Source: Asterochloris sp. CNOR1 (lineage: Eukaryota; Chlorophyta; Trebouxiophyceae; Trebouxiales; Trebouxiaceae). From it: a DNA stretch of 64,000 nucleotides. The DNA lies in assembly GCA_963969365.1 (NCBI GenBank), contig OZ017754.1, forward strand, positions 2,046,001 to 2,110,000, in the 5' to 3' direction. The translations under genes and the position numbers were made by a program. The stretch's first letter is position 1, and every line of letters begins with the position of its first letter. The notes beneath the pieces are model-generated. The model was given only the letters and a program-made list of their open reading frames with translations. It had not been told where the DNA came from and searched no databases. Below are positions 1 through 64,000 of the stretch, piece after piece.

Positions 1-3000
1 TGCCCCTTGCCATGCCAGATAAGACTAGCCACTGCCTTGCCTGCTGACCCTGCATATGCATGCTGCCCTCAACCATTCTGGCATGGACATGGGCTGCTTG
101 TCAATAGATGCCTTGTGGGCAGCAGCCTGAGGCTGTAGCTCCCAGCTGTCAAGCAGCCACCCTCATGTGCAACTGCTCTACCAACGTGATTGGGCTGTAC
201 CCTTGGCAAGAGCCTGTAACGGGTTGCAGCCCTCACCTGTGAAGCCAAAGCTCCCTGTGCAGGTGGCGCTGCCAACATGATCGGCCTGACTCCCAGCCAG
301 AACCCTGCAACAAATGGTGTCCCCCTGGAGGCTGCTCCTTCCACTGACCAGGGCTTCGGCAGGGTCACATTGAACACCAGCCTTCCCTTGGGTGGCGCCT
401 CCGCCCTGAATCTGCAGGTGGGAACTACCTGCTGCACTCATTTGCCAGTGCTGGTGGTTTATGTTGGCACTGCATGAGCATCAGACTGGAGCATGCCACG
501 CTAAGTGATGACCCACCTGGCCCTCGTCACAGGCATGGCAGGCACGCCATGCTTGATTGCCTCATTGTTGTTGAGTTGCTTAGAGGGCCTGCTGCGACCG
601 CAGGCGGTGCTCTGGGCGTGTATGACAGGCACCCTGGCTACAGCGCGCTTTGTGACCTGATGGCCACTTGCTGCCCCAAGCAAGGTGGCCACCCCTGCAC
701 ACCTGGTGCCCCTGGCAAGCAAGCAAGCCGTGCCGAACCTGCTGTCCGCCTGCTGCAGTTGTTGGACCGCGTGCCCATGCCAAGGACTGGGGTCACTCAC
801 AAGTACTGCGTCAACAGCACTGGCGGCCCCTTGGCCATCACTCTGGCCTGGTACGACCCCCCCGCAGACGCCTCTGCTGCCAAACAGCTGGTCAACGACC
901 TGGACCTGACGGTGTATGCCAATGCTGTCAGTGGCTATGCAGCACGCGGGAATGGGGGCACAGCTCCAGACAGGTTGAACAATGTAGAGCGGGTGAGCAG
1001 GGCACAGCCTGGAGTGGATGAGCACGCCTCCTGCTGTGCTTGTGACAGAGGTGGCAAGGGTGCTTGTGCAGGCTTCAGCCAGCCTTGCGGCAAGCCCACA
1101 GAGTCGCCCTAGCCCTTCCAGCCAGGCAGCTGCACCTGCTGCTGAGATTTGGCACCAGGTTGGCGCTAATATGTTGTGCAGACCAGGGAACGCCCCACCC
1201 CCAAGTCTATCTGAGCCCCATGTTCTGCTGCTGCTACTTGCAGACATTTGTGTCATGATGGGCAATGCTGCGGGATCATGTGCTGTCATCACCTCCTGCA
1301 GGTCACCTGGCAAAATCTGACAGCTGGTGCAGTCATCATCACAGTACAGGGCTTCAATATCCCAATGGGGCCCCAGAACTACTCCTTGGTTGTCCAGGGC
1401 CAGTTCAGCGGGCAGCTGCAGTCGCCCTACAACCCTGCCTGGGCGCCAATGGCGGTTCCAGGCAACTGCTCACTGCCAGTTGCCCAAATAACTGCCAGTC
1501 CCCACCTAATAACGAACCACACCAGCCCGCGCTTCAACTTCACAACAGCGGCCGACCCGGCACCAAACGGGTTTGAGTGCAAGCTCAGCGGGTTCGTGAC
1601 CACGGGGGTCACTGGCGTGATCCATGATTGGATCACCTGCACCAGCCCCCGCCGGGAACGCAACCTCACAGATGGGCGCTACCTCTTCGAAGTCCGCGCC
1701 AAAGGTGCAGTGTTGTCTACTGTGCAAGCCAGTGCCTTGTGTCACATGACAGACTCAGCTGCATCTGCTGTCTAACAGTGGCACTGCAGGTTCTGCTGGG
1801 AGGCAGACTGCAGGCCTGGCTTGCTCTGCTGCACACCCTGTGCATTCCGCGTCCTGCTGAACGCTGCTACGAGGGATATTTTGGCTGCACCGGGGGTGTG
1901 CACATGCTCCTGCTGCTGCAGCAGCACGTGAACCTCGGTACGGTGTAGAGGCCCTTGCAGCTGCTAAGTCGCACAACGCCTGCTTGCAAAAAAGGCCAGC
2001 AGCTGCCTACACTATTGACATCAGCAGTTTGGAGGCAAAACTGGCCTCATCAATCACAGATGCTCGCTGCAAAGCCTGCGGCATCTGCCCTGGAGGAGTT
2101 GAATCGTGTACAGTCACTGTGGCCTCAGATTCGACAGGGTGCGTCAAGTCAGGGGGCATGCCCCTGCAGGTTCGAGGACTGCCCCTGTCTGAGCTGGACC
2201 GTGTACTGAGAGCACCCATGACTCTTGCAGGGTTCACTGGGTGTCTGAGCGGCCCAAAGTGCAGCCTCAACACTGATTCCTATCACGAACCCTGCAGGGT
2301 TCACCCTGGAGGACTACCGCGTCTTCACTGTGGACACCATCGCACCGTACTCTAACATCACAAATGTCACTGTGCCCGAGACCTTCTCCCAGCGCGGGGC
2401 CACCTTTTCCTTCGTTGGCTCTGACGATGCCACCAGCGTCAGCTTCCAGTGCAGGCTGCAGAATGCGAGCATGCCCTACGATGGCAGCTACATCACAGGC
2501 GTCACCAATGGAACTGATGTTGGGGCCTGGGAGCTGTGCACACCGCCAAAGGTGAGCAACCTTGGGGTTGTTTCAGGGTGTGATGTTGCCCCCTCTGCGC
2601 AGGCGTGCCCTATGACTGCACTTGAGATGGATTGGGCTCAGAAGGGATGTGCACCATCTTGGGTCGGCAATGGTGGTGTGCTGTACGACCAGTGGCTGCC
2701 TACTGAATGCCAGCATGCCTCACAATGGCAGCCACATCTGTGGGGCTGCAAGTGAGACTGCAAGACTGGGTGCCCACTGCCCAAGGTGAACACTGCTGGC
2801 TTGCTGTGATGCTGTTGAATGCAGGCTTAGCCCACAGCAGGACGGCAGATGCTGCAGGTGGCCTGTTGCTGCAGTGCGGCTCCGCCCCGTGCCTTGCTGT
2901 GCCTGGCCTGATTGCTGGCGGCTGCTGGCTGGCTGCTGCAAATGAATCATCCCCTGCTTGACACTTCCCTGCACTTCTGGCCCGCCCTGGTGGCTGACCT

Positions 3001-6000
3001 CTGCTACCTGGCTGCTGCAGAGGTACCGGTCGCTACATGCCGGCAACTGGTCATTCCAAGTGCGGGCCGTCGATGACGCTGGCAATTACCAGAACACCAC
3101 TGCTTACCCTTACCCCACAGTGAAATGGACGGTGGCACTGCCCTCCCCTTATGCTGAGATTCAGGGTGGGTGTGTGCATCCTGAGGGCGGATTTCAGGTG
3201 CTGAGCGCTGTGCTGGGGTTTGCAGGCCAGCGTTGCGGACTTTGCGTGGCACCTGGCATGGCTGTGCTGTGAACCCCCGAGACAGTGCCCCTTGGCACCT
3301 TGAACACTGAGAAAGCTTTTCCTTGTGGCCAGTCACGCTTAGTTGGTTGTCAGGCCACCTTGTCCTGAGACATCAGTATCATGCTGCTGGTGCTCTCGGC
3401 ACCCGGGACAATGTCCTGCCACCAGCACACCATGCGAGACAACCCCTTGCCCACCCTTGATAGAAATTGGCCCACCTGCCCTCAGAGACGACCTGCACTG
3501 GGGGCACAAACGGTGATCCGCCAGCCCTCCGGCGCCTCACGTGTGACACTCCTGTTTGGCCTGCAGGTGGAGACCTGCAGACAGTGTACTACCCCAATGC
3601 CACCTACAGGTTCCAAGCCTCCAGCAACACCTCTGGTGTGGCGGTCAACGGCAGCCAGTTCCAGTGCATGCTGGAGAGCTACAACCAGAGTGGCAGCATG
3701 TACACGACAGTGCAGCCTGCAGCAGTCTGCACCTCGCCCACGGTGGGGACTTGCTGCAGGGCCAACATGCTGCTGCCAAACATCACTGCTCTACATGCCT
3801 GAGCTGTCAGGTCTAGCAGCACAGGTGGATCCACAAAGGCTGCAGCAGGTTACGCGTCGATCATGGTGGGATCTGAGGTGGTGCGGTGAGGAGCATGCTA
3901 TTGCCATGCATCGCTGCGCTTGCCTCCTGGGTCTGGCTGCGCCTTGGGTGCTGAAGAGCCGTCATCAGGCTGCCAGCTGGTACACCACCAGACAGTCTGC
4001 AGCAGGTTGCACATTGAGCACACTGGGTACTTGGCAGTTCTTCTCCTGCATGCACTGCAACAGAGTGATTTGAGGTGCTCTATGCACAAACCCAATCCAT
4101 GCTGCGTGCGGCCACTTGAGGTTGTGGCATGCGTTTCGCCAGGTGTGCTTGCACACATCCAAGCACCCGCCCTGTCAGGAGTGACCTGCCTGGCTGTCCA
4201 GGGGCAGGCAGACCTTGGTGTACATGGAAGTCTCCAGCGCTGCAGCTCCTGCTGCATGTCCTACCAAGCTGCGCAGCTGTCGAGAGTTGTATGCCTGTCT
4301 TGTTGGTGCAGCCAACGCTGGCTTGGCATAAGGCAGCCAGTTTCGACGCTGCTTAGACGTGGAAAGCATGCCAGAAGCCACCTGTGCTGTAAGGTGCTGG
4401 GGTCAGCCTCAGTTGCAGAGCAGCTGGCCATGCTTCTCAGTGCCTGTACGGCTGCTGTGCTGCAAAATGGCAGGCTGTCTGCTGCAGGTCTATGGCGGCC
4501 TCACCTCAGGGCTTTATCGTTTCAACGTATGGGTGGCTGGGCAGAGCCAGCAGCAGGCCGCCATGGGCACAACATATGCTGTCACAAGCGTGAGTGCGGA
4601 GTTGCTGCCTGCCTCTCATCATCAGAGCAGCATGATGCAGCCAGGCAAGCACCAGCATGGAGCCCTGCATATGGGTCATGCACAGCTTTCCCCGCGCCGG
4701 CCTCTGCAGTTGTGCATGAGCACAGCCAGGCACTGGTATGATATGTACCTGCAGCAGGGGCGCACCCTGTGCTCGAGCGATGTTGCTGAGCATGTTGACG
4801 CACTCTGCACCCAGGCCAGGATTGTTGCTGAGCAGCTAGCCCCCGTTGTGCAGATGCTTACCTGTCAGGTGCTGCAGGGGCCTGCTGTGCAACTTCTACG
4901 CAGCCCATCCACTTACACACAGATTGGGTCCGCAACCTTTGCTTACGAGTCAGATGCAGCAGCAGGCTTCCAGTGCCGCCTCACTGACAAGAAGGCTGCC
5001 CTGCCAGCCTCTTACAATAGCTGCAGCAGCCCAACGTGAGCGCCAGCTGATTTTACTGCAATCGTCTCTACACATGCTTGTGGCGGCTCTGTGCTGAATT
5101 GGAGACGATAACAGTGCAATCATTGCGCAGCCCACCTGAGTAATGAATGGCTGGCTTCTGTTGGCACATGCGCAGCATGCATATGTTGTGGCCTGCTCTG
5201 GCAGCTGCAGGTGCCAATATATGCATGAGCATCGCCTGCGCCTGCCCTGCTGTGCATCCTGTGGGTCAAGCCAGCATTGAGACCAAAGCAAAGCTTCCCA
5301 TGGCCAGCTTGACATATTCTGGCTCCTGCATGCGCCATCGCCTGGCCCAGACAGACCAGGTGCTGGCCAGGTCCCTCACAAAGAAGCAGCCTTCTTGGCT
5401 TACCACACCACACCATGTCCCCTGCCCCTGCTGCAGGATCTATTCTGCCCTGGCTGACAGCTCATACGTGTTCGAGGTTGAAGCAGTGGGGAGTTCAGGA
5501 ATTGCCGGAAACTCAGCCAGCTATCCTTTCATTGTGGACACGACAGGCCCCACCTTCGGCAATGTCACCTTCAGACAGATAGTGTCTGGGACAGATGCCA
5601 GCACCACCCTGACAGCGGCTGGCTATTTGGTCAAGGTGCTGGGCAACAACTTTGCCATCACAGCACCAGCCTCCGATGGCGTGTTGGGCTCAGGTGTCAA
5701 CTCGTGAGTCTTGCGGCTATGTTTGCGTGGCTGCTGCCTGATGCAGAGCCACGAAGGTGTCTCTGTCTTCCTTGAGTGCACTGAGGCACTGGGCAGCTTT
5801 CGCTTCCAGCCACATCAGCCAATACAAGTCGTCGCTGCCAGTCTGCTAGGTATCAGTCCTAACTTGGCATTTTTCAGGGAAGGATTGCCTTTGACGTCGC
5901 CCAGCCTTGCTTTTTGAGTGGAGCAAGGTTGGCTCTGCCTCCTGCAGGACCAGTTGCAAACTGAAGGCCTTGAAGGTTACTGGAAAGGCCCCCACTAATG

Positions 6001-6260
6001 GAACAGGACTGGCAGCCTCAGATGACTACATCGACTGCAACACGCAACCAGTCCTGTACAATGTGGCCTTGGGGCAGTATGGCTTTGTGGCCCATGCTGT
6101 GGACAATGCGGGCAACTATGGCCAGAGCTCCACATATTATGTGCAAGTGGCCACCACTACGGGGGCCACAAGTTCAGCGCTGGCTGTCAACCTGCATTCC
6201 TTGACGATGATGCTGTGTATGCTCCCTGCGGTCATGGCCCTGCTGCTATGGGCACAGTGA
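1..6260 (+). CDS. Subtilase (S8) C-terminal part with extracellular Cys/Asn-rich repeats; 5' end outside window
   Basis: Exons read: 263-417, about 758-992, 1302-1704, about 2000-2138, 2298-2551, 3021-3165, 3567-3742, 4488-4589, 4877-5035, 5437-5703, 5878-5927, 5948-6260. The first holds DQGFGRVTLNTSL, typical of the segment after the catalytic Ser of S8 peptidases. Exons 2-3 (LAITLAWYDPP, VNDLDLTVYAN, FNIPMGPQNYSLVVQGQFSG) match the jelly-roll domain that follows the protease in tagB/kexin-like subtilases. Repeated beta-sandwich modules follow, each with F-x-C-x-L, a later C-x-x-P and NxS/NxT sites (FQCRLQNAS, FQCMLESYN, FQCRLTDKK). The C-terminus is hydrophobic (LTMMLCMLPAVMALLLWAQ), suggesting a GPI signal or membrane anchor. 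I infer a secreted or surface protease-related protein. The catalytic residues lie upstream, so activity cannot be judged. The phase joining the exons ending 2138 and starting 2298 did not fit, so an edge there is wrong. Confidence 0.72.
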
Positions 6261-6455
6261 CACCGTTTCAGACACCCTTAGTTGTCTCCTTCATGACGGT
6301 CTGCATGTGATTGACCTTCCTTTGTCGACAGAAACAAGAAAGTGTTGCCTAGATTGAAGCAGCAGCAGTTTTCAAGGAATACTTACCTCACGCCAAAGAG
6401 GGACATTCCACAAGCAAAGGCACCACTGAGGCCCTTGAGTGAGGCTTGCCATGCA
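6261..6455. other. Short intergenic gap between convergent genes
   Basis: 195 bases between two stop codons facing each other. It should hold both 3' untranslated ends; I see no further coding signal. Confidence 0.6.
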
Positions 6456-8633
6456 TCAAGCTGGTGGGACATCAAGGTCACAGTGGAAGTGCTCTTTCAG
6501 GCACGCTGCAACTTCCTCGTCGCCTTGCAGCTCCACAACCTTCAAGAGTTTGTTGCCTTCAAATATCTTGAAGGAATTGCCTACAAGAGTGCAGCGCCCA
6601 GTCTCAGTCTGGCAAGCTGCCATTGATACAGCAGCCAGGGGTGAGTCAGGATCATGGGCCATGGCATAATTGAGAGCAGCAAAGTCTTCAGCGCGTGTGG
6701 CAACAGGCTGCAGGAAGTACAGATCCGACCATCCCCCCCGGGAGTTGAGGGCCTGCAGGCAAGTTCGAGGACCTTGCCCATGTCACACGCAGGCACCAGG
6801 TAGAGCAGCCTGCTCTTGGACCAGGAGTGGACAGGCGTGCCAGTTCCTGATGGCCGGCTGCAACAGGGCACTGCTGATGCATCACCAGTCCATCTTGCTG
6901 CCAAGTCAGTTCACGTGGTCCTGGTGTGGTGACTGCTTTGTCAGCAAGCTGGGCAGCCTGGCTCCTATGCACACTGCCAACACAGATACCACAGAAGCCC
7001 TCTGCCAGGAGACTGGCTCTCACCTGGACATAGGCACCTGCACGAGGGGCCTGTTGCTCCAGCTGCTGTTGTGTGGGGATGTCAGGGTCCATCAGCAGGC
7101 CAGCGCGCATTCTGTGGCCATAGCCTGCATCAGCATGGGGCAAGCAGCCCTCCTCAATGTGTGGGTGATCAGGCAGCTTCAGGAGGACAGCGGCACGCCA
7201 CCTGTCTGCAGCTCAAGCCATGTAGTGGCTTGTCTCACCTGGCACTGAGTGCTCATTGCAGTCTGTCACCAGGCCATGCTTTGTTCTGCAGCCTGCCATC
7301 TGGCAGACAGGCAGGGGATCGATGAGGCCTTTGCCTCCAAAGCCAGCGTCCACCAGCCAGTCCTGCAGTGCCATGAGAGCAGGCTCTCTGTGGCCAGTTC
7401 AGCGGCTGCCTGCAACCGCGTTGCTGATTCTCGTGGCTGGGTGGCAGCAGGTGGCTTCTGCTGGCCAGCTACTCCATGCCGGACTGCTGGCTCCTGCTGC
7501 TTGCGGGCAGCCAACAAGCATTCGACCTCAGCATGGCAGCCTGCTGCCTGCTGCAGCCAGCTGCAGATCAGCAACCACAACGCCCCTGCCCCACATGGCA
7601 TTCTGCAGCATGGCAGCTGGCCTGGTGTGGTCACCTGTTCCCCCAGCCTGACAATGGTGACCTGATGGCCCAGGCAGGTGAGGGCCAGCTCATGTGGCCA
7701 CTCCTTGTCCATGTTCTGGTTCACCCTGCAGGGAGACCAGGCTGCGGCTGAGTCACTGGCAGCTGGCTTGGGTGCCGTCGGCACCCTGCCTCGGCGAGGT
7801 CTGCTCTGCCGCAGGCCAGGTGCGAACTTTAATCTGCCATTGGCTGGGGACATAGGTTACTGGTGTCCATGCTGCCGGACTGAGCATGGCAACATCCTGA
7901 AGTTGGCCCACCTGCCAGCAACTGTGAGGAGTTCAAAGCCCAGAGCCGTCAGCGCAGCAGCCAGCAATGCGTTAGCCTCAAAACAGTATCTGCAGCCAGG
8001 TGCTACATCGGTGAACCTGCCGGCCACAGTGCTCTATCTGCCAGAAAGCAGCGCAGCCAGGACTGCTGGCCCAGGACAAGATGCCATGCTGCCCTGAGCA
8101 TGCATAGCAAGCATGTATCACAAGCATGGAGCAGGCTGTTGCATTGCTGCTCACTCACCCTCCTCTAGGCCGCTTCACAAGCTTGTTGAATACACTGTCT
8201 ATGTCAGTGGTGATGCTTTCACCCCGTGCCTTGCACTGCATAGCCAGGGAGGCAGCTTACTGGTACACATATGCATGACATGCCATGCATATGTGAAGTG
8301 CATTCGACAACACACAAAATGCCCCACACAGATGCACCCCCACGTTTGGATGGTGCATGGCCATGTTGTCCCAATTGATGTGGCGTGCCTGGCCCTGCAG
8401 AGAGAGCTGACACTTGCGGAGGAGTCTGCCTCAATATAGGCTGCTGGATCTGCCCGCAGGAAGCCTGCCCGGTCTTTGGCCGAAGCAGCAGAGCTTGCAG
8501 GCAGCACCTTTTGGATTCGGCAGAGAGTCTGGAAGGTGGGCTGCCTTTGCTGGGCTGGCACGTTGATCTTCTCCAAGTAAGCCGAGAGCTGTGTCTGCGA
8601 CAGGGCTGGGGTGGCACATGCGAAAGGAGCCAT
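6456..8633 (-). CDS. Arylamine N-acetyltransferase (NAT family)
   Basis: NATs move an acetyl group from acetyl-CoA to arylamines or hydrazines in the cytosol through a Cys-His-Asp triad. The start is ATG at 8633 (MAPFACATPALSQTQLSAYL), followed by a YLEKIN...PTFQTL segment typical of the family N-terminus. Later exons give HINWDNMAMH (usual place of the IPFEN motif), DIDSVFNKLVKRPRGG directly joined to YCFEANALLAAALTALGF (active-site Cys), WPHELALTCLG (His) and DWLVDAGFGGKGLIDPLP (Asp). The last exon runs WSDLYFLQPV...AHDPDSPL...CQTETGRCTL to a stop at 6456, the normal NAT end. At least seven exons are needed, with junctions such as PRGG/gtgagt and ctgcag/ATACTG. The full triad suggests a working enzyme. 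IPFEN appears as INWDN, a divergence worth noting. It is convergent with the subtilase gene and divergent from the GNAT gene. Confidence 0.85.
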
Positions 8634-9104
8634 GATGGGCTCCGGGCAGCCTTGGTCAAATGATTGCTAAAATTCATGCCCTGAACGAGTGTCCCAGCAT
8701 GGGGAAAGCAAAGGTGAGATGTGCTCGACCTCCAGAAGCAAATAACTGTTACAACCTGTATGCAAACAGAAGCAGGCCCTTGCTGCAGAACACGGTCAAG
8801 CTGAGACCATGCATAGTGTGTCTGAAAAATGAAACTTGGGGCGTCACCAGCACCTACTCCACAGGCATGTTTGCATGCGCATCCTTCTGAGAATGTTCCT
8901 GGTTTGGCCTGGTTGTCTGAAGAGAGCAGGAGTGGTCGTGCTGTGCAGCTAGCAAGCTCAATGGAGACTCGCCACTGCAGTGCGTACGATGCTTGACAAC
9001 AAGGTAGAGGTGTCTGCTTTGCATGTTGCTGGAAGGCTTCACGCCTGATCTGTCCCGGAAGGTGCGGTGAATCGCCTAGATGCACCTCTCCTGCCGATGT
9101 GCAG
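8634..9104. promoter_or_regulatory. Divergent intergenic region / unresolved 5' part of the GNAT gene
   Basis: Lies between the NAT start (8633) and the first exon I can support for the next plus-strand gene (9105). It should hold both promoters and perhaps an N-terminal exon of the GNAT gene. No motif was recognised. Confidence 0.35.
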
Positions 9105-11795
9105 GCATGTGGAGTGCCGGGCTGCCAAGCTGGGCTGCAGCGTGGGGCAGGTGCTGCGTGATGTCAAGCAGCAGCAAGGCCCCTTCCTGTGCTCCGAGTT
9201 CTGCAACCTGCAGCACCACCTCCTGGCTGCACAGGTGCCCCACCTGATGGCACCCACAAGTCTGTCCTAGCTCGCTGAGGGGTCTGCTGGCCCCTGCCCT
9301 TCCTTGGCTTGTCCCTGTTGCTGCTGGGCCTTCCCTTTCCCCTGTCTGGGTGCTGCAGTGCTGCATGATGTGTTCCTGCAGCGGCTGACAAAGGGAGCCC
9401 TGCTTTCAGCCGTGACAGCTGCTGCCTGCAGTCTCACCTCACAGGTCGGCAGTAGGCTGCTGTGCGGTGTCTGCAGGCACAGCATACAATTCCACCCCAG
9501 GCCATGCTGAAACGCAGGGCCCCAGGTGACGGTGCCAGTGGCCCTGGAGATGCCATGGCCATGCAGCTACAGCTGCTGCACCCGGACGCTGACTACGGGC
9601 AGCTGGAAGAGGCTTGTGAGATGCTGCAGGTACACTTGGAAGGCTGCTCTTGGCAGTACACTTGCAGACAGGCTCATGCATGGCTGGAACGTCCGATGTT
9701 GTGCAGTGCAGACATCGGTGGCAGCAGTCCCTGCATCTCCCCCGCCAAACATGCTGGGCTGGGCATTGCCTTCAGCGGCATGCAGCAGTCGTTGCATGCA
9801 GCACTCAGAGTGACTAGCATGTGGGCTCATGCTGTCTCTCTTACTTTGCAGTTGCAATTGCAGAACATCCTGTGCTGGTGCCTGCAGGACACCTTTGAGG
9901 AGGAGATGGCCAGCGACATCGCTGACATGGTGATGGGAAGGCACCTACGAACGCATGGCGACTCCCCCACCACAGGGCTGACCTTCAACAGCAATGTGCT
10001 TACAGGCCGCCTGCAGGTGCTCTGCTGGCTGCCTGCAAGTCTTGCAGCCCAAGGGAAGTCTGACCAGGGCATCACCGTCAAAATGCCTGCATCAGAGCTG
10101 CGTGCTGCGCCTGCTTGGCAGCACTCCACAGGGGCCCTGTGCAGTGGTCACAGCTTGCTCTGCAGCCGGCCCTGCAGCTTTGTCTCTGCAGTGCCAGGCT
10201 GACGTGAGGCGCATTTTGGGGTTGTGGAGCCGCACAGCCCTGGCTTGTCAGCTGAGCACAGCATCTGTGCTGTCAGCAGGCTGGCCCTGCCCCAATGCAC
10301 GGGCCAGGCCTAGTGTCCTATAAAAGATAGCCTCGACAACAGCGGAATGGCTCTGGAGCCTTGGCTGCTGGCTGGGGCTTGGCCTCGAGATAACCCAGAG
10401 ATGGTCGACTCTAGTCTGGCTTACTGGCTGTGGCTGGGCTGCTTGCTGCCTGCGGGGAGCTTATAATGCTGTTGTGCCTTGCAAGACCTCAAAGTAATGC
10501 TCTGCCAGTCTTTGACTTCAGTGAACAGCCCTGCAGGGGAAGCTGGCCTTTGTGGCTCACTTCAGAGTACAAGGGGATGCCTGCGAGCTGACAGTGGTGG
10601 CCACCGCTGAGAAGCTGAGGGGTCAGGGCATCTGCAGGGCTGTCCTCAACAACTGGTTCGACCCGCTGCTCCATCAGGTGTGCAACAATGCCGCATTGCA
10701 GGTAGCCAGCCCTGTGTGCACCTGTTTGTACCTGAGCTTTGCCTGCGCTGGCAGCTGCAATGCAGTCATGATGTGCAAGACATCTGAGTTGATCCACCAT
10801 CGAGCGTGTCCACCCCATCTGGCAGCTTGAGATGCCAGCCACTGCTCTGCTCCAGCAGCAGAAACAACGGCAAGCGCTTCTCAGCTGCTCCAAGCTGCTG
10901 CCTGCAGGCGGGGGTGGTCCAGATGGTGCTGGGAGCCATGAACAGCACTGCAACGGGGCAGTGGGAGGCGCTGGGCTTCCGGCCCATGCCCGACTGGGAG
11001 CTGCAGGGGTGCAAGGCGAGTGCAAGGGTGGTGCAGGGCTGCTCAGCAGGCATGAGTGCTGGCGGCTGTGCAACCCAGCCGCCCTGCAGCAGAGGCATGT
11101 GGACAGCCAACATGAATTTCAAAAAGCTGGGCAAGCTGCTGCCTGTGTCACGCTGCCCTGCTGTGAGGCACGTTGACAGCCGTATGGGCGCCGGCAGCTG
11201 GGCAGGCTGCTGGCTGTGCTCAGCTGCGCTACGAGGAGACATGCAGACAATCAGCATGAGTGGTGGCATCTGGGCGGGCTGCTGCCAAATGTTCAGCTGC
11301 GCTGCAGTGAGGCATGTCTTTGGGGGCCTGGCTTGCAGACAATGCTGGAGCTGTCTGCAGATGGCAGGCCTGCTGGATTACCAGCGGATCCCAAACGATG
11401 CAGAGGGGGGCAGCTACATGCACCGCGCCATCTCCCAGTCGCCAGACAAGGACCTACAACAAGCCCTGCAGGAGTCCCTCGCTCAGGCACTTGCCAGTGC
11501 AGGCAAGTGCTGCCATCCTGAACCTTTCCTCAGTCAGCCATCACCATCAAGCGTGCAAAGTTCATTTGATGCTGCAGCTACGCCCGGTGGTGCTCGTGAT
11601 ATGGGTCGCATCACAGACGGGCTGGCACAGTTGGGGTACACTCTCAGAAGGATCTCAAGTCTTGGGCGGTCCTCAAAGGCTCTTCAGGTTGCTCCCATTG
11701 CAGCATCTGCAGCAGTCCTGCCGCCCATCAGCGCAGCTGCAGACGGACCACCATCCAGCATTCCCAGTAACAGTGCTGAGCCAGCGATTGAATGA
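9105..11795 (+). CDS. GNAT acetyltransferase with degenerate PHD-like zinc module, IDM1-like
   Basis: Exons read: 9105-9234, one near 9360-9440, about 9505-9628, 9888-10016, 10537-10677, 10908-11015, 11361-11795; the true start is not certain. The first gives CRAAKLGCSVGQV...GPFLCSEFCNLQHHLLA, resembling the end of a PHD finger with its C-x3-C pair. The fourth (DTFEEEMASDIADMVMGRH) fits the region before the GNAT fold in plant PHD-GNAT proteins of the IDM1 type. Exon five carries ELTVVATAEKLRGQGICRAV, where R/Q-G-x-G is the acetyl-CoA loop. Exon six carries VVQMVLGAMNSTATGQWEAL and GFRPMP, the usual end of the fold. A Ser/Ala-rich tail follows. I infer a nuclear histone or protein acetyltransferase. 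The stretch 11016-11360 is open in the same frame, so it may be a retained intron. Confidence 0.62.
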
Positions 11796-12251
11796 TGCTG
11801 CTTCAAAAGTGATTGAGTACTCACACTAGTGCATGATCACAGCCCATTGCAGCTGCAAGATGTGGTCATGTTGAGCATGCAAGCTTCACTTTCAACTCAT
11901 CTCCATGATATGGGCATTAGGCTGGGCTGAGTGAGAGCGAGGGGGGGTTTGCATAGGCAGCGCAGGGGGAATGAATTGGGGCTCGTCCAAGACAGGTGTA
12001 CATGCACACTAAGCAATATAGACACCCAAAAAGCAGTACTGTCTCTAAGACTGCATGGTGCGGTCTTCACCATCCTTATCTCCAGAGAATGACAGCAGTA
12101 TGCCGGCAGCAGACTTCTCACGTGGGTTCTGGAGACCTCTGGCAGGCTGCGTCACAGCCTGGCACTTCCTCTGGCTACCTGACTTGCTGCAGGCAAAGAG
12201 GCTGGGATCAGGCTAACACCGACCTGTGCAGCTGGTGCAGGCAAGCAGAGA
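11796..12251. other. Intergenic gap between convergent genes
   Basis: About 450 bases between the end of the GNAT gene and the end of the next minus-strand gene. Short open frames occur on both strands, but I see no splice-supported coding signal. Confidence 0.5.
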
Positions 12252-15200
12252 TCATGCTAGCATACACTGCTCAATGCCACAAGGCCCTCCTTGCATCCTG
12301 ACAGGACCAGTCAGCTGCAAATTCTTATACAGATGCCGATGCAGAGCACCCAAGCAGCCAGTTAATGGGCAAATGCCAACAGAAGCCCTGCAGACCGTTG
12401 GCTCACTCATGGCACTGTCTGACATCCTTCAGCAGCCTTGCTGCAGCACCTAAGCACTTTTGGCTGCTGGGCCACAGGGGTGCTCTGCATGTGCCACATG
12501 CATTGCTCTGCCCTATGGGCATTCCCTCATTCCCCACCTGTTTTCTGAGCCAGCAGAGTCTGCCCATCGCGCATGCATGGCAACTGAATCCCTCTCAGCT
12601 TGACCCTTGGGCTGCACCTTCTGCAGCATCAGGAAGGCATGCTGTCAGCAACCTTTTGTAAGAGCCACTTTGTGCAGCTGCTGGCAATGACCAGCCAGAG
12701 CTTGGCTCGTTGCAGCCCCTCACAGCATCATGTAGGCATTGGCCCTTGAGGGTTGATCCACTTGCTGGGGATGAGCCAGGGCGTGATGCTTCTAAGGCTG
12801 CTGGCCTTGTGCACGGGATCAGAGCCTGTGGCAGTGCAGCCAAAGCCCAAGCAAGCAACTGCATGCTTGCCCTGGCATCATTGAAGCTGCTGGCCCTGCA
12901 TGCAAATCTGAATCAGGGGCTAAGCAGCCAAGACCTGACAGCAAGAGGCTACCAAGCGACCAAGGCCATCAGTCCAGCTGCTTACCTTGAATGCAGATCC
13001 TGATCTGGTGGCTGTGCGACTGGGTCCTGAACGCAGGTGTGAGCGGGGATGGCTCTCGCGGCTCCGACCCAGTCCATCTGCCCGTGAGGATGGCCCTCCA
13101 CTGTGCAGCCTGCAGGAGCACAGGCCCTATCTTAAAGCGAGGGGAGAGATGGGCATTCCATCTGCATGCCCCAAGCACCTGTGCAATCACCTCAAGGCTC
13201 TGTGTGCAGCCTGCTATGCTCTGTATTTCTGCAGCAATAAAAAGCTCTGTGGGGCTTCAGGAGAGGCCAGCAAGAAGTCTGTTGGGCTAGCAGGGACGGT
13301 TGGCAGGAGATGTCTGGCTGCTACACTGGCTTCAGCAGCAGCAGCCTATATGACCTGGAATAGGGAGCAAGATGTGATGCCCTCTACAGGCGGGCACCAA
13401 AAGGGCACCCAGCCCCTGGTTACTGGCATCGCTGCTGCTCATGACGCGTTGGCTCATAACAAACCTGAAAGCCACACTTGTCGCGGGCACCTTGGCTCTT
13501 CTGGTCACAGGGACGCTTTGAGAGCAGCATGGCACGGCTGTCAGCTGCACTGCTTCCAGTACACATTGTGGCAGCCACTACAAAGCATTGTGGTCTGGGA
13601 AAGGATGTTGTTGCGCGAAGCACCCCTCTGTGTGCTTTCAGCGCCGATGTACAGTGGGCACTCCCCTACATGGCGCCTGCTTTACCTGGACAACGCTGGC
13701 AGCTCGCCTTCAACAATCGCAATCCCCCCCAAGGTGCCCAACAGGCCGCCCAGCGCTTCCAATTTTGCATGCTTCGATGCAGCTTGCCTGGATGCCCGCC
13801 TGAGCTGCTCCATGGCGTGAAGCAGAGGCCCCCTCACCTGTCGCTTGCTGCTGCCCTCATTATAGGCTCCCAGGCAGTCGGGCTTAGAACGCGCCATGAA
13901 TTGCTCCACGCATGGTTCTCAGGAGGCCCCAAGGCCCTTCACCTACCATGCTTCCCCAACATCTTTGCAATGTTGACGGCACTCAGTCTGAGTGAACCCA
14001 TTGAATGATCCACAGCAAGCATGCAGAACCTCGTTCACCTGTCACTCATGCCCGACCTCTTCATTGGTTTCCTGGCGGTGTCCCGCATCTCAGGGGGGTC
14101 CTGCGAGTCGCGCAGGGAGGCGCCGTGCTGCCGCGCAGCCATGCTGGCGATGACCTCCGGCACCGCGGCCGGCCCAAAGACCTGCTGCGGGTCCTGCCAC
14201 CATCGGCGGGGTTGAGGGACAGTGTCAGCGCCCTGCAGCCAGGACAGTCAAGGTCAGCACTGCACTACGCTGTGCAAACAGTGCTGATGGCACTGCTGGG
14301 TCGATAGGACCGACCTGGCATGAGTTGCTGCTCTGCAGCCAGGAGAAGAGATGTCAGCACTACATGAAATTCCCCAGTTTTGTAGATGGCACTGGAGGGG
14401 CTGCAGGGTCAGCAAGGGCCTCTGGCAGTGCTGCTGGCCTGGCGACCTGCTGCAGGTCCTGTCACCATCAGTGAGGCCCAGGGAGAGCAATAGCGCCCTG
14501 GAGGCGGGGGGGCGGGGGGGGGGACAGAAAGTCAGCACTTAGCCTCAAGTTCCTCAGTTTGCCAACTGTACTGCTGGCCCTGCAGGGCAGCAGACTCAGC
14601 AATCACCTCTTGCATTGCTGCTGACCCAATGATGGGCCTATGGCCCCTGCTGGCCTGGGCATCAGCACCCTTCAAGGCAGACAAGAGGCAGGCACTTTGC
14701 CCTGTGACGTTGTGCAACCCGAGCTGGTGGCACTGCTCGATCAGAGTCACAGAGTGCCTGAGCAGCCAGAACGCCACGAGTTCGTGAGGCCGCGCCATAC
14801 GGCCTGCAGCATGAGGGGGTGGGCAAGGAGCAGAAGAGGGCACCCTCCAACCCGTGTCACTGTTCGCCAGCATGCCTTCAGCAAGAGAGGGTGTCAGGTC
14901 AGCTCCTCGCTGCTGCGGATTCCTGATTGCTGCCACCCAGCCAAGCTCAGCAGAGCTGCCACCCTGCAGATTGTGGTGGAGGCCATTGCCTGCAGCCCTT
15001 GCCATGCATCCTGAGACAGCATTTCAACAACATTGCACAGCTGAGACTGCTGTGCATGCGAGAACACTTGCAATCCCAACTCTGGGACAGTTCCTGCTGA
15101 ACCACAAAGCTCGTCGAGCCTATTATGCTGTACTGACCTGACCGGTGCCTAGGTCGCCCGCCGTGTTGCGGCCGCCTGCTGGATCCTCGCTGGGGGACAC

Positions 15201-15768
15201 TCCCCGCCTTGCAGGCTCCCTGCCCCTGGGCTCTCTGCTGCCTGCACAGAGCAGCTGCCCAGGGTGAGTGGCAGAGGCTGGGAGACCACAGGCAACCCAC
15301 AGACAACCCAGGTGGTGTGCTGCCGGGGAGGACCGGGACTGCCTGGACTGGCGGCCCCCTGCCGCTGCGCAGTACAGGTGGCCAGATTGTTATGTGGAGG
15401 CTGTCAGACTTGCAGCCAGCCCTGTTCTAGGGTACCAGTGCAGCAAGGAAAGACAGTGCACAGTGCCATTGTCCATCTTGAGACGCAGGGGGCGCCAGCA
15501 TCGCAGACAGCCCGCTTGTGTGCACCACCAGAGGCAATGACAACAAGGCTGCTCAAGCTCAGCTACCTGTCCAAGCCACAGCCAGCCTAGGCGAGCTCCC
15601 ACCTGCTGGACAGATTGCTGCCAGGCGCGCAGCAAGACTGCCCAGGAGCAGGAGCACTGTCTGGCCACGCCAGAGGCCAGCCCCATACAGAGCAGCCAGG
15701 TTGCAAATGCATGTGCTTGTATCAAGCAGCATAGCTGCAGCACATGGAGTTGCTGCAGACTGACACAA
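12252..15768 (-). CDS. Uncharacterised multi-exon gene
   Basis: I do not recognise the family. From high to low coordinate, exons bounded by tgcag/gt sites give: a helical segment LAALYGAGLWRGQTV near 15650; LDELCGSAGTVPELGLQVFS...LCNVVEMLSQDAWQGL at 15120-14990; HELVAFWLLRHSVTLIEQC near 14770; PIIGSAAMQEVIAESAALQG near 14640; WWQDPQQVFGPAAVPEVIAS at 14214-14030; EQFMARSKPDCLGAYNEG near 13890; KLEALGGLLGTLGGIAIVEG near 13750; a basic Ser/Arg-rich exon ending TRSGSAFK/gtaagc near 12990; KVQPKGQAERDSVAMHARW near 12600; and a last exon ending GPCGIEQCMLA before a stop at 12252. The protein looks mostly helical, with a basic C-terminal third. The start is uncertain; a Met at 15768 is possible. 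Parts could belong to the upstream minus-strand gene. Confidence 0.45.
14179..14538. repeat. Tandem copies of an exon edge, with a G-run
   Basis: The bases from gacctgctgcgggtcctgcc (14179 to about 14260) reappear as gacctgctgcaggtcctgtc at 14444-14538. The shared order is gacctgctgc, accatc, gcgccct, ggacag, gtcagcact. A third partial match lies near 14334-14365. The first copy includes the start of the WWQDPQQVFG exon; the second keeps the intron side and part of that exon edge. A run of seven G, one C and ten G lies at about 14505-14523. Confidence 0.7.
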
Positions 15769-15983
15769 TCAGATGCGCAGCCTTGCGTGGATCATGTCTG
15801 CCAGCTGATAGATTCCGATTGCTGCTGGATGCATATGACCTGCCAGGCAAGCCGTTGTCATTGGCCGCGCTGCTGCACTGCTCTGTGTGCGCAGGCAGAC
15901 AAGCTGGGAAGACAAGACGGCAGTGCAAAAGGTCCAGGCAAGAGGATGCAGCCAGTTGCTCGTCTGCTTTGTGCACGTGTCTG

Positions 15984-18900
15984 CTAACCTGCGTTGAAGC
16001 AGCCTGCACAGGGACCTGCAGGCTCACCTGCTGTGCCACCGCAGCGTCTGCTAGTGGTGGTGCAGCACACCGAGGTGCACATGCAAGCCTCACCTGAAGT
16101 GCCAGCTCCTTGCCCGTGCCCCGACTGCGTCTGCTGCTGCTGGTGGTGCGCAGCAGCCATGAAACGGCCATAGTGGTGCATGTACCATGCCGTCATGGGG
16201 TCCAACCCTGGAGGGTGGGCACACGGTGGGATGGGGGGCCCCATCGGGGGGCTGGGCATGCTGCCGGCGCCAGGCAAGCTGCCGGGGCCAGGCTGCACGG
16301 CGTAGGGATTCCCAAAGCCGCCCATGCCGTAGGGCCCGTAGGGGGCAGGGAAGCCAGGGTAGGGCATGCCCATGCCTCCCATGCCTCCCACTGCCAGCTG
16401 AGCCATGCCCGGGTGGACGCCCATGCCGGGCGGGGCCATGCCAGGCAGGCCCATGCTGCCCAGCAGCATCTGGCCCATCAGCTGCTGGTGCTGGTGGTGC
16501 TGCAGGGCCGCCTGCATCTCGGGGGGCAGGGGCCCACCACCAAAGGGCCCTGGGGCCCCAACCCCACCATGACTTGCGAGCCGTTGCTCCCCCAGGCGCT
16601 CTGAGGACTGCTTGGGGCGTTGCTGCTGGACCCAATGGAAGCCCTCGTGCTGGGTCTCGTCAGCTGGGCTGCTGCCCTCCCCCTGGGTGGAGGCTTGGAC
16701 TGCCCGCGCGCCCTGGGTGGAGGCTGGGACTGCCTGTGTGCTGCCCAGCAGTGGTGGGGGAGCCTGCAGCAGGCAGGACTGCCCTGGGTGACATGCGAGC
16801 GACTGCCAGAGCAAGGAGCAGCTGGCTGCAGCAGAAGCAGCAATCAGCTGAGCCGGCACGCCTGTAAGTGGGCAAACTAATGACTTCTGCTGCCAGCCTG
16901 GGCCTGGCAGGCGCCCAGCGAGATGCCAGGAAAGAGACGACGAGCCTGCCTGTGCCAGGTGCAGCCAGCTGCTGCAAGCACACCTGCTGCTGCCAGCCCT
17001 GTTCCTGGCGGACCGCAAGCTCAATGCCGGGAGATGGAACTGCAAGCATGCCTGCCCAGGAGGCTGTAACAGGCACACCTGCTGCTGCCGCTCATGTCAT
17101 GACTCAAGAGGCAGCAAGCTGCCACAGGCACACCTGCTGCTGCTGTGCTTGTGCGTGCAGCGGCGCCTCTGCCGATGTGCCCTGCTGGGAGCGCGGCGCC
17201 AGAGAGGGCGCAGTGTCTGCGCTGCGGTCTGCGCACAGGAAGATGCCCCGTTGCTCGGCCGCAGTGGCCCCCGCCGCGTCCCCACCAGAAGCAGGCGCCG
17301 GCGTGGCACCCTCCACCTCCTGCTGGATGCTGGGCTCGGTGGAGACCTGGCCTGCCTGCACCGGCTGAGTGCTCCTGCATGGCATGGCACAAGTCAGCCA
17401 AACGTGTGCTGCTGTGGCAGCTGCTGCCTCCTGCTGCTGCCGGGACTGCTAGACACCTGCCCTGCCTGCACAGCCTGCACGCTACTGCAATGCGGGCCAG
17501 TGGCCCCCTCTAGAACTTCTGCCGCCATAGCAGTGCTTGCCTCCTGCTGGATGCTGGAGTCACTTGTGAACCTGCCCTGAGTGCGCAGCCTGCACGATGC
17601 TGCAGGGCACGGCAGTGGCCAGTCTCAACAGGCTATTGTGGCAGCTGTTGCCTCCTGCTGGCTGCTGGGTCTGCGAGCCTGGGCACTCCTGCAGGGCATG
17701 ACAGCAGCCAGTCTAGTGTGCTGTCATGTCAGGCTAAGCTCACAGGATACCTGTCTACGCCTGCACAGCCCATACCCTCCAGCTGGACACAACAGGCAGT
17801 CTTCAAGTCTGAGTGGACGCCTACTTGCAGTGCAGCGCCTGCGAGCCTGACAGTGCCCTTTGACAGCACCTGGAAGGCCTGCCCAACATTGGATATGCGC
17901 AGTCACATGTGTCAAATCCTGTCTGCCAACCTGCACCGCCAGTCTTCAGACCCTGCCAGGTGACTGGTTGCTCTGGCGGTGACCTGAACCAGCAGTGTTG
18001 AAGCCTGGCCTGACATAGCAGTGCAGCCTGAACACCCTGCCAGCCTGCACTGCTCTGCCGGAAGCCGCGACGTCTCCCTGCAGCTCCCCTTGAGCTCTGC
18101 AGGGTTTCCGGCTCCTCAATGACCAGCTGGCAGTTGCTTGGGCCAGCAGCACCGGCTGACTTCGCTTCGACCAGGTGCAGTAATGTCTACCTGTCTGTTT
18201 TGGCCACAATTGCCCAATCACCCACCTGGAACTCTGCAGAGTGGCACTGCTCAGCTTGGCAGCCTCTAGCCTGGCAGTCTCCTGAGCCAGCAGCTCCGGC
18301 TGCTTGCAGACAGCCACCAGGTGCCGCTGCAGGGCCACCACACGGTGCAGGGCAAAGGTCTGCTCCAGCACCGTTTCCTGGTGCTGCAGGACCAGGCCCT
18401 TCAGGCGATTGAAGGCTGCGGTACCCAGGCGATGCTCCATGTCCTTGGGGGTGACAGCTCTGCAAGGGCAGCATGCGTGAGTGTTCAGGCAATGTCTTGA
18501 CCAAGTCACATCAGGGGTTACTTGAGGACAGGTGCCCTGCAAGGGCAGCATGGGTGAGTGATTGTGCATGATTCCACCATCTGGTAGTCCCTGAGAGACT
18601 CTGCACATCCATGCGGGTGAGTGCCCTGCAGGGGCAGCATTGAACTCTCAAGGGAACACCAGCGTGTTTGCCTTCTGATAAATAGGCAGCCTATTTAGGA
18701 GGTGTGCCAAGGCAAACGCTGCATGTCGGTTTTGTAGGTGATGGTGCTGAGGTGCAGCACGTGTGACTGGTCAGGGGTGCCACTCTACGATTCAGTATCC
18801 AGGCGGCCCTGTCTGTCCACAGGCAGCCCTGCAGGGGGCAGTATGAGGGATGGTCAGGGGTGTTACCCTACGAGGGTACCCAGGAGGCTCTGCATGCCCT

Positions 18901-20250
18901 CAGGAATGACAGCCCGACAGGGCCAGCAGCAGAACTATGAGCAGACTGTGTGCAGGCATGCCTCGGCGTGCACCTGGCTGATGAGGCATCTGTGAGAGCC
19001 TGTGAAACCCTGGTGCAGCAGAATGTTGCGCTGCCAACAGGCGTGTGCTCACTGGGCACAAGTGCAGAGGCGGCAAACTGCTGCAATCAGGTTGCCCTCA
19101 TGACTGCAAAACGCCTGCGCAGGCCCCTCACCAGGTGACCACGAGAAGCAAGCTGGGATGGCCTGCCAAGCCAGCTCCACTGCCGTTTGCTTGTGAGCAT
19201 GACAGATGTGACCACCATGCCCAGGTAGCAGGCCAGCACTCACCTGGAGGAAGGTGAGACCGACTCGTGGCGGCTGGCAGGGCCCGGCAGCTCCAGCCCC
19301 GCTGTGCCACCCGTCTGCTGGACAGGCAGAGCAGCCGCCCCTGGCTGGTGGTGGTGGCCCCTGCCGGGGAGCGCTCCCTGGCCAGCAACGCTGGTCTGGG
19401 CAGCCTGGTGGGCAGCCAAGCGCTGCTGAGCAGCCAGGGCCTGCATGATGCCAGGCCCTGCAGCCTGTGCTGCTGCTGCCTGGCTGGCCTGCCCAGCCAG
19501 AGCCTGCTGCACAGCCAGGGCCTGTTGCAGGAGCACAGGCCCTATCGCCTGCGCGGCTGCTGCCTGGCCAGGCTGGCCACCCAGGGGCGGCTGCACGGCG
19601 GCCTGCGGCGAAGCGGGCGGACCCAACTGCCCAGCCGGGGCCTGCTGCAGCATGGCAGCCTGAAGGCCTGCACCCCTGTGCTCCTGAGGCGGCGGCTGCT
19701 CCTGCAGCCGCTGCTGGGCCCTGCCAAGGGCATCTGGCGCCTGAGCGTCTAGGCTGGACGGCCCCCCGGCAGCCATGCCGCTGTTGCCCAGCAGCCTGAG
19801 GAGGTAGTCGTCGCACTCCGCGTGCTGCATGTGCTCATGGCTCAGCACGCTGCGGTGGGGGCCCAGCCAGGAGGCGCCTCCCAGCGACCGCATGGACAGC
19901 CCATCCCGCAGGGAGCTGGCTGGCAGGGACATCAGGCGCTCCAGGGACGCCACATTCCCGTCCAGCGCTCCATGGAACTTTCCCAGTGCTGCTGGCCCTG
20001 CAGGGGCCTCAGCGGCAGCGGCCGCGGAGGAGTCCTGGCCGTCACGCTTGCGCTTAGCGCCCGCCACAGCCCTGCTGCAGTCTGCTGGCACTGCGTCCGC
20101 GTGGTCGGCCCCTGCTGCAGGAGCTGGCGCGACCTGATCACCAGCAGGTTTGCCCTGCAAGGCGCTCCTTCCCCCAGGGGCCCTGCTTCCAGCGGCTGGG
20201 CCAACATTGGCTGCGCCAAAAGGGCCTGTTTCTGTGCTCGGCTGCCCTGC
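15984..20250 (-). CDS. Large low-complexity protein with an ELF3-like helical motif
   Basis: Exon 19244-20250 follows a ttgcag acceptor and ends SPSSR/gtgagt. It encodes an Ala/Gln/Gly-rich stretch with AGAKRKRDG (nuclear-signal-like) and ECDDYLLRLLGNSGM. Exon 18226-18461 encodes VTPKDMEHRLGTAAFNRLKG...EQTFALHRVVALQRHLVA...QPELL. This resembles the FELHRLI-KVQ-LI segment of EARLY FLOWERING 3, an evening-complex scaffold of the plant clock. Exon 18185-18045 gives VEAKSAGAAGPSNCQLVIEE. A repeat-rich part (17000-17700) includes VQAGQVSTEPSIQQEVEG and related copies. A Gly/Met/Pro-rich part at 16090-16640 holds LPGMAPPGMGVHPGMAQLAV and ends WYMHHYGRFMAAAHHQQQQ. Either frame end (15984 or 16090) is possible, as is splicing after AGTSG. 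The first coding exon lies upstream and is not identified. ELF3 kinship is an inference from one motif plus composition. Confidence 0.48.
16979..17720. repeat. Imperfect tandem repeats in the ELF3-like gene
   Basis: Plus-strand gcacacctgctgctgcc recurs at about 16979, 17070 and 17129. The phrase cctcctgctggatgctgg (with variants) recurs near 17319, 17426, 17541 and 17650, each followed by a form of gcctgcctgcac or tgcagggcatg. Read on the minus strand these give repeated SSIQQEA / PSIQQEVEG and VQAGQV segments, so part of the array is coding. Spacing is roughly 60-110 bases. Confidence 0.65.
18455..18915. repeat. Short tandem repeats in an intron of the ELF3-like gene
   Basis: The phrase ctgcaagggcagcat (or ctgcaggggcagcat) recurs near 18460, 18537, 18628 and, diverged, 18829. 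A second unit, ggtcaggggtg-(t/c)cac/tac-tctacga, recurs at about 18770 and 18851. Several copies carry gtgagt next to the repeat, so splice donor-like sites are duplicated with it. Confidence 0.6.
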
Positions 20251-20272
20251 CTGCAAGTACAGTGCTAGGTCG

Positions 20273-20617
20273 CTACCACAACAATAGTGGGTGCAGCAAG
20301 CAGCCAGCCTGCAATGTGGTAAACCACTGCCGCACCAGCCAGGACAGGAGCTCAGACATCAGTGTACATCCTCAGTAATATTGCTTCATGTCTGCAACCC
20401 AGCACAGCCAGGCTGAGCCAGGTTGCCACAGGTTATTGAAGCGGCAGGCCTGCCAATCGGGCACTGACGAGGCAGATCGAAATGAAGATACAAAAATATC
20501 TTTCAGCTGCTGCACTAGTTGGTGGATACGCTGTTTGAAGAACAAGCACCCAAAATGTAGAGCGTAACCCACCATTACGAATGCTGTAATTCGGAAGTGG
20601 ATCGTGACACAATAGGC
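20273..20617. promoter_or_regulatory. Divergent promoter region (AT-richer)
   Basis: Lies between the minus-strand ELF3-like gene and the plus-strand J-protein start at 20618. It is clearly richer in A/T than its surroundings, as at gaagatacaaaaatatcttt near 20482. It probably also holds the first, unidentified exon of the ELF3-like gene. Confidence 0.4.
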
Positions 20618-22934
20618 ATGCACCCACCTACCTGGAGTTCAAGTTGGCAGTCTCGTGCTAGGGTTCTGAGCTATCGCAGCGTTCTCCCCTTGGGACTGGA
20701 AAGGCAACACAGAAGGCCAGGTCCTGGCCTGAAGCTGCAAAGCACAAGAGGCCAGCCCGTCAAGGTGAGTGCTTACTGCTGCTGATCTGTGTGTTCTTGA
20801 GCATGCTGCACAGAGCCTCTCCTGCCAATGGAACAGGTGAACCGCAAGTGCGCGCAAATGCTTGAGTGCCACACCGCTCCTGACAGGAAGCTGATCAATG
20901 CTCTAGCAAAGACAGCCTGCCTGCAGGTGTGCGCTGGCCGCTTCGCCAATCCCTACAAGCTGCTGGACCTTAAGCCGGATGCTGATCTGCGGCAGATCAA
21001 GCGAGCCTACCGCAAAAAGGCGCTGCAGTGAGTCGATCATTGGCATGGGCTGCATCACTGCGATTGCAATGTCACGACGGCTCCACAGCTTGCATCCCAG
21101 CTGGCTCCCAGCACCTGCAGTTGGAGATGAGCTGAGCTGCTTGCATTCAAGCACTGATGCAGTACTTGTCAGCAGACCTGCGGCGGCGCTGCACAGTAGT
21201 GAGATGCACCCCTGCTGGTGTGCAGGCACCACCCTGACATCAACGACTCTCCAGATGCAGAGGAGATGTTCATTGCTGTGCAAGAGGCCTACCAGGTGCT
21301 GACTGGCAGAGGCAAGCCATCAGAGGACCCTGAGGCAGCACGTGGCGAGTCATGGGACTTTCACGACTGGTGAGCTGGCATTGCTCAGCAGACACACACT
21401 GTTGTCGGACCTAGCCACCACAAGGAGCTTTGTGCTTGCCAATTATGGGCAGGAGGCTGTGCTTGGCGTCCATGCAGGCAAGCTGATGTGCGCTGTAATG
21501 TCACTCCTCCCAGCTCTGATAAATAATCAGGAGCGGGTGTTGTCATCCTGCATACCTGCTCACCCTGGTCTGCTATGCCTTTCAGGGTGCTTTGGGCCAT
21601 TCAGTCAGGCAGGGTTGCAGAGCAGCTGGTCCATGCATGCAGCGGCAAGTGGGCACTGTCGCTGCAGGTACTGGGATTTCTTGATGGGGCGGCGCCACAA
21701 TCGGAAGTGGGACAGCAGTGGACGGCAGGGGCCTCCTCCCTTCGTTGCTCAGCCCAGCACCCGCCACCAGGTCTGCTTGATGGTGCTTGCCCGCCACTGC
21801 ATTTTTGAGCCGTCAGCTGTCTCACAGTTGGCTGGCTGTGGGGGCGCTTGCATGACACTGCCACAGAGCCGGCTTGGAGGGCAGTCCAGTGGAGCAGCAC
21901 GCAAGGCTTGAGGCTGACATGTGCCTTGATGTTGGGCAGACACCTCCCGAAATGCATGCAGGCTGCTGTCTGGCTGGCTGCAGTCCTGTGCAGGTGCACG
22001 CGCAGCTGAGGTGGCTTCCTGCGGTGACATTGTCAGTCAGCCACAACCCAAACCTGTACCCCAAGCCTTTGTATGAAAGGCTACAGACAGCCCCTTAGGA
22101 TCCGAATTGCACGAGCTTCCCGTGCTGGCTGTGCAGGTGCAGGAACAGCTGGGTGGCCTCAGGCGCAAGGCTGCTGCGCGGCAGGCCAAGTTGCGATGTC
22201 AGGGCCACGCAGTGGCCAGGCAGGGCCAAGCTGTTCAGCCTGCAGAGGACTCTGCCGTGGCGTACGCAGCAAAGGCGCAGGCCAACACTGCCAGCCTGGG
22301 CACGTCCAAGTCTGGACAGCCTGCGCCTGCCAGCAGGGCCGCTGCAACAGGCAACCCTACATTCACGCGTCGCTTCGTGGCCAAGACCAGGAAGGCGCTG
22401 GCCCACACACAGCGGCAATCGCGCCAGGTTCTGCTGGTGCACACGGAGTGCCTGCTCAGTCGAATGGACAACCTTCTGGATCTGGCACAGGCAGCCTTGG
22501 GCCGGCGCCATGCGCCCCACAACCCAGAGGATGCCTTCCAATTTCCACCAGCTGCCAAGCAGCAGCCACTGGGGGAGCATCACAGCAAGCATCTAGACAA
22601 CCTGGCCTGGCCAGGCGTTGTTGGCAGTACGCCTGGTTCAAAGAGGCCGTCTCACCAGCAGCTCAGGACCAACTGGCATCTGGCGGCTGCTGTGATGGTT
22701 GACCACCCTGTACCACTACCCTCTGTAGTATCTGTGCACCCTCCCCCGCAGATTTTGTATCACACCAACATTTCCTGTGCATCTTGTGACACCAGTGACA
22801 CACAGCCACCTCAAAGTCAGCCTACAGAGCATGATGATGACGCACAGCATACATCTTCAGACTTCAGCACCTCAGCAGGCCATGTACAACACCAGCTCGC
22901 AGGGCTGAGGCGCAGAGCAGCACGCAAGCAGTGA
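20618..22934 (+). CDS. J-domain (DnaJ-like) protein, probably plastid-targeted
   Basis: Exons: 20618-20764, 20927-21027, 21226-21369, 21668-21770, 22137-22934. The first encodes a Ser/Arg-rich, acid-poor leader (MHPPTWSSSWQSRARVLSYR) typical of a chloroplast transit peptide. Exons two and three encode the J-domain: NPYKLLDLKPDADLRQIKRA, then HHPDINDSPDAEEMF...AYQVLTG. The HPD triplet that stimulates Hsp70 ATPase is intact, and the CA/G phase across the intron fits. After the J-domain comes WDFHDW-YWDFLMGRRHNRKW, then a long tail without the G/F or zinc regions of canonical DnaJ, so it is a type III J-protein. The tail begins VQEQLGGLRRKAAARQ and ends VQHQLAGLRRRAARKQ at the stop. There could be one more small exon between 20765 and 20926. 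Confidence 0.88.
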
Positions 22935-23079
22935 CAGGTCTTCTTCACATGCCTGCTTTGGATTGAGAAGCTCCCCCTCACATCCTGCCAGCCTGCCCGT
23001 CATTGAAACTTTCCAGCCTTACGTACTGGTCACGAAAATAGACACACGTTTTTAGTCAACCTGGTCTTCCCAGTCAGGC

Positions 23080-24819
23080 TTGGCTATCTCCTCAGTCGCT
23101 GCCGTGGACGCCTTGCCATCGCCCCTGACACCTGCTTATTGCGGCAAGCGGTCCCGACAGCTTGCATTGTCTCACCCCGCTGCCTGCTCACAACCACATA
23201 TGCTCCACTCTTTCCAGCCAGCCATCTGGCTGCTGGTGATGCTTCCCTCGCGTTTCCCAGCCACACCACAACTGTGAGCCCCAATCTGCACCTCAGTGCA
23301 CAGCCACCACAATCTGCGCAGCTGGTGGCATGGTCTGTGGAGCCATCAACAACCCATTTGAGCAGGCATCCTTGCCACCACCGTGTATACAACTTCCAGA
23401 TTCTGCTCAGACCACACGAAGTGAGCCTAGTCATCCATGTCCCATCACTGCAATGCAGCTGCATCTGCATGGCACACTGGCACTAAGGCCATCTGCTGCT
23501 GGCTGCCTCAACTTGGACACCCTTCCGCCTCGGCGTGGCTGACTCACCTCCAAGGCCTGTGTGCTCCGCATGGAGCTGTGGGTCCTGGGCTCGGTGCCTC
23601 TGCCTGCATGCAACAGGCTGCTTTGCCTGCCTCTGTCTGCCAGCAGCTGACAGCAGACGCCACCCAAGTCGGTCTTCCCACACTAGCTCGCCAAGGGTGA
23701 GCCTCTGCCTTGCACCAGTCTTGACGCAGCGGACGTTGCATTGCTGTGCAGGGCAGCGACAGCAGCAGCAGCAGGCCAGCCTGCCCCTGCAAGCGCCAGT
23801 GTTCAGGCTCCTGTGCCAGCAGGACAGCAGTTGTGGGCCGCTCCCTTGCTCGTCCCCAGTGTCCATTCCAGGGAGCCCGGAGCATGTAGGCCTGCCGTCC
23901 CTGCATCAGGAGCCGTGCAGCAGCGAGTTCCCCACAAGCTACACCCAGGTGCACACCGCCAGCAAATCTCACACCTGTTATGCCCCAGCGTGAATGTGCT
24001 GCTGCGCCCTGACTGAGATGTTGATTTTCTACTGCCCCAGTCTCTGGAGTTGGCAGCTTGCAGCAGCAGATGTCCCAGCCAGCAGACAGGCTCCTGACGG
24101 GCCCTTCCGCTGATTGAGGCGTACGGGCTCAGTGTAAGTGGTCATGTGGCACCTTGGACGTACTGCCCTTTCTGGGCCGGCAACCTGGCGGTGTGGACTG
24201 CCGTGTGCAATGACCCAGTGACGGCTGTGGTGATGGGGTGCAGGAGCATGTGAGAGGGCAACAGCCCTGTTCTGCAGCTGCCCCTGGCAGGCTCAGCACT
24301 ACTCAAAAGATCATTGCGGCCTAGTGCTCCAGCTCAAAAATCATTGTGGCTCAGTGCTCCTGCTCGACAGGCATTGTGGCCTAGTGCTCCTGTGTGTGCC
24401 TGCAGGAGGACTCCCTAGATGGCAGCAGCCCTGCGCTGCAGCTGCCCCTGTCTGGCACGGTGGATGAGCGTCTCTGGCTGGAGGGCTCAGTGCTCCCTGC
24501 ACAGTCGTCCAATGGTGCCCAGCAGCACCTGGAGCTGCAGGCACTGCTGTGCCTCCAGCAGCAGCATCAGGACGTGGAGCACCCGGCAGCCAGGGAGCCT
24601 GCGAAGCCGGCAGGCTCGCTCCTCATGCTGGGGGCCTGGGCAAACCAGCAGGCGAGCTTTGCCCCGCTGCCTCCCTGCTCTAAGAAGCTGCACCTGGCCC
24701 AGACTCGTCCCTCAAGCCGGGATCTGGACACATCAGCAGCCAAGCTCTTGCCAAACCAAATGTGGTCCTGCTTCAGGCTGCCACTGATAGCTGCACCATT
24801 ATGCTGGGAGGCTTGGTGA
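23080..24819 (+). CDS. Uncharacterised Pro/Gln/Ser-rich gene
   Basis: The last exon (about 24407-24819, after a gcctgcag acceptor) is well supported by G/C-ending codons. It encodes EDSLDGSSPALQLPLSGTVD, VDERLWLEGSVLPAQ, a Gln/Leu-rich LQALLCLQQQHQDVEH and ends at a TGA at 24817. Upstream pieces that look coding are VCGAINNPFEQASLPPPC near 23332, QLTADATQVGLPTLARQ ending at a gtgagc donor near 23696, and AATAAAAGQPAPASASVQAP after a gtgcag acceptor near 23751. No domain was recognised. The start is not identified; the coordinate given is the first plausible Met frame. Confidence 0.38.
24310..24392. repeat. Three tandem copies of a ~30-base unit
   Basis: cattgcggcctagtgctcc, cattgtggctcagtgctcct and cattgtggcctagtgctcct follow one another at about 30-base spacing, just before the splice acceptor at about 24406. 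The array is intronic. Confidence 0.75.
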
Positions 24820-25170
24820 TTCCAGAGGTGTGTGGGGCGGTGCAGTGCACCGCGTGGTGCATACCTTGCTTGAGGCCACAGGTCACTCTAGATGCGTGTA
24901 CAGCATGTAATCGCCTGCTCCTGGACCTCGAAGAAAACAGAGGCAGGATGCTGACCTGCAGGGGAACAGTTTCGTCCTCCTGCCAGACTGCACCGGGGGG
25001 GCGCCACCACCTCCAGCATGTAGTAATGGAAAAACACAGCTTGAGCAGGAAGCTGGCAGCAGTGTTGCAGACCAGCATGCTCAGCCTGATAGGGACAGGC
25101 TTCATTCACAGACAATGAAGTCAGCAATGGCAGCCTGCCCTGATGTGAGGCAGCTGCTGCAGTGTGACCC
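24820..25170. other. Gap between convergent genes
   Basis: About 350 bases between two facing stops. A minus-strand open frame here (FFHYYMLEVVAPP near 25030) could be an extra exon or chance; I see no firm splice support. Confidence 0.35.
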
Positions 25171-26020
25171 CTATGCCTGCAGGAGAGTCAGCATGGGCAG
25201 CGCAGTCAGCGCTTGGAGGCAGACTTGTGCCCACCCAGCTTGTCGCTGCCACATCCTGAGAGCGCTGATAGCCTCAGGGGATTCACGCGCCAGGGGAGCA
25301 CAGGTGAGGCCAGGCTCCATGTACCTTCCTGTTACAAGCCCTGGAACCATAAGCATGTTGCCGGGCCCCATGCAGGGAAGCATCAGGAACTTGTTGGCTG
25401 TCAGTTTCTCACAGAATGCTTCAGGCAGCCACGCTGATCCATCCCGGCGGGGAGGGCACACTCACCAATGCTCTGCCGGGCATGACACAACAAGGGCAGC
25501 AAGCAGAGCAGCCCACAGTCCCTACCCTCTGCAATCTGCCTCTGTGCAGCAGTTTCTCAGCCTGCCCCAGTACTTTGCAGGGCATGGCAAGGCATGGCGG
25601 CAGGTGCAGCGGCCAACCTCTGCTGCCAAGCGGTCCAGCGGTCCCACACCGTCCTCTGGTAGACGCACCTGCGCCAGCATAGACAGGCAGGGCAGTGCTG
25701 AGCTGTCTGTCAAAGGTGACACTCATCTGCCTGAGGCGGATTAGACAGAGTAAGACGTCTGTGCCCTTGAAAGCAGGGGCAGCCACATCTTTCAGAGCCT
25801 GAGCCAGTTTGCCGTGAGGTGCAGCCGACTGCGTGCGTCTCTGAGGCAGCGTCCCCTGCCAAAGCATGTGGCAGAGGGCCTGGCATGGATGCTCATGCTG
25901 CTTGCAGATGATCTGGGCTCAGAGGCAACCCCATCAGACTGTCGCCCTGCCCGCCTCACCCGGTCCTACCTGAAGATTTTTGATGGGAGTGTTCCGCACG
26001 CCCAGTCCCGCAGGGCTGCC
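25171..26020 (-). CDS. Uncharacterised minus-strand gene
   Basis: Splice-supported pieces in order: ALRDWACGTLPSKIFR between a gggcag acceptor near 26012 and a gtagga donor near 25970, joining in phase to GTLPQRRTQSAAPHGKLAQA...AFKGTDVLLCLIRLRQMSVT...ALPVYAGA after a tttggcag acceptor; LPEDGVGPLDRLAAEVG near 25650; VLGQAEKLLHRGRLQR near 25570; and a final open stretch WLPEAFCEKLTANKFLMLPC...GNMLMVPGLVTGRYMEPG...ESPEAISALRMWQRQ to a stop at 25171. Codon choice in the first two pieces favours G/C endings. No family was recognised. More 5' exons probably lie between 26020 and NAXD; DVAVVTSSSRPRNQ near 26215 is one candidate. Confidence 0.42.
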
Positions 26021-26039
26021 CAGGGTAAGCAGACCTCAT

Positions 26040-27016
26040 GAAATCTCAAGTTACTTCTTTGTATTTCCCCCTGCCCCGTCACTCTTGTTGCGCGTCACAC
26101 AAGCAGCGCCTGAGGGGAGGGGAAAGTGTGAGGCAGGGCCTTGCAGTCAGGAGACGGTGACGCACCATGCACCTTGGTTCCTGGGCCTGCTCGATGATGT
26201 GACTACTGCCACATCCTGCTGCAGATCACCTGGCAGACTGGCTGGCTGGCGCGGTAAGGCCAGCCATGATTGCACCACTGGCAACCTCAACGAGCATCTC
26301 ACAGGTGGACAGTGTGCAAGCCTTGCAACCCATCACAGACCCCCAGCAATCTGCTCAGCCCTGCCCCCCCCAGCCGCAGCAGCGAAGGCATGGCTGGTGC
26401 CTGTGCTTTGCTGCTCCCCATGCAGTATGCTGACTACAAACAAGGCCCTGTTGAATGCACTTGTCATTTTGGTCTCAGCTTGGGTTGTGTGGTCAGGCAC
26501 ATGACACGCCCCCTCTCAGTATACAAGTCCCCACTGCGCACTCTCACTCAATACTTTTGCAGTTCACCGGTTGCTGCCCATCTTGTTCCAAATCCTGTTG
26601 CCGCCCACGTTCATTATGTATTGTCTATGTCGTGCCCATTGTCGAGCCTGAGCGCTGGCATGGTATCGCAGTTTGTAGCACTGTGTTAAGACCATCATGC
26701 TGTCCTTCCCCTATGACTACAAATTTACTGCCTCTACTCTGATTCATTTACAGTGTTGTTGTGATGTGTCAAATGTCATGAAGTCATGCAGGCTGATGTC
26801 CAGCTGTAGCTGTAAGAGCACCGCCTCATCTGATGAGCAAGGCAAGTGTCAGATGTTCATGGACGGTGCCAGTAAGGACTGGCTCAGGCTGGTGAAAGGG
26901 GAAAGGCAATCAGCAAGCAGGCAACGAGTCCAAACCAAGCCGGCTGCCTGTTCAAGGCACTGTGGCAACACAGCATGCAGCCTCTGCACCCAGCTGCAGC
27001 TCATGAAGCAACTGCA
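26040..27016. other. Spacer between NAXD and the next minus-strand gene
   Basis: About 1 kb with a lower G/C share in its middle (26450-26780). It should contain the NAXD 3' end and the promoter or first exons of the downstream gene. No clear coding run was seen on either strand. Confidence 0.4.
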
Positions 27017-30000
27017 TCAGCCAGACTTGTCCCAGAGCTCCTCGGAGGCATCCCCAACATGTGTGATGACGTCCCCAGCCTGCATGGCTCGCTTCTTCTG
27101 CTGGAAGGCCAGCTGGGCTGCCTTCCTGGCAGTCAGGCAGCCGCTGTAGCAGGCCAGCATGGTCGGGCTGACGCCCTGCAGCAGCTCAGTATCGGGTGCT
27201 TTGCCCTCCTTCTCCAGGTGCTGGAACGTCCAGGCCATGAAGGTGGCGATGCACCCCGTCATCACATCACCCTGCAGTGTGTGAAGATGGATGAGCCAGA
27301 CTTGGGCTCAAAGGGTGATGCTTTCATGCTTGGCCTGTCAGATCGGTGGCGCTCTGGCTGTCCATTGCCCTGCACGCAGCAAGGTGCTGCTCAGCAAATT
27401 GGGCAGCCAAAGGGAAGCACATTGTCACGAGCCCTCTGCACAGTGGGAGGTGGTTGAGCTGTAAACCGGACAGGGCAGTACAGGATGCAGAATCTGGGGG
27501 ATGGGTAGCCCATGACGATGCACCCTGTCATCAAGTCAACCTGCACAGGACAAAAGGAAGTGCCTGAGCACCCTGCGGGCTGCAGGGGTCAGCAGTAGGT
27601 ACCAGCGCAGCCTGTCACCAGTCGCAACCTGCGCAGAACAAGGAGCTACCCCCGAGTGCCATGTAATCACAAGACGGGTGCACATGAGTGCAGGCGGCCC
27701 AGCCTTGACTTTGGAGGTGCAGTGCTGTCTGTCGAAGCAACGGCAGCGTACCGTCAAGTCCCCCTGCATGCAAGCACAGGACAGCCTGCTCTCAGGACCA
27801 GGTGCACCGCAGAGTGGAAGGAAAATCTGAGTTGACGTGCAGTGAGATCAATGGAGGTTGCTGGGTTGCATGGTGGAGGGTCAGGTGCAACGCGCAGCTG
27901 AAGGTGCTGCCGTCAGGTGCTCTGGCAGTGCTCTAAACTCTCCAGCAGAGGGAGGCTGATCATCTGCCACCTGGCACCGCAGCCAGGAGGGGTGTCTGCT
28001 GCACCAACCACAGCACACGAGTGGGGCTGCGCAATGCATCAAGGCCCCACCTGTCCGCCTGAACGCCGCTTGGAGCCATACCCCTCACAGTGAATGGTAG
28101 AGTGACCGTTGGTGATGGCATCCGCGGAGCCCTTCTGGACGATGGTGGGCCCTCCCAGCATCGCAGCGATCTCCTGCACCTGATTGTCCCTGGAGAACAG
28201 ACAAACCATGCGCTGGATGACCTGAGGCAAAGACAAGCGTTGCAAAGGAGCCACTGAGCACGGGAAGAGCAGGCTGAGCCCAACTAGCCAAGCAGCGAAG
28301 GTGCGGCTGCAGTGTTGCTGACCGTATCCTGTGGTGTCGTCTGCCACCCAGACCTCTGCCAGCCACACAGCAAAGTGGCTCTCGTTGGGAGCCCTGCTTC
28401 CACGTCATGCTGCGATTTGTCTCATCATGGCTGGACCTGCACATTTGGCCAAAGCACCAGCTGCAGGGAGCACCCACCTGCTTTTGTCATCCAGATCAAC
28501 CTTCAGCTCTTTTGCCAGCCGTGCAAACTCGTTCTTGTTGGGCGTGAGGATGGCCCTCTTATAGCCCTTGACCAGGTCTAGGTCATGGGTTGTGATGTAC
28601 AGGCCATCTGCATCAATGATCATGTGCTTGTTTTTCTGCCTCAGCTGCTTGATCACCTGCCAGCAGGGGGCACAGGGACGTCGATCAGCACCAGCTGGGA
28701 GCGAAGCAGGATGGCCACACAGCCAGCTTGCTCCAACAAGTGAGTACAATTGTACGTCCTCAGGCCCCCAACGCAGGCTCACAGCAGCATCAGGCGTGCA
28801 TCACTAGCAGGCTGGGGTCCTTTGCTGTTCATACCCAGCTGGCTGCAGCATTTGATGGGGCAAGGTGCCGCCTCAGGCAGGGCAAGGTGCATCCCCCATG
28901 ACGAGGCAAGGTAGGGCAATCCCTAACCAGGTGCAGCCACAGCTCACCTCTTTGACGACGTGGTGCACCAGGGGATCCCTGCCCAGCCCTGGGCCGATGA
29001 TGACCACATCAAAGCGCTCCATCCAGTGGTCCATGTCCCCCAGAGCCTTTTCCAGGATCTTCTTCTTCTTCCCCTCATCCAACTACAGGCACAGGGCCAG
29101 ATGTGAGGCAGCCTACATGCAGCAGGCTGGCCAGGCAGCTGCTGCTGGCAGGGCACAACACACTTGGCCTGGACACAGTGCTACGACTGATGCTGGCGTG
29201 CCAGGGCAGCAGCGATGTTCCACACCCCTCAGAAACACAAAGCTGCCCAGGCATCTTGTGCTGGCAGCTCTGCAGAGCAGAGAAGCCACCCCTGGCAGTC
29301 CCACAAAGGGGCAAAGGGCCACTGTATGGAGCAGCAACCTGCAGGCAAGGGGCATGATGCAGGCTGCAGCCGCACAACCCAGCACACAAATTGCCATCGG
29401 CTTGCATGAGGTGCAGGGGAAGAGGCAGCTGCTGCGCACACCATCTCACCTCCTCAGGGTAGTCATTGGAGTCGGGAAGATAGGGGTGCACGATTAGCTC
29501 GGGGCTGTAGGACTTGATCACTGTGGCCGCGCCCTCTGTGCAGAAGACATGGGATAGGTCTGACCCCAGCTACAGCACAGGGGGCCATTGTTGGGTGGGA
29601 ATTTTGACCTCAGCGACAGGACCAGTCTGATCCCCCAAGCAGATCGTGCAGTCCGCGCCTCATCCAATCAGAGGCAAGCACCATGACACAGGTCAGTTAC
29701 CCAGCGCAGCACTAACAAGGCAGTGGCTGGCTTCAGTCTGCTGGGGGCAGGCAGTGGCTGGCTTCAGTCTGCTGGAGGCAGGCTGAGCCTGACAAAAGTC
29801 ATGCTGTTGGCGCATCAATGAGCCCGGGCACGTCTTACAAGCAAGGGTTCAGTCAAGCGCGGATAGGGCATGCATGCGGCCACAGATGTGATGAGAGCCT
29901 TCCAAGAGCCTGACAACCGAGAAAAAGCGATGGCAATGGCATTGATGTGAACCTGCCATACTGTGCAGGTGGTTAGGCAACCAGCAGCAGCCTGCTCATC

Positions 30001-30678
30001 ATGTACGACCATGTTGGCACAGGAGGAAGCCGGTGCTGCACCAGAGTGACTTACCGTGAGAGCAGTGCTGGCAGCAAAGAAGGGGGCGCCAGTGTACTCC
30101 CTGCAGCCCCCAATGGTGCCAACTTTGCCGCTGTCGCCCTTGGACAGTGAGCCTGCAGGGTACACGGATGTGAGGGAAGTAGGGCAGAGCTTGTAGAGGC
30201 CTCATGGCAGCTGCATGTCACTGGAGCCCAGCTTTAAGTCATGTCAGCTCAGCAGCAGGCAGCAGCAGGTGTGCTGTTTTGCCAAGGACGCACGAGAGCA
30301 GTCTGTCTGTTGGGCTCACTTGAGAGCTCTGGCACAATCTCCTTAGCTGTGCGATACAGGTCATCTGCAGAGACTGATGACATAGTGCGAAAGGAGTGGC
30401 TGGGCCTGGTCCTGGCTAGTGTCTGCAGGATACACACTTTATTGTCGGCACGGTGTTGCACTCTCACCATAGGCATGATGCACACTGTCACTTGCCTGAG
30501 CTGAGCCTGCGACGATGGAGGCTGTGCCTGCGCCAATGAAGCCTCTGCGGCTGATGCTTGATGCAGCTGTGGGTAACACGCTCCTTGAGGCCTGCACGCA
30601 TGATGGAAATGCACGTGTTGAACTGAGAAGCAGCCAGGGGCCAAGTGGCATATGGAGTCCGATTGCTTGATCAAACAT
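27017..30678 (-). CDS. NAXD: ATP/ADP-dependent (S)-NAD(P)H-hydrate dehydratase
   Basis: NAXD removes water from damaged NADHX/NADPHX using ATP or ADP. Exons on the minus strand: from ATG 30678 to about 30500 (leader ending [20 protein letters not shown]), about 30420-30330 ([20 protein letters not shown]), about 30150-30055 ([20 protein letters not shown]), 29571-29449 ([25 protein letters not shown]), 29082-28947 ([20 protein letters not shown]), about 28656-28477 ([34 protein letters not shown]), about 28224-28049 ([27 protein letters not shown]) and 27275-27017 ([14 protein letters not shown]...[17 protein letters not shown]). All family blocks are present in order, including the nucleotide-binding GGQGD rebuilt across the last intron; the usual Cys before it is Ser. 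The twin-Arg hydrophobic leader suggests organelle import. An internal Met (MSSVSADDL) could give a second, unleadered form. Confidence 0.93.
27240..27546. repeat. Duplicated exon edge in the last NAXD intron
   Basis: gatgcaccccgtcatcacat at 27248 onward, running to the acceptor, is matched by gatgcaccctgtcatcaagt at 27518 onward. About 30 bases align with four or five differences, including the splice acceptor. Read on the minus strand, the true exon gives GDVMTGCIA and the intronic copy gives VDLMTGCIV. Confidence 0.8.
29721..29782. repeat. Two tandem 30-base units in a NAXD intron
   Basis: cagtggctggcttcagtctg followed by ctgggggcagg is repeated at once as the same 20 bases followed by ctggaggcagg, with one mismatch. 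Confidence 0.9.
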
Positions 30679-31677
30679 CACCCATGCATGCAGGTGGAGC
30701 CCTCACCAGCAAGCGTGAAAAGTGGTCAACGCGCAGGATCCGGCCAGGGCCTGTCAGCATCAGGTGTGAACGTGCTGTGTGCGTTGAGCTGAGCGTGTTA
30801 TGCTGAGACCGTAGGTCAGTAAGAAAGGAACTATGCATGCAGGATGCGCTGAATGCTTAAAATGATATTGAGCAACTTCTGAAGAAGCCGCTTGTGCAGG
30901 CATGCTGCCGGACAGCGTGCCAACTAGCCAGGGCCAATGATGACCCCACTTTGCAAGCTGTACATGGATGTGTTGTAGTTCTGCCCTATATTTGATCAGA
31001 CTGCCCTGCAGCAAACAGCTGCCAGGAGATGCAGAGCATGACGCTCTGGTAGACAGCTTTGGCGCCCTCATATTGCCTACAAATATGTGGACTTAGCCAA
31101 GATCAGATGCGGGCGCCTGACAGAAGGCTTGACTCAGCTCCTGAACAAACAAGAGGATGTCAGAGTGTGACCTCACTTGAGGCGACTGCTGCACACTGGC
31201 TCGACATTGCCACATTGCACGGCCAGAGGGCTGCACTGCACCTTCCCATAATTCTGCTGGTATGCCTACAGTGAAGGCCTGGGCTGACAGCCGCACTACT
31301 GCACAGCAAGCAGGTGTCACCGTGCGCATGCGTGAAGGGATGATTGTCTGAGCCGTGGCTGCTAGAGATGATTATGAGAACAACAAAGACTATGACACAG
31401 CTCACTGTGCAGGACATCTAGAGCAGATGAAGCATTCTGCCGCCCTTTTTGCCTGCAGTGCCATTGCTTCCGGCTCTTGGTGGGCCTAACACATGGAAGG
31501 TGAACACAGGCTCCTCCGCATTATGAGGTAACAGATCAGAAGTCCAGTAGGCTAGACAGCTAAGCAGACCCAAGACAGGTTTGCAACAAGCGGAATGTGA
31601 GTTGCCATCAGCACTTATTGGGGTTCTTGTTGGTGTTGCAAGGCTGCAGTGCCGGCCGCTCTGCTGCTCTTGCTGAG
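30679..31677. promoter_or_regulatory. NAXD upstream region, about 1 kb without a gene
   Basis: Lies upstream of the NAXD start and downstream of the next minus-strand stop. It should hold the NAXD promoter and the 3' end of the neighbour. It is less G/C-rich in parts, and no splice-supported coding run was seen. Confidence 0.45.
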
Positions 31678-34600
31678 CTAGCTGTCCCTGAGGGCCGCCT
31701 GGAGCACGGCAACCTGCATGTCCATGTCAGCCATTTCTGCTGCATGCTGTGTCTGAGCCTCCACCAGCTGCAATGTCTGCCTGGGCAGCCAGCAGGCGCT
31801 GCTCAAACTTGGCAGTCAGGGCTGCCTCGGTGCTCTGCAGCTGGTGCTGGTGCTTGGCGGCCAGGGCTGTGTAGCTGGCCTGGAAGTCCGCCAGCATGGC
31901 TGCCTTCTCCTCAGCCTGCAGCAGTGGCACATGCAGGTCTCAGGCCGACAGCCAGCTGGAACATTCAGCTGGAGTGGGCATCACAAGCAGCCCGACTTTG
32001 CCTACAGCAGCGTGCTGCAGCTGAGGCTGCTCGACACGGTGCAGCACGGCACAGCTGCGACCAGGCACCAGAATGATTGGTGATGCTGCAGGGAGCAGGT
32101 GCTGTGTCCCTGCAGCCAGCGCAGTCAGTGAGGATAGCCCTGCAGCGGGGATGCAGGTCAGGCCGGTGGCACTACAGCTCACATGCTGAGCGCGCTCACG
32201 GGCCACGGCAGCCCAGACCCTCAGGTCTGCAGCCTCCTCAGTGCCTGCCAGACTGGCTGATGGCCTGGCACTGGCTGAGCGGTGGCTGCCCGGCGACCCA
32301 CTGCTGTCCACAGGGGACGTCACACCGAAGTCCTGCACGTGCATCCATGCAGCAATGAGTCTTGCTGAGCACCTCGCTCAGGCCGTCAGGTGAGGGGAGG
32401 GGACTTCAATGGTGGTATGAGCCGGCACACATAGCTGGCAGCCAGTGCAGTGGGACATGTAGCCTTTGAGCGCACAGCACAGCCAAGCGCAGGCCCATGA
32501 GGGCATGCTGATGGCTGCCATAGCTGTGGACCGACTCACCGTGAGGCCGCTGAGGGTGCTGCGGGCACAGCTGGCTGGGGAGGCTGCCAGCTTGGTTGCA
32601 CAGGGTGGGAGGATGGCTGGGGAGGTGGCCTGCAGCAGAGGGGACAGAAGGAATGTCTGGTCCAGGGCGTGCTGCGCTCCTGAAGGGGTCCTGTGCTGCT
32701 CTCTGGCACAGCTTGGGACTCTGGACACAAGACACATGCGAGCAGCAATGCAAAGCCAGTGCCTGTGCTGGTAATTGGGAGTACTTGGCAGGGTGTGTGC
32801 CTCAGCATGCAGGTGTCCTTGGTTTGAGGGTCTATGAGCAGGATATGCGCGTAAGGCAAGAGCGTGCTGTTCATGAGCTGTGGGGGTGGGAGGAGGGGCA
32901 GGCCGCTGCCCTGCACCACTGCATGCAAGCAGCATAAGCTGGAGTGAAGCAGAAGCGCTGCCCTGGACCTCCGCCAGGCACCCACCAGGCGCCCCTGCAG
33001 CCTGCTGTCGGCAGGTGTGCTGTAGGCCCCCTGTTGCCTCATTGCTGCCGGACTCTGCGCACTCTCTGCCAGCAATGCTCTCAGCGCTGACTCGGCCTGC
33101 AGGCAGGCCACTGCTGTGTTCCAGCACGGCTGACGGTCCAGGAGCACAAGTTCCAGTAAGGCAGGCAGCTTTGTTGGGGCCTGGACAAGCTCATAGGATC
33201 AGAGGTAAGAAAATAGGCAGCAGTGGTCTGCACAGAACAGTCCCAGACAGAGCGTTCAGACCCATCAGTGCAAGAACAGCTGCTGGATATTCCCGCACAA
33301 GTCAAGCGGGCCACCAGATAGAGAGGGAGTGGGGGCACAGACCGATCTCCAAGTGGCCTGCGAGACACTCCCAGGGGGGTGGTAAGCAGCAATGACAGTG
33401 CTTTGTCACATGTAGCCTTTCCAGAGCACAGCACAGCCAAGCGAAGGCCCCATGGGGGCACAATGATAGCTGCCGTACTTGTGGACTGACTCACCGACAG
33501 GCCACCAAGGGTGCTGCGGGCATAGGCTGCACCAGGGGTCACAGGGCTGCGATTGTTGATGAAACGTTTTAATGCTGATGAGGTGTCCAGGCACAACTCT
33601 GCAGGACCAGAGTCCGCCAGCAGAGGGCTGGGGATGGCCGAGAAGGTGGCCTGCAGCAGAGGGGACAGAAGGAACGTCAGGCCCCGGGCATGCTGCACTC
33701 GTGAAGGGATTGTGTGCTGCTCTCTGGCACAGCTTGGGACTCTGGATGCGAGCAGCAATGCAAAGCCAGTGCCTGTGCTGATGTTTGGGAGTGTGACCCA
33801 GCTCTTAGTGCGGTGTGTGCCTCAGCATGCAGGTCTCTATTTGTTGAGGGTGTACAAGCATGCACCACTGCATGCGGAGATGAGGCAGCACCAGCTGGAG
33901 TGAAGCAGAAGCGCTCCCCTGGACCTCTGACAGGCACCCACCAGGCGCCCCTGCTCACCTGCAGCCTGCTGTGGGCAGGTGTGCTGGAGGCCCCCTGCTG
34001 CCTCATTTTTGCCGGACTTGGGCCCTTGCACGGCACGCCAGGGGCTTTGCTGCCATCCAGCAGGCAGAATCTGCCAGGGTCGCAATAGGCCTCCAGCACC
34101 TGCTCCAATCGGAAAGCTGCTTGCTGCAGAGCTTCGTCTGTGGGGTCACAGATCTGGGGGGCCAGCTGTACCAGCAGCTTCACAATCTGCAGGGGCTGCA
34201 GCCCTGCCACCACGAGGCATGGCACCAGACCCGTGCTGCCAGGGACCCACTCTACAGACAGGCCAGGCACGTAGTCCAGGTTGTCCAGGATGTCTGCAGC
34301 ATCTGCGCGGCACCCCATGCTGTGGACCAGGTGGACCACATCAAAGCAGGCCGGGCAGTATCGGCCCACCAGGGGCAGGGCCCCCCCAGGGGACTGGCAG
34401 TGGGCTCTACTGGCCAGAGACGGCTTGGCAGTGGGGCTCCACATGGCAGACTGCAGCAGCAACGCGGGAGCAGTCAGGCCTGTGCACCAGCACATCGCAG
34501 AGACAGGCGCTGTGTTGGCAGCTTGGCCACACTGGAGGACTGACAAGAGGCAGCGGAGAGCTGGGTGACTGGAGCTGAGAGAGGGGTGAGGTGCTGAGCA

Positions 34601-37600
34601 GGCTGCACAGGTGCAGACACAGCTGCTCCAGGCCGGCCTTTACCTCGTCTGCCAGCAGGCGCTCTGGGGTCAGGACCCCTGTGGCCAATGGTTGGGGGAT
34701 GCGGGTGGCAGGGCTCCTGTTCGTGTGCCTGTTAAGGGGCGACAGGGGAGTGCGCACTGCCTCGAGCGCCTTCTGCTGCTGCGGCTGCCCCTGCATGTGG
34801 AGCACCAGGTGCTGTTGTGAGCTGCGGTGCAGATTCAACTGCTGGACCACATGATGCCGCACTGAGATTGTCATGGCATGCATGCAGGTGCTGGCAAGGA
34901 GAGTGCAGCCAATGTAGCACTTTGGCAGGGCAGCCAACAGAGTCAAACTGCGGGCCTTGTGCAATGCATGAGAGCGGCCACTCATAGCAGCAGCTGCTGT
35001 TTCTGAACAGCCAGACCCTGCCAGCGACCTGCACCACAGGGTCTGCCTCTGAGCAGAGGGCGAGCCACACAGCAAGTGGGGCAGCTCACCGCTGAGCTGG
35101 GTGCCTCAGAGACCGGCTGGGGGATGCCAGACAGCCTCCGATTGGAGTAGCCCCGCACAGGGGAGAGCGGGGAGATAAGACGCACACCCTCGGCCTGCAG
35201 GCAGGCCGCCGCTGGGTTGAAGCACGGCTGACTTGTCCAGGAGCCATACCACTCAGGTGCACTTGCGCATGGAGCTCAAAGTGCTTGCGATGCCGCTTGG
35301 GTGGATGGTGGCAGGCATGCTGCTGCATGGCGCCCAGCACGATGTGCATGACGGGGTTCACGCTGCAAATGGCTTGCTGAGGCAAGTTGCTGCTGCACAG
35401 CCAGCAGGGGATCCCCAGCCAAAGCAGAGGCTGCCAGATGCCCCAGCAGCCTGCGGTGACAAGCATCGCGGCACGCCTCACCTCGTGGCTGCTCTGCTTC
35501 TTGATGCTGCTGGGGAGGGGGCCAGCAGGGCCTGCAAGGCTGCTGCCCCCAAACTGTGCACACAGGTACCCCCAGCGCTCGGTGCTGCTCGCTGAGGCAG
35601 CTCCAGAGGAGTAGCCCTAAAGCGCAATGGGTGGCTCAGCATCGCTCTTTGCAGAGCACTTGCATGACATTTAGCAGCTGTTTGCAGCACTGCAGTCCCA
35701 GGTACCATGCTGACATGTTGAAAGGCTGCCTTGGGACCTGCAGGCACCTACCAAACCCAGGGCGCTGAAGGCAGCTTGCCAACCGCAAAGGTGAGCGAAG
35801 CTGCCTAACAGGGTTCACAGTCAAGCTGTCAAGAAGATATCCATGCTGCTGCCCACAGCACAAGTGCAGGAATGTCATCTATGCTTCAAAGCATCTTGCT
35901 CACTGGGGTCAGCTCGTCCCAGGCGCGGCAGTACTGACGAATGGGGGTTATGAACATTGTTGGGCTGAGGCCTCTCGCGAAGTCCTTGGCAGGGGTGCTG
36001 GCCTTGCTGCTCCCCCTGACAGGCTCCTGCAACAACCCACACTGCTTTGAGGAGGCCCTGTGGATTCGAAGCCTCCCTGCTGAGCATGGTGGCCCGACAA
36101 TTGTGCTGCAGGGGCGCCTGCAGAGAGACGCAGCACAACAGGAGGACCCCCTTCAGCTTTGACGGCCTCATCGCCTTGTCCGGCAGCCATTTGACCTCAC
36201 TTTTGAAGCTGGGAGCTCCAGGGGCAGGCCGAACTTGGGCATTTGCTTGGCGCCCATGCTGCCTGCGGACGCCTCGGCCACGGGCGGCGACTCTGAGGTG
36301 CGGCGCACCTGCAGACAGGAGGCTGTGTCTCAGTTGCAGCAGGTGGGGCGGAGCACTGACCAGGCAGCTCTGCGCCCAAAATTCAGTTTGAGTGGCAGCA
36401 CTGTCACACAGGGCAGGTCCCACAGAGGCAACCAGCTTGCTGGCGCTTCTGCCTGTACAAGCTCGTAGAGTCAGTGGCAGGCAGGTAGCAGTTGCCTGGA
36501 CAGAATCCCAGAGAAGCGCGTTCTGACCTGCTGATGAAGGGCGGCTGCCGTTCGGGCAAGCACCTGCCCCCTGCCGACAGAATGAGGTTCCACATGCAGA
36601 ACGCCACGGCTTGCACGGATGCAGGACTGCTGGGACAGTGAGCTGGTCACACCTTGCCAGCCGCGGTGGTGGGGGTAGGGGGTGTGCGGGCCGCCCCTGT
36701 CTCCACGATGGCCACTTCCAGCTTGGTGGGCAGCTGGGCCTTCAGGTACTTGGTGCAGGACACGGCTGCTTTGCCCTGCAGGACAGACACACCATAGAGT
36801 CAGGCGACAGGGTCTGCAGCCGAGCCGCAGAAGATGAGGCGACTGTGCAGGCAGGCCGCTTGTGCAGGTGGAGTGCCTGAATCCGTGCATCACAAGAAAT
36901 GGTTGAGAGGTCACTTCCGCCTGCTGCTGAGCAGAGCGTCCCTCCATGTCACTATGACATGTCGACATCAGCGATGTGAACACGAAGAAGTGCACAGCTT
37001 TATGCGGGCTAGCAACAACAACCAGCTGCTGAGCAGTGTGTTGCTTCCAGGGGCAGGGACTGGCCGCGCCTGCACAGATGAGAAGGGTCACACATGATCT
37101 GCAGACCTGGCGCTCCACTGACGCTCGGTAAAACAGCACAAGAACCCAACTCACAAGGCTGCTGTCTGCCAGCCACCCAGCACTGCAGGATAGCGCGAGC
37201 AGGGCAGAGTGGTCACCTTGTGTGCGCTGGTATGTGGGGTTGCAGGGGACTGCGCATCTGCCGCCACAATACTGGGGCTGGTTCCCCTCTGCTTGCTGGC
37301 TCTTGCTGCAACCGCCGCTGCACGCCAGCCCAGGAACGCTGAGCTCTGCAGGACATGGCAGAGAGTTTAGGAAGTGATGCTCATCTTGCAGGGTTGGAGT
37401 GTGGCTGGTCATCAAAGAGCCTCCACCAGATGCCCATAAGCTGAACAGGCAGGCTAATTGGGCCTGACAAGGGCCCAGGACAGGCTGCTCACCAAGCGGC
37501 CATGGAGAGTCTGCTGTGCATTGCTGCACCACATGACTGCTGCACTCCCTCCAGCAAGTCACCAGTACATGCAACAGGCTGACCTGGCTGCTCCCGACAG

Positions 37601-39160
37601 CCGTATCCATGGCGTGCCCGGTGCCTGCCAGCATCGCTGCGTGTGGCGCTGCCTGCTGCCCCGAAACACCTTCTGCCAGGCGCTGCGTGGCCACCACCTG
37701 GGGGCTGGCAACATTCCTGGGGGACCTCCCAGTGGCCACTCCGGGCCTCGCCATCTTGCCCTGCACGCAGTGCTTGTGCTGAATCCGGGCTGCAGGCACG
37801 CAGGGCTGCACTTGTGTGTTGTGTTTGTGCCCTCAGTGCCAGCAGTCATGCCCTGCACACATTGTGTGTGAATGGATAGAGCAGTGCAATAGCCAATAGC
37901 CGGCTGTAAACACAACTCGAGGCCCTGCCTGCAGTGGTCATGGCGGTTGCTTGCTGCTAGGCGCAGCCTCGTTCTGCGAAAAGGGCAGGGCAACTCAAGC
38001 AATGAACGTTCTCAGATCTCTTCGACACTGCCACCCAAGGCTCTGCAGCCTGGTTTATCACGAATTGATCACCTCCAGACGGGTGCACATGACGACCTGC
38101 TTCGAATGCCGGCGTGCTCATGCTTTGGTTTTACTGTACCTAGGATAGTGGCCCAAGGCAATGCACGGCAGGCTCGGTGAACCCCGGCAGGCATGCAGTA
38201 AGGCCATGCCTGATCTGGTCCAAGCCCACCTGCACTGCTCCAGTGCTGGTTGATGTGCGTGTGGTGTGCGCCGTGCTCTGCTTGACTCCAAGCTTCGCGT
38301 TGCCCTTTGCTGGGGCCACAGCCCTCGGTGCTGGGCCGCTCTTGGTCTGGGCAGCCTTGCCCTGCATGTGGTGGCAGTGCTGTTCAAGCATGCGGACCAT
38401 GAGGGCAGACACCCTTGCTGGGCTGTAGAACGCAATTGATTGGCTAACGAATGCATGAAGGAGCAGCATCCAGCCGCAGAAGTAAAGCAGCCAGCAGTGC
38501 CTTCACTGTTGAAGGGAGAGAGGCGGCAACCAGCTTGCTGCTCAATTGTTGCGCAGTCCAGAGCAGCAGATGCAACACCATCATCAGGGAAAGCACACAT
38601 AGCGCTGCAGGGGTGCAGGCTGACCTCTGCAGCCCCCCTGGCCTGCTCCTTTTTAGCGGGCTGGGCACCCTTGCTGGTCTTGCCTGCAGCACGCCCTGCA
38701 CTCTGCTGCCTCTGGACAACACCAGGCCTCAGGGCACCTGGTGCAGAGGCATCTGCGTGGGTTGACTTCTGCACAGCAGCATCCACATGTTACAGCCTGT
38801 GCTGCAGCCGTCCTCATTCAGTGTGGGCAAGACTGATCTCAAGAGCGTGGGCACAGGCCAGCAAAACCCCAGATTCCACACCTTGGTGGCATTCGTGATG
38901 GCTGCAGCCCTGGCAACTGCTGCTGCGGTCATACGGACAGCAGGCCACTGCGTGGGCTTGGGGATTGTGCGGCCGCTGCGCAGCTGCATGGTATCCTGCA
39001 CGAGAGGAATATGCATTGACCAAACTGTTGTTAACATTGGAGTCCACCTGCAGGCCTAAACAAGCCACCCAGGCAAATGACCCACCTCCTGGCTAGCTGC
39101 GGGGTGCATTCCTCCCGCTGCCATGCTCCTCGTCTGGCGAGGCTGCTTGCCGGTCGCCAT
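31678..39160 (-). CDS. Long SP/TP-rich protein with basic N-terminus and C-terminal coiled coil
   Basis: No family recognised. The start ATG at 39160 opens MATGKQPRQTRSMAAGGMHP/gtgggt. Basic exons follow: MQLRSGRTIPKPTQWPAVRM near 38980, GVVQRQQSAGRAAGKTSKGA near 38700, GKAAQTKSGPAPRAVAPAKG near 38365, MARPGVATGRSPRNVASPQ near 37754, GKAAVSCTKYLKAQLPTKLE near 36780. Next come FARGLSPTMFITPIRQYCRA near 35970, EGVRLISPLSPVRGYSNRR near 35180, VRTPLSPLNRHTNRSPATR near 34750 and a structured exon (DNLDYVPGLSVEWVPGSTG, LQIVKLLVQLAPQICDPTD) at 34330-33959. The end is coiled coil (EEKAAMLADFQASYTALAAK, HAAEMADMDMQVAVLQAAL). Near 31760 the coiled coil appears to change frame by one base, so the end is either 31678 or 31727. 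Many S/T-P sites suggest CDK-type phosphorylation and a role in chromatin or the cytoskeleton; that is inference. Confidence 0.55.
32536..34050. repeat. Tandem duplication of an exon pair and its introns
   Basis: Copy A is about 32536-33110 and copy B about 33480-34050. Exon one gives AAMRQQGAYSTPADSRLQ in A and AKMRQQGASSTPAHSRLQ in B. Exon two starts ATSPAILPP and ends ARSTLSGLT in A, and starts ATFSAIPSP and ends ARSTLGGLS in B. The introns between are also alike over long runs (gcgcctggtgggtgcctg, gcgcttctgcttcactccag, cagcttgggactctgga). Copy B has a gtgagc donor after the first exon; copy A lacks those bases and reads on to the next gtgggt. A third, partial match lies upstream of the exon near 35190 (cggcctgcaggcaggccg versus cggcctgcaggcaggcca). 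Confidence 0.88.
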
Positions 39161-39525
39161 TTTTGACTCAATCTGCCGGCATGCATACAAGCCTTGGCGT
39201 TCGCACAACAGGTTCCTGAGGCAGAGAAGACGCCGACAGCAGCTCACCTTGCTCTAGCTGACGGTCCCTACGCTGGCGTCTGACCGGGCTGCCCGCAGGC
39301 CAGTGGTTGTAGAAGCAGTAACTGAGTGCTCAGCTCTGCCTGAACAGGTTGCCTGGGGGCTCAAACTCTTTGCACAGGAGTTGACTGGCTCTGGTTTCAG
39401 GAGCGACTTCTCATCGGCAATGCTCGAGCCCTGTTATGGGTGACATCTCTGCATGCTCAGCTTCTGTCATGGGAACTCCACACTGAGTTCTCATGCAGAT
39501 GGGATGCTTGCAGTCTGCACAGCCT
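39161..39525. other. Short spacer upstream of the SP/TP-rich gene
   Basis: Probably the promoter of the minus-strand gene starting at 39160 plus the 3' end of the doubtful gene above it. Nothing specific was recognised. Confidence 0.35.
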
Positions 39526-40470
39526 TCACGACTGGATGCCAGGTGAAAGGCTTGCAGCCTGGGGCAGCACACCAAGCTTGACCTGTCCACGAGCAGCACA
39601 CCACAGAGCTTGTGGCGCTTCGCTAAAGACCAGACTGCCTTTGACCCACCAGGCCATGAGGTCAGAGGGCTGAAGAGATCTAAGCTGCCACTTGACGCAG
39701 CACAATGCCGCGTGCTGGTGAGCAATGCAGTGGCCGTGTGGCTTTGACAAGGGTGCCATCCTGCAGCACTCATGCAGGTGCAACATGATGTGGCTGAACA
39801 ACATGGCTGTGACTGCAAGTGCCATTCTGGTCTGCAATGGCTGCTGTCAGCATGACCAGTTTACCAAAGTCAAGCTCTACGCCCTCCATGTCCCTGCATG
39901 GACCACTCCCTGGCACCTCAGAGGCCTTGACAATGCCTGCTGAGAGCATGACCTCTGTGACGTGTTCGTCTGCGGCAGAGACACAATGCAGCACCCAATC
40001 TAACAGGGTCTCTGTTGCTGCGGCGCCGCCCAGAGCGCGTCAGCCCAGCTACACATATCTTGCTATTTGAGACGCAGCCTTCAGTATCTAAATGCAGCAT
40101 TCAGCTATATAGCAAGCCAGCAACCAGAAACTTGCCTCCCACCTTGTGGCTACCAGAAGCACCTGCAACAGCAGCAGCGATGCCACAGACCAAGGAGAGC
40201 AACAACTGGACTGCAGCCCATCCTCTATCATGTCCTGCATGCGAACGCATAGTCATAGTGAAATGGGTAATGAGAGTACCTGGTTGCTTGGCAGTGCCTA
40301 CCGACATCGTCCTTGGCAGCTGGCATCGGCATGATTCTGCAGAACTGACTTGTCAATCCCATAGGTGAGTGGCTGTCTGGAGCGGTGGACACTTCAAGAG
40401 GCTCCCCACAGTAGCCGCAAAGCTGGGGATGTGCTGGGAGCTTTGTGCAAAGAAATACATTGTGGGTGGT
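39526..40470 (-). CDS. Doubtful uncharacterised gene
   Basis: Minus-strand pieces that look coding: LPAHPQLCGYCGEPLEVS (a C-x2-C pair) near 40430, ATETLLDWVLHCVSAADEHV...EVMLSAGIVKASEVPGSGP and VELDFGKLVMLTAAIADQNG at 40020-39810, and AVWSLAKRHKLCGVLLVDRS or an overlapping frame near 39640. Donor- and acceptor-like sites occur between them, but neither a start nor a certain stop was found, and no family was recognised. A plus-strand low-complexity reading of the same region looks like a shadow. Confidence 0.28.
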
Positions 40471-40619
40471 CAAGAGAGTCTGTTGGTGCCTCAGCAGGGA
40501 GGCCCTGAGATGTCAGCTGCGCTGCTCAACACATTAGAGCACTGATCAGTGGGACACAGCCCAGCATTTGACAGTCAATTTGCATACGTTGTTTTTCAGT
40601 GACTGCGCAAGGAGCTCCC

Positions 40620-41894
40620 TCAGCTCTCCATCACTTGAGGCATGCTTTGTTCCCGCTTCTCCCGCTTCTTCCTCTGGCGCTTTTGGCTGCCAGGCTCCCG
40701 CTTGGCCGCGGGCTTGACTGCTGCTGCTGGCGGTGCTTCGGGCAGGGTGGCCTCCAAGTGATTTCGCAGCGCTGCCAGGGGGTCAGCGGCGAAGGCAGGA
40801 TGCTGCAACACTTGCAGCATCCTGGTGGTCTCTGTCTCCCTGCAGCGCACAGGAGACACAGGGCTGGAGTGCAACTCCCCGCAGACACTGCTTGGCCATG
40901 CAAGCATCAGACTTCATGATGATGACTTCGTAAGGCCAGACCTCCCTGCAAAGCCAAAGGCGGCATCACCATATGCTAAATTGCAGAGCAACTATAAACA
41001 CTCTCAGAACTGCTGAGCCTGTACATAATGAGCCTGCAAACGTTTGTGCAGCGCATCATCACTCCGATTTTGCCCCCAAGCAGCACAGCTCTCACTCGCA
41101 ATCATGTTGACTGATCAGCCTGCAAATTGTTGTGCTGTACGCCTGCAGCCCTCTCTCTCTCAAGCAGTGCGGTCCACACCGGGCAACCCCACTCGCATGA
41201 TCACAGCCTACCAGCCCATGCGCTGTGCACCTGCCGCCACTCCCCCGCAAGCTGCGCAGCATACAGCAGCGCGATCTGGCTCACGTGATCAGCCTGCGAG
41301 CCTTGGTGCTGGACACCTGCTCGGTCCGGCCCCTGCTGCCGGCCTTCCGGCCCCTGCTGCCGGCCTTCTTTCCAGCAGCAGGCTTGGCAGGAGCCTCCTG
41401 CACCTGCCTCAAGATGTCATCCAGGCTGCTGAGGTCTGGCAGAGGCTTGGCTGCCCTCCTGGCGCCCTTCCGCTTAGTGGTCACTGTGTGCTTGGCGGCC
41501 AACGCTGCCTGGCTGCTGCGCTCCAGCTGCTCCAAGAAGTGCTGCTTCTTGATGATTCGCCGCTTCAGGTGGCTGGGCTGGGGTGGCCCCACAACTGGTG
41601 CCTGCTGCTGCTGCGCCCCTGACTGTGCCGCCTGCATGCACCATGGCTTTTGGTGCCAGCCTGCTGCAGGGCTGCAAGCCTGCGTCGACTTATGCAGCTT
41701 GGGCACATAGCAGCCTGAGCTGGCCGCCTGCAGTGAACACAGCACTCTGTGGTGCACTCACTGTTCTGACTTTGCGGCCCTTTGAGCCCCCAAGCTTCCT
41801 CTTCTTGACCTGGCAGGGCAGCCATTCCGTTCAGTGGGGTTTGGAGCTTTTCATTTAGGCAACAGCATTTCTGTTGCCAGGCAGGCCTCACCAT
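40620..41894 (-). CDS. SLX9: Ribosome biogenesis protein SLX9
   Basis: SLX9 is a small basic nucleolar protein for 18S rRNA processing and 40S export. Exons: 41894-41892 (the ATG alone, followed by gtgagg), 41809-41762 (VKKRKLGGSKGRKVRT), about 41632-41284 (SHLKRRIIKKQHFLEQLERS, LPDLSSLDDILRQVQEA) and 40839-40620 (MLQVLQHPAFAADPLAALRN, then a basic Lys/Arg tail). The phases fit: 41809-41762 is exactly 16 codons, and the AC/G split at the last junction restores Thr. The terminal block F-x-x-DPLAAL-x-x-H is the usual SLX9 ending. If the first exon is not just ATG, an alternative Met (MAALPG) read through the acceptor would give a different frame, which fits less well. Confidence 0.8.
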
Positions 41895-42197
41895 CCTGAA
41901 CTCTACAGCTCAATGTCGTCAAAGAGGTACTCTACTGCCTGAGTCAATCCAGAAATCCGCCATGAGCAGCTGAGCTCGCTTGCAATCAATTGCCCTGTTC
42001 ATTCAGGAGCAGAAAGCAGCAACCCGAAGTCCTCCATCTTTGGCACATCTGGTCAAACTGCCCCTCCAGCTGTGTAGGAGGTCAGGCTTATACTCAGAAC
42101 GAGACTATCTCGTGATCCCAAGGAGCTGCGACACTGAGACCAGCAGATAGAATCTTGGTATCTCACCGCCGTTGCAGCAGACCCGGACACCACCAGC
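41895..42197. promoter_or_regulatory. Bidirectional promoter between SLX9 and HAT1
   Basis: 303 bases between two outward-facing starts. SLX9 (rRNA maturation) and HAT1 (new histone H4 acetylation) are both growth-linked, so shared control is plausible. No known motif was recognised. Confidence 0.55.
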
Positions 42198-45100
42198 ATG
42201 GAGGCATTCAGGGCCGCTAAGCGAGCGCGCCTGCAGAAGGCCTCTGCAGCAGCGCACCACCTCTGCGATGCCTCTCAGGCAATCACGCTGCACCTGCTGA
42301 GGCCGGGTGCAACGTCCCTGGCAGACAGGGCGGCCTCCTTTCACCCCGAGTTTACCCACCAGTGGTTTCCTGGCACTGATGAGGAGACCGAGGAGAGGAT
42401 CAAGGGCTTTGAGCAGCTTAGCATTGATCTCTTTCTCAGGCAAGCCATCCTTATGGGGGCCTGTGTGCCCAGCATGCTAAGCAACGAAGGTGCTGTAGCA
42501 GGCCAGCAAGGCAGCTTGTCAGGACATGACGGCAGCTCTACAGCAAGGCAGGGCTAGGCTCAGGTGGGCACCATTGTGGCTTTGAGGCCATTCTTGCTTG
42601 ATTCATGAACCTGTGGGGTCTGCCTGACCAGCACACTCTGGCAGCGCTCAGGGACGTCAGCCTGGCAGGCATGGGTTGGGTGCAGGTACGGGCTAGGTGC
42701 ATAAGCAAGTGTTGGCTTTTGGGAGCCTGTTGGCCCGGCAGACGAAGCACTGAGGTGCTCTTTCAGCAAGGGCAGCTGCCTGCAGACATCAATTAGGCTG
42801 CAGTAGTGCCCAGGCAGCATGGCAGAGACCTCGGGCTGACAGTTGGTTGTGCCCATGCAAGGCTTTTCAATGGTCACTGCAGCTTTCACATTGTGAGACT
42901 CACCGTCTTGGCTGCTTGTCAATCGCTACCAGTGCGGACACCTAACATTGCCATGAATCTCACTGGATGTCAAGCAGACTGATGTCTTCTGCTGCAGCCC
43001 GTACACCTATAAGGCGCATCTTCAGCTGACATTCTCCAAGCAGCATCCAGGGGCGGATGACTTGGAGAAGATCTTGAAGGAGGGATTCCCTGGAGGTAAA
43101 GGAGCGGCAACACACGACAGCAGTCCTGCTGCTTCGGAGTAGGGTCCAGACTGTCTACCCCAAAAGCACGCTAGGGTTTGTTTGCCTTAGCAAGGTCTGC
43201 CCCAGCAGCAGCAGTGGTTGTAGTGGCGTCCTGCTGCCACACAGCAGGTGCTTGGCTTCTGCCTGGGCAGAGCCTTGGTCAGAACCTTGGCTCTGCTGCC
43301 AGCCAAAAGCCTGCCTGCTGCCTGCCCAGCAGCCATGGGCTGAGGAGATGGCTGCCAGCTGCTAGTCTCAGCTCAAAGTCTGGCTGCAGGTCTTTCTGTG
43401 GGTTCATCTGGTGAGCCAACGTATCTGGAGGCGCTCAAGCTGGAGGAGCCCCTGTCCCACAAGAGCTGCGGGGCAGACGTGCAGGTTGGCATGCCTGCAG
43501 CTGGCCAACTCCTGTGCTGCAGGTGTCAGGCTGTGCGTTGGCGCTTGTGATGCTGTGGGGGCAGCTTCAGCCAAGCACTGCTTGCAGGGTTGATGGTCTT
43601 GCAGCGTTGATGGTCACGTAATTCATTGTGTCTGGCATCAGTCTGCCGCAGGTGTCAGGGTCCGCGCTGACCCTGCTGGATGCTGTGGTGCATGGTGTCT
43701 GAGTGTGCTGCAGCTGGAATCATGTGCAGGGCAGCGCTCTGTCATCCAGGTACAGATGCCAGGTCAATTGTGGCATCATTCACGGGTACACACACGCCTC
43801 AGCACAGCACATTGCCTGCCAACCCCTTGCAGCCTGGTGATATGTACTACCTGTTGACCTGCTGCTGAATGTGCTGCAGATCATACAAACCAATTTGGCC
43901 TCAGCGCCTCCAAATATCAAGGTGAGACACCTCACCAGGTCAGGCCTATAACCACAATGTGCAACTCTGCCTTGATGGGTATCTGGCTTTTGCCAGGTGT
44001 TGTACATACTTCAGCTCTGTTCAGAGCCTGGAGTATGCCTTATCATCAGCAGCTTGTTGGCGTCCCCATCTGCTGTTGATGGAAGTTATGTTGCTTGCCA
44101 ACCTGCAGGCTGCCACGCTCTACAACTCCTTAGGCAACTCGTGCACTGACGAAGAGTTTGCTCCTCTGCAGAAGCTGCATGCCAACCTGCAGCCGCTGCT
44201 GCACCTCTTTATTGATGGCGCCAGCAGCATCGAGCAGGACGACCCCAACTGGGAGCTCTTTCTGGCGTCGCAAGGGGGTCAGGGAAGCTTCCAGGTGGTA
44301 AGCCGCTGCATCAAGGGCCGCCTCCATGCGAGACCAGGGCCCAGACCCTGCGCTGTGACAGCCCAGTCCCTTGCCTCTGCCAGCTGTGCCTGCTGAGCCA
44401 TGTGCTGGTTCTCTGCCTCACACAGCGCATTGCACTGCATCTCCCCTGCATGAGATGGGGCTGGCTCCATGAGATGATGTTAGATTAGTGAGCACTATGT
44501 GGCCCCATGTTCACAAGACTTGAGTTCCAAGATGGGAGTCAGTCTGATGACATCCAGAGTAGGGCCATCCTGTGAAGGACCAGACATTGCATGCCATGGC
44601 ATGCCATGGTAGGCAGAGGCATGCCACGGCAGGCTGCAGGGCAGGATGCTGAGTGGGCAGCCAGCGCTGCCTGGTAAGCAGGGGCGCCCGCCTGCCTGCT
44701 CTTGTTTGACAAGTTGCCGCCTGGCTCAGGCAGATATCAGCAGCATCAACGTGTAGCTGGCCATGACATGTTGGGCTGCTGGAGTTATGGGCACCGCTCC
44801 CACAGCCGGGGATCAGCACCTTACCTCTCACATGTCTCTCAGGAGTATCATCTGTCCCCAGGTGGGCTTTGCCACTGCCTACCGCCTGTGGCGCTTCCCC
44901 GAGACGGCGCGCCTGAGGCTGTCCCAGGTGCTGGTGCTGCCGCCCTTCCAGCGCAGGAACGTGGGCACACAGCTGATGCATGCTGCCTATGCCTGCGCCC
45001 GCCGACATGGCGCTGCCGACCTCACGGTGAGCTGCTTGTGCCAGACTGCAAGCCTGTGTGAGGGCCCTGTCGTGGCGATGCACTCTGTCAATGCCGGCCT

Positions 45101-47142
45101 CCCCCAAGCGAACGCTTCAGAACTCACCATGAGGTGCTGGGGGCCATGTGAGAGCAGCTTACGCCTGCCTAGCCCATGCATGCCTCCGCTGCCCCACAGA
45201 GCCCCTGACTGGGCAGTGGATGTGCTGTTGCAGCAGCGCTTTACCTGCCAGCGCGGCCCAGGTTGAGTCACACTGTAGTGCTGGCGCTTTTTGGGTAAGT
45301 GCGGCCACTGTGCTGTTTGGCAGGCCCCCAAGCCTTTGCCTCATAAGGCATCTGTGAACACATCCTGTGCCCAGGATGGAGCAAATTTCAGTTTGCTCGT
45401 CGTGCCCTGGCAAGCTGCCTGAGTATGCTGCAGCTGCTTGAGACATTGCTGTGTCTGCTGGTCAGAAACCAAGCTGCTTCTGGGACAGTGCTCTTGTAGG
45501 CTGTACAGAAGTGCTCGCTGCACTGCAGATGGAGGACGCCACGCCCAGCCTGCAAATGCTGCGAGAGAGGGTGGATGTGGCCAAGGCCCTGCAGACTGCC
45601 TGGCTCAGGGAGGCCGCTGCCATGGTGAGCTCTGTTGCATGGCCTCCAGATGAGGTGCCCCCACTCCTTCATTTGCGTTCTCTGGCTTAGTTGGGTCCGG
45701 TGGCCACACCCAAGATGGACTTGTATCCTTGGCCAGGAGATCTGGTGCTCACAGCCTTCAATGCAGGGCGCTCTGGCCTGTGCTCCACTGGTCTCCTGCA
45801 GCATGTCTTATGCACACCGAGCAGAGGCAAGGACCAGCTGCCTGTGGGGAGCCTGCAGCTCATGTGCCCCGCCGACACTTCTACTCTGGGGCCAGTAGAG
45901 CTGACACGCCTGTGCCTGGCAGGAGCTGGCAGCTGCAGGGCTGCGTGGTCATCTGCAGCGCATCTCACTGGGTCCTGCAGGCAGTGGAGCCCATGCAGCT
46001 GTGGCATCACATCGATGTGCACTCCCTGAGCCTTGCCACCTTGTGCCACTGCAGGCCGTGCAGGCAGCAGCTGGCAGCGACAGCACCACACCTGTGGACG
46101 AGGCAGCCCAGCAGCTGCTGCTCAGCAGAGAGCAGGTCAAACGCCTGCAGGCAGAGCTCATGCTTCCATTGCAGCAGGTGAGGTTCGCTAGTCAACTGCC
46201 AGTACATGAATCTCTACCCGTCAGCCAGCAGCCCTTGCTCACTGGTGGCGGGATGCTTGTAGTCACGTAACTCTCAGTACTGCGAAACAGCTTGCCTGGC
46301 ACTCATGCAGCTTGCCTGGCACTCATGCTGGTCTGGAAACAGCCTCGATCATCACGCTCTGCTAGAAAAGGTGCCGCCTCTCCCTCCTGCCTGCAGGCCT
46401 GGCAGGTTTGGGAGGCAGTGCTGTACAGCCAGCCCAAGACAGATGCTTCGCTGGCTGCCCTCGTGGGACTGGTGAGTCCCATGTCCAGGCATGATGCTCC
46501 TTTAGACACCCGTGCATGTGAACCCTGCTTGCTGTGGTGCTGCGCATCTCTAGAGCCCACAGAGCGGTGACCGCTGGCAAAAATCAGCTCCTGCTGTGCA
46601 ATGTCCCAAGCAGGGGTGCTACCTTGCAGATGACTGGACAAGCCTCAGGATGTCATCACCTCTGACACTTACATCAAGGTCCCCACGGTGCAGATTCGCC
46701 GACGCCTGGAGGGGCGTGAGGCCTCCACCAGGCAGGCTGCAGAGAGCAAGCGGGTGTTTGAATCTGAAGGGGGCTTCATCATGAAGAGGTGGAGAGGTGG
46801 GCCAAGGGCTGCGTCACTGTCATTGCATGCCACTGGCCAGCTCAGGGGTTGGCGGCCGTGCCCACTGCCACAGAATGGCGACTTGCAGCCGTTCCCAAAC
46901 TTCTGAGTCCCGATGTGTGCACATCTTCATCTTGTGACATCTGCTGCAATTTTGCAGGAAAGCCAACAGCGCTGCCAGGCCCAAAGACAGGGCTGCCTGT
47001 CGCACTTGAGGAGCCCGACAGCACGGCGGAGGAGAAGGAGGCTGCAGTGGCAGAAGCTGTGACAGCCAGGATAGAGAAACTTGAGAGCTGCATGCACAAA
47101 TTGACTCCAGCCTTGAATGGCACCCACGTCTCTGACAGTTGA
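42198..47142 (+). CDS. HAT1: Histone acetyltransferase type B catalytic subunit
   Basis: HAT1 acetylates newly made histone H4 (K5/K12) with an RbAp46/48-type partner. Exons: 42198-42439 (RAASFHPEFTHQWFPG, the family N-terminus), 42998-43095 (PYTYKAHLQLTFSKQHPGAD), 43390-43484 (EPTYLEALKLEEPLSHKS), 43880-43921 (IIQTNLASAPPNIK), 44109-44294 (NLQPLLHLFIDGASSIEQDD), 44862-45026 (VGFATAYRLWRFPE, LRLSQVLVLPPFQRRNVGTQ), 45528-45624 (MEDATPSLQMLRERVDVAKA), 46055-46177, 46397-46471, about 46643-46796, 46958-47142. RRNVGTQ is the acetyl-CoA loop (usual form Q-x-x-G-x-G, here with N-V-G). The acidic EDATPSLQMLRE follows DLT as in known HAT1. The 42439 donor is GC rather than GT. The exon at 46643 has an uncertain left edge, because a TGA lies just before it in frame. 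The C-terminal tail after 46958 is an alga-specific charged helix. Confidence 0.94.
44583..44640. repeat. GCATGCC/CATGG palindromic cluster in a HAT1 intron
   Basis: The string gcatgccatggcatgccatg is followed by two more gcatgcca-type units. It is self-complementary and lies in the intron before the acetyl-CoA-binding exon. No function was recognised. Confidence 0.6.
46288..46328. repeat. Perfect 20-base tandem repeat in a HAT1 intron
   Basis: cagcttgcctggcactcatg occurs twice in direct succession. Confidence 0.9.
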
Positions 47143-47455
47143 AGTTCAGTGAGACATTTTACTTGTCAGTATCTTGCTGTGTGGTTGTGGAGCAAGCAGT
47201 GGAAATTCTGGCAATGCAATGCTTGGCTGTCCCAGAGAAGTTGAGGAACTCTAGACTCAGAGTGTGCACAACTCTCATGGTGAAGGATGAGTGGCTCAGT
47301 TGTAGAGCAGTTTCAACCATTCTGTTCCATGGAGAGTCTGGCAGGAAGCCAGTAAGCTGGGTGCAATTCGTTCTTGCTTGCCCTTTGTGAGATGGATCAG
47401 CAGATGCTTGAACCCCGCAGGTCGTTTGACGTCTCCGGTCAACAAAACTGCAGCT
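47143..47455. promoter_or_regulatory. Upstream region of the PQ-loop gene
   Basis: 313 bases between the HAT1 stop and the next plus-strand ATG. It is slightly A/T-richer and should hold the HAT1 3' end and the next promoter. Confidence 0.45.
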
Positions 47456-49081
47456 ATGGCGTGCGGTGTTAGGCAGCTTTTAGGCCCGTCGATCCATAGA
47501 CGTGCAAGTAGCAGCAGATTGCACAGCCCTCTCGTTGGGCATGTCATATGCCGACAGAGCAGGCTGAGTGCCAGCAGATCATGCATTCGCAGTGCAACAG
47601 CATGTGCTGCCCAGGCAGCAGCAGGCAGCAATGGACTTGCACAGAAAGCTGCAGGCATGCTGGTAAGGACAACATGCACCACCGTGAGCTCAACAATGTG
47701 TCAAATTGCAGTGAGCAGGCAATCGCTTGCCATGCAGGGCTATCTGGTGCTGCTGGGCAGCCTAGTCCGCTCTCTGCCTCAGTGCATCAGGATTGTAAAG
47801 AGCAACAGCGCCGAGGGTGTCTCCCTCTCAGCTGTCGTTGCTGAACTGGTGGCCTTCACGATCACAATTGCCTACAATGTACAAAGAGGCAAGCTCTTGC
47901 TGCTTGCTTGGCCTGCACCCTTCCTGTTCCTGAAGCAGTCCTGGTCGCCTGCCTTTCGCCTGCAGCTATGGAGCAGTCCTGGAAGTGCCTGCCCCGCCCA
48001 TCTGTGAATGCATATGCTGCTTCAGTCCTCCTGCTGAGCGCCCACCACCACCCATGCAGGGCACCTCTTCTCCACCTGGGGAGAGATCTTTGCCTGCTGG
48101 CTGCAGGATGTCCTCCTTATCTTCCTCATCTGCAATTACCAGTAAGTCTGCTGCCCTCATTCCACATATCTTGAGGCAGGGCCCACCAGCTGGTTCCTGC
48201 CCTTGGCTGGCTCGCCTGCACGTGGCCATGGCCCTTCAGCCCACCGCCTGCCTGCACACCGTCATTGCCCACCAGCTGCATGCCTACACCTTGTGTGGCT
48301 GGGCTCCGTCAGCGCTGACCAGCAAACCCTCCGCTGCCTCGTAGGCAGCTCATCAATAGCAAGCTCTGGGTTGGCGCTGCCATGTTTGCTGCCTACACCT
48401 ATGTCCTGGTCAGTGGTTGGGTGCCACAGGGTGTCCTGGCCCTGCTTCAAGCAGGGACAGTGGCGATCATCACATTCGGTGCCAGGCAAGCCTTTCTTTG
48501 CCTTGACAGGCCCACCACATGGGTTCTACTGCCCTGGGCATAGACACTTGCAATTTCAGCTGGCAGCCATCCGCAGTTCCTCTGCAGCCCCCAAGGCCTT
48601 AAGGATAGATATTCCTGCTGGCTTGTGCACCAGCCCTCCATGCTCATGGGCTGGAGGGTCCAAGGCGCTCTGCTCTCCAGCGTAACAAGCGGCGTAGTAT
48701 GCTGCCTTTAGATGCCCCAAGCATGTTGTGCTGCCCCTGGCTGCAGGCAGTTGTATGTATGTCGCTGTGTGTGACTGCGTCATGCAGCCCCACCGTTCTT
48801 CAGAAGGGACACATGCCTGACTGTCTGCCTGCAGGATCCCCCAGATTGTCCTCAATCACAGACGGGGCAACACTGGAGAGCTGTCCATGTTCACATGCCT
48901 GCTGAACCTGGCTGGCTGCATCGCCAGGCTGTATACTACCACAGTGCTCACCCAGGATGGCCTCATCCTGGCAGGCACAGCAACACAGACAGTGCTTAAC
49001 AGCATCCTCATCACACAGATCCTAATCTCAGCTTCCCAGCAGAAAGGTTCCCCCTCAGGCCCTCAACCAAACCTTCTATGA
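47456..49081 (+). CDS. PQ-loop membrane protein, MPDU1-like, with transit-peptide-like leader
   Basis: Exons: 47456-47662, 47738-47888, 48060-48141, 48345-48485, 48835-49081. The second begins GYLVLLGSLVRSLPQCIRIV and goes on to SNSAEGVSLSAV, the first PQ-loop with the SAEG-S signature of MPDU1 (Lec35, needed for use of dolichol-phosphate mannose). Then come HLFSTWGEIFACWLQDVLLI, LINSKLWVGAAMFAAYTYVL, and the second PQ-loop IPQIVLNHRRGNTGELS, close to the family form. Several hydrophobic spans fit a seven-helix protein. The first exon is Arg/Ser/Ala-rich (MACGVRQLLGPSIHRRASSS), acid-poor and transit-peptide-like, which the ER protein lacks, so plastid location is likely by inference. Introns two and four start with gcaag; the phases (AGA G/GG and GCC AG/G) fit only those edges. 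The stop at 49081 lies 37 bases from the convergent neighbour's stop. Confidence 0.88.
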
Positions 49082-49118
49082 ATTGATCCAGATACTATGA
49101 ACTGAAGCCAAAGCACTG

Positions 49119-51171
49119 TTAAATAGACCAGTCTGAACGCACAACCAGTGCAGCACTTCGGCACTGCTGTGGGTGCTCAGACTGTGTGAGCACCAGGCCA
49201 GTGGTGAGATAGGCCCCTGCTCCGCAAGGCTGCTGCACTGAGATCTCCCCAGTCCACTGCTGGGGGTCCTTTTCCCTGCAGGCAAGCACTCCAGCAAACA
49301 AAGTTGCTGCTCCAGCAGGCATGGCACACTCTGCCACTGTAGGCTCACCTAGCGAGTGCCAACTGCCACCTGCTGCTTGAACTGTCTGGGTACGGTGACA
49401 CAGTGAGACCAAAGCTGGGTAACTTCTGTGGGCCGCCGGACAAATCCAGCCAGCCAGAGGCAGCCATTTGCCAGTTCCAGTTGTAGGCACCTGCGGTCAG
49501 CATGACACAAAAGCTTGGTAACACGAAGTCAGGGGCGAAGCACTAGTGTTGGCATCACTCAAGCATACATCTGCCGCGATCTGCTGCAGCTTGCGACATG
49601 GGAGGCATGGAGGTGTCACAGTCCTACCTGACACCGCCAGCATGTACTGAGCAGCCCCCTCCTGCACAGCAGGCTGTGGCAGTGCCAGGCCGCTCATCAG
49701 CCCCCATGAGTGCCAGGGGTGCTGGCCTGCTGCCTGAGCTTCAGAAGCACTGGCGCCCTGTTGCTGCACTGGGGCAGCACCAGCATTGTCGGCCCCTTGC
49801 TGGCTGTCACTGGCGGCAGGAGGAGAGTTGCTGCTGCTGCTATCCCAGGCCTTCAAGGCTGTCAGGCCCAGGCTCAGCCTGGAGCCAGCATTGGTGGTAA
49901 CCTGTACCAGAGACATGGGGTCCCTGCCGCCTGCAGGCGTGAAGCAGCCCTGCAAACAGCTCCTACGGAAGGATGCAGTAAGCAGCGTATGTGCAAGGAA
50001 TGTCAGACAGCGGTGAAATGCATTGGCCAGCTGTGACATCTGGCAGTCCCCGCCTGGTGCAGCTGAATGCTGCTGACCTGTCAGAAAGTGGGCCAGCGTG
50101 CAGCTGCCTTGGAGGCCGGCCCACGTGGCTGCTGCAGCAGGGCCCTGACACCACTGATGCAGAGGGCAGCCTTGGCGCACCTGGCGGCACAGGCCTGAAT
50201 CTGCAGACCACAGAATGGTCATTGGGGTCGATGGGCACCTGTGTCAGCATTGCTTGAAGACGGTGCAGCATGCCGGCATCAAATATGTCATGCAGAAACT
50301 ATGCCCAGCTAGACCGCAACATCAGGCATACCTGCCTGGGCATTGAGGGTGACTGCTGCCTCATCGCCACGGCCGCGCAGAGGTGCGACATATGCCTGCC
50401 AGCTTTTGCCCACCGCCCGTCTGAAGGCAACCTGTAGGCACAGACCGGGTGCTGCTGCCAGGGTGAAGTCATTGAGCAGCCAGCTGCCGCACAGCATCTG
50501 CCAGGCAGACAAAGCAACCATGACCTCCAAGACAGTGCGATACCTGCTGCAGCCAAGCTGCCTCGGGTGTTGCAGCAATGACTGCGCTGGCCTGGACCGA
50601 CCCCTTCTGCTGCTCAGCCGTGGTCAGCGTAATCTGCAGCTGAGCATCAGCTAGGCAGCCGCTGTGGTGCATGACAGCCGCCACATCCTCCTGGGCTCCC
50701 TGCACGTAACCAAAGGTGCAGCAGCCATCAAGAGAACCACAACTGGCTCTGTGATCCCAGAAGGGGATGTATCCCAAGTTCATATGGCATTGCATGAGCC
50801 TTGTGTGTGCACAGAAGCAGCCTGCTTCAGGATCCACCTGCCCCCACACAGCTCCGTTGCCCAGGTGGATGTCAGCCTTGATCCATGAGGGGCCACTGGC
50901 TCTTGAAGTGGAGATCGTATCCTGGCTTTGTTCTTCTAGGCGCTCCACTTTGGTCTGCAGCTGCACATGCCGTGTGAACACCTCTTGGAGGAGCCTTCTC
51001 ACAGTCCTTACATCCTTGCTGCACAGTAGAGCATGGGCTGGTCAGGCATTGGCACCCAGCAGAAGGACAATGCTGCATACGGGCAGCATACCTCAGCCTT
51101 TCCACTCGTTCCTCAGGCACAAGGGCAGCACTGCTGTGCCTCTCCTGCTGTTGAGAGACGTTGTTGCCCAT
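49119..51171 (-). CDS. Uncharacterised protein with N-myristoylation signal, coiled coil and beta-rich body
   Basis: The ATG at 51171 opens MGNNVSQQQERHSSAALVPE; G2 with S6 fits the N-myristoyltransferase consensus. The first exon ends VERLR/gtatgc. The next carries a coiled coil (RRLLQEVFTRHVQLQTKVER) and then a strand-like segment (WIKADIHLGNGAVWGQVDP, LMQCHMNLGYIPF). Later pieces: FGYVQGAQEDVAAVMHHSGC, DAQLQITLTTAEQQKGSVQA, GSWLLNDFTLAAAPGLCLQV, PMSLVQVTTNAGSRLSLGLT, and a last exon GEISVQQPCGAGAYLTTGLV...SAALVVRSDWSI before a TAA at 49119. The regular alternating hydrophobic/polar strands and the aromatic end would suit a beta-barrel or lipid-binding sheet, but that is only pattern. No family was recognised. 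Several internal edges are unresolved. Confidence 0.5.
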
Positions 51172-51689
51172 CCCTGCCGGATAGACTGGCAGTCAATACT
51201 GCAAAGTCAATGATACAATGTCCTCTTTCTTCAGGGCTGCAAGTGTATAGGGCTTACGCAGAGGCCGGCACTGCAACACAAGTCAATGCTGTGCATAGCG
51301 GATCGGTCAGGTGGAAGGTTTTATGTGTGGCTTTAAAGCCCAGACCTCACATGTCCTCAGCTACTGTTTCTTCCTGTCAGATCTACAAAGCGCCGAACCA
51401 CTCCATGCACATGCTCCCTTTAGCACCCTGCTCTTGAAACATTCAGCTTTAACTCCAGCCGCCCAGCTTGCAAAATTAACAAGGGCCGCTCACAAGCTGT
51501 GTAATAATTGATAGCAGAGCTGCTCAACTGCATATCGAGGTCTCGAACTCAGACAAAGAATGATGTCTGGCCATGACTAGTGTTGATGAGAGGGGCCTCG
51601 GTCAGGAAGTGGCGGGCTGGGAAAATCAACTGCATGTCTATGCAGAGCCCCGGCTGCACCAGTGTGCTGCCAAAATTGTGGTGCCTATG
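51172..51689. promoter_or_regulatory. Upstream region of the myristoylation-type gene
   Basis: About 520 bases between the 51171 start and the PGR5 stop. It holds the PGR5 3' end and the neighbour's promoter. No firm coding run was seen. Confidence 0.45.
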
Positions 51690-52318
51690 CTATGCCAGGA
51701 AGCCTAGCTTGCCGCCGTTCTGCTTGGCAGTTCGGATGAGACCCTGAACTTGCTGCCGGTTTGCTCCAACGAACTTTCCAAAGTTCTGGATGACTGCAGG
51801 GGGGCAGTGGCCAGGTGCCATGAGGATGACTGGTGGTGCTTGGTCTGTTTGAAGCTTTTGGACATAGAGGACTCATGCAGGGGGTAGGTCTGCAGCTCAC
51901 CCTGTGAGTGTTTGGAGATGGCTGTGCCGCGTAGCTGGTTGAACTGCTTGTCGCCCACAGCCTTCTTGACCAAGACAACAATAGGTGCAAAAAGGCCTCC
52001 CTGGCTCTTGTTGCCCATCCGCGTCATTTGCCTGTGGCCTCGACCTGCACCGGAGAAAACCCACATGCCGTGGTTGCACATGTGCAGGCTGCATGCAATA
52101 GGTGCTCTTGCCAGTCAGGCCACACCTCTAGTGGAAAGCCTCCTGTCTACCAGTGGGCAGCATCTGCTGCTGCAGCTTGTGGTCAGGCCTGTGCTCTGAA
52201 AAGCTGTAGTCCTGAGTGCCAGAGCACTGCTGGCTAGTTGCGTTGCGCGAGCAGGGCGGGCAAGGGAGGAACACTGGGGCCGTACACAGTGTGGAGCACG
52301 CAGCAGGGCGCTACCCAT
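51690..52318 (-). CDS. PGR5: PROTON GRADIENT REGULATION 5
   Basis: PGR5 is a small stromal, thylakoid-associated protein required for antimycin-A-sensitive cyclic electron flow around photosystem I, working with PGRL1. The start ATG at 52318 opens a transit peptide (MGSALLRAPHCVRPQCSSLA) running to a gtagac donor near 52157. The mature part begins RGHRQMTRMGNKSQGGLFAP...GDKQFNQLRGTAISKHSQ (to 51901, donor gtgagc) and ends VIQNFGKFVGANRQQVQGLI...NGGKLGFLA at a TAG at 51690; the G/TC phase rebuilds Val at the junction. These are the family's invariant blocks (RMGNK, GLFAP, FNQLRG, the GLIR-x-AK-x-NG-x-x-LGFLA end). The gene looks complete and functional. It is divergent from GCFC/ILP1 across only 193 bases. 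Confidence 0.96.
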
Positions 52319-52511
52319 GGCAGAACTGATGCTGCAGGCCAAAGGCGCTGGAATCGGGATCCGCCCACAGATGGCTTAGGAAATGACACGAGCTTTGCTG
52401 GTTTTGCACTAAAGGGGGCTTTTTCATAACCTTATCTCTGCACACACAGCTTTGCTGCTCGGCGGTGCACTGCATTGACTGCCTTCTGTAGGCCCTGCTT
52501 GAATACCTGAG
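52319..52511. promoter_or_regulatory. Compact bidirectional promoter between PGR5 and GCFC/ILP1
   Basis: 193 bases between outward-facing ATGs. It must serve a photosynthesis gene and a nuclear housekeeping gene. The A/T-richer piece around 52385-52435 is the only compositional feature seen. Confidence 0.55.
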
Positions 52512-55500
52512 ATGAGCCGCAGCAAGGTCAGGCAGGGCAGGGTGAAACCATCGTTTGCAGAAGATGATGAGGAGGAGGAGGAGACAGGCATGGCAGCATT
52601 CCTGGCCTCCCGCAAGGGAGTACAGGGCAAGGCAGGGAGCAAGAAGGGGGCAGGCAGCACCCAGCCTGCCCCAGCTGCCAAGCAGAAGAGCAGCATCGTG
52701 CTGAAGCCTCCTGCAGCTCGGCCCGAGGCTGCCTCTGCTCAGAGCACGCAGCGCTCTGCGCCAGGTGGGAACTGCACATCATGCAGGGGTACCAACAAAG
52801 CTAAGGCCTCTGCTTGCACAGTAGATTGGCAATGCAATTACTCCCTCTCGTGCAGGCGAGTACTCCAAGGACCGGCTCAGGGAGCTGCAGCAGAAGACAG
52901 CGCGGCTGCCAGCCAGCAAGCCTGCTGCCCCAGCAGATCCGGCACCGTTCAAGATCTCTGGCAGCTTCAAGCCTGCTGGCACGCCAAAGGATGACAGGTT
53001 TCTAGTGAGTTGGTGCTGCAGTTGTGCTTGTGAGCCTGATGCAGTTAGTATGAAACGCTTGACTCACAGCATAGGAACCCCAGGGTGCCTGCCTGCTTCT
53101 TGTTGCAGGCTGTCCCGTCTGCAAGCGCAACGCGGCCTTCTGACGATGCGCCCCTGCCACCACCAGCCCGGCCTGGCAGGACTGCAGCATCTGTAGCGCC
53201 TGCCAAGCCGCAGGACGACGATGCTGTCGACTTGGAGGGGTTCCAGGCTCCGGATGAAGCAACAATCAGGTGCGCCGTCTCCGCTGCCTCTGCTGCAGCC
53301 TTTGGGTGAGCATGGAACAGCTTCTGCCTACTCATTGAGCAAGTATGATGCTGAAGCCTGTGCAATGTCTCTTGGCAAAGCAGTGTTGATGCTGAAGGCT
53401 CTCTGGGGGCCCAGGTTCAGCAAACTTACATGTGTTCACTTGTTGCCAGTGGCCCTGCTGTGCTGCAAGCTTTGGAAAGCACTGCACCCTTTCCTGTCAT
53501 GCTGCACAGTATTGCCAAGAGCAGCAGAGGATTGAGCTGGCTGCCTGCCCTGCAGTCTCACATGGTGCACATCTGCCAGTTGGGAAGGCAGCATGTGCAT
53601 TGAGCGCTGTGGCTGCCTGCAACTATGGCAGTGTGCAGCAGCAGAGTCACTGCTGCACTATTGCTTGGCGTGCTGGCTGCTTGCATGCGGTGCTGGCTTC
53701 AGCATCAAAGCCGCATGCCGTGCGTGTGCGCTAGCCTGCATGGCACCCAAGGTGCTGCAGGTCTGCGGCTGCTTGTAATCATACATTGATTACAATTGAT
53801 GTGCTTCAGGACCTCCCAAAGCCCTTCAGCATTGTGTCGCCTGCTCCATGTCTATGCATTTCTGCAGGCGCATCAAGGAGAAGCGGGCTCGCCTGCAGGG
53901 GGTGCACATGGCCCCTGACTATGTCCCGCTAGGGGGCATGACAGCCCCTCTGACCACAGATGCAGCACTGCGGCCTGCCAATGGGGCCGCAGCTGCCCCT
54001 GCTGCGTCTGGCTCTGACTCTGAGCCAGAGCAGGAGGAGACCCTGCACATGACCTTCCTGGGAGATGCCCACAAGCGGGGTAAGGCCCGGCCTGGGGTGT
54101 TCTCATCCCTTGCTGACGAAGACCAGGTACATTCCATGCACATGCCTGTGCCCCATTCCCTGCAGGCTTGCTGCAGCTTCCCCCTGCACATCTGCTTTGC
54201 ACTGCAGTGCTGAAAGGAGCTCGCTGACATGTTGTCCTGCCACATTCATGCACCCAGTGCAATTCGTCTGCCTGCAGCAAGCTGTGGCACCCACGCGTCT
54301 GTGCTCAGTGGCAGCTTGCTGCATGAACACTGTGCATGCTGCTACCTCTGCTAGCTTCTTAGTGGGAGTTGGGCTAATTTCTCAGTTGGCATCCACCGTT
54401 GCCACCCAACAAGGTCTAGCCTCTGCCCACTGAAGGCCGAACCAGTGGATCACGACGAGGACGAAGCCTGGGTGAACGAGCAGATTCGCAAGGGGGTGGG
54501 CCGCCGTGCAGAGCCCTCGCCAGCTCTGGCTGCAGCCCAACAGCGCAACAAGGCTGGCGGCAGCAGGGGCAGCAGCCGGGAGGCACAGCCGCCTGCAGCG
54601 CCCGCAGCGGGGCCTGGGGCATGGGCATCTCTGTCTGCGCGGCAGGCTGAAGGGGTGGCCACAGCTGGGGATGGTGTGATCAAGGCGCTGCAGAACGGGG
54701 TGGCGCAGCTGCAGGTAGCCAGACTGCCTTCCTGTGTTGTCAGATGTGCACTGCCGAATACTGTGTGGTGTGCTGCAGCTCGAGCTCTTGCTCTCCGCCA
54801 CGCTGGCACGAGCAGCCAGCGCCTATGCCTCCTTTGGGTGCTGCGGTGGCATGTGCTGCAGGCGCCTGCTTCAGCTCCTGTCCCCTGTAGCTATGGCTTG
54901 ACAACAAGCACGATATGACCCTGTTGCTGCTGCTGCTTTGCTCATTGCTGCCTGTCTGGGTGCTCTTGCGCCATTGTTTCCCACATACCTCTTAGCCTGA
55001 TGTGCAGGGCCAAGTGCTGCATGTAACAACTGCTGCATGCGCAGCACAAGCTCAGATCACCCTGGTGGGCATCACACCAGCCTACATAGGCATCGTCGGC
55101 GCATGGCACTTACCTACATCTGATACCTCGCAGGCTGCTGGACATGCGCATCTCAACGTTTTGGTATTCACTGCAGGCAACCCAGCAGCATGCGCAAAGG
55201 TCGCTGGCTCGCACCAGCCTCAATCTGTCTGACACCCTCAAGGCTATCGATGCGCTGGAGCAGGAGTTGGAGGCTGCCGGGGTGAAGTACACACAGATGC
55301 AGGAGCTCAAGGTCTACATTGCAGACCTCTGTGACATGCTCCAGGTGGGCTGCTGTGTCTGAGGTGGTGTCTTGCGCTGCACATCTGCCATTCGCTGCTG
55401 ATGGCCACACCTGGAAGCCTGCGGACTGACATGTTTTTCCGAGTCGCTACGCAGCTGCTGCCTCGCAACTGCTGTAGCGCACTGCAGGCCCAGCTTAATC

Positions 55501-58500
55501 TTATCCCTCTGCAAGCCCTCAGGTCAAGCATCCCCCTTGCTTTGGGTGATGCACCCCCAGGCTGACTATACTCTGCAGCCAGAGGTGCTCATCAGCACTG
55601 CTCACCGATGACTGGCCTGCTTGCTGCAGGCCAAGTCGCCAATTGTGGAGGAGCTACAGGACCACCTTCTCAAGGTGCAGCAGGACAGGGCAGACGCTGC
55701 TGTGGACCGGACTGCAGCAGATGACCGGGAAGAGCTGGCACCGGCAGAGGCCGGCATGCAGGCAGCCTTGGGAGTCCTGTCCAGGTGACGCTGACTGCAG
55801 CGAGGCGTCGTGAGACGTGCATTTCAGCTGCTGCCTGATTCCTGCAGCTGGGGCTGGCCTGTGCAAAGGCCAGCCTTTTGGCAGTGGTGCATTTCCAGCA
55901 CAGGCCAGCCTCTGCCAGGCGACAGCCACAATGCAGCCTTAGCTTGCTGTCTACAGCCTGCATTAGGGACATGCTCATGGCTTGGACTGCTGCCTTGCAC
56001 ACTCTGCTTGGCCCGCTGTGTCCAGCGCTTGCTCTAAAGGCCTGTTTACGCTTGGAGCTGCAGGGCTGCATGCTCTGCTGCACAATTCTGCCAAGGCTGT
56101 GTGAGGCTGGTCACCCCGTCCGGCGCAGCTGCCCATGGAGCTGCCGTGCATTGTTTCGCTGCTGCAGCTTACATCTCCAATGACACCTGCCTGCAGGGGC
56201 GGTGCTGAGGCAGCAGCAGGAGCAGCAGCTGAAAAGGCTGCCGCCGCTGCCTGGCAGCACATGCTGGCCAACCTGCCTCAGAAGCTGGACGAGTTTGGGC
56301 GTGACGAGAACATGGAACTTAGGGACAAGATGGTCCGGAGGCATGAGCAGCGCCAGGCAGCAGGCCAGCAGAAGCAGCACTGGCAGCCTGGAGAGGTGGG
56401 CTTGGCTGATGCTTGGTCTGCACATCTGAAATGCGCCTGGTGGCAGCGTGGTGATGTACGTCGGCGACTGCCTACCATGAGTACGAGTTGTTGGCAGGCT
56501 GGAGCTGACGGGAATGCTGCTGCCAGTCATGCCTTGAACTGCTGTAATGCCTGGAACTGTTGTTCAGTCGCAAGTGGCCCTGCAACAGACTTTCAAGCCA
56601 CTCATGGTGCCTTCCATGCACCAAGCGAGCGCACTTCTCCAGGGAGCAGTCTGCTGCGGTGACAGCCCTGTCCACACCAGTTGTTGACCCTGCAGACTGC
56701 TGAGCCCTGCCTGGGATCCGCATCCTGCTGTCTGACCGTGGTGCACAAAAGGTGTGCATCATGCAGTCTTCTGCACCTGCAGACTTCTGAGTCCCCCCCG
56801 GGGTCTTGACACAAGTGATAAGAGCAATCGCGAGGTCCAGGTCTGAATGAATCATCTGATGTGATGTTCCCGCTGGTGCAGACTGCTGAGCCCCACCTGG
56901 GGTCTGACACCAGCGATGAGGACGAGGGCGAGGTGCGGCATTACAAGCGGCGGCGAGCCGACATCCTGGAGGCCTCAGCCAGCGTGTTCTCTGATGCTGC
57001 CGAGGCCTATGGAAGCCTGCCAGCGGTCAGGGCACGGCTGGAGCGCTGGAAGCGGGAGCAGGCGGCCAGCTACAGGGATGCTCACCTCAGCCTGAGTGTC
57101 CCGGCGCTGCTGGCACCCTTCGTGCGGCTGCAGCTGCTGCAGTGGGATCCGCTGTTTGGGGGCCAGGCAGGTGCGTCCTTGGCCAAGGTGTCTGCTGGGC
57201 ATGGTCAGGAGCGTGTGCAGTCATCTCGCTGGGGATCTGGCGCACTGCGGAAGGCTGCACTGTCCTCTGAGCAGATAGGGGGCTTCCTTTGTGCACCTGT
57301 CGCTCTTTGAGTGGGACCCGGTGCTTGGGGCCCGGGCAGGTGAGTCGGTCGTCTGGGCGCTGGTGCTAGGATGGCGCCACAGATGGTGACAGTTCAGTCG
57401 GGGATTGTTGGGGCACGGGGGCAGTCAAAATTATTGCGCATGTCAGCTTGAGCACGCCGACCCGTCTAGCACATATCAGGTGCTCTGCATGTGCTAGCCA
57501 TGACCTGGTGCCTGAAGGTCAGTTGAAGCTTGGCTGGTGCCTCCCATTTCCCCTCTTGTGTACTGCGCTCCTTCTGGCTTGCACAGTGCCAGGGCCTCTC
57601 TGCTCCACAAAAGCAGAAAGCAAGGCAATCCCTGCCTCAGACGGCAAGAGTCCCCTACAGGCCTGGACTCGCAGCAGGGGCACTTTCAGCCTGTTCACCA
57701 TTGTTTGTCTCAGGAGCTGCCACTGACACCTGCATGACACAGCATCCCTCTTACACTGCAAGGCGCTCTTTGATTTGATGCCTCCTGGAGGCCGCCCACC
57801 GCAAGGCCCTGCACGACGTAAGTCTGAAAGGCTGTAACAATGTGCTGGCTGCCTGGACTCCCAGACGAGGTATGAGGAGCTCTTCACCTTTGGCACCCTC
57901 CAGGCAATGGCCAGCAGCAAGCCTCTCATACTGCGACAATTTCCTGCAGGTCTAGACTTCAAGCAGTGGTACCAGGGCTGACTCGCCTACACGGACTCGC
58001 AGGGCGCAGCGTGCCCCTGCCTCTCACCATGTTGCTCTGCTGCAGGCCTCGACTCTCAGGGGTGGTACCAGGAGCTGTTCACATTCGGTGCACCCCAGGA
58101 GGCAGCCAACGGCCGGCACCAGCAGGCAGACGCTGACGAGGAACTCATACCTTGCCTGGTTCAGGAGCTGGCCCTCCCGCTCGCCACGCATGCAGTGCAG
58201 CATGTGTGGAACCCCTTCAGCCGGCGCAGCACCAAGGCGCTGGCGGCAGTTCTCGAGGAGATGATGGTTTACGCCCCTGCAGACAACTCCAAGCTGCAGG
58301 CAAGTGACACAGGATGGCAAAAGGTTTCTGTGGCACACCTCCCTTTTGACTGTTTACTCGTAGTCATGAGCAGCAGACACAGCAGAACCAGCAGTCAATT
58401 GTACATACGCTTGGATAAGCATTTTGAATGCCTCAACCTCTATTTCACATGTTGCAGCCAGAGGAGTGACACTCTGCTGCGTGCTGGAGGGGCTCAATGG

Positions 58501-59433
58501 CTGCAGGGAGACCTCTGGCACCCTGCCGCAGTCAAGGACACAGGGTCTATCATGACGTCTCTCCTGCAGGAACTCATCGACAAGACAATGGCCCGGCTCA
58601 GGGCTGCTGTGGGTGCCTGTCATGTTCCCAACTGGCCCCATGCTGTCACCGCCGTCCTTCCCTCGGCTGCAGCGTTTGCACGGAGGCGATTTGGGCGCAC
58701 TCTGCGGCTGCTGAGCAGCATTGTTGCACTGCAGGCAGTGCTTGATCCCAGGTGGGTAGGGACACACCCCTGCAGAATCTTGTAGCCTGTCCATGCCCTA
58801 CTGCACTGCCTGCCTCGTGCATGCGTATCAGTGAGCCCCAGCTACAGAGTCAACTTCACTTCTCTTGCTTGCCGGTGCCAGGCCATGTGCCCAGCCTCAG
58901 CTTGTCCAAGCACCAGTATTGTGCCCAGTGGCTAATGCTGGCACCTGCTGCTGCAGCTTTGTCATGGAGCTGGCTCTGAAGCAACTGGTCAGCCTGGTGC
59001 TGGTGCCCTATGTCCGTTCCGGAGTCTCAGTCCCAGCACTGGCAGTGGATCGCATAGACTGCATTGTGAGCCGCCTACCTCAGGCCTGGGGCCATGGAGG
59101 TAGGCAACGCACCTCAGCTGGCTCACCCTGCCTGCTGACACCCACCAGTGATACATGTTTGTTTGAGCAGGGATGCCTCTAGGTATGCCATGCCGTCACG
59201 TCACTTGTGCAGTTTGGTGTGACTCTAGCTCACCGGGGGACACTGCTGCTGCAGGGGTGCCTTCCCATGCTAAAGCGCTCTGGGACATCCAACTGGCACT
59301 GAGCAAAGCCTTGGAGGCACAGAGGCATCACAACACCAAACAGAATAGGCTGCTTGCACGGCGTTTAGCTGCAACCTTACAGAAAGTTGGAGATGCAACC
59401 CATGCTCAAGAACTGACAAGCTTCTTCCCGTAA
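52512..59433 (+). CDS. GCFC-domain protein (ILP1 / PAXBP1 family)
   Basis: Members bind spliceosome disassembly factors (NTR1/NTR2 type) and, in Arabidopsis ILP1, repress cyclin A2. The start ATG at 52512 opens MSRSKVRQGRVKPSFAEDDE, with an acidic run typical of this family. Then: YSKDRLRELQQKTARLP near 52862, RRIKEKRARLQGVHMAPDYV and MTFLGD near 53868-54060, DEDEAWVNEQIRKGVGRR near 54456, a coiled coil (LARTSLNLSDTLKAIDALEQ, KVYIADLCDMLQ) at 55176-55344, SPIVEELQDHLLKVQQDRAD, and the GCFC domain from EVRHYKRRRADILEASASVF (56932) through WYQELFTFGAPQ (58062), HVWNPFSRRSTKALAAVLEE, MARLRAAVGACHVPNWPHAV, LALKQLVSLVLVPYVRSGV to a last exon DIQLALSKALEAQ ending at 59433. Order and content match the family. 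Introns in the 56700-58060 part contain decayed copies of neighbouring exon edges. Confidence 0.88.
56691..56940. repeat. Three tandem copies of one exon's acceptor edge
   Basis: gcagactgctgagccctgcc at 56692, gcagacttctgagtcccccc at 56779 and gcagactgctgagccccacc at 56879 each continue with ggg(a/g)tc. The second and third go on to tgacac-a/c-a-gtgat. Only the third continues as the real exon (TAEPHLGSDTSDEDEGE). The first two keep acceptor sites but soon lose the frame. Confidence 0.88.
57110..58090. repeat. Decayed copies of GCFC exon edges
   Basis: LLQWDPLFGGQA at 57136 is echoed by LFEWDPVLGARA at 57306, each followed by a ggtg donor. WYQELFTFGAPQ at 58062 is echoed by YEELFTFGTLQ at about 57868, and LDSQGWYQ (58044) by LDFKQWYQ (57953). 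The echoes sit in intronic or poorly coding sequence and carry stops nearby. Confidence 0.75.
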
Positions 59434-59609
59434 ACATCATGTCCTTTGCTGCAATGCCATTGTCTAGCTCAGAGCTGTGCCGACTGCTGCTCAGCTTTCC
59501 CCTGCAGCCTCGTGAAGTGATCTTCAGCGATCGCAAAGTTCATTTTAAAATGAACTCGCACAGCAGAGAGCAGGTGACTGACAGTAAGGGTCACAGTTCA
59601 TGCAACAGA

Positions 59610-60849
59610 TCAGAAGCAGCAAGACTGACCAAATGGAAGACAGTTGGAGGGGCCCATACTGTTTGGCCCGCGGAAGCATGCCAGACCAGGTCCTCTTGCA
59701 GTGCAGTTAGCATTGTCAGTGCAGGGCACAGCACTGACATCATCTAAACGAGCAAAGTAAAACGCGCCACTGGAGGTCTGTAGGCAGCTGATGTTGGCCG
59801 CTTGACAGCTACAGTACTGGTCAGGTTGTTGTGGATTGCACCCACCTGCAGGAAGATCAACTGGAATCGACCTGCTGAAACACCCCGGTAGGCTGTGGAG
59901 CCAGCACACTTTGATGGGTGACCTCACCTGCGCATACGCTGGACGTCACTCTGATCAGGGGCTGAGGGAACTGCACAGAATGGGCACTGTCGTGGGGAAT
60001 GTAACAGCTAGCTGGCACCTCAAAGCACATGCAGCAGCCACCTGCAGTCGTTGGCGAGGCAGAGGTCGTGGCGGGTGCTGCTGTGCTTTTGGGGGTTGCT
60101 GCCTCTCTAAGAGTGGGCGGAGGAGTGGGTGCAGCAGCACCATTATCTCCAGCAGCCCCAGTCACAGTTCCTGGCGTCCCAGGCTGCCCGACTGCAGGGC
60201 AAAGCTTCTCACACTGGGGCTCACTGGGCTTCAAAGCCAGCGCAATGGCACCTCAAGGAGCCTGGTGGTCCAGCTTGCCTGACTGCAAGGAGGTCAACCA
60301 GCCTGGAGCATGTGCTTCATGCTGAAGCATCCCTGACTCTCGCATGCACACCACAGCGCCAGGTGCCACAGGATGCTTCATGCTGAAAAGCAACGCCCAT
60401 GTTGGGTCCACGAGGGTGTACTACATGTTGTAGAAGGCCTCAAGCAGCATTGCAAGTGCCTCGTGGCAAGTCTGTAGCTTATTCGGGAGCACTACCCACT
60501 AGGTGGCTGTCCTATGGAACCTACTTCTGACTGACCCTCCTCCTGTGACCACATTACCACCTGCAGAAAGGGAGGCAACGTCAGACTGCTGTTGTGGTCA
60601 GCAGCCATGCCTGGTCTACAGTACCAGCTCATAAGCCAGCCTCACTAGCACTGCGTGAACCTCCTGAAGCGCTCTGCAGCAGCACCCTCTGGCTGACAGC
60701 ACCGCAAGCCCCTGCAGAGCAATGTCAGCTGTTGCTTGTGTAACATCAATGCACATGCAGGATACGACTGCAGTGTGCACCGGCCTACCTGTCAAGAGGC
60801 ACACAACCACCAAGCACTGCAGTGAGTGTTGCATCATGCAGTTTGACAT
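59610..60849 (-). CDS. Small secreted Cys-rich protein
   Basis: The ATG at 60849 opens MSNCMMQHSLQCLVVVCLLT, a signal-peptide-like core that ends at a gtaggc donor. After unresolved short exons, EPQCEKLCPAVGQPGTPG near 60220 leads into a Thr/Ala/Pro linker (TPPPTLREAATPKSTAAPAT). A final Cys-rich part follows (VDLPAGGCNPQQPDQYCSCQ, VPCTDNANCTARGPGLAC, GPSNCLPFGQSCCF), with a stop at 59610. This layout of signal peptide, Cys module, Pro/Thr linker and Cys module is common in algal cell-wall or matrix proteins. No named family was recognised. Confidence 0.52.
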
Positions 60850-61291
60850 GCTCAGCAGGCCAGGAGGTGCTCACATGTGTACAGGGATGATGTGATGTGG
60901 ACTGTTGGCCCCTCCCATTAGCCAATCCAAAGCCAGCTGTCATCCGAGCCTGGACCTCCTGCATGGCACATGCCTTGTCAAAGTGCATCTGTAGGACCGG
61001 GCAGCCCTGGTGAGACACTGATTTGTCCGTATCCACTTTGCCACAAAGCGTTCGTGCAAAGGCACTCCGGCATGCCCGGCAATCAGTTGAAACCGTCGCT
61101 TGGCCATAGCACCTGAGTCTGAAAGGTGCGCTGCCCGCTGTTATTGATCTCATGTTCTTGAGTTACACTCCCATGCACCCCTGCCATTTGCAGGCAGAGG
61201 CAGGGCAGTGATTGCAGCCAGATAGAGCTTGGTTGCCAGCCCATCAGAGGCGCCTTGCAGCACATACACACATCACGCTGGCAGCTGCAGC
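60850..61291. promoter_or_regulatory. Bidirectional promoter region
   Basis: About 440 bases between the secreted-protein ATG (minus) and the PAS/LOV-like ATG (plus). No motif was recognised. Confidence 0.45.
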
Positions 61292-64000
61292 ATGCTGAAG
61301 CCAGAGCGCAGCAGGCCCAGCATCTCCAGCCCCAGCAAATCACGCAAGTCTATTGTCCCAGAATCCCCTACTGCTGGCAAGATCAAGGCTTTCGGCCTGC
61401 AGCATGCAATATCTGGCGAGCGGCACCCCTGGGATGAGCAGACGCGGCCCTCAGGCTGCGAGCCTGCACAGGACGCCAGCTTTGTGGTGGAGGTAAGGCA
61501 ATGCGTGGCATGCTGGCTCCTAGTGGCGCATTCACATTTCGGGGTCAGGAGCACCAGGCTGCAATGCCGCGCCTCTGTGCCCACTGCATGCTGCCCGCAG
61601 ATGGCCTTGACTTGTTAGGACTGTGCCATCGATAAGCAAAATCCCAGCCACCTGCACGGCAAGCAACTGTGCATTGTGGGCTTTGGCGTGCATGGCTGCA
61701 CAGGCAGGATTAAAGGCATGCACTGCAGGCACAGGCAACTCGGCCGCCCTGCCCCAAAGTCTTGCCTGCCATGCCTCTGCAGGACGACAAGAGTGTGGAG
61801 ACTATTGAGTCAGTGCTGTCCAGCATGACCATCAGCGAGCCCAAACTGGCAGGCAGTCCTGTCGTGTATGCCAGCCGCGGACTGGCTGAGCTGACCGGGT
61901 ACTCCAAGGAGGATCTGTTGGGGCGCAGCATGTTCAAGGTACAGAGCTGTCAGCCTCTATGGCTTCCCTGTCACGCAGCCATGATAGAGGAAACCTTGAG
62001 GGGCAGGTTGCAGGGCCAGGGTTCTGTGCTGTTGAGGTCTGGCCTCACAGCCCACACTGCACCTTCATGTGACGGGCTGTGGGCAGCAGCAGGACGTGCT
62101 GCTCTCCCACCTGGCCCTGGCAGTCTTGGCTCAGACATTCATGACATTGCTGTCCGTATATCACTCATCAGCCAAAGCACTCTTGGGAAGGCTCTCAGGG
62201 GCACAACATGTTCAGAGTGCAGGGCTCCACTGAAATGATCAGGGTGCCCAATTTCACCTGGGTGTTGATCACCTGAAGCTTGCATCCGTAGAAGGCTGCA
62301 GATGGTCATACACATGGTGGACAGTGATATGCCTGCCAAGCTGCCCACAGGGTGGCTGCAGCCTGAAGGTATAGGTGTTGCAGGCCGTGACTGCTGTTGT
62401 GCTCAGAAGCCAGCTGTTTGAGGTTTCTTTGCCTGCAGGGCTGCAACATGGAGGACCCTGCCGTGCAGCAGCTACAGGCGGCCATGGCTGACAGGAGCAT
62501 TCCAAATCCTGGCGCCTCGGCTGAGGTGTTCATGGCGCGCCGGGACGGCACCAAGTGAGCTGCCTGCTGATGCCTGGCATATGTGCATGTGTTCTGCTGT
62601 CGGGTGGCCTCGCACAGAGAAGGCTCCCCACTGTGATTCAGCATCCTGAGCAGACTTCCCCAGCTGCTGCCCGTGTGCTGCAGGCTCGGCACCGCTGGAT
62701 TGCCATCTGCAGCATATATGCATAAGAGCTGCACAGCTGCTGTCTGCAGATTCAAAAACTTCATGACGGTGGTCCCTGTGCTGGACCGCGTGGGGGGCGT
62801 GCTGAAGCACATCGTCCTGCAGTCTGATAGTGAGGTCAGGGCTTCCGATCCAAAGGTGTGCATGTGTGGCTGACTACCTTGTGCGTCAAATTCTGTGCTG
62901 CAGGGGTGCGTGTGTGCATGCAACTCTGGCGGACCTGCCAAAGATTTGCGTAATGATCTTGACCTGCATGATGTCTAAGGTCCCTGTGCAGCGATCAATT
63001 AGGCTCCACCGTTCTGTTCCCGCTGCAGACGGCGCCTGGGCCTGAAGGGGAAGGGGGTGTCAGGCGCCAGGACGTGGATACTCAGCTCCTCAAAGCGTGC
63101 ATGATCACAGACGCCACCAGCCCCGACGTGCCCATCACAGAGACCAGCCCAGGGTTCCAGGTGAGGGGTGCAGCCTAGGGCTTGCACTTGTAGCCTGCAG
63201 GTGGGGTCAACAGCCCTGCAGGTCGTGTGTGCTTCTGCATGGCTGCCAGGGAGTGCCAAACTGAATTGCTGCTTGGTGGCTGGGCGGCGGGCTCAGCTGC
63301 GGCGGCATGATCTGCTGCGCCAGGATCTTTGGTCTTGTGCTAGACAAGGGTTGCTTCAGGCTTTCCTGCAGACCCTCTGACCTCCAAATCTCTTGCTACC
63401 TCTGCAGACTGTGCTGGGGTACAGTGACGGCGATGTGCTGGGCATGAGCTGCCTGACAGTGTGCGGCCCTGCCACAGACAAGAAGGCCATGCGTCAGATT
63501 ATCCAGCTGCAGCGCTCGGGGCAGGCAGGGGCCACCAAGGTGCTGTGCTACCGGCGGGATGGCAGCCCCTTCTGGTGAGCTCTTGACAGCTCCGGCCTCA
63601 TTCTGATGCCTTCGATGGAGCCTGCGCAACCTCCAGCATGATTGGCAAGGTTTACTCATACAGGTGGCAGCTCACCCATACTTTCACAGACAGGGGGCTT
63701 GGACGCCGAGGTGCTCGTCCTGTTGGCTTCTGCAGGTGCTGACAGGGCACCGTGAGTTAAGGGGACACAGTGCCACCAAGCCAACCGCGGGCGCCTGGGA
63801 CTGCATCTTGGTGCTTGCAGCCTGCACTTTGGGCCCCACAAGCAGCCCTGCACCAGCCTGCTGCAGCGGGAAGCCATGTGTACTGCTACAGCACTGCTAT
63901 GCAGCCCAACATGCTGTTGCAAGGCAATTAGGTACACCTCCTCCATACATTGCTGCAGGACCTGTAGATGCTGCTCTTCCAATGCCAGCAGGGCGGTCAT
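61292..64000 (+). CDS. Double PAS/LOV-like protein; 3' end outside window
   Basis: Exons: 61292-61492, 61783-61938, 62439-62554, 62750-62834, 63029-63160, 63408-63574, then beyond. The N-terminus is basic and Ser/Pro-rich (MLKPERSRPSISSPSKSRKS). The first PAS core runs GSPVVYASRGLAELTGYSKE-DLLGRSMFK, then GCNMEDPAVQQLQAAM...FMARRDGTK, FKNFMTVVPVLDRVGGVLKH. The second runs MITDATSPDVPITETSPGFQ, TVLGYSDGDVLGMSCLTVCG-PATDKKAM...LCYRRDGSPFW. Spacing and the TGY/LGY, DGT/DGSPFW blocks match LOV domains, which bind flavin and form a Cys adduct in blue light. The canonical GRNCRFLQG is changed in both: the first lacks the Cys, and the second keeps it within GMSCLTVCG. The exon phases check. No exon was supported with confidence between 63575 and 64000. 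Confidence 0.7.

Follow-up and report, generated by a model that had tools for sequence, protein, structure and literature searches.

Exon-edge copies in the introns of the lichen alga Asterochloris as candidate fossils of old tandem duplications across splice junctions

Internal gene duplications are short duplications within a gene that take in exon and intron sequence, often including splice sites, and tandem exon duplication, accompanied by alternative splicing, also copies exon sequence within a gene. The lengthening of introns without transposon insertion is, to our knowledge, poorly documented. Internal gene duplication was reportedly described by Gao and Lynch in 2009, and a tandem genomic duplication model of intron gain is said to be due to Rogers and, in 2011, to Hellsten. 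This model is treated in a review (PMC3443670) and in a further paper (PMC2891723). Introners (PMC9860276) are dispersed, related elements that change introns across a genome.

The exon-edge repeats described here, from the genome of Asterochloris, are best explained as a variant of a known process, internal gene duplication. The two are alike in that short duplications take in exon, intron and often splice sites; here, however, the products are not new introns but mostly decayed edge copies that lie, with strict polarity, in existing introns. The tandem-duplication model of intron gain likewise combines duplication with a choice of splice sites that leaves the protein unchanged, but it needs an AGGT inside an exon and yields a new intron, whereas here an existing junction would have been duplicated and an old intron made longer. 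Tandem exon duplication also copies exon sequence within a gene, but here most copies take in no more than an exon edge, and no coding constraint is evident in them. Introners, too, alter introns genome-wide, but they are dispersed, whereas whole-genome DNA searches with two units (32440-33200 and 56660-57400) returned local matches and a single, weak non-local one, obtained with the first unit (65%; C9:2142188-2142496), so that related copies elsewhere in the genome are not a feature of these two units.

Exon-edge copies in the window and in the genome sample

The material consisted of a 64-kb window (the whole stretch of DNA that was analysed) and 25 stretches of 10 kb from the same genome, two of which (L009 and L010) flank the window. 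For scale, published figures of 10,025 genes with 9 introns each (PMC6652019) correspond to about 90,000 introns. Exons were predicted with an unsupervised HMM gene finder trained on the window and the 25 stretches; the GCFC model was checked against the protein model of a relative, and the GCFC and NAXD models by Pfam. The first-pass annotation of the window had proposed that exon edges are recurrently duplicated inside introns of several genes, and the features examined are listed in Table 1.

Table 1. Exon-edge copies, their source exons and other repeats in the window
Feature	Position	Strand	Evidence
Putative exon start (by eye), repeated at 14419-14503	14154..14238	-	border not called by gene model
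Copy of 14154-14238	14419..14503	-	73% over 85 nt
Intronic tandem array crossing acceptor of exon 17134-17355	17303..17677	-	periods about 111 and 224
NAXD last exon (NAD(P)H-hydrate dehydratase), source of the 27513 copy	27017..27271	-	gene model; PF01256, E 7.8e-49
Copy of acceptor and first 28 nt of last NAXD exon	27513..27545	-	85%
Tandem duplication of about 1 kb, one copy	32443..33054	-	includes exon end with donor by gene model
Second copy of the about-1-kb tandem duplication	33396..34018	-	partner 32443..33054
Decayed copy, acceptor TGCAG and first 23 nt of exon 56882	56691..56718	+	89%
Decayed copy, acceptor and first 53 nt of exon 56882	56778..56836	+	78%, one single-base gap
GCFC exon, start and end both copied into flanking introns	56882..57170	+	gene model; Pfam PF07842; A. 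glomerata protein P0001 joins
Decayed copy, last 54 nt and donor of exon 56882-57170	57286..57346	+	75%
Possible third copy, start of exon 58046	57655..57674	+	weak: score 25, about 99% null
Decayed copy, first 54 nt of exon 58046-58299	57851..57904	+	score 38, null 99% 25
Decayed copy, acceptor CTGCAG and start of exon 58046	57944..57980	+	score 32
GCFC exon, source of copies at 57655-57980	58046..58299	+	gene model; A. glomerata protein joins

In the GCFC gene, alignment recovered the repeats proposed in two places as edge copies of two exons; the exon joins at these introns match the A. glomerata protein model, and the sequence of that protein lacks the exon-edge copies. The repeat reported in the last NAXD intron (27240/27518) is also real: the pair 27244-27276/27513-27545 aligns over 33 nt at 85% (score 41; 99% null 23) and includes the acceptor with 28 nt of the last exon. 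Two further NAXD copies suspected by eye near 27605 and 27745 found no support in the alignment, whose next best score is 16. The repeat at 14179/14444 exists as a pair (85 nt, 73%), but the gene model calls no exon border there, its one exon here being 14035-14142. On the minus strand a frame that passes through 14230 is open, and assignment of 14154-14238 to an exon is plausible but unproven. In the SP/TP-rich gene (32536-34050) the duplication is also real, but a whole stretch is duplicated, in three blocks (78-84% identical, spaced about 950-1020 bp), which goes beyond an edge copy. Tandem arrays are present, as had been noted, in the 'ELF3-like' gene (16225-20804), whose name is putative: Pfam at E 0.01 found no family in 403 residues, part of the predicted product.

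Local pairs were scanned in 31 chunks of 10 kb (window positions 1-60000 and the 25 stretches). At scores of at least 46 there were 60 direct and 3 inverted local pairs, against none in 62 order-4 Markov resamples; at scores of at least 40, with copies within 1 kb of each other, there were 89 direct pairs and 1 inverted. The window chunks overlap, so that three pairs (e.g., 18457/18534 and 27244/27513) were counted twice and the 89 rows represent 86 unique pairs; de-duplicated pairs or units were used for the exon-intron pair statistics, simulation comparisons, identity counts and edge test. Such an excess of direct over inverted pairs is as expected of tandem duplication. The local repeats are thus more than chance, and the exon-edge pattern recurs across the genome sample. 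The idea of a local process particular to this stretch did not hold up, since pair density is similar (13 in 60 kb of the window, 47 in 250 kb elsewhere) and the share of introns with an exon-edge pair does not differ significantly (8/55 in the window, 21/282 elsewhere; Fisher p 0.11); the window as a hotspot was accordingly set aside.

Polarity and decay of the copies

In the edge test, probes from exon starts, middles and ends were compared with the adjoining introns at a main threshold of 30, with reverse-complement probes as controls. Exon starts were found in the upstream intron in 14/187 tests and in the downstream intron in 0/189, and exon ends in the downstream intron in 14/189 tests and in the upstream intron in 0/187; exon middles gave 1/376, and the reverse-strand controls none. 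When the test was repeated at threshold 26, wrong-side matches were still absent, and reversed probes gave 8 matches across all six classes. About 7% of exon edges (28/376 tests) therefore have a detectable copy in their own intron. Edge probes run against their own intron matched in 21/255 (acceptor) and 15/258 (donor) cases, against its reverse complement in 0/255 and 1/258, and against other introns in 0/1275 and 2/1290. Of 24 matches to whole-exon probes, 21 have one end no more than 22 nt from where the edge is expected, the other three being 45-257 nt off. Edge copies occur in longer introns (median 541 vs 298 nt, p 3e-8), an association to be read with the caveat that longer introns also leave more room for detection.

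This placement bears on a well-known outcome of internal duplication, the birth of an intron from an exonic AGGT site duplicated in tandem (PMC3443670). That model puts the start of the downstream exon beside the donor, at the intron's 5′ end, and the end of the upstream exon beside the acceptor, at its 3′ end. Neither arrangement was found: copies of acceptor edges lie in the upstream intron at a distance from its donor, and copies of donor edges in the downstream intron at a distance from its acceptor, each on the side of its own exon, and ends upstream (0/187) and starts downstream (0/189) are missing. We consider intron birth an extremely improbable origin for these copies.

The copies are decayed. 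Across 39 exon-intron pairs, 1371 exon and 1370 intron positions were aligned (79% and 78% identical); a few arrays supply much of the intron part of these alignments, and some pairs reach well into the intron. Identity within the 39 pairs lies between 67% and 93%, the best pair of at least 50 nt having 89% (in L020), and near-identical copies, which the first-pass annotation placed at one end of its range, were not confirmed among exon-intron pairs. An origin in assembly error or in the gene finder is, in view of these values, scarcely credible: the gene models are unsupervised, but the copies occur in many stretches, assembly errors would be expected to give near-identical copies, and reversed probes and other introns, used as controls, gave hardly any matches.

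Differences in the 39 pairs are spread almost evenly over codon positions 1, 2 and 3 (85:73:104), and 13 of the 39 have a gap within the exon part, so that the copies are unlike missed coding exons and do not keep the coding constraint of tandemly duplicated exons. They might still act as alternative exons, decoy splice sites or recursive-splicing sites under selection, and several junction-crossing alignments do keep CAG or GT; this apparent retention, however, is due to ascertainment in such alignments. When the probe began 3 nt inside the exon, leaving out the splice site, AG was kept in 3/11 acceptor copies and GT in 4/10 donor copies, a total of 7/21 (8/21 with a case shifted by 1 nt), which is below the 64% expected at 80% identity (p 0.005; 0.02 with the shifted case) and not above the average conservation of the copy. 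With the even codon-position differences and an A. glomerata GCFC protein that does without the copies, this makes functional copies very unlikely. The exon-edge copies have decayed and do not code for protein, with no special preservation of their splice sites.

An ongoing process, as first suggested, finds no support in the identities: none of 44 pairs of at least 60 nt, and 4 of 85 of at least 27 nt, reach at least 90%. The simulated share of such young pairs (22-26%; simulation described below) refers to all detected lengths, the observed 0/44 to lengths of at least 60 nt. Among young TRF arrays, 1 of 38 crosses a junction against 2.8 expected, a comparison weakened because TRF periods of 14-75 are another size class than the 60-350 nt pairs. 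Nor does CTGCAG, proposed as the short homology driving duplication, mark breakpoints away from junctions: it occurs at 5/168 boundaries of non-junction pairs (3.0%, vs 4.1% nearby). At boundaries of junction pairs it occurs in 11/176 (6.2%, vs 3.7% nearby), a surplus that would come from the acceptor itself. With 296 occurrences against 247 expected under an order-3 model, the motif is mostly acceptor consensus plus base composition.

Border bias and the origin of the copies

We think it probable, with some reserve, that the copies are fossils of old, short, direct duplications of tandem type that crossed splice junctions, lengthened introns and then decayed. Where the duplicated piece spanned an acceptor, the last acceptor would be used and the protein would stay intact, leaving a copy of the exon start stranded in the upstream intron; where it spanned a donor, the first donor would be used and a copy of the exon end would remain in the downstream intron. 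The intron would grow, and the stranded copy would mutate freely while the exon was held by selection, which may also have acted against copies working as decoys. Some arrays retain head-to-tail homology over the whole period (e.g., L011:6177-6404 and window 17303-17677). Against the tandem reading, the repeated segment is as a rule far shorter than its spacing (median ratio of length to period 0.38 for border pairs and 0.33 for pairs outside predicted genes). Taken together, the hits show intron-flank homology (28 hits at threshold 28, p 0.003; 20 hits at 32, p 0.045; 11 hits at 36, p 0.087), but only 4/23 reached p 0.05 in a spacer-wide test.

Crossing of exon borders is commoner among the repeats than random placement predicts, as the first-pass annotation had supposed: 37 border-spanning pairs (35 unique) were observed against 12.8 expected. 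With selection holding one of the two copies, a pair of exon and intron would remain recognisable for longer than a pair within introns, and this accounts for much of the border bias, though probably not for all of it. Neutral tandem duplication was simulated under settings of our own choosing (uniform ages, indels at 12-25% relative to substitutions, an exon rate of 0-0.4 of neutral, periods log-uniform or drawn from the observed pairs), and the p-values that follow are only as good as these settings. Exon-border and intron-intron pairs stand at 34:12, against about 1.0-1.1:1 in simulation (p 0.002), or at 29:11 when counted by introns (p 0.008); intron-side homology at the junction is present in 6/20 hits, against about 60-68% (p 0.006); and there is 1 exon-middle copy to 28 edge copies, against a simulated ratio of 0.33-0.36 (p about 0.001-0.003). 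The border excess thus probably exceeds survivorship bias as simulated. What is then left of the concentration at exon edges is based on small numbers (a few dozen cases).

Survivorship might nevertheless suffice, local tandem duplications falling at random with zero border preference and exon copies just lasting longer; we hold this to be a distinct possibility that falls short of probable. Simulated border pairs are about as frequent as intron-intron pairs though fewer events cross borders, copies were also recovered with random intron-interior probes (10/285; 0/285 when reversed), and edge probes (36/513) differ from these only at p 0.056. Against it stand the three departures from simulation (border ratio, flank and exon middle), which concern a few dozen cases under author-chosen settings. 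Because the mechanism is common to this reading and to junction-crossing duplication with later decay, the odds of the two overlap, and they differ only on the leftover border bias.

That leftover could instead reflect a process targeting splice junctions, in which the neighbouring intron would receive a copy of a short border-centred segment (the motif and 20-80 nt of exon), for instance after DNA breaks caused by transcription or splicing at the border. The excess over random placement and over simulated survivorship, the short reach into exons (middle 1/376) and the intron flank, weak in 14/20 hits, all favour such a process, but strict polarity and direct orientation already follow from plain tandem duplication, young tandem arrays have no border bias, no young long border copies were found that would show the primary event, and pairs of the same kind occur between introns (14 unique) and outside predicted genes (18 unique). 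We regard such targeting as unlikely; equally doubtful is an ancestral episode in the Asterochloris lineage in which border-biased copying of junction-centred segments, beyond selection or survivorship alone, would have left the fossils at about 7% of edges.

As probable fossils of junction-crossing duplications, the copies bear on how introns change. If the share of about 7% fossil-bearing edges holds, junction-crossing duplication may steadily supply intron sequence in this alga, and may also supply competing splice sites. With exon starts upstream and exon ends downstream, the polarity rule gives a simple signature to search for in any annotated genome, and through departures from neutral expectation a duplication preference for splice junctions becomes testable.

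Source genome and gene models

The window (G000:C9:2046001-2110000, where G000:C9 denotes the genome and contig that carry it) belongs to a 56.4-Mb, 21-contig genome of Asterochloris, a lichen photobiont. The spliced GCFC protein from the window has as its top match, best of the 12 listed, an Asterochloris model (Astpho2), at 89% in the local alignment of that listing and 99% identity in a multiple alignment with gaps left aside; Astpho2 stands for A. glomerata. Published figures for A. glomerata are a 56-Mb genome with 10,025 genes and a density of 9 introns per gene (PMC6652019).

Exon borders were taken from an unsupervised hidden Markov gene finder, used without existing annotation, which was seeded with GCFC, NAXD (NAD(P)H-hydrate dehydratase) and WD40 exons and trained on the window together with 25 other 10-kb pieces of this genome, of which two flank the window. 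It learned CTGCAG as the acceptor (C 0.69, T 0.87, G 0.92, C 0.97, then AG) and GTGAG as the donor, and decoded 337 complete introns (median 315 nt). Among five predicted products, Pfam recognized NAXD (PF01256, E 7.8e-49) and GCFC (PF07842, E 2.9e-13), one carries a PAS domain and two had no match; the PAS-domain product might, as a guess, be a LOV-type photosensor. The GCFC joins HWQPGE|TAEPH and FGGQA|GLDSQ in the gene model match the protein of the relative (Astpho2), against which the model misses two short stretches, has one insertion of about 12 residues within the N-terminal third, and diverges near the C-terminus.

Repeats and features in the window and in sampled stretches of the same genome
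Feature	Location	Observation
GCFC exon	window 56882-57170	two copies of exon start in upstream intron; one copy of end and donor in downstream intron
SP/TP-rich gene	window 32443-34018	larger tandem duplication, about 1 kb
SP/TP-rich gene, part with a relative	window 32440-33200	weak relative, 65%
Relative of SP/TP-rich gene	G000:C9:2142188-2142496 (-)	opposite strand, about 63 kb away
Repeat pair	window 14154/14419	
Gene called ELF3-like	window 19244-20114	coding tandem repeat, period 81-84, within a predicted exon
PAS-domain gene (predicted)	window 61292-62554	PF13426, E 6.5e-10
Multi-copy array, sampled stretch L038	L038:1812-3167	dense; periods 181-936; 68-88% identity; spans predicted exons and introns

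Placement and polarity of exon-edge copies

The local repeats are real. In 60 kb of the window there were 13 direct local pairs (blastn score at least 46, spacing below 1.5 kb), and the other stretches, 250 kb in all, held 47. Inverted local pairs numbered three across all 31 chunks, and 62 Markov resamples contained no local pairs. All three inverted pairs (score at least 46) lie in L026, a sampled stretch that is the sole one to carry them and has no direct pairs; the richest sampled stretch is L038, with 10 local pairs (score at least 46).

Repeats are present at each of the places where the first-pass annotation had described duplicated exon edges, NAXD included. GCFC is the clearest case of exon-edge copying, and the intron 3′ of the exon listed in the table also carries the beginning of the following exon in two or three copies. 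The 14154/14419 pair proved to be a genuine repeat, but the exon border proposed for it is not called by the gene model. The weak relative of the SP/TP-rich gene is perhaps a paralogue.

When 60-nt edge probes were aligned to their own intron (match, score at least 30), 21/255 acceptors and 15/258 donors matched, compared with 0/255 and 1/258 for reverse complements and 0/1275 and 2/1290 for other introns; random intron-interior probes matched in 10/285 cases (reversed, 0/285). In exons 120 nt or longer, starts matched the upstream intron in 14/187 cases and the downstream intron in 0/189, ends matched the downstream intron in 14/189 and the upstream intron in 0/187, middles gave 0/187 and 1/189, and reversed probes gave no match in any class at threshold 30. 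At the laxer threshold of 26 the right sides rose to 18 and 21, the wrong sides stayed at 0, and reversed probes gave 0–3 per class. Whole-exon probes yielded 24 matches, 21 of them no more than 22 nt away from where the edge was expected and three farther off. Sequence complexity was much alike in matches and non-matches (trinucleotide entropy 4.74 vs. 4.80).

Compared with random placement, intron-junction pairs, in which one copy crosses a predicted splice junction, were in excess (37 observed, 35 unique; 12.8 expected); the corresponding values were 15 (14 unique) and 24.5 for intron-intron pairs, 4 and 8.9 for exon-intron pairs, 5 and 3.2 for exon-exon pairs, and 19 (18 unique) and 25.5 for pairs outside predicted genes. 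CTGCAG is mildly over-represented overall (296 vs. 247 expected from order-3 composition), and the suggestion that it drove the duplications as short homology found no support, its frequency at the boundaries of non-junction pairs being 3.0% (5/168) vs. 4.1% nearby; the surplus at junction-pair boundaries (11/176, 6.2% vs. 3.7% nearby) is one that the acceptor itself would give.

Decay and age of the copies

The edge copies are fossils, with no sign of conservation of coding sequence among 39 exon-intron pairs, in which mismatches fell rather evenly on codon positions 1, 2, and 3 (85, 73, and 104), or of splice sites among 21 copies. Counted with probes that exclude the splice site, AG was retained in 3/11 acceptor copies and GT in 4/10 donor copies, that is 7/21 vs. 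64% expected from the average identity of the copies (p 0.005; 8/21 counting a shifted case, p 0.02), a count that indel misalignment may have lowered. If anything, splice sites in the copies were lost fast, which hints weakly that decoy sites were selected against.

An ongoing process had been suggested. None of the 44 pairs that are 60 nt or longer and spaced 40 or more apart reaches 90% identity, and 4/85 pairs of at least 27 nt do, vs. 22–26% of detected pairs in a steady-state simulation. Young tandem arrays (at least 85% match; n = 38) have short periods, and one crosses a junction vs. 2.8 expected. Medium-sized duplications therefore look old and not ongoing.

Origin of the edge copies

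Within-gene duplication was reportedly treated by Gao and Lynch in 2009. Such duplication and its part in intron gain are already known (PMC3443670, PMC2891723); the edge copies here lack the geometry of intron gain by duplication. None of the papers among the matches listed dealt with fossil exon edges in introns of Trebouxiophyceae, which is not proof of absence.

The copies probably arose by tandem duplication across a splice junction, which yields direct orientation and strict polarity provided that splicing then uses the last of the acceptors or the first of the donors. Intron homology continues beyond the junction in some cases (4/23 across the spacer), so that the template there was genomic DNA rather than spliced RNA. 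Exon-intron pairs decay at one rate and intron-intron pairs at two, so that exon-border pairs outlast the others. In neutral simulations with settings of our own choosing, survivorship made border pairs about as frequent as intron-intron pairs vs. 34:12 observed, intron-flank homology was about 60–68% vs. 6/20 observed, and exon-middle copies were about one third of edge copies vs. 1:28 observed; the observed numbers are small. Two accounts could explain these departures: new copies may soon have lost their intron side because it makes working decoy sites, with long exon copies being purged, or the duplications themselves may have favored junctions.
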